Shown here one piece after another: positions 1-35,863 of a stretch of DNA of 35,863 nucleotides. Numbering within the stretch: position 1 is the first letter of the stretch; each line of letters begins with the position of its first letter. This DNA is from a virus. Both the position numbers and the translations under genes were made by a program. The stretch is taken from IMG/VR virus record IMGVR_UViG_3300020469_000120, positions 1 to 35,863 of that record. One strand, given 5' to 3'. The notes beneath the pieces were generated by a model, which saw only the letters and a program-made list of their open reading frames with translations, had not been told where the DNA came from and made no database searches.

Positions 1-126
1 GAGAAACTTTTAGGTAGGCAAAGTTCCGAAGTAGGTGAGCTAAGAAAAGTCGTTGATGATTATATCCAGACACAACTTACAAGCGAGAACGCACCGAAAC
101 AAAAGGATGAACAGGAAGAAATAGAT
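1..126. repeat. Contig-end overlap, left copy (circular join)
   Basis: This stretch is repeated at the far end of the window (35738-35863) over 126 bases with one difference: T at 78 against C at 35815. The change is silent because both codons are Leu. The overlap lies inside the scaffolding gene and restores one open frame, so it marks circular assembly or circular permutation rather than a functional terminal repeat. Confidence 0.93.
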
Positions 127-618
127 TTTTTCTCTGATCCAGAAAAGGCAGTTGAAAATGCTATTAGCAACCATCCAAAGATACAAGAGGCAGAAAGAGC
201 CTCGTTAGATTACCAACAAAAGACTGCGATGACTGCATTAGAAAGTAAGCATCCAGACATGAAAGATATTTTATCTGATGGTAAATTTGTTGAATGGATT
301 AAAGCTAGTAAAATTAGAACACAGCTTTTTGCACAAGCGGACAGAGCGTATGATTATGAAGCCGCTGATGAATTGTTTTCCAACTGGAAAGAACGTCAGC
401 AAGTAGTAAGCCAAACTGCGAGTAGTGAAAAACAACAACGCAAAGATGCACTTAAAGTTGCATCGACTGGCAATGCTAGAGGAAGCGGTGAAAAAGCATC
501 GAAAAAAATCTATAGACGTTCAGACATTATTAAACTAATGAAGGACGATCCAGAAAGATATTTAGCATTGTCAGATGACATTATGCAAGCTTATCGAGAA
601 AGGAGAGTCCGTAACTAA
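1..618 (+). CDS. Capsid scaffolding protein, C-terminal part
   Basis: The frame is open from base 1. It is the continuation of the gene starting at 35534, and joined across the overlap the protein is 273 residues, of which 205 are encoded here. An ATG at 229 is internal and not the start. The joined protein is highly charged and predicted helical, with an acidic N-terminal half and a basic C-terminus containing KKIYRRSDIIKLMKDD and ending in RERRVRN. An acidic body with a basic helical tail placed directly before the capsid gene is typical of podovirus scaffolds, which bind coat protein through the C-terminal helix and leave during maturation. Function is inferred from position and composition. 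Confidence 0.85.
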   Translation, partial: EKLLGRQSSEVGELRKVVDDYIQTQLTSENAPKQKDEQEEIDFFSDPEKAVENAISNHPKIQEAERASLDYQQKTAMTALESKHPDMKDILSDGKFVEWIKASKIRTQLFAQADRAYDYEAADELFSNWKERQQVVSQTASSEKQQRKDALKVASTGNARGSGEKASKKIYRRSDIIKLMKDDPERYLALSDDIMQAYRERRVRN

Positions 619-639
619 TCTTATTATAGGACTTGTATT

Positions 640-1593
640 ATGGCTACATCAACTTACCCTGCAATGGGTGGAGCAGTAGATAACACTAGCGCGGCTACTT
701 TTATTCCAGAAATTTGGAGTGATGAAGTAATTGCCGGTTATGAAAAATCTTTAGTACTTGCTAACCTAGTCAAGAAAATGGCTATGACTGGCAAGAAAGG
801 AGATTCTCTACATATTCCAAAACCAACTAGAGGTTCCGCCTCTGCTAAAGCTGAAAACACAGCAGTAACAATTCAAAACGCAAGCGAGAGTGAAGTTATA
901 GTAACTGTCGATCAGCATTTTGAGTACTCACGTTTAATTGAAGACATCACTGAAGTTCAAGCTTTAGCTTCTTTACGTCAGTTCTACACCGGTGACGCAG
1001 GATACGCACTTGCAAAGCAAGTAGACGATTCTTTGTTTGCACTTGGTAAGTCTCTAGGTGATGGAGATGGATCAGACTTCACACACTCAAACGTGTTTAA
1101 CTTTGCCGGTTCTTCAGGTATCGAAACGTATGCAGTAGACAGTGTTGCGTCTACTGACTTATTTAACGATGCCGGTTTCCGAGCCGCTATCCAACAAATG
1201 GATGATGCCGATGTCCCTATGGACGGACGCTCTCTTATTGTCCCACCTTCAGTAAGAAATGAAATCATGGGTATTGACCGATATATGTCTTCCGACTTCG
1301 TAGACGGAAGGGGTGTAAGAAACGGTCTTATCGGTAACCTTTACGGTATTGATATCTTTGTTTCATCTAACTGTCCTATCATTGAAACTGCCGCCGCCAA
1401 CAGCGCCGGTGGAGATGTTAAAGAAGCTTTACTTGTTCACACTGATGCTATGGTATTAGCAGAGCAACAAGGGGTTCGTTCACAGACTCAGTACAAGCAA
1501 GAGTTCCTTGGAACCTTGTATACTGCTGATACTCTTTATGGTTGTAAAGTATTGCGACCAGAGTCAGGCATAGTATTGGCTGTTAACGGATAA
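640..1593 (+). CDS. Major capsid protein
   Basis: This 317-residue protein follows the scaffold by 21 bases and is followed by a terminator-like hairpin, as is usual for the most abundant virion protein. The sequence resembles major capsid proteins of T7-like and marine podoviruses: a conserved N-terminal FIPEIWSDEVIAGYEKSLVLA-type segment (residues 22-41), a K/S-rich loop near KKGDSLHIPKP, then a body with VPMDGRSLIVPPSVRNEI around residues 190-207. The HK97 fold is expected for the family and not shown directly. A GGA lies in the short gap upstream of the ATG. Codon choice at Ala-Ala and Ala-Gly pairs strictly follows the GCWGC/GCTGG avoidance seen genome-wide. Confidence 0.9.
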   Translation: MATSTYPAMGGAVDNTSAATFIPEIWSDEVIAGYEKSLVLANLVKKMAMTGKKGDSLHIPKPTRGSASAKAENTAVTIQNASESEVIVTVDQHFEYSRLIEDITEVQALASLRQFYTGDAGYALAKQVDDSLFALGKSLGDGDGSDFTHSNVFNFAGSSGIETYAVDSVASTDLFNDAGFRAAIQQMDDADVPMDGRSLIVPPSVRNEIMGIDRYMSSDFVDGRGVRNGLIGNLYGIDIFVSSNCPIIETAAANSAGGDVKEALLVHTDAMVLAEQQGVRSQTQYKQEFLGTLYTADTLYGCKVLRPESGIVLAVNG

Positions 1594-1601
1594 GTAAAAA
1601 C

Positions 1602-1625
1602 GAGGGGAGTCTTTTGATTCCCCTC
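1602..1625 (+). terminator. Hairpin after capsid gene
   Basis: A 10-bp stem with one G-T pair (1602-1611 with 1616-1625) and a TTTT loop begins 8 bases after the capsid stop. The arms are GAGGGGAGTC and GATTCCCCTC. Only a weak T run (ATTTA) follows, so it may act as a leaky terminator that reduces fibre transcription, or as a 3' stabiliser of capsid mRNA. Confidence 0.7.
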
Positions 1626-1642
1626 ATTTACTGGGAGTTATT

Positions 1643-1957
1643 GTGGCATTATTTAGAGGAACAGGTGGATCAGGTACATCTACAGCTTTTGGTCTTCTTG
1701 ATGAAGTTACTCAACAGGCTTTAATAGCTCAAAATGCAAGTACTCTTGCAACTCAAGCTATTAATTCTTTTGATAGTTTTGATGATAGATACTTAGGTTC
1801 AAAAACCTCAGATCCTTCTGTAGACAATGATGGAAATACTTTATTAGTCGGAGCTTTATATTTTAATAGTAATGAAAATGAGTTAAAAATATATACAGGT
1901 TCTACTTGGATAGCAACTTTAAACTCTGCTAGTGTAATAACTGGTGGAGGTTTTTAA
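1643..1957 (+). CDS. Small fibre-like virion protein
   Basis: 104 residues, GTG start with a GGGAG ribosome site 6 bases upstream. The N-terminus is Gly/Ser/Thr-rich. The middle (FDDRYLGSKTSDPSVDNDG, then LLVGALYFNSNENELKIYTG) matches a segment common in marine podovirus and cyanophage fibre or tail appendage proteins. It lies between capsid and the first long fibre, so a tail-fibre adaptor or small appendage role is likely. No enzymatic motif is visible. Confidence 0.7.
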   Translation: MALFRGTGGSGTSTAFGLLDEVTQQALIAQNASTLATQAINSFDSFDDRYLGSKTSDPSVDNDGNTLLVGALYFNSNENELKIYTGSTWIATLNSASVITGGGF

Positions 1958-1969
1958 TAGGATAGAAAC

Positions 1970-3691
1970 ATGGCACAAACAATTCAAATTAAAAGAAGCT
2001 CATCAACTGCTACACCGACTAGTTTGTCCGCAGGGGAACTAGCGTATTCCGATAGTAGTGATAAGCTTTTTATAGGACAACCTTCCAACAACACAGTAGT
2101 ACCTATTGGTGGTAAATACTATACTAATATATTAGATAATCTTGGAGCAGGAACAGGGTTATCTTTTTCTTCAAATACTTTTTCTGCAAATGTAGACGGA
2201 ACAAATTCAGAAGCTCCTCAAAATTCAACAACTGATACTGGTAGAACATATAAGGTTCAAGTAGATAGTGGAGATAATCTAGTAGTAAACGTACCTTGGA
2301 GTGGAGGAAGTTTATCTACTACTTTAGGTGTAGGTAACGATACTAGTGGTACTGATATAGATGTAAGTGCAGGAGATGATATTAACTTCTCAACTACATC
2401 AAAAGCTATTTTTGGCGGCAATAGCTCAACCGCAAATAGGATGGAAATTGGCTATACTGCATCTGGGGGAGCTTTTATACAAGAAACAGGTAGTGGTACG
2501 TTAGCAATTCGTGGTCAATCTTTAGCACTTACCGCTGATGATTCTGACGATGGTATTAATATTCAACTAATTGGTGGTACAACTAATTTAGTTACAAAAA
2601 TAATTTCAGACGGTGCTGATGTAGTTAAAGTTTCACCAAGCGGATTTGAACTTAGTGCGCTTGGTACAACTGTTGATATTATTCGTGATGAAGATAATAT
2701 GGTATCTAATGATGCAGACGCACTTGCAACACAGCAGTCCATTAAAAAATATGTAGATGACAACACAGCAACAGCCACAGTAGTAGATAGTGGAACATCC
2801 CTAGCTACAGGTGATCAGATACATACGTTTGTTACTGGTCAAGGATATGTTACTTCTTCTGGTGTTACAAGCGTATCAGCAACAGCACCAGTTACAGCTA
2901 CTACCGGTGCGACTCCAACTATCGGTGTAACGACTGGCACAGTAACAGACGGTGGAACATCGTTAGCAACTGGTGATCAAATATATGACCATGTAACAGG
3001 ACGTATTAGCGGTTTTGCTAGCACATCTGGAGCTACGTTTACTGGTGATGTACTGTTTGGAGACAACAACAAAGCTATCTTTGGTGCGGGTAGTGATTTA
3101 AAAATCTACCACGATACTAATAATTCTGTAATAGAAGATGCCGGTACTGGAAACTTAAAACTAATTTGTCAAGACTTAGAAGTTGTTGATCAATCAGCTA
3201 ATAAACTATTTTCATCTAACAGTAGTGCTGAAACAATATTTTTTGCGGCAGGATCAGATGACGCATTAAAAATTAAAAATGCCGCTGTAGAAGTTATTGC
3301 TAGACCTTTAAAAGTTGACGATATTCAGGAATACACTTCTGGACATGGTGTTGAAATAGATGGTGTAACACTTAAGGATGGGGGTATTACAGCTACTGGG
3401 GATCTTGTATTAGGTGGTGATCTTAAAATAACAGGAGACATTAATCAGCAAAATGTCAGCGTTACCGATTTAGATGTCACTGACAAAACAATAACTGTAG
3501 GTGTAGGGCAAACATCTGCACAAGCAGGAGCGTCAGGTCTTGAGGTTGATCGGACTAACGGAATTAATCCAAAATTTTTATACAACGGAACGCAATTTGA
3601 AATTGATGATGGTGACGGTAATTTGCATGGAGTTATACACGAAGGAAACTCTGCTACCCAAACCTACACTATAAATGGCGGTACATTTTAA
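1970..3691 (+). CDS. Tail fibre protein
   Basis: 573 residues, rich in Ser, Thr, Gly, Asp and Asn with beta-repeat character. The N-terminus (PTSLSAGELAYSDSSDKLFIG) is the attachment-type GELA module found again in the genes at 3706 and 9395. Inside, the segment GTSLATGDQI occurs twice (near residues 273 and 323), and FGAGSDLKIYHDTNN is typical of marine phage fibre shafts. No S74 chaperone, hydrolase or lectin signature is recognisable. Likely a trimeric fibre subunit or fibre base. The start ATG has AGGAT 8 bases upstream. Confidence 0.8.
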   Translation: MAQTIQIKRSSSTATPTSLSAGELAYSDSSDKLFIGQPSNNTVVPIGGKYYTNILDNLGAGTGLSFSSNTFSANVDGTNSEAPQNSTTDTGRTYKVQVDSGDNLVVNVPWSGGSLSTTLGVGNDTSGTDIDVSAGDDINFSTTSKAIFGGNSSTANRMEIGYTASGGAFIQETGSGTLAIRGQSLALTADDSDDGINIQLIGGTTNLVTKIISDGADVVKVSPSGFELSALGTTVDIIRDEDNMVSNDADALATQQSIKKYVDDNTATATVVDSGTSLATGDQIHTFVTGQGYVTSSGVTSVSATAPVTATTGATPTIGVTTGTVTDGGTSLATGDQIYDHVTGRISGFASTSGATFTGDVLFGDNNKAIFGAGSDLKIYHDTNNSVIEDAGTGNLKLICQDLEVVDQSANKLFSSNSSAETIFFAAGSDDALKIKNAAVEVIARPLKVDDIQEYTSGHGVEIDGVTLKDGGITATGDLVLGGDLKITGDINQQNVSVTDLDVTDKTITVGVGQTSAQAGASGLEVDRTNGINPKFLYNGTQFEIDDGDGNLHGVIHEGNSATQTYTINGGTF

Positions 3692-3705
3692 TTAGGTAGT
3701 CTTCT

Positions 3706-6700
3706 ATGGCTCAAACAATTAAGTTAAAAAATTCTGGCACGTCATCTAATACACCTTCTTCTTTAGAGCATGGTGAGTTAGCGATTAACTATGCTGACGG
3801 CAAAATATTTTATAAGAACTCTAGTAACAGTATAGTTGAATTTGCAAATCTTAGCGGTTCATTCCTACCCCTATCTGGAGGCACTCTTACAGGGGGTCTT
3901 ACAGCCCCATCTCTTACTGTAGATAACATCACAATAGATGGCAATGAGATAGATGTTAGTTCTGGTAATTTAACATTAGACGTTGCAGGTGACATCATCC
4001 TTGATGCAGATGGCGGAGATATTAGATTTTCTGATGGTGGGACACAGTTTGGAATTATTTTCAAAAGCGGAAATGACTTAGCACTTTTTTCAAATATATC
4101 TAATGGAGATTTGCTTTTCAGAGGTAATGATGGCGGTGCAAACATAACAGCCCTTACCCTTGATATGTCCAATGCAGGTGCGGCTACTTTTAATAATAAC
4201 GTAACCGCTAATAGAGTAATAGTTGCAGATGGTATTCAAGACACTGGTCAAGGTGGTTCAGCAACAATATTTAATGAAAGTGGTTCTACTGCCGACTTCC
4301 GCGTTGAATCAAACGGCAACACTCATATGCTGTTTGTTGATGGTGGTAGTAATCGGGTTGCAATTGGACATTCAGCACCTGCTACTATTTTAGACATACA
4401 TGGAACAAGTCCTACACTTAATATTAGAGACCTTACATCAGCCGCTACAGGTGTTGGTGGAGCAATTACTTTACAAGGATATACTTCAGGAACAGGTAGT
4501 CCAAATAATTTTGGTAAGATTAGTGGTACTAAAGCATCAGGAAATGTTGGAGGTGTATTAACACTATCCACTTCAGCTACAAATGGCACAATGACAGACC
4601 GAATGACTATTTCGGAATCAGGTGCGGCTACTTTTAATTCCACTATCTCTAGTGGTGCTATTACAGCATCATCTGTAAATGCAAGTGGTGGTTTTTTAAA
4701 TGGATCAAATGGTGGAATAAGGGTACACACTAGCGGCACTAAATTTTTTAATGTTACTGCCGCAAATGTAGCCAGAGATAATATCATGGATATTGGTGCG
4801 GCTGACGCAAGATTCAAAAATTTGCATTTAGGAGGCACTATCTCTAGTGGTGCTATTACAAGCACAGGGCTTACTGCAAATGGTGCTACTGAAATAAACT
4901 CAACTGCGGCTATACCTCTTAAGATTGCATATAACAACGCGAATTACATGGCAATAGGACATGAGTTTACTGATGTTGTCAGTGGTGGCGTAGGTCATAT
5001 CTTTAAAATAAGCGGCACTCAAAAAATGCTTTTATCTGCGAGTGGTCTTGACGTAACAGGCTCAGCTAAAATTACTGGTTCAGCATCAGCAAATACAAGC
5101 GCAATCACTATGGGCTTTACGGCACCAGATGGTGAGATTAAGGTTAAGAATACTACTGGCGCACCCGCATCTAATTTAGATTTCTACACGACAAACTCTA
5201 GCGGTACAACTGCAATCGCAATGCGTCTTACTGATGAAAAAGATGTGTCTATCAGCAGAAACTTAACGATGAATGGTACGTTGATAGGTGCATCAAGTAT
5301 TAGCTGTGGCACTATCTCTAGTGGTGCTATCTTAGCAACAGCAAATGATTATCAATTTAGAATTAAAAGAACAGACAATGCAGGAGAAGATTGGAGATTC
5401 CTTTCATGGTCTCAAGGATTAAATATTTTCCCTGCTTCCAATCAATCATCAACTGTATGGTTTGGGCGAGATGGCGGAAACACAGATGTAAGTGTTTATA
5501 ATGGCTCTCTTAAAATTGGCACAACAACAGTAATAGATGCATCAAGAAACTTAACTAATATAGGAACTATCTCTAGTGGTGCTATTACTGTAGATCATAC
5601 AGATGGCACAGACAATATTTCTTTAACCCCCACATCAACTGGTGGCGTTATAAATACTAGAAATTCTAGCGGCACATCAGTTGTTGTTATGGATGGAAGA
5701 GGTACACCATTTATTGATGTAGCAGGAAACCTTAAAACAGGTGGCACAACGAGAATAGATAGTTCAGGTAATTTATCAAGTATAGGCACAATCTCTAGTG
5801 GTGCTATTACGAGCACAGGGCTTACTGTAAATGCAACTGGATCGAGTTATCCAACAATATCGCATTCCAATGGCAATAGAATTCAATTACAGCCAAGTTA
5901 CAATTACTACAATGCCTATAGTCACATTTTTAGTAGCCTTAATGGAACAACTAATCATTTAACTATTGCAAACACAGGCAACGCCACTTTCTCAGGTAGC
6001 GTGACAGCCAACGCAGGTGTTACCGTAGATACAATTAATATAGACGGCAACACGATTGCAACTTCAAGCGGAAACTTTTTTATAGATAGTGCTTCTGACA
6101 TTTTTCTTGATGCAGATGGAGGAAACGTATTCTTACGCGACAATGGAACAAACTTTGGTAACTTCAACCATAACGGAAGTAATCTGCGAATTGATGCAAA
6201 AGAAACCAACGGCAACATTCATTTAAACCCAAATGGTACTGGTTCAGTCAATGTTCTTTCATCCCTAATGGTGGGAAGCACCACTGCACCCAGAGCAGAT
6301 TTACATATATCAGGGAACGACAATAAAAACCTCGTAATCCAAAATACAACATATCAAAGTTCTGGTCAGAATACAGAGGTAGGGTTAAGGTTCAAAGCAA
6401 CGGCAGGGAGCGATGATGAGAGAGCAAAAGCAGGGATTATTCTTAAAAATGATGGTAGTGCATATGGTAGAGGTGATTTACATTTTGTCGTAGACAGCAA
6501 TGATGATAATGGAAATGCTGAAGTTAGCGACAGTAAAATGGTCATCACTCATGAAGGGCGCGTGGGTATTGGCACTTTTTCTCCAGACGAAAAGCTAGAC
6601 ATTACAGGTGGCTTCTTAAAGTTTAATGGTGGAGATTATGGTTTAAAAGGTTCTGCATCTTTAACATACAACGCAGTATCGGATCATTATTTTCAATCAA

Positions 6701-8496
6701 ATGGTAGTACGAAAGTAATTTTTAAAGCAAATGGCAATTTATTAATAGGCAAAACCGCAGATAACAATAGTGATGTTGGAATCAGAATGCAATCCACAGG
6801 CCACACAAGCATCGTTAAATCTGGTGGTAACTGCCTAACCTTAAATCGTTTGAGTACAGATGGTAGCCTTTTAGACTTTAGGAAAGACACTGGAACTTTG
6901 GTGGGTAGTATTGGTACTGGTAACAGTGGCAATCTCTATATAGGTTCTGGTGATGCAGGTATTAATTTTAATAAAGATGTCAACTCTGTTTATCCAATCA
7001 ATGTAGATACTGGTGGAGCCACCAATGGAACACTAGATTTAGGTTTATCTGCTTATCGCTTCAAAGACGGTTATTTTTCAGGGAATTTATTTGCCGCAAC
7101 TGGTTTGGGAGTTGGAACTACATCAGTTTTATCTGAGTCAAATGTAGTAAGTTTGCAAATTGGTAGTTCATCAGTAGCCGCATCTCAATTAGTATTAGAC
7201 GATAATGATAGCAATGGCCCTTGGAAAATAAGGTCAAATCAAAGCCTTATATTTTACGATAATACGAGTGAACGCCTCCGCATAGACTCATCAGGTAATT
7301 TTTTGGTGGGTACTTCTTCTACAATTCCATTTACATTCTCAAGCGGCACTGGCGCGGGAATAACGAATGGCGGCACTATTATGGCAGGGGCAACCGCAGA
7401 AGCAGGGTTATTTAATCGTGTTGGCTCAGATGGTGCAATTATTCAGCTATACAAGGCAGGGGGTATCGTAGGCTCAGTTGGAACTGCCGGTGGTGATATT
7501 ACAATAGGTACAGGTGACACAGGCATAACATTTGAGGATGCGATTAATGTAATTCATCCAGTGACTCAAAGCACTGGAGCCGCAAGAGACAATGCTGTCG
7601 ATTTAGGCAAAACAGCGGCTCGTTTTAAAGACGCTCATTTCGCAGGAACCATAAACACTAGAGCTTTAACTGTAGAAAATGACATAAGTGGTGATGCGGC
7701 TTTGCGTATTAAGTCTACGTCAGGCGGTGATCCAATTATCTACTTAAATAGTTCTGCCGCAAACAGAAGTGGCTTAATTAGATATCAAGATAACGGAGTT
7801 AATATTGGCAGAATAGAATATGTCCATAATGGCGACAGAATTGATATGCGAGCAGGGTCAGCGACAGGCATAACAATGAGCGTTGTTAATTCTGGCGTGA
7901 TGATTGGCTCTACCACCCCCTCTAAAACTTTAAAAGTAGAATTCAGTGATACAAATACAAGCACAACAAACGGTGGTACTAAAGGGTTAGAAATTAAAAA
8001 CACTGCTACTGCAACTAACACCTATGCACCTATACACTTCCATGCTAATCAGTCATTTGGAAGGATTGCGTTAAAGAACGTAGATGGTAATGAAGAAATA
8101 AGTCAGTTTGAATTTATTGTTTCAGACGATGGTTCTGCGATAAATGCAATGACTATTGGTTCAACTGGGAATGTGACGATTACAGGATCATGTACAGCAA
8201 CATCGTTCCCAACATCCTCGGATGCAAGATTAAAAGACAACATAGAAGATGCAAAAGACTCTGGCGAGATCATAGACAAAATTAAAGTACGCCAATTTGA
8301 TTGGAAGAAGACAGGTAAGCACCAAGATTACGGAATGATAGCTCAAGAATTGATTTTGGAATGTCCTGATGCAGTCTCAACACCTACCGAAGATCACGAA
8401 ATGATGGGCGTAGATTATTCTAAGCTCGTCCCTTTGATGATGAAAGAAATACAAAACCTTAGGAAAGAAATTAAATCACTTAAAGAAAAGGAGTAA
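3706..8496 (+). CDS. Long tail fibre with S74 intramolecular chaperone
   Basis: At 1596 residues this is the longest gene. It begins with a GELA attachment module (PSSLEHGELAINYADGKIFY), followed by about 1400 residues of Gly/Ser/Thr/Asn-rich beta repeats. The C-terminus is a Peptidase_S74 chaperone: TSSDARLKDNIEDA, then FDWKKTGKHQDYGMIAQEL and a final coiled coil (LRKEIKSLKEKE). The S-x4-K dyad of the family corresponds to Ser1505 and Lys1510, so self-cleavage before Ser1505 would release a 92-residue chaperone after trimer folding. Several internal duplications are present: TISSGAI five times, an IDGN...LDADGG block twice and a DLG..A.RFKD block three times. It is the likely receptor-binding fibre. 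Confidence 0.92.
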   Translation: MAQTIKLKNSGTSSNTPSSLEHGELAINYADGKIFYKNSSNSIVEFANLSGSFLPLSGGTLTGGLTAPSLTVDNITIDGNEIDVSSGNLTLDVAGDIILDADGGDIRFSDGGTQFGIIFKSGNDLALFSNISNGDLLFRGNDGGANITALTLDMSNAGAATFNNNVTANRVIVADGIQDTGQGGSATIFNESGSTADFRVESNGNTHMLFVDGGSNRVAIGHSAPATILDIHGTSPTLNIRDLTSAATGVGGAITLQGYTSGTGSPNNFGKISGTKASGNVGGVLTLSTSATNGTMTDRMTISESGAATFNSTISSGAITASSVNASGGFLNGSNGGIRVHTSGTKFFNVTAANVARDNIMDIGAADARFKNLHLGGTISSGAITSTGLTANGATEINSTAAIPLKIAYNNANYMAIGHEFTDVVSGGVGHIFKISGTQKMLLSASGLDVTGSAKITGSASANTSAITMGFTAPDGEIKVKNTTGAPASNLDFYTTNSSGTTAIAMRLTDEKDVSISRNLTMNGTLIGASSISCGTISSGAILATANDYQFRIKRTDNAGEDWRFLSWSQGLNIFPASNQSSTVWFGRDGGNTDVSVYNGSLKIGTTTVIDASRNLTNIGTISSGAITVDHTDGTDNISLTPTSTGGVINTRNSSGTSVVVMDGRGTPFIDVAGNLKTGGTTRIDSSGNLSSIGTISSGAITSTGLTVNATGSSYPTISHSNGNRIQLQPSYNYYNAYSHIFSSLNGTTNHLTIANTGNATFSGSVTANAGVTVDTINIDGNTIATSSGNFFIDSASDIFLDADGGNVFLRDNGTNFGNFNHNGSNLRIDAKETNGNIHLNPNGTGSVNVLSSLMVGSTTAPRADLHISGNDNKNLVIQNTTYQSSGQNTEVGLRFKATAGSDDERAKAGIILKNDGSAYGRGDLHFVVDSNDDNGNAEVSDSKMVITHEGRVGIGTFSPDEKLDITGGFLKFNGGDYGLKGSASLTYNAVSDHYFQSNGSTKVIFKANGNLLIGKTADNNSDVGIRMQSTGHTSIVKSGGNCLTLNRLSTDGSLLDFRKDTGTLVGSIGTGNSGNLYIGSGDAGINFNKDVNSVYPINVDTGGATNGTLDLGLSAYRFKDGYFSGNLFAATGLGVGTTSVLSESNVVSLQIGSSSVAASQLVLDDNDSNGPWKIRSNQSLIFYDNTSERLRIDSSGNFLVGTSSTIPFTFSSGTGAGITNGGTIMAGATAEAGLFNRVGSDGAIIQLYKAGGIVGSVGTAGGDITIGTGDTGITFEDAINVIHPVTQSTGAARDNAVDLGKTAARFKDAHFAGTINTRALTVENDISGDAALRIKSTSGGDPIIYLNSSAANRSGLIRYQDNGVNIGRIEYVHNGDRIDMRAGSATGITMSVVNSGVMIGSTTPSKTLKVEFSDTNTSTTNGGTKGLEIKNTATATNTYAPIHFHANQSFGRIALKNVDGNEEISQFEFIVSDDGSAINAMTIGSTGNVTITGSCTATSFPTSSDARLKDNIEDAKDSGEIIDKIKVRQFDWKKTGKHQDYGMIAQELILECPDAVSTPTEDHEMMGVDYSKLVPLMMKEIQNLRKEIKSLKEKE
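4642..5811 (+). repeat. Five copies of a ~22-bp direct repeat in the fibre gene
   Basis: The segment encoding TISSGAI(T/L) occurs at about 4642, 4837, 5311, 5566 and 5788, with almost identical DNA (core ATCTCTAGTGGTGCTAT). The DNA identity exceeds what the protein needs, which suggests recent duplication or ongoing recombination within the fibre gene. Confidence 0.85.
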
Positions 8497-8499
8497 GAC

Positions 8500-8841
8500 A
8501 TGGCGGCAACGTGGAAAATAGTGGAGTTAGAGCGTAACAGCAAAGCTCCGAATAAGGATGGTGTCATTGTAGCGCATTGGCGTTGTGAAGATTCCGAAGT
8601 AGTAGGCACTGGCGATGACGCAGTTACTCACTACGGATCATCATACGGCACTTGTTCTTGGACACCTGATTCAACCAAAGAAGATTACGTCAAGTACGCT
8701 GATCTGACTGAGGATGCTGTAATAGTTTGGGTCAAAGCATCTGAGTCTGTATCTGCTGATGACATCGAGGCAAGCATAGCGGCTCAAATAGCTGACAGTA
8801 AAGCACCTGCAATTACTACAGGAGTGCCTTGGAATGTCTAA
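8500..8841 (+). CDS. Conserved small phage protein downstream of fibre
   Basis: 113 residues, soluble and acidic. The pattern WKIVELERN, then GVIVAHWRCED, then GDDAVTHYGSSYGTCSW and a C-terminal DDIEASIAAQIAD is a family I recognise from many marine phages directly after fibre genes. Its function is not established and the exact family number is uncertain. It starts 3 bases after the fibre stop and overlaps the next gene by 8 bases, so all three are probably co-translated. A fibre assembly accessory or small virion protein is possible. Confidence 0.75.
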   Translation: MAATWKIVELERNSKAPNKDGVIVAHWRCEDSEVVGTGDDAVTHYGSSYGTCSWTPDSTKEDYVKYADLTEDAVIVWVKASESVSADDIEASIAAQIADSKAPAITTGVPWNV

Positions 8842-9136
8842 TCCTAGTGTTCAATTACCATTATGGGCATTACCATTAGTAGTATCTTTGTTTGTAGGAG
8901 CTATAAGCTACGGCGCGGCTAAAGCTAATGCGGAGGCTACCGCTAAAGAAGTGGAACGTGTAGAAAAAATAGTAGAAAAGGTAACTAGTTCTAGTGCGGA
9001 ACATGGTAAACAAATTGCTTTAAATGCACAAGCAATAAAAACAATTGCAGATGGGTTGGCAGATCAAGCGGAAATTTCAAAGAGTACTGATGAAAAATTA
9101 GGTAAACTTATTGAGATAATGCTAGCCAAGCAGTAA
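8834..9136 (+). CDS. Membrane-anchored coiled-coil protein (spanin- or holin-like)
   Basis: 100 residues. One N-terminal transmembrane segment (about residues 9-30, LWALPLVVSLFVGAISYGAA) is followed by a charged helical, probably coiled-coil region to the end (AEATAKEVERVEKIVEKV and on). This is the architecture of inner-membrane spanins (Rz-like) or of some class II/III holins. A 3TM holin lies 1.1 kb downstream and a lipoprotein elsewhere, so the spanin reading is attractive but unproven. The ATG overlaps the previous gene by 8 bases. Confidence 0.65.
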   Translation: MSNPSVQLPLWALPLVVSLFVGAISYGAAKANAEATAKEVERVEKIVEKVTSSSAEHGKQIALNAQAIKTIADGLADQAEISKSTDEKLGKLIEIMLAKQ

Positions 9137-9385
9137 GTGAATTTAAAAGTTTTTTTTGCATTAGTAATAATTGTAAATGGAGAACCTGAAGGAAAGCGGA
9201 CAACAATCTGGAGAAGCTTGCAGGATTGTCGTTGGTACGCACAGTTACTTAGTAGAGAAGATAGCTACTATAAACCTGTAGAGCAAGCATACTGTGAGGC
9301 AGTTTGGTTAGACCCTGAAGACGTAACACCTCATAGTATAAAAGTAATACCTAAGCCTGTACCGGAAGAAAATGAAAACGAATAG
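9137..9385 (+). CDS. Small protein with hydrophobic N-terminus
   Basis: 82 residues, GTG start abutting the preceding stop codon. The N-terminus (NLKVFFALVIIVNGEP) is hydrophobic and could be a weak export signal or membrane-associated strand. Two cysteines (31 and 53) could form a disulphide, and the tail is acidic. Similar short proteins with an ALVxxVNG start and a Cys pair occur in marine podoviruses and cyanophages. No function is known. The location among lysis and tail genes suggests an envelope role. Confidence 0.6.
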   Translation: MNLKVFFALVIIVNGEPEGKRTTIWRSLQDCRWYAQLLSREDSYYKPVEQAYCEAVWLDPEDVTPHSIKVIPKPVPEENENE

Positions 9386-9394
9386 GAAAATAAA

Positions 9395-9946
9395 ATGACA
9401 ACAATATTGACTAAATCAAGCGACACAGCAACAAGTAAACCTACTAGTTTAACTAGAGGATCAGGTGCTGAACTTGCTGTAAACACGGCTGACCAAAAGC
9501 TTTATGTAGAAAACTCAAGCGGTGCAGTAGTGGAAGTAGCTCCTGCTGTTAATTCCTATCCTGTTGGTTCTATTTATATGAGCGTTACAGCGGCTACTCC
9601 AAGTGATGTTAACACTATATTAGGCGGAGGAACTTGGGAAGTTTTTGGAGAAGGAAGAGTTTTAGTAGCTCACAGTACTACTGATACTGCTTTTGACGCA
9701 TCATCTGGAACTACAGGTGGTAATAAAACAACTAATTTAACTGTTGGTCAACTTCCTGCACACACTCACGATGTTCAATATGATAATGAAACAAACATGG
9801 AAAAGCAAAGTAGCGGACCAGATCATATTATAAGTGAGTTAGACGGTACTACTTTAACGAGAACAACTACTTCTACTGGTAACGGAGATCCTGTAGAACT
9901 TTTACAGCCTTACATTTCAGTATATATGTATAAAAGGACAGCATAA
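9395..9946 (+). CDS. Tail fibre/collar protein with gp10-like C-terminal domain
   Basis: 183 residues. The N-terminus repeats the attachment module in variant form (PTSLTRGSGAELAVNTADQKLYVENSSG). The second half, YPVGSIYMSVTAATPSDVNT followed by GGGTWEVFGEGRVLVA, GGNKTTNLTVGQLPAHTHD and a closing LQPYISVYMYKRTA, is the collar / T4 gp10 C-terminal type domain that caps short fibres; the PAHTH motif can bind metal in this family. Probably a short tail appendage that shares a docking site with the long fibres. Confidence 0.8.
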   Translation: MTTILTKSSDTATSKPTSLTRGSGAELAVNTADQKLYVENSSGAVVEVAPAVNSYPVGSIYMSVTAATPSDVNTILGGGTWEVFGEGRVLVAHSTTDTAFDASSGTTGGNKTTNLTVGQLPAHTHDVQYDNETNMEKQSSGPDHIISELDGTTLTRTTTSTGNGDPVELLQPYISVYMYKRTA

Positions 9947-10321
9947 ATGTCATTGTTATTAAACACTTTAGTTGAGCCTGTAACTGGATTATTAGATAAG
10001 TTTATACCTGATGCAGATAAGAAAGCTAAGTTAGCCCATGAGATAGCAACGCTTTCCGAAAAACAACATCAGGAAATAATGTTAGCACAGATTGAACTTG
10101 CTAAAATAGAAGCACAAGGCAGTATGTTACAGCGAACTTGGCGGCCCATGATTGGCCATTGCTGTTGGATTGGCTTGATGTACAATGTAATTATAAGTCC
10201 ATTTCTAGGTATCTGGTTACCAGTACCGGAGATACAAAGCGACCTACTTTATCCTGTTTTGCTTGGAATGTTGGGAATGTCAGGAATTAGAGGAATGGAA
10301 AAAGTTAAGGGGAAAGCATGA
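9947..10321 (+). CDS. Holin, GTA-type 3TM family
   Basis: 124 residues. An N-terminal amphipathic segment (LVEPVTGLLDKFIPDADKKA) and a helical linker (EIATLSEKQHQEIMLAQIELAK) precede WRPMIGHCCWIGLMYNVII and a second hydrophobic segment near LLYPVLLGMLGMSGIRG. This matches the holin family first seen in gene transfer agents, with the conserved WRP before the membrane segments. It would form the inner-membrane pores that release the M15 endolysin encoded at 29849. It starts directly after the previous stop and overlaps the next gene by 4 bases (ATGA). Confidence 0.8.
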   Translation: MSLLLNTLVEPVTGLLDKFIPDADKKAKLAHEIATLSEKQHQEIMLAQIELAKIEAQGSMLQRTWRPMIGHCCWIGLMYNVIISPFLGIWLPVPEIQSDLLYPVLLGMLGMSGIRGMEKVKGKA

Positions 10322-10965
10322 CATATAGAGAGTTAGTTAATAGTGTTTTGGTTAGATTAAGAGAAAACGAAGTAACTACCGTTTCTCAAAATTCTTATTC
10401 TAAATTAATTGGTGAGTTAGTAAATGATGCAAAAAGAATTGTTGAGGATTCTTGGGATTGGCACTCATTACGAACTACATTCACAATAAATACAATTGTT
10501 AATGTATTTAGTTATCAATTATCAGAATCAGATGTTGGTTTAAAAACATTAGATGTTATTAATGATACTTCTAATTATTTTATGAAACCAGTATCATCAA
10601 CGTATATGAACAATGCTTATTTAAACAGTTCTGTACCTAATAGTTCTCCAGTATATTATTCGTGGAATGGATTTAGTGAAACAGGAGAAGCTTTAATAGA
10701 TATTTACCCTATTCCTGATAAACAATATACAATCAGAATTAACGCAGTAGATAAAAAAGGTAGAATGTCTGCTGATACAGATAAAGCATTTGCACCCTCA
10801 GATGCAATAATACAATATGCTTATGCACTTGCGGCAAGAGAAAGAGGAGAGACAGGAGGAACTTCAGCAAGTGAACTGTTTGGTATTGCTAATCAAACCC
10901 TAGCAGACCGTATTGCTTTAGATGTAGCAAGGTCTGAGGGCGAAGCTATTTGGATGCCAGTATAA
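10318..10965 (+). CDS. Tail tubular protein A (T7 gp11-like)
   Basis: 215 residues, similar in length to T7 gp11 (about 196). The features DAKRIVEDSWDWHSLRTTFTI near residues 37-57 and a C-terminal region with YAYALAARERGETGG are typical of podovirus gatekeeper/adaptor proteins. It would form the ring between portal and nozzle. The start codon overlaps the holin stop (ATGA), and its stop overlaps the next start (TAATG), indicating coupled translation with tail protein B. Confidence 0.85.
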   Translation: MTYRELVNSVLVRLRENEVTTVSQNSYSKLIGELVNDAKRIVEDSWDWHSLRTTFTINTIVNVFSYQLSESDVGLKTLDVINDTSNYFMKPVSSTYMNNAYLNSSVPNSSPVYYSWNGFSETGEALIDIYPIPDKQYTIRINAVDKKGRMSADTDKAFAPSDAIIQYAYALAARERGETGGTSASELFGIANQTLADRIALDVARSEGEAIWMPV

Positions 10966-12548
10966 TGGCTCAACCTATACAACAACTTACAATTCAAGCT
11001 CCTGCTTTTTTTGGTTTAAATACCACAGATTCTCCTGTAGGTATTGATCCTAACTTTGCATCTGTAGCTACTAATTGTGTTATAGATAAACAAGGTAGAA
11101 TCGGAGCAAGAAAAGGTTTAACAAATTTACATAGCGGTTCTACAACTAAAACTATTGAAACTACTTTTGAATCTGTTTTGGAAAACGGATCAGTAGAAAT
11201 ATTCTCTACAGGAACGGAAGGAAGTACAAATAAAATATTTAAAGGAATAGATTTAATTGAGCAAACACTTCCTTCAGGATATAACATAACAGCTAATGAT
11301 TGGAAAATTGTAAACTTTAGAAACGATACTTATTTTTTTCAAGCAGGACATAATCCTTTAGTTTATGAAAACAATGCGTTAGTTGATTTAACAGTAGCAG
11401 ATTCAGCGGCTCCTCAAGCTAATGAAGTGTTGTCTGCTTTTGGTAGACTTTGGGCGGCTGATATTGCTAACAATAAAACAACTGTATTTTTTAGTGACAC
11501 ATTAATAGGTAAAGGAGCAAACGCTTGGACTCCTCAAAGCGGACCTACTCCTCCGGCTAATCTAGCAGGAAGTTTAAACATTAGCGAAAACTTACCAAGC
11601 GGTCCTGATGAAATAGTAGCACTACACGCTCATAATGGATTCTTAATTATATTTTGTAAAAAATCTATTTTAATTTATGGTAATCCAGAAAGCCCTACTT
11701 CATTAGCTTTAACAGATAGTATAGCAGGAGTAGGATGTATAGCAAGAGATTCAGTACAAAATATAGGTACTGATGTTTTATTCTTGTCAGATACAGGAGT
11801 AAGAAGTTTAGGCAGAGTTATACAGGAAAAATCTATGCCTATGAGAGATGTTAGTAAAAACATAAGAAGTGATTTACTAACTTTAGTACAGCGAGAAACA
11901 AACAAAGCTAATATAAAATCTGGATATAATGCTGAAGAAGCTTTTTATTTGTTAACTTTTCCTAATAGTAATACTGTAATTTGTTTTGATGTAAGAAGTA
12001 GTTTACCAGACGGTGCATTTAGGGTAACAACATGGTCAGACATAAATCCATTGTGTTTTACTACAAGAAGAGATAACTCATTAATAGTAGGTAAGCTTGG
12101 CGGGTTATATAAATATACTGGATTTTTTGATAAAGAAATTGAAAATGGAAGTTATGTACCTAAAGATTATCAATTAAGTTATTTTAGTAATCCTATGAAT
12201 TTTGGAAACTCTTCTAATTTAAAGTTTCTTAAAAAATTTAGAATAACAGTAATAGGAAATCGAGATGCTGAAACAGTTCTTAATTGGGGGTATGATTATA
12301 CTACGGCTTTTAATAAACAAGTAATTAATAACGAGCAAAACAACTTAGCATCAAACGCAGGAGAATATGCTGTAAGTGAATATAACACAACCGCTGAGTA
12401 TTCAGGAGGAATTGATTTACAAAATCCAACAGTTAATGGTTCTGGAAGTGGCAATGTATTAACTATAGGTATTGAATCAACTATCCAAGGACAAAGTTAT
12501 TCTTTACAACAAATAGACGTAAACGTATTATTAGGGAGAACAATATAA
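10965..12548 (+). CDS. Tail tubular protein B / nozzle
   Basis: 527 residues from the ATG at 10965, which overlaps the upstream stop (TAATG). An in-frame TTG at 10950 is possible but has no better ribosome site. The protein begins with LTIQAPAFFGLNTTDSPVGI and INKQGR/ARKG-type strands (VIDKQGRIGARKGLTN), then many beta strands, including FLIIFCKKSILIYGNPES and DVLFLSDTGVRSLGRV, consistent with the propeller-like nozzle fold of T7 gp12-type proteins. It is shorter than T7 gp12 (about 790 residues) but a usual length for marine podoviruses. It attaches below tail protein A and holds fibres. Confidence 0.82.
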   Translation: MAQPIQQLTIQAPAFFGLNTTDSPVGIDPNFASVATNCVIDKQGRIGARKGLTNLHSGSTTKTIETTFESVLENGSVEIFSTGTEGSTNKIFKGIDLIEQTLPSGYNITANDWKIVNFRNDTYFFQAGHNPLVYENNALVDLTVADSAAPQANEVLSAFGRLWAADIANNKTTVFFSDTLIGKGANAWTPQSGPTPPANLAGSLNISENLPSGPDEIVALHAHNGFLIIFCKKSILIYGNPESPTSLALTDSIAGVGCIARDSVQNIGTDVLFLSDTGVRSLGRVIQEKSMPMRDVSKNIRSDLLTLVQRETNKANIKSGYNAEEAFYLLTFPNSNTVICFDVRSSLPDGAFRVTTWSDINPLCFTTRRDNSLIVGKLGGLYKYTGFFDKEIENGSYVPKDYQLSYFSNPMNFGNSSNLKFLKKFRITVIGNRDAETVLNWGYDYTTAFNKQVINNEQNNLASNAGEYAVSEYNTTAEYSGGIDLQNPTVNGSGSGNVLTIGIESTIQGQSYSLQQIDVNVLLGRTI

Positions 12549-12775
12549 TGAGTAATTATACACCAACAACAACCTTTTCAGCAAAAGATAGTTTGGCATC
12601 TGGAAACACAGCCAAAATAATTAGAGGATCAGAATTCAGTGTTGAGTTTGATAACATACAAACGGCTGTAAATTCAAAGTCTGATTTAGCAAGCCCAACA
12701 TTTACAGGTACAGTTACTATTCCTACGTTAGCTGTTACTACTATAACTGGAACAATAAGCGGAGGAACATATTAA
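12548..12775 (+). CDS. Small fibre-like protein
   Basis: 75 residues. A helix-forming stretch (GSEFSVEFDNIQTAVNSKSD) is followed by SPTFTGTVTIPTLAVTTITGTISGG, a fibre-shaft repeat motif. The gene overlaps both neighbours by one base (TAATG and the next ATG). It is too short to be a complete fibre, so it may be an adaptor or a remnant of a longer fibre whose shaft is encoded elsewhere in the cluster. Confidence 0.65.
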   Translation: MSNYTPTTTFSAKDSLASGNTAKIIRGSEFSVEFDNIQTAVNSKSDLASPTFTGTVTIPTLAVTTITGTISGGTY

Positions 12776-13548
12776 TGGGATTTTTAAGTGATTTAGTTAG
12801 CGGCTTAACTGGATACAAAGACGCTAAACGAGCAGTCGATAGACAACGACAGTTGCGTGAAGATACTTATGGTAAGTATACTGATACTGGTGAATCAGTA
12901 AGAGAAGGATCACAGTTTAGACCTTTCAGTGTAATGTCTTCACAAGGTAGAGTTGATGCTACACCTGAAGGTGGATTAAACTTTCAACTGTCTCCCGAAC
13001 AACAAGCGTTACAGGACCGTCTATTTGGATCAGCAGGGTCTTTTCTAGATCAACTAGGGGGTGACCCTATGGATCGCGCAGGAGCTTTGTATGAGCAATT
13101 AAGAGCTATTCAAAGACCTGAAGAACAAAGGCGCGGTTTGGATTTAGAGAACAGATTAAGAGCGCAAGGTAGAGGTGGTTTACGAATAGGTGCTTTTGGA
13201 GGAACTCCTGAACAACTAGCAAATGCTATAGCAAATGAAGACTCTAGGAATAAAGCGTTGTTTCAAGCTTATGGACAAGCACAACAAGACCAACGACAAG
13301 CCGGAGGTATGCTTGCTCAATTACTAGGATTAGGAGACAACCGACAGAAAGCTCTTAACGATCTAGCAAGACTAGGATTACAAGGTTCTCAAATAGCACA
13401 AAGAGGACAACTAGCCGGAGAGCAAGGATTCTTAACTTCAATGCTACAAGGCATTGGTCAAGACGCTTTGTTTGGTCAACAAGAAAACGCAATGCTTGGT
13501 AAAAAAGATGATGCACGAAGCAATTTCTTTAATAACTTATTTGGATAA
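12775..13548 (+). CDS. Internal virion protein (first of three)
   Basis: 257 residues, rich in Gln, Gly, Ala, Leu and Arg, predicted largely helical. The start MGFLSDLVSGLTGYKDAKRAV and the LRAQGRGGLRIGAFGGTPEQLANAIA segment are typical of small ejection proteins coded right after the nozzle in marine podoviruses, in the place of T7 gp14. No enzymatic motif is seen. Such proteins leave the capsid with the DNA and help build the channel across the cell envelope. Function is inferred from gene order and composition. Confidence 0.65.
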   Translation: MGFLSDLVSGLTGYKDAKRAVDRQRQLREDTYGKYTDTGESVREGSQFRPFSVMSSQGRVDATPEGGLNFQLSPEQQALQDRLFGSAGSFLDQLGGDPMDRAGALYEQLRAIQRPEEQRRGLDLENRLRAQGRGGLRIGAFGGTPEQLANAIANEDSRNKALFQAYGQAQQDQRQAGGMLAQLLGLGDNRQKALNDLARLGLQGSQIAQRGQLAGEQGFLTSMLQGIGQDALFGQQENAMLGKKDDARSNFFNNLFG

Positions 13549-13559
13549 GGGGTACAAAA

Positions 13560-14582
13560 ATGGCAGTAAATGATATAATAGGGATGCTAACAGGCAACCC
13601 AATGGGTCAACAAAAGCAGCAACCTTCCGTTTATGCTAACCCTTTTCAATCTATTATGGCAGGAATGGATGCAGATGCCGCCGCTACTGGTGCTATTGGA
13701 CGTACTATTCAAGACGGTGTTCGTACTATGTTTGGTCTTCCTCCTAGAGAACTAACTAGGGAAGAACAATTTCAAGATATGTTAGGCGGTATAGAAGACT
13801 TTGGATCAGAAGAAGGGTTTAATCAATTTCTTGATGCTTATGCAATGGTTGATCCTTTTGCAGTTGAAGACATTCGTAGACAAAGAAGACTTGATGCAGA
13901 AGCGGCAGAAGATAGAGCTTTGCGTACATCTAAAATGGGATTAGACATGGCTAATACTCAACAGATAATGGATGCTAGAGAAACTCAACAAGAAGAAAAA
14001 CAAGATGCAAAATTAACAGATCAACTTTATAGAACAAGTTTAGTTGAACAAGCTCAAGAAATGGGTGTAGGAAATGAAGCTATTAACAGAAGTTTAATGA
14101 CTGCACCAAAATCTGATTTAGCAAGTATCTTTGAAGGACTAACAAAAGAAAAACCTTTAACTGGAGTTTCAACAGTTTTTACTGAAGATGGAAAAATAGT
14201 TCAATTTGGAAGAAACGATAAAAACGAAATTGTATCTATAGGAGATAATAAGTTTGATCCTAATCAGTCTTATTTTACAAGTAATCCTAGAACAACAGAA
14301 AAGCCTGTACCTCCTATAGTTATTAAATCTCCTTCTGCTAGTATGAGAAAAACATATGAAACTCTTTTAGATGGTGAGTTACAAACAGGTGGCATTTTTG
14401 GTTTTAATCAAAGTCAAGATCCAAAAGCTGTTGAACGAGCCATTTATATGGCAGAAGATTATCGGACAAAGAACGACAATGTTAGCCCTGAAGACGCAAT
14501 TAATTATGCTTTACAAGTTCTTGGTATGTCATCAGGTGAACAAACAGGTGATTCTTTTTCAGGCGTTAAATTAAAGAAATAA
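13560..14582 (+). CDS. Internal virion protein (second of three)
   Basis: 340 residues, acidic and helical, with a coiled-coil-like middle (about residues 95-150, RRQRRLDAEAAEDRALRTSK and onward). AAGGGG lies upstream of the ATG. It is placed where T7 gp15-type proteins occur, between a small ejection protein and a very large one. I do not recognise a domain. The only GCWGC word in the genome (13616-13620) falls in its Lys-Gln-Gln codons. Confidence 0.6.
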   Translation: MAVNDIIGMLTGNPMGQQKQQPSVYANPFQSIMAGMDADAAATGAIGRTIQDGVRTMFGLPPRELTREEQFQDMLGGIEDFGSEEGFNQFLDAYAMVDPFAVEDIRRQRRLDAEAAEDRALRTSKMGLDMANTQQIMDARETQQEEKQDAKLTDQLYRTSLVEQAQEMGVGNEAINRSLMTAPKSDLASIFEGLTKEKPLTGVSTVFTEDGKIVQFGRNDKNEIVSIGDNKFDPNQSYFTSNPRTTEKPVPPIVIKSPSASMRKTYETLLDGELQTGGIFGFNQSQDPKAVERAIYMAEDYRTKNDNVSPEDAINYALQVLGMSSGEQTGDSFSGVKLKK

Positions 14583-14592
14583 AAGGAAAGAT

Positions 14593-17430
14593 ATGCGTAC
14601 TCTTACGTTAGACGATATACAAAATAGTCCTACGTTGCAATCTTTTGGAGCTTTAGCCGGCGATCAAGTTGATAAAGACAATAACCTTGTTAGAGTTTTT
14701 TCTCAAGAAGAAGATTTTGTAGGAGACACTGGTGTTTCTCTTTCTGAATTACAAATTAATTCAAGTCCTAATTTACAAAAGTTAGGGGCTGAAGTTGGTG
14801 ATCGGATAATTAATAATGAACTAGTTAAAACTAAAAACAATAGTACTTATAAACAATTTATGTACGGCATGGATGAGTCTGGAAATATTGTAAGTAATTT
14901 AGCTAGTATTTTAGAAGCTCGTTTTCCGTTAGGTAAGCTTACTGTAGACTTTAATGGTTTTAATTATGAATCTCCAAATGAATTATATGGAAAAGAATTT
15001 ATGGAGTCTCCGGTTGAAGAACGAAGGGAGATGATATTAAGAGCTAAAGAAAGAGAACTACAGGAAGAATACGGTACTTTTTTTGAGCCTCAAGACGGAG
15101 GGGCTAGAACATCAGGTGCAGTAGCAAAAGGTATTCTTGATCCTACTACGCTTATTCCTATGGGTGCAGGAATAAAAACTATTGCCGCCGTGGGTGGAGG
15201 CTTAGGTGTAACTTACAGTGTAACTGATGATATGGTACAGGACGGTGAAGTTGATCCGTCTAAAGCTTTAGTAACAGGGGCGTTGTCCGCGGTTATTCCT
15301 GCCGGTTTAGTTAAGGGAACAAGAGTAGTTGTAAATAAAGCTACTCAAAAAGGTGCTAATAAAACTATAGATAAAGCCGAACAAATATTAAATAACCATG
15401 TATCTTTAGGTAAAGATATGTCTGAACCTTCTAAGGTTTTATTAAACAACGGATTAAATCCTGCTAAAGTTGAAAAAGCTATAAAGGTTTCCGGTAGAAA
15501 ATTAAAACTTCCTCTTAATGCAACTCAAGCAGACAGAGCAGTTAAAGAAGCTATTACTAGGGACTCTTCCGTTTCTCGTTTGTATAGCCCTGCTCTTGAT
15601 AAATATATGGGTGCTATTTCTACACGAATACGCAATATTTCTGAGCCTCTTTTTGCTCGTTTAAGAAAGTATGAATATAACACTCATGTTAAAACACAAG
15701 ATGCAATGAATCAAACTCAACCTTTTTTAACAGAGTTTTATAATTTAGCTCCTCGTATTAAACAGAAAATTTCTTTGCATTTATTTAATGGAGAAACAGA
15801 AGCCGCACAGAATTTAATGAAAGGACAATCACAATCGTTGCTTGACTCTTTTAATAATCAAGTAAGACCTCTTCTTAAAAAAACTAAACTAAAACTTCAA
15901 GAAGCAGGACATACAATTAACGATATTGAGGGTTACTTTCCTCGCCTTGTAAAAGACTATGATGGTTTAGTAGAATCTTTTGGTAAACAAAATGAAGGTG
16001 TTTTACAAAAAGCACTAAAAGATTATGCAGATAAAAAGAAAATAAAAGTAAGTAATTTGTCTTCAGAAGAAAGAACCCATGTTCTTGATATGACTTTTAG
16101 AGGATATCGAATGACTACTGATGGGGGCAAACCTCGTTTTGTTAAAGGAAGACAAATTAAAAACTTAACAACAGATCAATTAAAGTTTTATGCGGAACCT
16201 GAAGAGTCTTTATCTATGTACTTACGCGGATCAATAAATGATATTGAAAGAAGAAAGTTTTTTGGTCGAGTAGAAAAAGATGAAGTAGGAGATATTGATT
16301 TAGACAGCTCAATAGGCGCTGTAGTTGATGATGTTATGGCAAAAGGAAACTTAAATAGCAAACAACAAACAGAACTTAGAGATATGCTACAGGCTAGGTT
16401 TATAGGGGGAGAAAAAACAACTGGACCTAAGTCTACATTAATAAGAAATGTTGGATACATGGGAACTATTGCTAATCCTATTTCTGCTTTAACTCAGTTA
16501 GGCGATGCGGCAACCTCAGCATCTTTATATGGATTTAGAAATACTTTTGCATCAATGTTTGGAACTAAAGAAGTTAAATTAATTGATTTAGGTTTAGAAA
16601 ATATTATTACAAAAGAATTAGGTGGAGACATTTCTAAATCTGCTGAAGTGCTTACATCAATGATGAATAAATCAGGGTTTGCTACTGTAGATAGGTTAGG
16701 TAAACAAACAATTATTAATGCGGCTTTAAAACAAGCAAGACAACAAGCTACTAAAAATTCCAAGAAATTTATTAAAGATAATGAATCTATATATGGTTCA
16801 GAAACTCAATCTTTACTTGCTGATTTGCAAAGCGGTCAAGTAACAGACAATGTAAAACTATTATTGTTTAACAAGATAGCAGACATACAACCTATAGCAT
16901 TAAGTGAAATGCCTCAAGCATATTTAAACGCACAAACAGGTAGACTTGCTTATATGCTTAAATCGTTTACGTTAAAACAAATGGATGTCGTTAGAAACAA
17001 CATTGTTAAACAGTATAAAACAGGGAACAAAAAACAAGCAATTAAAAACGCTACATATTTAGCAGGATATTTAACAGTAGCTAACACAGGTGTTCAGGCT
17101 ACTAAAGATATCTTACTTGGGAGAGAAGTTAGACCTCAAGATATTCCTGAAAGGGCTACCTTCGCGTTGTTAGGAGTTTACGGAATAAATAAATATATGA
17201 GCGATAGATATCTACAACGTGGAGATATTAAAGGATTAGCGGCAAACACTATTATACCGGCAACTCCTGTGTTTGATGCGGCAGGAAAATTAGTTACAGA
17301 AACTTTATCAAGCGATGAAGAAAAAGATTATTCAACTGTATTAAAAGGTGTGCCAGTAGTAGGACCAATGCTTTATAATTGGTTTGGTGGTGGAGCCGAA
17401 AAGTTTAACGAGAGGTTAGATGATGAGTAA
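14593..17430 (+). CDS. Large internal virion / ejection protein
   Basis: 945 residues. The N-terminus carries two imperfect copies of a ~33-residue motif (NSPTLQSFGALAGDQV near 12 and SSPNLQKLGAEVGDRI near 52). A hydrophobic Gly/Ala segment follows around residues 188-210 (TLIPMGAGIKTIAAVGGGLG), then a long helical body, and a C-terminus with KGVPVVGPMLYNWFGGGAEKF. That last motif is common at the end of large phage ejection or polyvalent proteins. No lytic transglycosylase motif is evident. It probably exits with DNA and spans the periplasm or inner membrane, like T7 gp16. It overlaps the next gene by 11 bases. Confidence 0.7.
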   Translation: MRTLTLDDIQNSPTLQSFGALAGDQVDKDNNLVRVFSQEEDFVGDTGVSLSELQINSSPNLQKLGAEVGDRIINNELVKTKNNSTYKQFMYGMDESGNIVSNLASILEARFPLGKLTVDFNGFNYESPNELYGKEFMESPVEERREMILRAKERELQEEYGTFFEPQDGGARTSGAVAKGILDPTTLIPMGAGIKTIAAVGGGLGVTYSVTDDMVQDGEVDPSKALVTGALSAVIPAGLVKGTRVVVNKATQKGANKTIDKAEQILNNHVSLGKDMSEPSKVLLNNGLNPAKVEKAIKVSGRKLKLPLNATQADRAVKEAITRDSSVSRLYSPALDKYMGAISTRIRNISEPLFARLRKYEYNTHVKTQDAMNQTQPFLTEFYNLAPRIKQKISLHLFNGETEAAQNLMKGQSQSLLDSFNNQVRPLLKKTKLKLQEAGHTINDIEGYFPRLVKDYDGLVESFGKQNEGVLQKALKDYADKKKIKVSNLSSEERTHVLDMTFRGYRMTTDGGKPRFVKGRQIKNLTTDQLKFYAEPEESLSMYLRGSINDIERRKFFGRVEKDEVGDIDLDSSIGAVVDDVMAKGNLNSKQQTELRDMLQARFIGGEKTTGPKSTLIRNVGYMGTIANPISALTQLGDAATSASLYGFRNTFASMFGTKEVKLIDLGLENIITKELGGDISKSAEVLTSMMNKSGFATVDRLGKQTIINAALKQARQQATKNSKKFIKDNESIYGSETQSLLADLQSGQVTDNVKLLLFNKIADIQPIALSEMPQAYLNAQTGRLAYMLKSFTLKQMDVVRNNIVKQYKTGNKKQAIKNATYLAGYLTVANTGVQATKDILLGREVRPQDIPERATFALLGVYGINKYMSDRYLQRGDIKGLAANTIIPATPVFDAAGKLVTETLSSDEEKDYSTVLKGVPVVGPMLYNWFGGGAEKFNERLDDE

Positions 17431-19177
17431 TCATTGGACAATAGAACCAGTCGAACCTACAATTAGAGACAAAGCTACCGGCCTTCTTGCTGATATTTTA
17501 TATGCTCAACCGTTTAGCCACAACACAGAAAGAAAAGCCTATCAATCTGCTAGAGATATGCTTTCCGTTGCAGACTTTTCACCTGTTGTTGGGACTGGTT
17601 TATTTGCAGGAGATATAGCTGATGAAGCCAAGAAAGGAAACGTAGGTACTGCATCAGCTATGTTAGGAGCCGCTATGGTTCCTGTGTTTGGTCCTAAACT
17701 TGCATCAGGAGTTAAAGGGATGTTAAGTAGTGGACCTAATCTTCTTAATAGAATTGCACAGAGCGTTCCCACAGACCAAGGAAAAGAATTTTATAGTTTA
17801 AGTCCAATAGGTCAGAACATTAAGTTTGGAAGTTCGTATGCAAAGAATATAGGGGAAGGAATCAAGGAAAGCACAGATCCAATTAGACGAGCTAAATACA
17901 GAGAAACAGGACTGACAGAAACTAAACGAAAAGAAATAATAGAAGAGGCTAGAGGTCAAAGCTCTGCTAACACCGCAATAAGTATGGGTAATCAAGTAGG
18001 TGTTAACCCCGATTCATTAGTTCAACAAACTTTAGGAAAGATTAATTACTTAGCTACTAACATTACTGATTTAGGACAACTAAAAAATCTTATAGGAAAC
18101 GGAGCTAGACATTCAGCATATAAAGATGTTCCTGACGTTGTTGTTGATCGAGCTTTCAAACATATAACTCAAGGACCGCACCAACAAAGAAACATAATTG
18201 ATAAAGGAATTAACCCCAGTTTACAGTTTAAATATCAGGTAAAAGATCCTTTAGCTGATGGTAATGTAGCACTTAGAGAAGCGTCCGGAACTAAATCAGA
18301 CGGTGCAAATCTGTCTCGTTTTTTAAAAGGAAACAATTTTAAAACGTATGAGACATTTATTAAGAAAACATTTAATAAATCTAAACTATCTCCAAAAGAT
18401 ATAATTGAAGTAAGCCAGATAAGTGCTACTTTAAATGATGATGCAATCAAAAAAATTAAACAAATTGCTCAACTTCCTAACGCAACAAACACTAATTTAA
18501 CTTATGATTTGTTACAAGCAAGAGCTAGAGTAAGGGCAGGAAAGGAACCATCAGGTAAAAACCAAAAGAAACTATTAAATACTTTTGATTCATTAGTGGA
18601 AAGCGGTGAAATCAAACTTGCTAGGCTTTCTGACGAGGCAGGAATCCAAGTAAACAATTTAGATTATAATAAAATAAAAGTTCCTGATGGACATGTATTT
18701 ACTCAACAATCTTTTGTGTCCAGTATGCAAAAAGAATTAGGAGGTATGAATAATTTTTATGCTATTGACCCGAAAAAGAAAACTTTCTACAGCATGACAA
18801 GCGATGGACATGATATCTTTGGAATCAACCCACCGACAGGATCAGGTTTAGTAACTGTTAGTCCTCTGGTAAAAGTTAAAATGGGACAGGGAGTGTCTAA
18901 GTTTAACAGAACACAATTCAATAACACGCTAAATAGGAAAACTAAGAACGCAGTTAAACTTACAAAAGAAAGAACAGGAATAAAGAAGTCATCTCAAGAG
19001 TCTAATAATCAATATATAAAAAGAGCATTGGGAAATATGGATGTAACACCCTCAGCTATGGACGTAAGATCAGCTAATATTTCCAGAGCTAAACTAGGTG
19101 GGGCAGGGTTGCTCACCGGAGGAGCAATAGGTACTGCGGCAATGTCGGGCCAAGCACAGGAGGAAGAACAGAGGTAA
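17420..19177 (+). CDS. Internal virion-associated protein, function unknown
   Basis: 585 residues. Two adjacent ATGs (17420 and 17423) give MMSN, with GAGAGG upstream inside the preceding gene. An early Gly/Ala-rich hydrophobic stretch (residues 54-90, DFSPVVGTGLFAGDIADEAK then GTASAMLGAAMVPVFGPKLA) suggests membrane insertion. The rest is Lys-rich and helical, ending with a second Gly/Ala hydrophobic segment (GAGLLTGGAIGTAAM). Hydrophobic glycine-rich ends fit an ejected channel protein. It is the last large gene of the rightward arm. I do not recognise a family. Confidence 0.6.
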   Translation: MMSNHWTIEPVEPTIRDKATGLLADILYAQPFSHNTERKAYQSARDMLSVADFSPVVGTGLFAGDIADEAKKGNVGTASAMLGAAMVPVFGPKLASGVKGMLSSGPNLLNRIAQSVPTDQGKEFYSLSPIGQNIKFGSSYAKNIGEGIKESTDPIRRAKYRETGLTETKRKEIIEEARGQSSANTAISMGNQVGVNPDSLVQQTLGKINYLATNITDLGQLKNLIGNGARHSAYKDVPDVVVDRAFKHITQGPHQQRNIIDKGINPSLQFKYQVKDPLADGNVALREASGTKSDGANLSRFLKGNNFKTYETFIKKTFNKSKLSPKDIIEVSQISATLNDDAIKKIKQIAQLPNATNTNLTYDLLQARARVRAGKEPSGKNQKKLLNTFDSLVESGEIKLARLSDEAGIQVNNLDYNKIKVPDGHVFTQQSFVSSMQKELGGMNNFYAIDPKKKTFYSMTSDGHDIFGINPPTGSGLVTVSPLVKVKMGQGVSKFNRTQFNNTLNRKTKNAVKLTKERTGIKKSSQESNNQYIKRALGNMDVTPSAMDVRSANISRAKLGGAGLLTGGAIGTAAMSGQAQEEEQR

Positions 19178-19249
19178 GGTAAAACCTTCGCATAGATCAT
19201 GCGTCAAAAGATCGTTTCATTAACTAGGAAATGATTAAGGAGAAATGAC

Positions 19250-19300
19250 ATGGAATATGTATATGTATACCGTGGTGTCAAGTACATCGTCAAGAAGTAG
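19250..19300 (+). CDS. Sixteen-residue peptide MEYVYVYRGVKYIVKK
   Basis: A complete tiny ORF with an excellent ribosome site (AAGGAGA at 19237-19243, 6 bases before ATG) lies between the last virion gene and the main terminator. The peptide contains YRGVKY, the core of the DUF4278-type short family known from cyanobacteria and phages. Its strong initiation signal and its own position before the terminator argue for translation. An upstream pairing (ATCGTTT near 19210 with AAATGAT near 19230) could fold just ahead of the ribosome site. Function unknown. Confidence 0.55.
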   Translation: MEYVYVYRGVKYIVKK

Positions 19301-19307
19301 TAAAACT

Positions 19308-19333
19308 AAGGGGTCACTTAAGACCCCTTTTTT
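19308..19333 (+). terminator. Strong terminator between converging arms
   Basis: A perfect 8-bp stem (AAGGGGTC with GACCCCTT) and 6-base loop are followed by a T run ending at 19332. It ends the rightward late transcript 2 bases before the stop of the leftward RNR gene. On the other strand the stem is followed by AGTTTTA, so it may also stop the leftward transcript, though less well. Confidence 0.92.
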
Positions 19334-19334
19334 G

Positions 19335-21224
19335 TTACTCTATTTCACACGCTCCGCCAACACACGCTAACTCTTGAGAACCAGTAGTATTATCTTCCTG
19401 TTCAAAGTTCGACAGGGCTGACCAGTCAATATCTTTAGGCATTGCATTCTTCAACTCCATATACTTGTCTTTGCATATCTTTTCATAAGGAGCTTGTTGA
19501 TATACATGATCGCTGTAAGGTAATAAACTTATACCGGAACAAATATCAAAGTTATCCCACACCCACTGAGCAACCTCCAAGAACTCATCATCTGTATAAT
19601 AAACTGTAATACTGGGCTTATGTTCACACCAATCGTTCTGGTAAGCCTCCCATAAATTTAACTGTTCTATCGCGCTAACCTTGACATCTCCTGACATACT
19701 AGTCGGTGGAGATTTAACCGGAAAACTAAACACTAGATTGGAAGGATTCATTAAGTCCTGTTCCACAGGGAACCCAGACTTTTCCATGAAGGTAGATAGC
19801 GGATCTTTTTGGTCTCCACGTACTCGCCTAATATAATACTGAGAAAAGCGAGGGTGAATCCCACTAGCAGAGTCAACCAACTGAGAAACCGTACCGCTAG
19901 GCTTAACACAAGTAATAGCGGCAGACTGATTAATACCAAGGCGTTCTGCCCACTCTGCATTAGTGTTGATTGCAACATATTTCATCTCCTTTAACCATCT
20001 TGAGTGCATAATAGTAGCAGTCTCAGGTCTTTGTAAAACATCGTGATCCATGATTCCAGTAAGGCTTACACCAAGTAACGCCTCTTCCTCTGTATTCTTT
20101 TTCCATATCTTTCTTAGATATCTAAAGTCAGTTAAGGTAGCCTGTAGTGTTCCAATGATAGTGGCAATCTCAACTTTTCTTTTCAGTGACTTAAGATTAT
20201 CTTCAGGTCTAACAACAACCTCAGATAGATTACAGAATTGATTTGATCTCAAGATAATTTCAGAGCAAGGGTTAGTACCGAAATCCTGATTCGGGTCACG
20301 CCTTTCGTTTCTTGCCGCAATATTCTGTGCCGCAACTCTACTAAAGATACCACGCTCTCCTGCTTTGGACTCATAAAGATTCTGCATCTCAGCAAGGAAA
20401 GATTCAAAGTCAGGCTTTTCGGTGTATGCTACGCTATTGTTAGCTAACCTACGTTGTCCTTCTGCGTTCCACCAATCTCCGGACTTAGCTCTCGCCATTC
20501 TCTGGTCTGACAAGTTAGATAAACTAATTAAAGCTGATCTCCTAACGCCCCCCACTACCACAATGTCAGCTATTTTGCAACAGATATCGTGACATTCTAT
20601 GGACGTAAGTTTTCTCCCTGCGGCTTTTTGAAACGCAGAGATACAGAAGTTAAACAAATCAACTAAAGGTTCAGGACCGCTAGCTCTGCCGCCAAAGGTT
20701 TTTAGTCTAGCACCGGACGGTCTGACTTTACTAACGTCATACTGCGGTATCTTACCGGCGTACAGCATAGCGATAAGCTCTCTAAATGCAGATGCCCACC
20801 CTATCTTACTATCAGCCACAACGATTACGCTGTCTGACTTATGGAATGTCTCAGCTATGATTGGTAGTTTGTTGACAAAGTTTCTTTCAACACTAAAGCC
20901 GACTCCAGTTCCGCACATGAGAACGTACATCAGTTCATCAAATGCTCTGGGCGAATCTATGTGTAGATAACTACAGTTAAATCCGGCTACGTTGTCTTTA
21001 TCTAACGCCTCTCCTGCTGTCATAAGACATCTCATGCTAGGCATTACATCAAGATCGTGTATTGCTTTGAACAATTTCTTACCCATCTTGCTGTCTATCT
21101 GTTTACGATTAAGCCAGAAGTCCACATATCTTTGAACTGTTTCAGCCCACGTTTCCCTTCTTCCTTCTTCCGGAATCCAACGTGCATACCTAGACTTGTG
21201 TATAAACTGTTGATACTGATCCAT
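19335..21224 (-). CDS. nrdJ: Adenosylcobalamin-dependent ribonucleoside-triphosphate reductase (class II)
   Basis: 629 residues, a monomeric class II RNR of the Lactobacillus type (about 740 residues there), shortened as usual in phages. It reduces NTPs to dNTPs using B12. Visible catalytic residues are Cys84 (GFNCSYLHI) and Cys331 (FCNLSE), the redox pair; Cys320 and Glu322 in NPCSEI, for the thiyl radical and general acid/base; and Cys621/Cys626 in the C-terminal CVGGAC shuttle. GVRRSALISLS and the KPSGTVSQL nucleotide-site motif are also present. GGAGGAG precedes the ATG, which directly follows the DUF3310 stop. As the last gene of the replication arm it supplies dNTPs and would depend on cobalamin in the host. 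Confidence 0.96.
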   Translation of the reverse strand: MDQYQQFIHKSRYARWIPEEGRRETWAETVQRYVDFWLNRKQIDSKMGKKLFKAIHDLDVMPSMRCLMTAGEALDKDNVAGFNCSYLHIDSPRAFDELMYVLMCGTGVGFSVERNFVNKLPIIAETFHKSDSVIVVADSKIGWASAFRELIAMLYAGKIPQYDVSKVRPSGARLKTFGGRASGPEPLVDLFNFCISAFQKAAGRKLTSIECHDICCKIADIVVVGGVRRSALISLSNLSDQRMARAKSGDWWNAEGQRRLANNSVAYTEKPDFESFLAEMQNLYESKAGERGIFSRVAAQNIAARNERRDPNQDFGTNPCSEIILRSNQFCNLSEVVVRPEDNLKSLKRKVEIATIIGTLQATLTDFRYLRKIWKKNTEEEALLGVSLTGIMDHDVLQRPETATIMHSRWLKEMKYVAINTNAEWAERLGINQSAAITCVKPSGTVSQLVDSASGIHPRFSQYYIRRVRGDQKDPLSTFMEKSGFPVEQDLMNPSNLVFSFPVKSPPTSMSGDVKVSAIEQLNLWEAYQNDWCEHKPSITVYYTDDEFLEVAQWVWDNFDICSGISLLPYSDHVYQQAPYEKICKDKYMELKNAMPKDIDWSALSNFEQEDNTTGSQELACVGGACEIE

Positions 21225-21461
21225 TTACTTATTCTCCTCCTCTACTATGCCTATTAATTTATTTAAGTACCACTTACACTTACCTAAGTCCTGTACTTGT
21301 TTCCCTTTGTAATCATACCTCCACAAGTATTTCATACAGTTACCCTTGAGGTAACCTTTGAATGCGTGTGATGACATTGATTCTTCGATAGCTTCTATAC
21401 ACTCTATTGTACCACAGTTATAGTGCTTAGGTCTATATATTTCTTCATCTTCCACTGACAT
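21225..21461 (-). CDS. DUF3310 family protein
   Basis: 78 residues from the ATG at 21461, which has GGAG 8 bases upstream; a longer TTG start at 21473 would include the ribosome site itself. The signature YRPKHYNCGTIECIEAIEES, then FKGYLKGNCMKYLWRYDYKG and LGKCKWYLNKLI is the DUF3310 family found in phage replication regions (related to a domain in the T7 gp1.7 nucleotide kinase). It sits between endonuclease I and RNR, so a nucleotide-metabolism role is plausible. Its 5' end overlaps the endonuclease gene by 17 bases. Confidence 0.85.
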   Translation of the reverse strand: MSVEDEEIYRPKHYNCGTIECIEAIEESMSSHAFKGYLKGNCMKYLWRYDYKGKQVQDLGKCKWYLNKLIGIVEEENK

Positions 21462-21825
21462 TTTTTTCTCCAATGTATTTTACAAGCATATCTACAGTGT
21501 CGATAGTGTAGTATTTAAAGCGTTCCTTATCACACCATTTACCCATACATATCTTACTTCCCTTCCGTACTTTCTTATTAGGATTGGAAAATATAAACAC
21601 TAATTCCCAGTCCGGACAAGAGTCACGTATCGATGTGTACTTCTTTGTGTCCCCTACCCGAAAGAAACCTTTTACTTCCACAAGGATTCTTTTCTTTTCA
21701 TGTACAAAATCAGGTAAATAATTCTTCGATATGATGTAAGGAATCTTATAAGGCTCATACTTAAACTGTTTGTTTAGCTTAAGTTGAACAGCCTCCTCAA
21801 GTCCTGACCTGAATTTATTAATCAT
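21445..21825 (-). CDS. Endonuclease I (Holliday junction resolvase, T7 gp3-like)
   Basis: 126 residues (T7 gp3 has 149). FRSGLEEAV supplies Glu10, equivalent to T7 Glu20. YLPDFV supplies Asp39 (T7 Asp55), and ILVEVKG supplies Glu50 and Lys52 (T7 Glu65/Lys67), so the complete PD-(D/E)XK active site is present. The C-terminal half (KGSKICMGKWCDKE) matches the family. It resolves branched replication intermediates and helps degrade host DNA. It overlaps the exonuclease gene by 8 bases. Confidence 0.93.
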   Translation of the reverse strand: MINKFRSGLEEAVQLKLNKQFKYEPYKIPYIISKNYLPDFVHEKKRILVEVKGFFRVGDTKKYTSIRDSCPDWELVFIFSNPNKKVRKGSKICMGKWCDKERFKYYTIDTVDMLVKYIGEKNVSGR

Positions 21826-22705
21826 TGATAATTATTTCCTGTACTTTAGGTTCATTTACGACTTTTGCGAGAAATCTTGGAGCGTAGGAATAATTGAATA
21901 TTCTTAACTCTGGGTAGCAATGTCTTTTGAATTGACAATACGAGCAACCAATAGCCAGTTTTAAGTTTCCTGACTTGCCATCGGGTATAGGCTGATAGCA
22001 AAGTTGTTCCGGTTCCGGTTGCTCTACGAGCTTTTTTACATGGCGCACCCTTTCCTCTATAGTCTGTTCATTGAGAATAGAGTGAACGTCCGCGCTCTCA
22101 TCATCAAGATCATACTTCAAAAAAGTAAGGTGTCCATTAGATTTATCCATAGCTAACCAACCAAAGGTTCTCTCACCCTCTGAGTGTGCGTATGCTTTGA
22201 TCTGATCGATGTAACCAAAAGGATCATCGAATGCTAGGGTTCCTTCCTTAAACTTTTTAAAACCGTATGGGCTTGCTGATTTAACGTCTGTAACTACGCC
22301 GTCTATCCGGCAGTCCATGTGACCAATGATACCTTCAACCTCACAAACTTTCTGCTCATCAGTAACTTCATGTCCGGACAATCTAGTGAGAAACAAAAGT
22401 AACTCTTCAATCAAATGTCCGTACATAAACTTAACGTAAGTGTGCGGTAGAATTTTCTCTGCGGCAGTCTTATGAAAGGCATTCCATAAATACTTATCTG
22501 TCCTTCCAATACTGGACAACCTTAATCTTCTTTGGTTGTCTTTTGATCTAACCTCAGAGAACTCTTTCTTCATTAGAACTTTAACGGCCTCACCGAATCG
22601 TTCTATCTCTTCATCCACATTCACATCTTCAGGAGGTGTCCTGTTAATCATCAAGTTATAAATGTCATTGACTAAAGTTTCTGTTGTTTTCTTTTTGTTA
22701 GTCAC
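21818..22705 (-). CDS. PD-(D/E)XK exonuclease (RecB/Cas4-like)
   Basis: 295 residues from a GTG at 22705, which has AGAGG upstream and lies just after the polymerase stop; a longer GTG start at 22738 would overlap the polymerase. Nuclease motifs are GHLIEELL, GHMDCRIDGVVTDVKSAS (acid then D-V-K) and the downstream QIKAYA helix. Cysteines in LCYQP and GCSYCQFKRHC could bind an Fe-S cluster as in Cas4/AddB-type nucleases. It takes the place of the T7 gp6 exonuclease next to polymerase and endonuclease I and probably degrades host DNA or processes ends. Confidence 0.88.
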   Translation of the reverse strand: MTNKKKTTETLVNDIYNLMINRTPPEDVNVDEEIERFGEAVKVLMKKEFSEVRSKDNQRRLRLSSIGRTDKYLWNAFHKTAAEKILPHTYVKFMYGHLIEELLLFLTRLSGHEVTDEQKVCEVEGIIGHMDCRIDGVVTDVKSASPYGFKKFKEGTLAFDDPFGYIDQIKAYAHSEGERTFGWLAMDKSNGHLTFLKYDLDDESADVHSILNEQTIEERVRHVKKLVEQPEPEQLCYQPIPDGKSGNLKLAIGCSYCQFKRHCYPELRIFNYSYAPRFLAKVVNEPKVQEIIIND

Positions 22706-22719
22706 TTGTATTCCTCTTG

Positions 22720-24450
22720 TTAGTGAGTTTCTGCCCACGAATCTCCGACTTTGTACTCCCCTTCGAGTGGGCAGTTGAGATTGAAGTGCAGTCCTGCCGC
22801 CTCGATACAGCTACAGGCGAGTCTACCAAAAACCTCAGCCTTCTCTTGCTCGACCTCTGTCTGGATTTCATCGTGTATATTACCTACAAAGTGATACTTA
22901 AGTTTCCATTTAGTTGCGTACTCATCCAACAAAGCAAGGGCTTTCTTCATAACAATAGCTCCTGCTGATTGTAGCAACGTATTTAGAGCCGCGTGTTCTG
23001 ATCGTACATAGACCCTTCGCCTATCCAGTCCAAGAACATAGCCTCTTCCTGCCGCCACGCTAACTCTTTCTCGTAGCTCTTTAAGAGCCGGCGTATTTCT
23101 GAGGAATTTTTCCTTAACTCTTCGACCATCTCCTGCATTTCCACCGATGATAGTTCCGATCTTAGCATCTCCGGCTCCGTAAAGAAAAGCGTAGTAGAAA
23201 GTCTTCGCCTGATCTCTAGTCGCAACGCCGCTAGCCAACTGATTTGCACTGTGAATGTCTCCCTGCAATACTTCATTTGTATAGTCCTCGTCATTCATGT
23301 AATGTGCTAGCATACGTGCCTCAAGGCCACTAGCATCCATACCTACTATTTTATAACCATCAGGGGCAATCCATAGTTCTCTACATTCCTTCCCATAGGG
23401 AGAATATACAGCCGGAATTTGCCCCATGTTTGGTCCTGAGTGAGTCATTCGTCCAGTCACAGCACCGTTAGTATTGACGTATCCGTGGACTCTACCATCG
23501 TCCTCAACTGCATCAACCCAACTCTGTATCTGAGCGACTCTTTTTTGTATCATCAAGTACTCACCAATCAATGTAGCTTGGGGTATTCCCTTGACTTTAC
23601 TCAGCACATTCTCGTCTACAACTGGATGTCCAGTCTCAGTAAGCTTCTCAGGTTTCCACCCGAAATGTTGCAAGTGCCTACCGATTTGTTGGCGAGAACC
23701 TAGATTGAACAACGGATAGTCGAGCCTACTGAAAGCACCACAAACTGTTCCCCATTGTTCCCCTAGAAATTTTAAACCAACAACCGATGTCGTCCCATCC
23801 TTTTTAATTTTCGGAACGACTGTCTTAATAAATACCGGTAACGGTTTAAATGTTTTCTGCACATCTTCTTCAAGTTCATTCTTTCTCTCCTTAAGTTTAG
23901 CCAATAATTCTAGAGCTTTCCCCTCATCAAGTAACCATCCTCGATCAATCTGCCTTGTAATAATGCTTTGTACTTGACGCTCAAGATCAATGCTTTCAGA
24001 GCTAAAACCTCTAAGTTTATGTACGAGCGTCCTGTAGACCTGTACATTAAGTTTAACATCTTGTATGCAATACGATAGCATATCATACGAAAAAACTGTC
24101 CAATCATTATGTTCTCCTTTTGGATAGTTCAACATATTACCCCAGTTTTCCAGAGAGTGTCCACCATCTCTCGATGGGTCTTCCAGTCTGGACATGACTA
24201 GAGTATCCGTAAGTTTGCACTCAGAGAAATCAACCTTAAGTAACTTCTCTAGTACTGGTATATCATATCCAATAATATTGTGACCGATGAACTCGATGGG
24301 TTTATTATCTTCAACCCACTTAGGAAAATCTTGAAGTGCTGTGTCTACCCAAGATGTACCTTCATCTGTCTCCAGATTATGGATGCAAATACACCATACA
24401 GTATCAGGCTTGAGACCATTTGCCTCTATGTCGATCACTACCTTGTCCAT
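22720..24450 (-). CDS. DNA polymerase, family A (T7-like)
   Basis: 576 residues (T7 gp5 has 704). The N-terminal 3'-5' exonuclease is intact: Asp7/Glu9 (VIDIEANG), Asp63 (HNIIGYDIP) and Asp131 (YCIQDVKLN). The polymerase motifs are TGRMTHSGPNMGQIP (332-346), motif A MDASGLEAR with Asp372, motif B R412-K416-Y420-Y424 in RDQAKTFYYAFLYG, and motif C HDE at 526-528. The residue equivalent to E. coli Pol I Phe762 is Tyr420, as in T7. The missing length lies mainly in the thumb/linker region. The start overlaps the helicase stop (TAATG). Confidence 0.97.
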   Translation of the reverse strand: MDKVVIDIEANGLKPDTVWCICIHNLETDEGTSWVDTALQDFPKWVEDNKPIEFIGHNIIGYDIPVLEKLLKVDFSECKLTDTLVMSRLEDPSRDGGHSLENWGNMLNYPKGEHNDWTVFSYDMLSYCIQDVKLNVQVYRTLVHKLRGFSSESIDLERQVQSIITRQIDRGWLLDEGKALELLAKLKERKNELEEDVQKTFKPLPVFIKTVVPKIKKDGTTSVVGLKFLGEQWGTVCGAFSRLDYPLFNLGSRQQIGRHLQHFGWKPEKLTETGHPVVDENVLSKVKGIPQATLIGEYLMIQKRVAQIQSWVDAVEDDGRVHGYVNTNGAVTGRMTHSGPNMGQIPAVYSPYGKECRELWIAPDGYKIVGMDASGLEARMLAHYMNDEDYTNEVLQGDIHSANQLASGVATRDQAKTFYYAFLYGAGDAKIGTIIGGNAGDGRRVKEKFLRNTPALKELRERVSVAAGRGYVLGLDRRRVYVRSEHAALNTLLQSAGAIVMKKALALLDEYATKWKLKYHFVGNIHDEIQTEVEQEKAEVFGRLACSCIEAAGLHFNLNCPLEGEYKVGDSWAETH

Positions 24451-26081
24451 TAGAAATCTCCATCATCAACTGGACAAGTAGTTTCGTGCATCCGTCCTGT
24501 GTCCTTGTCATAGAACAAGTAACAAGCCGGCCCTGTGAGTCCCACAAATCTATTCTTAAGGACTCGTACTGTAGTTGTGTTTCTAACCTTGGGGTCTTTG
24601 TGTTGTTGATCACGCTCCAAACCAATCACGATGTCGGACAACTGAGCGATAGCCGCTGAACCTCTGAGTTCACCTAAACTTATCTTGCCGCCGTCTTCAT
24701 GCGCCTTGGAACCACTTGGTCTTCTCAAGTGAGATACAAGAAACAAACCAACTCCAGTTTCCTGAACTAGCTTTCTCAAGTTAGTCATTATACTGTCGAT
24801 AGCTTTTCTCTCATCCCCTGTATCCTGATCACTCACAACAATACTCAGGTGGTCCAGTATAATCCACTTACAGTCCAGACCTTTTGCCATGTACCTTATT
24901 CTTCCCAATAGGTTGTCTTCATTTGTAGACCCCCAATGATCGAACAAGTACACCCGATTCTTACCTAAAGTATTCTCCCAATATCTTCTCTTATCATCCT
25001 CGCTAACGTGTTTATCTAAGTGAAGTAAACGATTGGCCTCGATGGACATAAGACCTAGTGCTGTCTTGGTAATGTCCTCTTCGAGCGCAAGGATGCCAAT
25101 GTTATCTTCAGTTTGTTGCAATAAATAATACTCAAGCTCACGTACTATTTGTGATTTACCCATGCCGGAACCAGATGTTATGGTCACCAATTCTTGGGGT
25201 CTAAAACCGTATGTAAGCTCGTTTAAGCAAGCCCAAGGGTAGGGTATAGACTCCCTATCGGAACGCTCTAATATCATGTCCCACGTATCTCTACCGGCAA
25301 CTATACCATCGGGTTGATAGGTCTTTGCGTTCCACCACTCACGAACAAACGCTTGGACCTTGTTTTCCTGTAGCATGGCCCCTGCGTCCTTCAAGGGGAG
25401 TACTACATTCTTAGCTTTGTTGGGACTAAAGAGATCAAGCACACGCTTTGCCGCATCTTGTCCTGCCTTATCACTATCAAAGCATATCACTACGTTCTCA
25501 AACGATTCTAACCATTCAAGATTTTCTTTGATATCCTTTGCGGCTCCGGCGGCTCCACTTCTGATCGAGACAACGGCGTACTTTCCATCGAACATTTCAC
25601 TGACAGCCATGCCGCAGACCTCGCCCTCTGTGATCGTAACGTACTTACCGCCACCCTTGAACGCCTGTTGACCGAACAACCCAACATTATTGAACTCTCC
25701 TGTAGAATAAAAGTTTTTGTTTTCACATATCCTGACCTTCGAGCCAGTCAATGCACCTGAATCCTTATCATAGTAAGGGTAGTAATGTTTCACGATTTGT
25801 CCGTCCGATCCGAACTCGACAGTCACGCCATACTTACTGGCGATGGACTGACTAATTCTTCTGTCGGGGATCGCGGCAATAACTCCTGTCATGTCTAAAG
25901 ACCTCGATTGTTTATATCTTTCCAGACTGACCACGTTACCGTCACCTCTTTCTCTGTAGCCACATTCGGCTGTAAAGCAAAACGCATGACCGTCTGAATA
26001 TCTAGCTAAGTTATCCTGTGAGCCACACTTAGGGCATGGCTCATGTTGGATAAATTTAGAATCGTCCTGACCTTTTATCAA
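24450..26081 (-). CDS. Primase-helicase (T7 gp4-like)
   Basis: 543 residues (T7 gp4 has 566), both halves complete. The zinc ribbon is Cys16/Cys19/Cys35/Cys40. The TOPRIM primase has Glu152 (ITEGEV) and Asp202/Asp204 (CFDSDKAGQDAA). In the RecA-type helicase, Walker A is GSGMGKS (304-310), Walker B is WIILDHL with Asp410, and the sensor is His451 in VSHLRRP; the region ISLGELRGSAAIAQLSD also matches DnaB/T7 helicases. It primes and unwinds for the polymerase encoded next. The start overlaps the SSB gene by 4 bases. Confidence 0.96.
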   Translation of the reverse strand: MIKGQDDSKFIQHEPCPKCGSQDNLARYSDGHAFCFTAECGYRERGDGNVVSLERYKQSRSLDMTGVIAAIPDRRISQSIASKYGVTVEFGSDGQIVKHYYPYYDKDSGALTGSKVRICENKNFYSTGEFNNVGLFGQQAFKGGGKYVTITEGEVCGMAVSEMFDGKYAVVSIRSGAAGAAKDIKENLEWLESFENVVICFDSDKAGQDAAKRVLDLFSPNKAKNVVLPLKDAGAMLQENKVQAFVREWWNAKTYQPDGIVAGRDTWDMILERSDRESIPYPWACLNELTYGFRPQELVTITSGSGMGKSQIVRELEYYLLQQTEDNIGILALEEDITKTALGLMSIEANRLLHLDKHVSEDDKRRYWENTLGKNRVYLFDHWGSTNEDNLLGRIRYMAKGLDCKWIILDHLSIVVSDQDTGDERKAIDSIMTNLRKLVQETGVGLFLVSHLRRPSGSKAHEDGGKISLGELRGSAAIAQLSDIVIGLERDQQHKDPKVRNTTTVRVLKNRFVGLTGPACYLFYDKDTGRMHETTCPVDDGDF

Positions 26082-26440
26082 AAGTCGCTCCCTGTATCTT
26101 CGACTCGCTCAAGGATTTTGATTTTGTTAAGGTAAGTTGACAACCCATGTACAGGGTGTTCATTGCCTTCGGTCCATAAAACACGAACCGTTGAACCTCT
26201 ACCGATTCTACCTTCAAAGGGGGAACCGTCTGTATCAAAGACAGGTACGGTGTACTTGGTGCTAAACTTTCTTTGCTTAGTTCCGTCATACTCACGCATC
26301 TTGACACCCTTATCGATTAGCTTACTAGCTGTCGCTTCGTCCAGAGACAAAACCACAGAGTATTTACCAGTAGACTGACCCTGATAATATTCATGCTCGT
26401 CTAGATTCTCGAATGCGATTGCTCCTTCTAATACTGCCAT
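26078..26440 (-). CDS. Single-stranded DNA-binding protein
   Basis: 120 residues. The beta-rich body (TGKYSVVLSLDEATASKL, then STKYTVPVFDTDG and STVRVLWTE) and the acidic, Phe-ended tail VEDTGSDF match phage SSBs of the T7 gp2.5 functional type, whose acidic C-terminal Phe contacts polymerase and helicase. It is the first gene after the leftward control region and is coupled to the helicase (ATGA). An AGAGG ribosome site precedes the ATG. Recognition rests on the tail, length and gene order rather than on a strict sequence motif. Confidence 0.82.
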   Translation of the reverse strand: MAVLEGAIAFENLDEHEYYQGQSTGKYSVVLSLDEATASKLIDKGVKMREYDGTKQRKFSTKYTVPVFDTDGSPFEGRIGRGSTVRVLWTEGNEHPVHGLSTYLNKIKILERVEDTGSDF

Positions 26441-26472
26441 AGAAATATCCTCTTGTTAGTTAATAAAGTAAG

Positions 26473-26519
26473 TACTTTAGTTATCTATTAAATTATAAAT
26501 TAATTATCCAACTAAAGTA
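26473..26519. repeat. 10-bp inverted repeat in SSB leader
   Basis: TACTTTAGTT (26473-26482) and AACTAAAGTA (26510-26519) are perfect inverted copies separated by 27 AT-rich bases. They lie between the leftward extended -10 element and the SSB start. Related ACTAAAG words occur at 29404-29411 and 29461-29467 in the rightward control region, which suggests a shared regulator site. Confidence 0.7.
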
Positions 26520-26529
26520 ACTTAGGTAT

Positions 26530-26538
26530 ATTATAACA
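26530..26538 (-). promoter_or_regulatory. Extended -10 promoter for the replication operon
   Basis: Read on the minus strand, TGTTATAAT is a perfect extended -10 (TGnTATAAT). There is no good -35 at 17-18 bases (TTCCTA only), which is tolerated by extended -10 promoters. It lies about 90 bases before the SSB start in the 135-bp gap 26441-26575, which contains no gene. Confidence 0.65.
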
Positions 26539-26575
26539 CAATAATAAAATTAATAGGAATCTTTTTGTGACCCGA

Positions 26576-26770
26576 TTATAACTGTTGGTCATTTAACATC
26601 TTAATGAACTCAACGTAACTGACATATTTTTCTATGTTGTGTTGTCCATCAAGAATAGCTTCGTTAGAAATCGAGAGGCACTTCCGGCACAGATCAATAA
26701 ATCTTCCCTGTTCCTTTCGTGTCCTCTCAAAATCATCGAGAACTACGTTACAAGCTTTACACCTACTCAT
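26576..26770 (-). CDS. Small zinc-finger-like protein
   Basis: 64 residues. CKAC (Cys4/Cys7) and CRKC (Cys28/Cys31) form a likely four-cysteine zinc site, followed by a helical acidic tail. Short proteins starting with a CxxC pair and a DLCxxC are common in T7-like and marine phage early regions. DNA binding or host takeover is possible but unproven. It overlaps the upstream gene by 8 bases. Confidence 0.7.
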   Translation of the reverse strand: MSRCKACNVVLDDFERTRKEQGRFIDLCRKCLSISNEAILDGQHNIEKYVSYVEFIKMLNDQQL

Positions 26771-27002
26771 GTCTGCCTATGGTCTTGTTATATTCCCATC
26801 TAACCTCTGAGTCGGTATAGACCTTGTAAGAATCCATCAAAGCTTGTTTAGCAATCTCACGCACGTTGTCTAAGCTTAGATAAGCCATGTCATGCTCCGA
26901 TAACTCCTCGATGTAATCCTCCCTCATTTCAGGCTCAAGGCGTAACTCTTGAACTACGCTATCATCTGGCTCAGACCATAGCTCGCTTTTAACTTTCCCC
27001 AT
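26763..27002 (-). CDS. Hypothetical early protein
   Basis: 79 residues, starting at the ATG at 27002 with GGAGG 9 bases upstream; a TTG at 27011 would abut the ribosome site and is less likely. It is strongly acidic and helical (PEMREDYIEELSEHDMAYLS, then REIAKQALMDSYKVYTDSEV). No known domain. It overlaps both neighbours slightly, so it is part of the leftward early operon. Confidence 0.7.
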   Translation of the reverse strand: MGKVKSELWSEPDDSVVQELRLEPEMREDYIEELSEHDMAYLSLDNVREIAKQALMDSYKVYTDSEVRWEYNKTIGRHE

Positions 27003-27216
27003 AAAAATCAACCTCCATATCTTGGTGAACTATACCGAATGTTATCACAATTAGAGGCAAAAGTACAACAATTCCTCTGAAAGCCATCGCATTTAATTCA
27101 CCGGTTCCTTGGTCGATGGTCCAGACAGGGCGAGATTCAGTGAACTCGATGTCCAAACCTGTACCATTTCTGAACTCCACAGTCAAGTGTCGTTCCCCTA
27201 TCTTCAATGTTTTCAT
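26989..27216 (-). CDS. Small membrane protein, early region
   Basis: 75 residues. The soluble beta-rich N-terminus (LTVEFRNGTGLDIEFTESRP) is followed by one transmembrane segment at about 46-63 (FRGIVVLLPLIVITFGIV) and a short acidic tail. AGAGG precedes the ATG. It is the first gene after the internal terminator at 27280. Possible superinfection exclusion or membrane function; no family recognised. Confidence 0.7.
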   Translation of the reverse strand: MKTLKIGERHLTVEFRNGTGLDIEFTESRPVWTIDQGTGELNAMAFRGIVVLLPLIVITFGIVHQDMEVDFYGES

Positions 27217-27252
27217 ATATTTGCACCTCTTTTTTAAAGTTAAGTGTCAGGT

Positions 27253-27276
27253 ATTGTCTCTGTTTGAATAGACAAT
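27253..27276 (-). other. Stem-loop next to the early terminator
   Basis: ATTGTCT and AGACAAT form a perfect 7-bp inverted repeat with a 10-base loop, three bases beyond the terminator hairpin at 27280-27303. It could be an RNase III-type processing site or an operator for the membrane protein gene downstream. Confidence 0.55.
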
Positions 27277-27279
27277 GAA

Positions 27280-27303
27280 AAACCCACTCGTATGAATGGG
27301 CTT
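27280..27303 (-). terminator. Terminator inside the leftward early operon
   Basis: On the minus strand AAGCCCATTC pairs with GAGTGGGTTT around a 4-base ATAC loop, with five T residues at its 3' edge. The stem has two G-T pairs. It lies just after the gene ending at 27313 and would split early genes (27.3-28.9 kb) from the replication genes. Confidence 0.72.
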
Positions 27304-27312
27304 GTTCGTTAT

Positions 27313-27513
27313 CTACTGCGAGTCCTTCCATTTTAACATTTCCTGATCGGCTATATCAGCATCTCGATCAGACTCGTAATCGTGACGGCTTCCGCTGTAT
27401 TCCGCTGATATTTCATCGGCCCAAGCGTCACCGTATTTCAATCTCAAGTCCCAAAATGAATCAATAGATTTCTCGTATTCGTCCTGCCATATGTCAACTA
27501 ATTCCCTAGGCAT
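27313..27513 (-). CDS. Small acidic hypothetical protein
   Basis: 66 residues, very acidic and aromatic (DIWQDEYEKSIDSFWDLRLK, then SRHDYESDRDADIADQEM). The size and charge recall host-takeover or DNA-mimic proteins of early regions, but there is no specific similarity. The ATG overlaps the DUF3846-like gene by 8 bases. Confidence 0.62.
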   Translation of the reverse strand: MPRELVDIWQDEYEKSIDSFWDLRLKYGDAWADEISAEYSGSRHDYESDRDADIADQEMLKWKDSQ

Positions 27514-27847
27514 CTCTTAGCCCTCCTTTTATATATAAAACATCTCCAAGAATAGGGCCAATTCCATGCTCTTTCGCATAGTCAATCCCCTCGTTTTTGT
27601 CACCATTTCCAATGCTACTATAAAACAACTCAGTAGCTTGTAAATTCATCGGTAGGTCTAAGTATAAACCTTCCTCGTTAATTATCAAGTCATCACCATT
27701 ATACAAAGGGACTCGCTCGATCAGACCTCCAACAAAATCCTGCATCTGTTTCAGGGTCCAAGGTTCGTCCGTTTCCGGCACTGTCTCTAGTTTAGGATTT
27801 AACTTGAGTGCGTTATACAAATCGTCTAACAACTCTCTTTGTCTCAT
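27506..27847 (-). CDS. DUF3846-like protein
   Basis: 113 residues. LKQMQDFVGGLIERVPLYNGDD, then NEEGLYLDLPMNLQATELF and a closing GPILGDVLYIKGG match the DUF3846 pattern (VGG..E, NEEG, N..AT, GDV). The family is widespread in phages and mobile elements and its function is unknown. GGAG lies 6 bases before the ATG. Confidence 0.75.
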   Translation of the reverse strand: MRQRELLDDLYNALKLNPKLETVPETDEPWTLKQMQDFVGGLIERVPLYNGDDLIINEEGLYLDLPMNLQATELFYSSIGNGDKNEGIDYAKEHGIGPILGDVLYIKGGLRDA

Positions 27848-27849
27848 GT

Positions 27850-28044
27850 TTACTCCTTCGCTTTCCGCGGGTTAGTCGTTATCGTTAAGGATGGCGGAAA
27901 GCCCTGACATCTTAACTCGACATAATTATCAACAATCCGGCGTTCTTGTTCGCTGTCTTCCTCGATCTTTGTGTTAGCCCTCAACCATTCAAGAATTTCC
28001 TCAGCACAACGCTCAGTAAATAAATCATAGAAATGATCTGACAT
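27850..28044 (-). CDS. Hypothetical early protein
   Basis: 64 residues, acidic helical N-terminus (YDLFTERCAEEILEWLRANT) and a basic end. AGAGGAG lies 6 bases before the ATG, a strong ribosome site. It ends 2 bases before the DUF3846-like start. No family recognised; similar short ORFs occur in phage early regions. Confidence 0.65.
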   Translation of the reverse strand: MSDHFYDLFTERCAEEILEWLRANTKIEEDSEQERRIVDNYVELRCQGFPPSLTITTNPRKAKE

Positions 28045-28067
28045 ATATTTCTCCTCTGTATTTGTAC

Positions 28068-28095
28068 AGTTTAAAGCCTAAATTGTAAAAGTCAA
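28068..28095 (-). promoter_or_regulatory. Candidate sigma70 promoter for small early genes
   Basis: On the minus strand TTGACT (28095-28090), a 16-base gap and TAAACT (28073-28068) resemble a sigma70 promoter in the 60-bp gap before the gene at 28044. The -10 matches the consensus at only 4 of 6 positions. Confidence 0.4.
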
Positions 28096-28104
28096 GAACT
28101 ATTT

Positions 28105-28941
28105 TTACCCTATCGCTATTATGTCTTTGAACTGGTCCAGATTCGCGGCTGTCACAAAGAATGAATCCGATCTAGTATTGTCCGCGTCACGTTCCTCAAT
28201 GCTCGACCCTTTACGCTTTAACGCTCCGATTACTGGACCGTCTAAGTGTCTGAGATCGGTATTGTCAAAGTTAGCAAATCCCACCGGAACGGCGAGGGAG
28301 TCGCGGCTGATTCCTTTTGTATTGAACGCAATCGCGATCCGGTGCTTTCGCTGTACTGCTTTGAGTAATGCCGCGCGGCTTTGTGTACTGTACATCGAAC
28401 CGGAAAACGTGAGATCATAGTTATCAAGTGTATTCTTTGAAATCCGGCTGAGAATCTTTGTATAGTCATAGAACAAAGATTCTGGACGTTGTTTGATGAT
28501 ATAGGAAAAATCTAGGTCAGATGTACCATTAAGCCGGAATAATGCCGGAATGCCGTCACTCGCCGCTTTGCGCTCCGCTTTGTCGATCTCTGACAATAAC
28601 TGAACCTCGAACCATTCTGGACGCATCAGCATTAAAACAGTGCGCTTTGTCGCGGCATTCTGACCGGTTGTCATTCCTAATTGTCCGGACGATATCAAAC
28701 ATGGCTTTTTGCATCCGGCTAAGTCAGCGAATACACAAAGAGTTTTTGTGCTGACTTTATCAGCCGGTTGTAAATATAATATGTACGTGGTGAACTTATC
28801 CGCGCCTTTCTCAACCTTTTGACTACTGCCGAACAACTTCATGGGCTTGTTTAAATACTCTAGATTATCGCGGCCCCATTGTTTCGCCTTGTTGTTTATG
28901 AGACCGCTTGCGTTGATCTCTTCAATGCTTATCTGTTCCAT
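28105..28941 (-). CDS. Conserved phage/plasmid protein of unknown function (gp88-like)
   Basis: 278 residues. It resembles the 'gene product 88' type family of phages and plasmids: a cysteine cluster (Cys69, Cys77, Cys81 in GCKKPCLISSG), RPEWF near 108, RLNGTSDLDF (136-145), YDYTK (158-162), an NTKG strand and a late DLRHLDGP...ALKRKG block. The family's role is unknown; the Cys cluster could bind metal. The DNA is visibly richer in G+C (many CGC, CCG, GCG words) than neighbouring genes, which suggests separate origin. It is the first gene of the leftward arm, so it is probably made very early. Confidence 0.75.
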   Translation of the reverse strand: MEQISIEEINASGLINNKAKQWGRDNLEYLNKPMKLFGSSQKVEKGADKFTTYILYLQPADKVSTKTLCVFADLAGCKKPCLISSGQLGMTTGQNAATKRTVLMLMRPEWFEVQLLSEIDKAERKAASDGIPALFRLNGTSDLDFSYIIKQRPESLFYDYTKILSRISKNTLDNYDLTFSGSMYSTQSRAALLKAVQRKHRIAIAFNTKGISRDSLAVPVGFANFDNTDLRHLDGPVIGALKRKGSSIEERDADNTRSDSFFVTAANLDQFKDIIAIG

Positions 28942-28972
28942 TTGTTTAACCCTTGTTTGTCAATGTGTTTCT

Positions 28973-29003
28973 AGTATAAGCATAGGTTATTATCTATTGT
29001 CAA
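28973..29003 (-). promoter_or_regulatory. Candidate leftward early promoter
   Basis: On the minus strand a perfect TTGACA (29003-28998) is followed 19 bases later by TATACT (28978-28973). The spacing is longer than the optimal 17. It lies about 32 bases before the first leftward gene, whose ribosome site (AAGGG) is modest. Confidence 0.5.
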
Positions 29004-29090
29004 ACATTATTTTAATTTATTTTCTAATGGCCTCTATAGGCTACCCCTTAGGCTCTCACACTTGCAATTCTCATGCCAACTTGTGTGGCC

Positions 29091-29151
29091 TGTGGATAAC
29101 CTGTGGATGGCGTGGATAACTTGTGTATATAAATGTATAACCTGTGGATAA
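29091..29151 (+). other. Cluster of DnaA-box-like sites (candidate origin)
   Basis: TGTGGATAA, the complement of the perfect DnaA box TTATCCACA, occurs at 29091-29099 and 29143-29151. Near matches are TGTGGATGG at 29102 and CGTGGATAA at 29111, with TGTATAA at 29134. Four such sites in 61 bases in a non-coding divergent region, next to a G tract and AT-rich DNA, is the arrangement of a DnaA-dependent origin or regulatory region. Confidence 0.6.
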
Positions 29152-29291
29152 CTTTGGGGGGCGGGGGGGCTTTTTGCTACATTATTTTTTTTATGTACCC
29201 TACGGCATACAAAAAAGACTAAATTAGAAAAAAAAGATTAACTCGGCCCTTTAAGTAAACATTTGATTTACAAGTGAAATCTACACGCCGC

Positions 29292-29343
29292 ACACAAGAC
29301 GTACACAAGAAGTAAAAGGACACGACAAGTAGACACAAAGTTT
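29292..29343 (+). repeat. Tandem 11-bp direct repeats (iteron-like)
   Basis: ACACAAGACGT (29292-29302) is followed directly by ACACAAGAAGT (29303-29313), one mismatch. A weaker copy ACACGACAAGT lies at 29320-29330 and a degenerate one begins at 29333. They end 10 bases before the -35 of the rightward promoter, so they may bind a phage regulator or initiator. Confidence 0.6.
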
Positions 29344-29353
29344 GTAATAAAGC

Positions 29354-29382
29354 TTGACATTTACTAAAAAATATGCTACAAT
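29354..29382 (+). promoter_or_regulatory. Strong sigma70 promoter for packaging operon
   Basis: TTGACA, exactly 17 bases, then TACAAT: one mismatch from the full sigma70 consensus. It lies about 100 bases ahead of TerS. Three bases after the -10 is AAGTATAGTT, nearly the palindrome found at the same place in the promoter at 34865. Confidence 0.88.
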
Positions 29383-29484
29383 AAAAAGTATAGTTTAGAA
29401 CGTACTAAAGTAAAACTAAATGCCTTTAGATTGTTTATTAAGTTATTAATTAAATAATAAACTAAAGATAACTAAGAGATACTT

Positions 29485-29856
29485 ATGGATACTAAAGTAA
29501 AGAGAGGCCGCCCTAAGAAGACAGAGATGGTCTCCAGAGCTAGAGGCAAGACAGGTTTGTCTCGCGGTAGGCCCAAAGGTGATGCCGCAATAATTAATGA
29601 ATACAAGGGGAGGATGTTGTCTTCCCCAAAGTCGAGAAAAGTTTTAGAGTCGATATTCGATGCGGCACTAAATGATGACCATAAGAATCAAGCGGCGGCT
29701 TGGAAGATAGTAATGGATAGAATACTGCCTACTGCTGTCTTTGAAAAGGATGTCATTAAGGGAGCAGGAAGGTCAGCTATCCAAATAAATATTACAGGTG
29801 TGGATAACGCTGTTATACAACCTGATCCCATAGAAGGAGATATTATCGATGGCTAA
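29485..29856 (+). CDS. terS: Terminase small subunit (probable)
   Basis: 123 residues. The basic N-terminus has two AT-hook-like motifs, KRGRPKK (6-12) and SRGRPKG (26-32). A helical segment (SPKSRKVLESIFDAALNDDH, then NQAAAWKIVMDRILP) follows, of the type seen in small terminases, and an acidic end (PDPIEGDIIDG). It is the first gene after the strong promoter and one short gene ahead of TerL, as expected for the DNA-recognition subunit of the packaging motor. The ribosome site (AAGAGA) is weak. Sequence similarity alone is modest. Confidence 0.72.
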   Translation: MDTKVKRGRPKKTEMVSRARGKTGLSRGRPKGDAAIINEYKGRMLSSPKSRKVLESIFDAALNDDHKNQAAAWKIVMDRILPTAVFEKDVIKGAGRSAIQINITGVDNAVIQPDPIEGDIIDG

Positions 29857-30208
29857 GTATTTTAAGATGGAAGAGTTTTCCTGTCAGTATACCGGCGAGA
29901 ATAAAATTAAACCAGAATTTGTAGAGGAACTTGATAAGCTTAGAGAAGCTTGTGGATTTCCTTTTGTTATAACTAGTGGCTATCGGTCACCATCACACCC
30001 AATAGAGGCAAAGAAAAAAATTGCAGGACAACATTCACAAGGTCATGCCGCTGACATTAAAGTTAGTAACGGCATTGAAAGATATAAATTGGTACAGGAA
30101 GCTATTCGTTTGGGATTCACAGGTATTGGAATATCTTCTAATTTTATCCATGTTGACACCCGTGATTTATTCGATGAAAGTTCTTCTGTAATGTGGACGT
30201 ATAGTTGA
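29849..30208 (+). CDS. Endolysin, peptidase M15 family
   Basis: 119 residues, a single Peptidase_M15 domain. VITSGYRSPSHPIEA (40-54) and QHSQGHAADIKV give zinc ligands His62 and Asp69, and FIHVDTR gives His101. The closing W.Y is also typical. It would cleave peptidoglycan peptide cross-links, giving lysis once the holin opens the membrane. No signal peptide is visible, so release depends on the holin. It overlaps TerS by 8 bases and TerL by 4, an unusual placement inside the packaging unit but known in marine podoviruses. Confidence 0.92.
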   Translation: MAKYFKMEEFSCQYTGENKIKPEFVEELDKLREACGFPFVITSGYRSPSHPIEAKKKIAGQHSQGHAADIKVSNGIERYKLVQEAIRLGFTGIGISSNFIHVDTRDLFDESSSVMWTYS

Positions 30209-31458
30209 CTGAGTTAAACGTATCGTTACTTCCGTGGCAACAAGAAGTTTTTAACGATACAACAAGATTTAAAGTTATTGCCGCAGGAAGACGAACCGGC
30301 AAAAGTAGGTTAGCCGCTTGGATGCTAATCATCAGAGGGCTACAAGCTGACAGGGGCCATGTGTTTTACGTAGCACCCACTCAAGGTCAGGCTAGAGATA
30401 TTATGTGGCAAGTATTGATGGAGCTAGGCCATACAGTAATTGCCTCAAGTCACGTTAATAATTTACAAATAAAATTAATTAACGGTGCAACCATAGCTCT
30501 GAAAGGAGCAGACAGACCCGAAACGATGCGAGGGGTTAGTCTTAGGTTTCTTGTCATGGATGAGTATGCCGACATGAAACCCGAAGTATGGGAACAGATA
30601 TTACGTCCGGCACTTGCGGACCAAAAAGGTGATGCGTTGTTTATTGGAACCCCAATGGGCAGGAATCACTTTTACGATTTATATACATACGCTTGTGTGT
30701 CAGACGATCCGACATTTGTTGGTTATCATTTTACAAGTTATGATAATCCATTGTTAGATAAAGAGGAAATAGACGCGGCTAAACAGTCGATGTCAGCTTT
30801 TTCCTTTAGACAAGAGTTTATGGCATCTTTTGAAGCACAAGATTCCGAACTGTTTAAGGAAAAGTATGTTAAGTTTTCTGAGGAAGAACCAGATATAGGT
30901 GATTATTATATCTCAGTGGACTTAGCCGGTTTTGCAGATGTTAACAAAGCTACAACAAAAACAAAACGTCTGGACCAAACAGCTATTTCCGTAGTAAAAG
31001 CTAACGAAGAAGGATGGTGGGTAGCGGAAATTATCCACGGTAGATGGGATGTTAAGAAAACAGCAAATAAAATCTTTGAAGCTGTAGCTGATTATCGTCC
31101 AGTTGCCGTAGGTATAGAAAAAGGTGCGTTAAAAAACGCAGTACTTCCGTATTTAAGCGACTTAATGAAGAAACATCAAAGGTTTTTTAGAGTTGACGAG
31201 CTTACACACGGTAATAAAAAGAAAACTGACCGTATTGTTTGGGCATTACAGGGTCGGTTTGAACACGGAGCTATAGTTTTAAATAAAGGAGACTGGAATA
31301 CACAGTTCCTAGATGAATTGTTTCAGTTTCCTAACCCTTTAGTTCACGATGACCTGATTGATTCTTTATCATACATAGATCAATTAGCAAATATAGCATA
31401 TACTTCCGATTTTGAGGAAGAGGAATATGAATTTTTAGACGCATATACAGGATATTGA
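30205..31458 (+). CDS. terL: Terminase large subunit
   Basis: 417 residues with both domains. ATPase: Walker A AGRRTGKS (27-34), Walker B RFLVMDEYAD with Asp119/Glu120, and coupling motif GTP at 148-150. Nuclease: Asp239 in ISVDLAG, a second acidic site near LDQTA, and the C-terminal HDDLIDSLSY motif. It packages DNA into the prohead through the portal encoded next. The start is TTG, overlapping the endolysin stop; no ATG or GTG lies upstream of the Walker A in this frame, so the TTG is accepted and suggests low, coupled expression. Confidence 0.95.
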   Translation: MTELNVSLLPWQQEVFNDTTRFKVIAAGRRTGKSRLAAWMLIIRGLQADRGHVFYVAPTQGQARDIMWQVLMELGHTVIASSHVNNLQIKLINGATIALKGADRPETMRGVSLRFLVMDEYADMKPEVWEQILRPALADQKGDALFIGTPMGRNHFYDLYTYACVSDDPTFVGYHFTSYDNPLLDKEEIDAAKQSMSAFSFRQEFMASFEAQDSELFKEKYVKFSEEEPDIGDYYISVDLAGFADVNKATTKTKRLDQTAISVVKANEEGWWVAEIIHGRWDVKKTANKIFEAVADYRPVAVGIEKGALKNAVLPYLSDLMKKHQRFFRVDELTHGNKKKTDRIVWALQGRFEHGAIVLNKGDWNTQFLDELFQFPNPLVHDDLIDSLSYIDQLANIAYTSDFEEEEYEFLDAYTGY

Positions 31459-31459
31459 T

Positions 31460-33406
31460 ATGGCTTATAATGATAATGAAAATTTTATGGTCGAAGAAAC
31501 TTTAGAGGGTTGGGTAAACGATAAGTGTTTAGACTGGAAGAATCATTTTGATACAAATTACTCCAGAAAGTTTGATGAATACTATCGTTTGTGGCGTGGA
31601 CAATGGTCTGGGGAAGATAAAACTAGAGGCTCTGAGCGATCTCGTATCGTCAGTCCTGCATTACAACAAGCTGTAGAGTCAGCAGTAGCGGAGCTAGAGG
31701 AAGCTACTTTCGGTAGAGGTAAGTGGTTTGACATTGAAGATGATGTCATGGATAACGAAAAAGCCGACATTGCTTATCTTAGGGAAACTCTTCTTAAAGA
31801 TTTTAAAAAGAATAAAATTAGAAAAGCAATAGCGGAATGTCTAATAAACTCAGCAGTTTTTGGCACAGGTATTGCTGAGATTGTTTTGGAAGAAGAAAAG
31901 AACATGGTTCCGGCTACTCAACCTGTCATGGGAGGAGACCTTACTGCTGTAGGTGTAAATGTCGAAGACAAAGTTTGTGTTAAGTTACGTCCTGTTATGC
32001 CTCAAAACTTTTTAATTGATCCGGTTGCTACTTCAGTTGAGGAAGCAATGGGAGTTGCAGTAGATGAGTTTGTTTCTTTACATACAGTTGAAATGCTACA
32101 GGAAAAAGGTGTATATCGAGATGAAGAAATAAGCTCTAGTCCTCCAGACTTTGATATAGAAGCCGATAAAGAAGCGGTATCCTATGCTGAAAATAAAGTT
32201 AGATTATTAAAGTATTATGGTTTAGTTCCTAGAGAATTATTAGAAAAAGCACAATCAGAAGACAATGCCGAAGATGAGACTAATTTATCAGTTGATAGCA
32301 CAGATGAAATAGAAAGTCAATACGTAGAGGCTATTGTTGTTATAGCTAATGAAGGAACACTTTTAAAAGCTGAAGCCAATCCTTACATGATGGAAGATAG
32401 ACCAATAGTTGCTTTTCCTTGGGACGTAGTGCCTAGCCGTTTCTGGGGTAGAGGTATATGTGAGAAAGGATATAACTCTCAAAAAGCATTAGACGCTGAA
32501 CTAAGAGCTAGAATAGACGCTTTAGCTTTAACCATTCATCCTATGTTGGCTATGGATGCAACAAGATTACCTAGAGGAACAAGACCTGAAGTTAAAGCAG
32601 GAAAAGTTATATTAACTAACGGTTCTCCTAACGAAGTACTTAAGCCATTTAACTTTGGCAATGTCAGTCAACTTACGTTTGCTCAAGCAGACTCTTTACA
32701 AAAAATGGTACAAACCGCAACCGGAGCTATTGACTCCGCAGGAATAGCCGGAAGTATTAACGGTGATTCCACAGCGGCAGGAATATCTATGTCTTTAGGT
32801 GCAATCATTAAAAGACATAAACGAACTCTTATAAACTTTCAGGAATCTTTTTTAATTCCTTTTGTAACAAAAGCCGCACACAGATATATGCAGTTTTCCC
32901 CTGAAGAATATCCGGTAGCTGATTACAAGTTCCATACTTCAAGCTCGTTAGGTATTATTGCTAGAGAATATGAAGTATCACAGCTTGTACAGTTGTTACA
33001 AACAATGTCTCCTGAAACTCCAATGTATTCACAGTTGATCATGTCTATTATAGATAACATGAACTTGTCTAATCGTGAGCAATTAATAGCATCACTACAA
33101 CAAGCTAATCAACCAAACCCAGAAGCAATGGAAGCACAACAAGCGGCACAACAATCTCAATTAGCTTTCCAAGCATCGCAAACTGCGGCGTTAAATGGAC
33201 AAGCTGTAGAGTCACAAGCAAGAGCCGCGAAGCTAGCTACTGAGGCACAAAGTATTCCGGAAGAATTAGAAATAGATAGAATTAAAGCTGTCACTACTAA
33301 TCTTAAGGAAGGAACCGCAGAGGACAAAGAGTTTGAACGTAGGATAAAACTTGCTGATCAACTGCTTAAAGAAAGACAAGTAGCCGTAAAGGAGAGAATA
33401 AATTAA
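31460..33406 (+). CDS. Portal protein
   Basis: 648 residues. The N-terminal half contains RSRIVSPALQQAVESAVAEL and ATFGRGKWFDIEDD, and the core has PQNFLIDPVATSVEEAM and VAFPWDVVPSRFWGRGICEKG, all characteristic of podovirus portals. The C-terminal ~110 residues are Gln/Ala-rich and helical (EAMEAQQAAQQSQLAFQASQ onward), likely the barrel reaching into the capsid. It lies between the T7 (536) and P22 (725) portals in size. The ATG follows the TerL stop by one base. Confidence 0.93.
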   Translation: MAYNDNENFMVEETLEGWVNDKCLDWKNHFDTNYSRKFDEYYRLWRGQWSGEDKTRGSERSRIVSPALQQAVESAVAELEEATFGRGKWFDIEDDVMDNEKADIAYLRETLLKDFKKNKIRKAIAECLINSAVFGTGIAEIVLEEEKNMVPATQPVMGGDLTAVGVNVEDKVCVKLRPVMPQNFLIDPVATSVEEAMGVAVDEFVSLHTVEMLQEKGVYRDEEISSSPPDFDIEADKEAVSYAENKVRLLKYYGLVPRELLEKAQSEDNAEDETNLSVDSTDEIESQYVEAIVVIANEGTLLKAEANPYMMEDRPIVAFPWDVVPSRFWGRGICEKGYNSQKALDAELRARIDALALTIHPMLAMDATRLPRGTRPEVKAGKVILTNGSPNEVLKPFNFGNVSQLTFAQADSLQKMVQTATGAIDSAGIAGSINGDSTAAGISMSLGAIIKRHKRTLINFQESFLIPFVTKAAHRYMQFSPEEYPVADYKFHTSSSLGIIAREYEVSQLVQLLQTMSPETPMYSQLIMSIIDNMNLSNREQLIASLQQANQPNPEAMEAQQAAQQSQLAFQASQTAALNGQAVESQARAAKLATEAQSIPEELEIDRIKAVTTNLKEGTAEDKEFERRIKLADQLLKERQVAVKERIN

Positions 33407-33621
33407 TGAAGTTGTTAGGAATAGTGTCTGTATTGTTTTTTATGTTTGGATGTGCTAGTGTAAACCAACCACAGTTTGAGGGAGAATCTTTGTTAAGTGT
33501 AGATACTTTTCATTGTCCTAAAGATAAGGTTAAATATTGTGAAGGAAGAAATAGAAAAAACTTAGATTGCGGATGTGTTACTCAACAATCTTTAAGTCAA
33601 GCTTTTGAATTTTTAAAATGA
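33406..33621 (+). CDS. Small lipoprotein
   Basis: 71 residues. The signal peptide MKLLGIVSVLFFMFGC ends in a lipobox (MFGC, lipid-modified Cys16). The mature part of about 56 residues has four more cysteines (CPKDKVKYC, then CGC), likely disulphide-bonded in the periplasm. It could be an outer-membrane spanin partner for the coiled-coil membrane protein at 8834, or an exclusion lipoprotein. Its start overlaps the portal stop (TAATG) and its end overlaps the next ORF (ATGA). Confidence 0.72.
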   Translation: MKLLGIVSVLFFMFGCASVNQPQFEGESLLSVDTFHCPKDKVKYCEGRNRKNLDCGCVTQQSLSQAFEFLK

Positions 33622-33752
33622 GTTGGTTAGAAGACTACAACGGAGATGGAGCTAGATGGTGGCACGTTATAGTTTTACTTGTGCCGATAATTAGTTTTAT
33701 TGTTTATGCTGTTTTTTTTGGCGGCGATTCAGAGGTATGGTTAGATGGGTAA
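33618..33752 (+). CDS. 44-residue membrane protein
   Basis: A short complete ORF in the chain of overlapping genes. It begins at ATGA over the lipoprotein stop and ends 8 bases inside the next gene. MSWLEDYNGDGARWWH precedes one transmembrane segment (17-34, VIVLLVPIISFIVYAVFF) and a short acidic end. Perfect stop-start coupling on both sides supports translation. It may be a holin-like or lysis accessory peptide. Confidence 0.65.
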   Translation: MSWLEDYNGDGARWWHVIVLLVPIISFIVYAVFFGGDSEVWLDG

Positions 33753-34035
33753 GAAAAAAGATTCTAGATTAGAAAGGGCCGGAGTTAGTGGATACAATAA
33801 ACCGAAACGTACCCCCAATCACCCTAAGAAAAGTCATGTTGTCGTGGCAAAGGAAGGTGACAAAGTTAAGACAATTAGATTCGGTGAACAAGGAGCCAAA
33901 ACCGCAGGAAAACCAAAGGCGGGTGAATCTGATCGTATGAAAAAGAAACGCGCAAGTTTCAAAGCTAGACACGCTAAGAATATAGCTAAAGGCAAAATGT
34001 CTGCGGCATATTGGGCAAACCGTACCAAGTGGTAA
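33745..34035 (+). CDS. Conserved basic phage protein (DUF6321-like)
   Basis: 96 residues, very Lys/Arg-rich. GYNKPKRTPNHPKKSHVVVA, then KVKTIRFGEQGAKTAGKP and KARHAKNIAKGKMSAAYWAN are a family I know from many marine phages, including those infecting algae and SAR11-like hosts. The charge suggests nucleic-acid or capsid-DNA binding; function not established. It overlaps the 44-residue ORF by 8 bases. Confidence 0.8.
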   Translation: MGKKKDSRLERAGVSGYNKPKRTPNHPKKSHVVVAKEGDKVKTIRFGEQGAKTAGKPKAGESDRMKKKRASFKARHAKNIAKGKMSAAYWANRTKW

Positions 34036-34038
34036 GCG

Positions 34039-34194
34039 ATGAAAAAGATATGGAAACTATGGGCATTAAGCCTAGGTCAACCTATTGGTGATACTAAATC
34101 AGAGGTAGAATTAGTTTCCGTAATAAGAACAATTATAGTTTTAATAAACATAACTTGTTGTTTTTTAATTATGTATAATATATTAATGAGGTAA
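34039..34194 (+). CDS. 51-residue membrane protein
   Basis: MKKIWKLWALSLGQPIGDTK is followed by one transmembrane segment (about 27-48, VSVIRTIIVLINITCCFLIMYN). The KxWxLxLGQ start and the helix beginning at VIRTII match small membrane proteins seen between packaging and capsid genes of marine podoviruses. No function is known. It starts 3 bases after the previous stop. Confidence 0.65.
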   Translation: MKKIWKLWALSLGQPIGDTKSEVELVSVIRTIIVLINITCCFLIMYNILMR

Positions 34195-34196
34195 TT

Positions 34197-34376
34197 ATGG
34201 CTAAAAGTGTAAAACATTATTTTAAAGATGGTACTTTACATACTGGTGGGACTCATAAAATGCCTGATGGTTCTGTACACAGTGGAGCAAGGCATACTAA
34301 AAACAGTAAGCCAGTTGTTCACATGAAGGACTTATCAAAGACAGCCAAGCTTAAAGCAATGAGGAAGAAAAAATAA
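34197..34376 (+). CDS. 59-residue conserved basic protein
   Basis: YFKDGTLHTGGTHKMPDGSV, then HSGARHTKNSKPVVHMKDLS and a basic end (KAMRKKK). This short His/Lys-rich pattern (FKDG, GTHKMP.G, H.G..HT..S) recurs in marine phage genomes next to similar basic ORFs. The histidines could bind metal. The stop overlaps the next ATG (TAATG). Confidence 0.72.
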   Translation: MAKSVKHYFKDGTLHTGGTHKMPDGSVHSGARHTKNSKPVVHMKDLSKTAKLKAMRKKK

Positions 34377-34546
34377 TGGCTAGTAAAAATGTTCCTGTAA
34401 ATAAATCTTTATATTCACGAGTCAAGTCTGAAGCAAAAAGAAAGTTTTCGGTATATCCGTCAGCTTACGCCAATGCTTGGTTAGTTAGGGAGTACAAAAA
34501 ACGTGGCGGCACGTACAAAAAAGTCAGCACCAAAAAGAAAAAGTAA
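34376..34546 (+). CDS. 56-residue conserved basic protein
   Basis: VNKSLYSRVKSEAKRKF, then VYPSAYANAWLVREYKKRGG and a Lys-only tail. The LY.RVK.EAKRKF.VYPSAYAN.WLV.EYKKRGG pattern is a known small family of viral proteins, also found in large algal viruses, of unknown function. It overlaps the preceding stop by one base and the following gene by 44 bases in another frame. Confidence 0.75.
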   Translation: MASKNVPVNKSLYSRVKSEAKRKFSVYPSAYANAWLVREYKKRGGTYKKVSTKKKK

Positions 34547-34799
34547 AGCTACTGGAGGGCTTACTCGTTGGTTTAAAGAAGACTGGCGGGATGTCAAGAC
34601 TGGTAAAAAATGTGGGAGAGGTAAAGATGAAAAAGGAAGACCCTATCCTGCCTGTAGGCCGTCTAAGCGAGTCTCAGCTAAAACACCGAAAACTACTGGT
34701 GAAATGTCTTCTTCTGAAAAAGCAAAATTTAAAAAAGAAAAAACATCCAGTAAGAAAATTTCTTATACCCACAAAAGAAAAGGAGTCAAGAAAAAATGA
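34503..34799 (+). CDS. Conserved basic protein with CGR/YPACRPSKR motif
   Basis: 98 residues from a GTG at 34503, inside the preceding gene. The GTG is needed to include the conserved GGLTRWFKEDWRDV region. KKCGRGKDEKGRPYPACRPS and KTPKTTGEMSSSEKAKF match a small viral family (CGR..., YP.CRPSKRVS, TPKT..E) of unknown function, also present in large algal viruses. Two conserved cysteines could bind metal. Strongly basic, likely nucleic-acid binding. Confidence 0.72.
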   Translation: MAARTKKSAPKRKSKATGGLTRWFKEDWRDVKTGKKCGRGKDEKGRPYPACRPSKRVSAKTPKTTGEMSSSEKAKFKKEKTSSKKISYTHKRKGVKKK

Positions 34800-34861
34800 T
34801 GTATGGATACGGTAAACCCAAAAAGAAAAAGAAAGTTAAGAAAAAGAAAGTTAAAAAGTAA
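34796..34861 (+). CDS. 21-residue Lys-rich peptide
   Basis: Begins MMYGYGKPKKK and contains 13 lysines in 21 residues. AAAGGAG lies 10-17 bases upstream of the paired ATGs and the first ATG overlaps the previous stop (ATGA). Peptides starting MYGYG followed by a lysine run recur next to the same small ORFs in marine phages, so it is probably a real gene. It might be a DNA-condensing or capsid-internal peptide. Confidence 0.55.
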   Translation: MMYGYGKPKKKKKVKKKKVKK

Positions 34862-34864
34862 AAC

Positions 34865-34893
34865 TTGACTTTGTTTTTAAAATGTGATACAAT
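34865..34893 (+). promoter_or_regulatory. Sigma70 promoter for capsid operon
   Basis: TTGACT, exactly 17 bases, then TACAAT. It lies in the only real gap (34862-34957) between packaging and capsid genes and would boost scaffold and capsid transcription. Confidence 0.85.
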
Positions 34894-34897
34894 AATC

Positions 34898-34907
34898 AAG
34901 TATACTT
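34898..34907. promoter_or_regulatory. Palindrome at transcription start of capsid promoter
   Basis: AAGTATACTT is a perfect 10-bp palindrome 4 bases after the -10. AAGTATAGTT (29386-29395) holds the matching place at the packaging promoter. A shared operator or initial-transcribed-region element is likely. Confidence 0.55.
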
Positions 34908-34957
34908 AGTATAGTATATTTAATTATTAATTTAACTGTCCTTATAGGAGAAACAGT

Positions 34958-35254
34958 ATGGAACAAGTGCAAGAACCAGTCGATCAAGAAAAAGTCAACC
35001 AAGCGTTTGAAGCAATGTTTAGAACAAAAGGTTGGAAAATATTTCTTGAGGACTTAAGAAACAATGCTATGCAAATTGCTAATATAGAAGCTTGCAAAGA
35101 TTTGAAAGACCTTTACTTCCGTAAGGGACAGCTTTCAATCATGGGTAATATATTAAATTTTGAGGAAGCATTGAAGACAGCTAAGGAACAAGCTGAAGCT
35201 GAAGAAACTGAAGAATTTGAAGGAGATGATGAAGTTTCTAAAAGTGTAAACTAA
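34958..35254 (+). CDS. Small acidic protein upstream of scaffold
   Basis: 98 residues. A helical region (FEAMFRTKGWKIFLEDLRNN, then YFRKGQLSIMGNILNFEEAL) is followed by a very acidic tail (EAEETEEFEGDDE). GGAG lies before the ATG. Proteins of this pattern regularly lie just upstream of the zinc ribbon and scaffold genes in marine podoviruses. A head-assembly role is likely from location. Its stop overlaps the next start (TAATG). Confidence 0.72.
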   Translation: MEQVQEPVDQEKVNQAFEAMFRTKGWKIFLEDLRNNAMQIANIEACKDLKDLYFRKGQLSIMGNILNFEEALKTAKEQAEAEETEEFEGDDEVSKSVN

Positions 35255-35484
35255 TGCGAGTTTATTTCGATTTTAAATGTGACAATGGACATATTACAGA
35301 AAAGTTCATAGATAACAAAACTAAAGAAATAACTTGTCCAGTTTGCTCCGGTATAGCTAGAAAAATGATATCTCCAGTTCGCAGTCTCCTTGATCCTATT
35401 TCGGGTGATTTTGTAGGTGCTACCATGAAATGGGCTAGAGACCGCGAAAAGAAGATACAGAAAGAACGTAAGGCAAATTCATAG
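35254..35484 (+). CDS. FmdB-like zinc-ribbon protein
   Basis: 76 residues. YFDFKCDNGHITEKF and TCPVCSGIARKM give a zinc site of CxxxH/CPVC type (Cys9, Cys28, Cys31), as in FmdB-type putative regulators, followed by a basic helical tail (KWARDREKKIQKERK). Similar ribbons occur before phage scaffold genes. Its role could be head assembly or regulation. Confidence 0.75.
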   Translation: MRVYFDFKCDNGHITEKFIDNKTKEITCPVCSGIARKMISPVRSLLDPISGDFVGATMKWARDREKKIQKERKANS

Positions 35485-35533
35485 TAATCCTTACACAATA
35501 CACCTCCATAATGGGATACCACGGAGTTTAATA

Positions 35534-35863
35534 ATGGCAACATTTATTGAGCGTCAGGATAAAGACGATAAAAAAGAAGACGAAGTAATTAGCGATATTA
35601 ATGAAACAAGTGTTGATAAACCTTTAGAAGAATTAGAGGAACCAACAACCGAAACGGAAGCTAGCACTGAGGAAGTAATTCCTGATAAGTACCAAGGTAA
35701 AAGCACAGCGGAAATAGTGCGTATGCACCAAGAAGCTGAGAAACTTTTAGGTAGGCAAAGTTCCGAAGTAGGTGAGCTAAGAAAAGTCGTTGATGATTAT
35801 ATCCAGACACAACTCACAAGCGAGAACGCACCGAAACAAAAGGATGAACAGGAAGAAATAGAT
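35534..35863 (+). CDS. Capsid scaffolding protein, N-terminal part
   Basis: The start ATG has GGAG 7 bases upstream. The first 68 codons before the overlap encode an acidic, disordered stretch (DKDDKKEDEVISDINETS, then EELEEPTTETEASTEEVIPD). DKYQGKSTAEIVRMHQEAEK follows, a motif typical of podovirus scaffolds. The last 42 codons repeat the window start; the remainder of the 273-residue protein is at 127-618. Confidence 0.88.
   Translation, partial: MATFIERQDKDDKKEDEVISDINETSVDKPLEELEEPTTETEASTEEVIPDKYQGKSTAEIVRMHQEAEKLLGRQSSEVGELRKVVDDYIQTQLTSENAPKQKDEQEEID
35738..35863. repeat. Contig-end overlap, right copy (circular join)
   Basis: Matches 1-126 except C at 35815 in place of T at 78. See the left copy. 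Confidence 0.93.

What the first reader, a model, noticed from the sequence alone, without database searches (positions are those of the whole stretch)
1..35863. GCWGC is almost absent from the genome
Scanning both strands by eye I found one GCAGC (13616-13620) and no GCTGC. GCGGC and GCCGC together occur about 80 times. At a GC content near 38 percent (my estimate), chance predicts roughly 25-30 GCWGC. Ala-Ala pairs are always written GCG-GC or GCC-GC, although GCA and GCT are the usual Ala codons elsewhere. This is a codon-pair effect best explained by strong selection against the DNA word, most simply a host restriction enzyme cutting GCWGC.
Basis: partly seen in the sequence, partly recalled or inferred. 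Interest (0 to 1): 0.8.

Follow-up and report, generated by a model that had tools for sequence, protein, structure and literature searches.

The report
Marine phage erasing several restriction sites
This small marine virus of bacteria has removed several short DNA words from its genome, most likely because enzymes in its host cut DNA at those words, and its relatives lack different sets of words that look like records of the hosts they have met.

Summary
GCWGC occurs once (13616) in 35,863 bases; 33 (maximal Markov), 41 (dinucleotides) or 59 (codon shuffle) are expected. It is not alone: CCAGC/GCTGG, CCWGG, CCSGG and CGWCG are also absent, while the neighbour GCAGG/CCTGC is not (67). The depletion is at DNA level: Ala codons change only where the next codon would complete the word. 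Among 236 related IMG/VR loci plus the window the trait is nearly all-or-none and clade-structured: of 208 informative loci GCWGC is eliminated in 60 and normal or enriched in 145. CCAGC switches partly independently; GATC, GGCC, CCGG and GGWCC are eliminated in other subsets. Six reference phages avoid neither GCWGC nor CCAGC. One relative is mosaic: 27 of its 29 CCAGC sites lie in one 8.3-kb block. No phage methyltransferase explains the trait. Best explanation: selection by host restriction enzymes, a known phage strategy, here as a combinatorial, switching and recombining set. Not shown: the host is unknown and no cognate restriction gene was found. CCAGC matches no specificity that I recall.

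The parts
1..35863 (.). Whole phage genome from which GCWGC, CCAGC/GCTGG, CCWGG, CCSGG and CGWCG are (nearly) eliminated
   Evidence: word counts and codon shuffles
13616..13620 (+). The only GCAGC; spans AAG-CAG-CAA (Lys-Gln-Gln) of the ORF at 13560-14582, where a synonymous change would remove it
1..126 (+). Left copy of a 126-base direct terminal repeat (1 mismatch); suggests a complete genome
35738..35863 (+). Right copy of the 126-base direct terminal repeat
640..1593 (+). Major capsid protein, P22/Phage_capsid_2 type
   Evidence: Pfam PF19821, PF11651
30205..31458 (+). Terminase large subunit, marker used for the tree
   Evidence: Pfam PF03237, PF17289; tree
31460..33406 (+). Portal protein, SU10/P22 type
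   Evidence: Pfam PF23899, PF16510
22720..24450 (-). Family A DNA polymerase
   Evidence: Pfam PF00476; 52% to HTVC103P
24450..26081 (-). Primase-helicase (Toprim plus DnaB_C)
19335..21224 (-). B12-dependent ribonucleotide reductase
   Evidence: 61% to roseophage CRP-403
17420..19177 (+). 585-aa protein without family match; the only gene cluster found in 3 of 4 GCWGC avoiders and 0 of 10 non-avoiders compared
   Evidence: no Pfam, PADLOC or PHROG match

Best explanation
The genome belongs to an uncultivated group of small marine tailed phages whose hosts carry several sequence-specific restriction enzymes. Phage DNA that holds an unprotected GCWGC, CCAGC, CCWGG, CCSGG or CGWCG is cut on entry. 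Changes that destroy these words, mostly synonymous, have been fixed until practically none is left, with the rest of codon usage unchanged. Which words are gone depends on the restriction systems that a lineage's hosts have carried, so the set differs between clades, switches, and travels in blocks when phages recombine. Shown: the elimination, its DNA-level nature, its near all-or-none distribution, its clade structure with repeated change, and mosaic blocks. Inferred: that the selecting agent is host restriction, and that each word belongs to its own enzyme.
For: Depletion of five independent words far beyond codon-shuffle nulls. Word-specific codon changes: in GCWGC-avoiding loci Ala before GC ends in A/T in 13 of 1243 codons against 3427 of 4454 elsewhere, while Ala before other bases is unchanged; in CCAGC-avoiding loci GCT before GG is 13 of 1371 against 903 of 2366, replaced mainly by GCA. 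Bimodal distribution over relatives, clade structure with few changes on three gene trees, mosaic blocks. GCWGC is a documented methyltransferase and restriction specificity (passages of PMC6329791; abstract of PMC8936443). Site elimination by phages is an established strategy (PMC6286503). Reference phages lack these two depletions.
Against: No host, no restriction gene and no methylome were found; the host scan gave conflicting labels. CCAGC, CCGAG and CCCGT are asymmetric, and PMC6286503 reports elimination mostly for orthodox Type II sites and under 0.5% for other types. CCWGG is eliminated in 46 of 48 long records and in 4 of 6 reference phages, so that word is not specific to a host or clade. 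GCWGC and CCAGC changed in the same direction wherever both changed between independent pairs (too few pairs for significance), so they may not be fully independent. GCWGC is moderately enriched over the dinucleotide expectation in most non-avoiders, which I do not explain. Group labels rest on the same words, so only the replacements and the unchanged contexts are independent evidence there.
Confidence: 0.85

Rival explanations
1. Mutation rather than selection: cytosines in these words are methylated by the host and deaminate, so the words decay.
For: Some of the lost words (CCWGG, GCWGC) are known cytosine-methylation targets (CCWGG in marine viral genomes, passages).
Against: Lost Ala-Ala words become GCG-GC or GCC-GC, a change at the central A/T and not at a cytosine; lost GCT-GG becomes mainly GCA-GG and lost CCA-GC mainly CCT-GC, transversions. 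GATC, eliminated in sister clades, is usually an adenine-methylation site (recalled).
Confidence: 0.03
2. Another DNA-targeting host defence (CRISPR motif avoidance or a modification-independent nuclease with short specificity) selects against the words.
For: Motif depletion linked to CRISPR hosts has been reported (PMC4246573, listing and start of abstract only). CCAGC and CCCGT are asymmetric.
Against: Most eliminated words across the group are palindromes or palindromes with a central W (GCWGC, CCWGG, CGWCG, GATC, GGCC, CCGG, GGWCC), as for Type II restriction. A depleted motif beside a protospacer need not be erased genome-wide.
Confidence: 0.08
3. The phage itself encodes a sequence-specific nuclease against host DNA and must spare its own genome.
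For: The window encodes an endonuclease I-like resolvase and a Cas4-like exonuclease; one 585-aa protein of unknown function (17420-19177) occurs in 3 of 4 avoiders and 0 of 10 non-avoiders compared.
Against: That protein is absent from the fourth avoider, G014 (a 33-kb record that may be incomplete), and has no nuclease match. One gene cannot explain up to six words switching in different combinations.
Confidence: 0.03
4. Codon-pair or composition bias of translation, not a DNA-level force.
For: Most expected GCWGC are in-frame Ala-Ala pairs (51 of about 59 by shuffle).
Against: Out of frame the words are missing too: CCAGC/GCTGG 0 against 10.3 expected, CCWGG 0 against 10.6, GCWGC 1 against 7.6 (frames 1 and 2). 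GCA-GG and ACA-GC pairs are not depleted, and relatives with homologous proteins use GCW-GC freely.
Confidence: 0.01

Closest known systems
Restriction-site avoidance by non-temperate dsDNA phages (PMC6286503; abstract, Results and part 1 of the Discussion read)
   Same: Near-complete elimination (observed/expected under 0.1 with more than 15 expected) of short, mostly palindromic words, GCWGC among the sites treated there.
   Different: Here the host and enzyme are unknown; several words are gone at once; asymmetric words (CCAGC, CCCGT) are included; and the set varies among close relatives and along one genome.
GANTC depletion in pelagiphages (PMC9516812, passages only)
   Same: Depletion of one motif in marine phages that partitions their phylogeny.
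   Different: GANTC is a cell-cycle methylation mark and the paper finds no restriction systems in its Pelagibacterales genomes; in this window GANTC is normal (117/118) and several other words are gone.
GCWGC methyltransferases M.AbaBS3I (PMC6329791, passages) and M.BatI (PMC8936443, abstract)
   Same: Enzymes that read GCWGC exist in nature, one of them in freshwater bacterioplankton.
   Different: Neither was linked to this phage or its host.

Membership tests
Phage restriction-site avoidance | Word nearly eliminated: observed/expected under 0.1 with at least 15 expected | tested here: met
   GCWGC 1/41, CCAGC 0/39, CCWGG 0/36, CGWCG 0/17 by first-order Markov
Phage restriction-site avoidance | Depletion acts on the DNA word, not on protein or codon usage | tested here: met
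   frames; contexts
Phage restriction-site avoidance | Word is the recognition site of a known restriction-modification system | tested here: inconclusive
   GCWGC documented (TseI and M.AbaBS3I); CCAGC not found in one literature search and REBASE is not held; other names are recalled
Phage restriction-site avoidance | Host encodes the cognate enzyme | not testable with these tools
   host unknown; one search gave conflicting labels
Phage restriction-site avoidance | Trait differs between relatives with different hosts | tested here: inconclusive
   differs strongly between relatives, but their hosts are unknown
Phage restriction-site avoidance | Phage does not protect itself by its own methyltransferase | tested here: met
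   PF00145 absent from the window, present in 1 of 57 records; PF01555 in 0 of 37 relatives (the window was not in that search); no methylase among 19 window proteins scanned with Pfam
Phage restriction-site avoidance | Non-temperate lifestyle, where elimination is commonest | tested here: inconclusive
   no integrase among the 19 proteins scanned with Pfam or the 10 scanned with PHROGs; about 20 small ORFs were scanned with neither

The most novel reading that the evidence does not exclude
The eliminated words form a combinatorial, heritable and recombining record of host restriction systems in an uncultivated phage group: each word reads out whether a lineage's hosts carry a given enzyme, block edges of a word inside one genome mark exchange between phages with different host histories, and CCAGC (perhaps CCGAG too) is the footprint of a restriction specificity not yet described.
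Probability: 0.45. Interest if true: 0.7.

Novelty: new member of a known kind. Interest (0 to 1): 0.52.

Why it matters
Hosts of most marine phages are unknown. If eliminated words mirror host restriction repertoires, they give a sequence-only readout that could be matched to bacterial methylomes, help predict host range and host switches, and point to undescribed enzyme specificities. The near all-or-none pattern across about 200 related loci would make phage adaptation to restriction measurable in nature, and the mosaic blocks would expose recombination between phages with different hosts.

Tried and rejected
Host search: one scan of the species-genome collection with a terminase alignment (two peptide patterns) gave 16 loci, 7 of them close (66-71% identity) with conflicting MAG labels: Sphingobacteriales, Verrucomicrobiales, Acidimicrobiaceae, Euryarchaeota, Flavobacteriales (two contigs of one MAG) and Crocinitomicaceae; I take these for mis-binned virus contigs. 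Shine-Dalgarno-like signals in 24 of 31 ATG-start genes against a background of 0.11 speak against a Bacteroidota host (rule recalled). No tRNA gene.

A single word SCAGC covering GCAGC and CCAGC was considered. Not adopted, because some loci avoid one and not the other: of 237 loci (window included) 67 avoid both, 133 neither, 17 only CCAGC, 5 only GCWGC, 15 undecided; for example L093 GCWGC 1/29 with CCAGC 28/23, and L065 53/41 with 2/35. Against full independence: on the trees GCWGC and CCAGC went the same way in every independent pair in which both differed; too few pairs for significance.

A phage gene tracking the trait: one cluster (0 of 4 avoiders, 8 of 10 others) was an ORF-calling artefact, since the gene is in the window too. 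One cluster (17420-19177) is in 3 of 4 avoiders and 0 of 10 others; it remains a weak candidate. Methyltransferase carriage does not explain non-avoiders: PF01555 0 of 37, PF00145 1 of 57. PADLOC gave one weak match (E 0.0097) for 9 window proteins. A weak DarB-like antirestriction match (E 5.9e-5) of 29849-30208 is outweighed by an endolysin match (E 7e-32).

Literature: searches returned no papers; some searches returned lists, and none of the titles and abstract openings shown described GCWGC or CCAGC elimination in phages. I opened four papers (PMC6286503, PMC9516812, PMC6329791, PMC8936443).

Some loci overlap or come from one contig (L054/L102, L027/L151), so loci are not independent genomes. 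Loci with too few expected sites or intermediate ratios were dropped before counts of states. The trees are quick maximum-likelihood trees and label shuffles were 50. On the capsid tree CCWGG shows no clade structure (2 changes, shuffled mean 2.0), because nearly all rows avoid it.
Full report
WHAT IS THERE. The window is an IMG/VR virus record of 35,863 bases with a 126-base direct repeat at its ends, one mismatch, so probably a complete genome of a small tailed phage. It encodes a P22-type capsid, SU10/P22-type portal, terminase, primase-helicase, family A polymerase and B12-dependent ribonucleotide reductase. No close cultured relative was found: no nucleotide match for bases 1-25000, the part tested; polymerase 52% to Pelagibacter phage HTVC103P; terminase up to about 42% over half its length; capsid about 30% to cyanobacterial podoviruses; reductase 61% to roseophage CRP-403; portal 24-28% to HMO-2011-type phages.

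THE OBSERVATION. GCAGC occurs once (13616-13620), GCTGC never; GCGGC and GCCGC occur 87 times. Expected GCWGC is 33 (maximal Markov), 41 (first-order Markov) or 59, minimum 46 in 300 synonymous codon shuffles. The claim is right.

THE LARGER PATTERN. CCAGC/GCTGG 0 (43 by codon shuffle), CCWGG 0 (36 Markov, 10 codon shuffle), CCNGG 0 (17), CGWCG 0 (18) and CCCGT/ACGGG 1 (21) are also eliminated or nearly so, while GCAGG/CCTGC (67), ACAGC (78) and TCAGC (91) are not depleted. In 29 ORFs eight pentamers pass an elimination threshold; 99 of 100 codon shuffles give none. Several palindromic hexamers are low too (AACGTT 0/10, AGATCT 0/12, TTCGAA 0/10), with less power.

DNA LEVEL, NOT CODON LEVEL. 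Most expected sites are in frame, but the out-of-frame ones are missing too: CCAGC/GCTGG 0 against 10.3, CCWGG 0 against 10.6, GCWGC 1 against 7.6. In ORFs of the relatives and the window, loci with a callable state only, Ala codons followed by GC end in A or T in 13 of 1243 cases in GCWGC-avoiding loci against 3427 of 4454 in the others, while Ala codons followed by neither GC nor GG are nearly the same (A 0.336 and T 0.443 against 0.319 and 0.432). In CCAGC-avoiding loci GCT before GG falls from 903 of 2366 to 13 of 1371, replaced mainly by GCA; CCA before GC falls from 389 of 968 to 7 of 460, replaced mainly by CCT. These are what forbidding a word gives, and not products of cytosine deamination. 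The loci were grouped by the same words, so the fall itself is not independent evidence; the replacements and the unchanged contexts are.

RELATIVES. Three protein scans of IMG/VR gave 236 loci. With at least 8 expected sites, GCWGC observed/expected is at or below 0.2 in 60 of 208 loci, between 0.2 and 0.5 in 3, above in 145; CCAGC 71, 2 and 122 of 195; GATC is at or below 0.05 in 46 of 229, between 0.05 and 0.5 in 5, above in 178. Of 48 long records (window included) GCWGC is eliminated in 13, intermediate in 1, normal in 34; CCAGC 18, 4, 26; CCWGG 46, 2, 0; GGWCC 30, 11, 7 (tested as GGACC/GGTCC); CCGG 18, 13, 17; GATC 8, 2, 38; GGCC 5, 15, 28. On a terminase tree of 103 rows the fewest changes are 3 for GCWGC, 8 for CCAGC, 4 for GATC, 3 for GGCC, 14 for CCGG. 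On capsid and polymerase trees GCWGC needs 5 and 6, against at least 23 and 17 in 50 label shuffles. A 12-row clade (L005, L006, L007, L008, L010, L011, L012, L014, L016, L017, L021, L022; support 91) has no GCWGC, GATC, CCGG or GGCC and 0 or 1 CCAGC per contig, with CCWGG 0 to 3. The window's five-row clade keeps GATC and CCGG. The pair L059/L064 lacks GCWGC inside a 43-row clade that otherwise keeps it, which points to a gain there; the tree is unrooted, so direction elsewhere is open.

MOSAICS. In G017 (29,375 bases) 27 of 29 CCAGC sites lie in 15335-23659, where about 14 are expected, against 2 of about 30 outside; inside that block GCWGC, CCWGG, CCGG and GGWCC are still absent. Contig L013 from another metagenome is 96% identical to this genome over 6.5 kb and has 6 of its 9 CCAGC sites in its last 1.9 kb, toward that block, so a chimeric assembly is less likely. 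In G006 all 33 GATC sites lie in 13465-31624, and the first 13.4 kb has 0 where 29.5 are expected. Five of 124 record-word tests beat all 200 random placements, where about 0.6 is expected; one of the five (G013, four sites within 34 bases) is a local cluster and not a mosaic. I read the others as recombination between phages with different restriction histories (inference).

CONTROLS. Six reference phages (HTVC103P and HMO-2011 first 50 kb, CRP-171, CRP-403, ICBM2, Pf-WMP3) have GCWGC at 0.8 to 2.5 and CCAGC at 1.1 to 1.7 times expectation, yet lack other words: HTVC103P GATC 0/118 and GGCC 0/35, HMO-2011 GATC 0/129 and CCWGG 0/65, CRP-171 CCGG 1/66 and CCWGG 1/55, CRP-403 CCWGG 0/58, ICBM2 CCGG 0/63 and CCWGG 1/85. 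CCWGG, by contrast, is lost in 4 of the 6 and so is not specific to this group.

PHAGE-ENCODED CAUSES. PF01555 was found in 0 of 37 relatives and PF00145 in 1 of 57 records including the window (G023, a GCWGC-keeping relative). A gene-content comparison of 4 avoiding and 10 keeping long records found no gene in all avoiders and no keeper; one 585-aa protein without family match (17420-19177) is in 3 of 4 avoiders and 0 of 10 keepers, and another candidate was an artefact.

MECHANISM AND MEMBERSHIP. Loss of sites to escape host restriction is a known phage strategy; PMC6286503 finds 7.1% of sites eliminated for orthodox Type II systems and under 0.5% for other types. This genome works like that. 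Membership is met for extent and DNA level; the decisive feature, the host enzyme, could not be tested. GCWGC, CCWGG and CGWCG have the symmetric form usual for Type II; CCAGC and CCCGT are asymmetric and would be Type IIS-like or other (inference). A marine precedent for clade-wise motif depletion is GANTC in pelagiphages (passages of PMC9516812); GANTC is normal here (117/118). A weak host lead: HMO-2011, which infects Puniceispirillum (SAR116), shares loss of CCWGG and CGWCG and has CCGAG 0/33, where the window has 3/25, but it also lacks GATC, which the window keeps.

VERDICT. Real, strong and correctly interpreted in kind, but too narrow in scope. The phenomenon is known; the combinatorial, switching and mosaic form in an uncultivated group is the part worth following. 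Searches for a printed account were.

Noticed in passing
L294 (EF537008, Phormidium phage Pf-WMP3, 1-43249) and L296 (KF598865, Cyanophage PP, 30000-42480): The trinucleotide AAT/ATT is almost absent: 8 against 791 expected in Pf-WMP3 and 0 against 221 in the 12.5-kb part of PP; the Anabaena phage A-4L part is normal (368/440). A whole 3-base word erased is extreme and unexplained.
   Followed up: partly
L237-L272 (records G006 and G017): Restriction words change state along one genome: GATC in G006 (none in the first 13.4 kb, 33 sites beyond) and CCAGC in G017 (27 of 29 in one block).
   Followed up: partly
L291 (GU557055, Puniceispirillum phage HMO-2011, 1-50000): Also lacks AGCTC/GAGCT (0/102) and CGCTC/GAGCG (0/45) besides GATC, CCWGG, CCGAG and CGWCG, so asymmetric pentamers are erased in a cultured phage with a known host.
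   Followed up: no
L275 (contig binned as Acidimicrobiaceae RS349, 17643 bases): A distant relative with CCWGG three times over expectation (67/22) and GATC 116/69, the opposite of the group.
   Followed up: no
L295 (G023, around 11242-11742): A cytosine methyltransferase gene (PF00145, E 2.2e-28) in one GCWGC-keeping relative, the only one in 57 records.
   Followed up: no
   Followed up: no

Follow-up and report, generated by a model that had tools for sequence, protein, structure and literature searches.

The window analysed here, a stretch of 35,863 nucleotides of viral DNA, contains a 543-bp non-coding gap between two divergent genes, at 28941 on the minus strand and 29485 on the plus strand, and this gap holds a cluster of DnaA boxes. 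To its left, minus-strand genes encode a GP88-family protein (28105–28941, minus strand; Pfam match to PF17338), the first early gene and head of the replication operon, as well as an ssDNA-binding protein, primase/helicase, family-A polymerase, exonuclease, endonuclease and ribonucleotide reductase. To its right lies the gene for a probable small terminase (TerS) of 123 aa (29485–29856, plus strand), assigned from gene order and conservation (a Pfam search with the product gave no match), upstream of the genes for endolysin, TerL (30205–31458) and portal, with the capsid gene reached across the contig ends. A sigma-70 promoter for TerS and the structural operon, TTGACA-17-TACAAT, with 11 of 12 consensus matches, is located at 29354–29382 (plus strand), and a possible early promoter, TTGACA-19-TATACT, was read from the sequence at 28973–29003 (minus strand), a promoter scan with spacings of 16–18 having given no call. 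The ends of the window, 1–126 and 35738–35863, overlap by 126 nt, of which 125 are identical, inside a presumed scaffold gene; thus, the assembly is complete and circular, at about 35.7 kb. IMG/VR classes the record as linear despite this overlap. The window TerL displays a weak and distant match to T5-like terminases (32% over 202 aa), TerS has no match in the phage collection, and the closest cultured relative of the polymerase is 52% identical, so that the search for a closely related cultured phage whose ends are known gave none.

Two exact DnaA boxes, TGTGGATAA, are present at 29091–29099 and 29143–29151 (both minus strand, where they read TTATCCACA), within 61 bp of each other, as a preliminary description of this DNA had reported. 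Dinucleotide shuffling of the window, repeated 1500 times, never produced such a pair, the mean number of exact boxes per shuffle being 0.39; one-mismatch boxes over the whole window are not over-represented (14 against 10.9 expected). The box at 29143, which is the first of the array, lies 63 bp from the conserved element A described below. Between the two exact boxes, all on the minus strand, follow a degenerate box with 3 mismatches, TTATACATT, on an 11-bp register (29132–29140), a degenerate box region with 2 mismatches, TTATATACACA (29122–29132), and the two near matches of the preliminary description, TTATCCACG with 1 mismatch (29111–29119) and CCATCCACA with 2 (29102–29110). The weak boxes share the register of about 11 bp with the exact ones, which had been overlooked. 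One further exact box, at 29799–29807 inside the TerS gene, is probably due to chance.

The run of G residues that had been described next to the boxes is indeed there: GGGGGGCGGGGGGG (CCCCCCCGCCCCCC on the minus strand) occupies 29156–29169 and is followed by T-rich DNA, including the stretch TTTTTTTTCTAATTTAGTC (29217–29235, minus strand) that adjoins element A. Three features of the gap had not been mentioned before. Element A, TTTTGTATGCCGTAGGGTAC (29195–29214, minus strand), is a conserved boundary on the terminase side and may be where a direct terminal repeat ends; element B, GCAAGTGTGAGAGCCTAAGGGGTAGCCTATAG (29034–29065, minus strand), is a conserved boundary on the early-gene side; and a sigma-54 −24/−12 site, TTGGCATGAGAATTGCA (29063–29079, minus strand), with the GG-N10-GC pattern and consensus flanks, is oriented towards the early genes. 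No NtrC-like activator site was recognised in the window cassette. Another sigma-54-like site, inside the portal gene at 31861–31876, is probably fortuitous.

Relatives were gathered from viral contigs through polymerase-, TerS- and pattern-anchored scans, which yielded 139 loci that share the layout; this total probably includes a few chance matches or overlapping pieces of one contig. In about 100 distinct relatives the non-coding slot that separates the early genes from the small terminase gene is the same, and the order within it, from the TerS side, is element A (TTTTGTAT-N6-GGGTAC), the C tract, a cassette of about 100–200 bp, and element B (AGTGTGAGTATGC-N4-GGATACC-like). In nearly all members the tract begins 42–47 bp past the start of A, and A, tract and B are kept regardless of what the cassette contains; T-rich DNA beyond the tract, similar to that in the window, is likewise found whether or not a relative has DnaA boxes. 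The likeness between A and B is moderate (17 of 100 members reach 12 or more matches out of 16, where about 1.6 would be expected), which rules them out as perfect direct repeats, and the contig ends of 15 relatives show no pile-up at A or B. In one relative (L129), the first ~60 bases are an inverted copy of the TerS start at the contig end, probably an assembly or amplification chimera.

Within this frame the DnaA boxes are strictly placed. In 33 of 48 arrays the distance from A to the first box is 60–64 bp, gaps between boxes are mostly 11 bp (67 times) or 22 bp (25 times), and the resulting period of about 10.7 bp (R=0.61, n=172) puts the boxes on one face of the helix. DnaA binds the consensus TTWTNCACA, in which positions 5 and 3 are degenerate, and these are the positions of the commonest substitutions in the one-mismatch boxes of the cassettes. 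The DnaA boxes are real and clearly under selection: about half of the non-redundant relatives have them, in a constant position and register, and they change mainly at the degenerate positions. An unbiased scan of viral contigs for paired DnaA boxes placed 79 of 91 pairs in non-coding DNA, and 21 of the 91 had a C tract close by, compared to 1 of 226 random stretches; since most paired-box arrays have no C tract near them, not every phage DnaA array belongs to the module framed by A, tract and B.

DnaA boxes are far from the only sites in the slot. Counted over 102 non-redundant cassettes and compared with dinucleotide shuffles, exact DnaA boxes number 161 (0.35 expected) and sigma-54 sites 74 (0.00 expected); Fur sites (10 versus 0.00), NtrC-like sites (11 versus 0.65, in 7 of the 102 relatives) and parS-like sites (5 versus 0.10) are also enriched, the statistics for these and for LexA being based on small counts in few cassettes. 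By contrast, the control motifs CRP, FNR, PurR, TrpR, IHF, TyrR, FadR and MetJ are all absent from the 102 cassettes. Measured against real sequence of the same contigs, DnaA boxes reach 7.20 versus 0.161 per kb (about 45-fold) and sigma-54 sites 3.28 versus 0.061 per kb (about 54-fold), and these enrichments are conservative given that the background may itself contain a few cassettes. Only DnaA was a question posed beforehand, the other site types having been spotted by reading and assessed post hoc, but the sigma-54 enrichment is far beyond any post hoc correction: all 74 pairs of half-sites have the correct 5-base spacing, versus none at seven other spacings (2 to 9). Of these sites, 69 are oriented towards the early genes; they are often tandem, in stacks of 3–5 within a short stretch, and several cassettes combine them with NtrC-like sites. 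No recognised site type was found in 35 of the 102 cassettes, and de novo reading of these identified GTCTTATATAAGAC as the sole recurrent palindrome, present 11 times in the 102 cassettes (0.10 expected). Repeats of the palindrome GTCTTATATAAGAC(ATAAGAG) occur in the cassettes of L208, L260, L265 and L288, and those of L094, L103 and L104 carry GC-rich repeats, e.g., CGCGCACACACGTACAC, in place of the DnaA array. GATC is depleted in the cassettes of the 102 relatives (25 versus 49 expected).

Comparison of near-identical phages reveals that whole cassettes are swapped. From TerS through A, L094 and L095 have virtually the same sequence, and beyond A they are unrelated, with a DnaA array in one member of the pair and none in the other. 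The pairs L037/L041, L115/L137 and L099/L095 behave likewise, as does the window paired with its closest relative possessing the frame, L005 (88% identity in the polymerase, 95% in TerS), the divergence beginning in or at A in each case, whereas L096/L097 and L112/L120 share a longer stretch before diverging. In L005 the corresponding slot contains no DnaA box, and many relatives keep the frame yet carry sigma-54, Fur, ParB or other repeats.

The frame resembles the direct terminal repeats of T7-type phages, which likewise combine a C tract, short repeats spaced at about 11 or 22 bp and a conserved junction, and in which, as in the window group, the repeat content varies and the flanks are conserved; the window group follows the T7-type order of boundary, C tract, short repeats and boundary next to the terminase genes. 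In the T7-like Enterobacter phage phiEap-1, five exact DnaA boxes lie inside a sequence of ~196 bp deposited at both ends of the record, in the order left end, C tract, boxes, concatemer junction, and the same order applies to P483, nasanit and NJ2, by homology to the annotated terminal repeat of BA14 and the T7 left end. T7, BA14 and several Berlinviruses possess other short repeats in the terminal repeat. The likeness has its limits: in phages of the phiEap-1, P483, nasanit and NJ2 type only DnaA boxes or repeats of no recognised type were found, in contrast to the mixed window group, and the boundary sequences of the enterobacterial T7-like phages differ from A and B. In LIT1, boxes are found ~200 bp outside its 655-bp terminal repeat, and no DnaA arrays were detected in the portions examined of CRP-143 and HTVC103P. 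Fur-box-like repeats occur near the record end of Roseobacter phage CRP-143 (about 42250–42420 of locus L085), downstream of the terminase genes.

A second parallel comes from phage T5, whose annotated injection stop signal (AY543070, 9140–10149) lies inside the left terminal repeat, near its inner edge, downstream of the pre-early genes. It contains DnaA boxes, an array of Fur boxes and a near-perfect LexA box, TACTGTATAAATATACAGTA (sites at about 2390–2720 of locus L170, which corresponds to 7000–11500 of AY543070), and a comparable non-coding region of T5-like Vibrio phages includes DnaA and sigma-54 sites as well as Fur-like and LexA-like ones. The presence of DnaA boxes in the T5 injection-stop region is already in the literature (PMC13250531); among open-licence papers, none dealt with its Fur/LexA content or with swapping. 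Both the T5 signal and the window array are non-coding and mix host-type sites, although the mixtures differ (DnaA with sigma-54 in the window, DnaA with Fur and LexA in T5), the terminal position of the window array is presumptive, and the T5 region spans ~1 kb in a 10-kb repeat and lacks the frame of A, C tract and B. A query for Fur boxes matched 636 phage records, and among the matches listed most are T5-like in size and host.

We propose, with a probability of roughly 0.55, that 29034–29214 serves host DNA-binding proteins as a modular docking array, likely located at the genome terminus, where it would form a nucleoprotein block with a role at the DNA end. The boundary elements A and B flank the array, the C/G tract sits beside A, and the slot between them holds DnaA boxes and one sigma-54 site in the window, and sites for DnaA, sigma-54, Fur, NtrC, ParB and others, variously combined, in relatives. 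As in T7-like phages, a short direct terminal repeat is most likely delimited by A and B or has them at its edges. Host proteins bound to the terminal DNA in register could then do a mechanical job: keep the leading end in place or make it pause as the DNA enters, protect the free DNA end, or flag the concatemer junction and stall it during duplication and cutting of the terminal repeat. The site type would be exchangeable, as the task would ask for no more than a host protein that is abundant and binds tightly. A physical role of this kind suits the data better than either an origin or a specific signal would, given that the common factor is sequence-specific binding by widely conserved host proteins rather than any single pathway. 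A circular assembly with a 126-nt overlap is expected if a terminal repeat collapsed, but headful circular permutation would equally yield one. Against this interpretation speak, for this marine group, the lack of a contig-end pile-up, the moderate likeness of A and B, the 35 of 102 cassettes with no recognised site, the other repeats in T7, BA14 and Berlinviruses, and the boxes outside the repeat in LIT1.

The strongest rival explanation, because of the sigma-54 sites that face the early genes, is that the slot provides upstream control of the early operon, with DnaA, NtrC plus sigma-54, Fur and LexA tuning early transcription to host physiology and cassette swaps rewiring it. The one-way orientation of 69 of 74 sites suits promoters too, the perfect −24/−12 spacing is that of sigma-54 promoters, several cassettes combine NtrC-like and sigma-54 sites, and all the proteins concerned except ParB are transcription factors in their hosts. 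However, it is from A and the C tract, on the terminase side, that the array takes its position, parS is no promoter element, the T5 array lies downstream of the pre-early genes, and 3–5 tandem sigma-54 sites with no recognised activator site are odd for promoters. On balance, we regard transcriptional control as unlikely. Still less probable is a decoy or sponge, in which replicating phage DNA titrates DnaA, sigma-54, Fur, LexA or ParB and thereby disturbs host replication or regulation. Perfect consensus sites for central host proteins, multiplied by the phage copy number, would be suited to this end, but each genome has only ~2–12 sites, all in a single slot close to the terminal junction and in strict register, whereas titration needs no fixed place or frame and leaves the location shared by T7-like and T5-like phages unexplained.

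The purpose assigned to the boxes in the preliminary description, a host-DnaA origin of phage replication that stands in for a missing phage polymerase, now appears very improbable. Phage DnaA-box clusters are sometimes called origins, e.g., by Ori-Finder (PMC11512268). The window does present a strong box cluster in the same orientation near T-rich DNA, as do bacterial oriC and plasmid origins, and the T7-type RNA polymerase is indeed lacking: a PF00940 profile search of the whole record found none, and neither did a search of three relatives of 35–38 kb, while the polymerase was detected in the positive controls CRP-143 and P483. Phages of the phiEap-1, P483, nasanit and NJ2 type, however, encode their own polymerase (checked in P483), and P483 possesses the same kind of array, so that the array is not a replacement for that enzyme. 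The GC-skew switch that had been suggested as a check does exist, from negative to positive near 29 kb (with the reverse near 19.2 kb), but since both sign changes coincide with changes in gene direction, it is not diagnostic of an origin, and we dropped the inference from skew. The other suggested check, conservation of the boxes, speaks against an origin: about half of the relatives have them, in a constant register, but they are missing from the same slot in L005 and the other half, while T-rich DNA is kept there. Unlike the boxes of oriC or plasmid origins, those of the phages are thus dispensable and are replaced by sites of unrelated host proteins, and with the closest relative lacking any box there and whole cassettes being swapped, an essential DnaA origin is hard to reconcile with the data. 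Least credible of all are terminal short repeats that serve the phage terminase only and resemble host sites by chance or convergence: the unrelated repeats at the same place in T7, BA14 and others and the conservation of A, C tract and B independently of the cassette would agree with this, but the exact host consensus for several unrelated proteins, the strict sigma-54 spacing and the box degeneracy at DnaA's own tolerant positions would not.

We tentatively extend the docking-array interpretation, at less than even odds, to a general phage module, an exchangeable cassette of host-protein sites (DnaA, sigma-54, Fur, NtrC, ParB, LexA) at the genome terminus whose nucleoprotein complex would work mechanically in DNA entry or in forming the terminal repeat. 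Judged against open-licence papers, such an exchangeable module may not yet have been described as such; the open-licence papers on phage DnaA boxes, decoys and host-site arrays yielded only the mention of T5 boxes and the single Ori-Finder origin prediction cited above. If it exists, the module would span T7-like and T5-like phages and explain both the terminal short repeats of T7 and the injection stop signal of T5, which would become testable together. What was presumed to be an origin would instead be a landing strip for host proteins, found at the same place in many phages and swapped like a plug-in, and the dependence of a phage on host DnaA, RpoN, Fur or ParB would be predictable from its terminal sequence.
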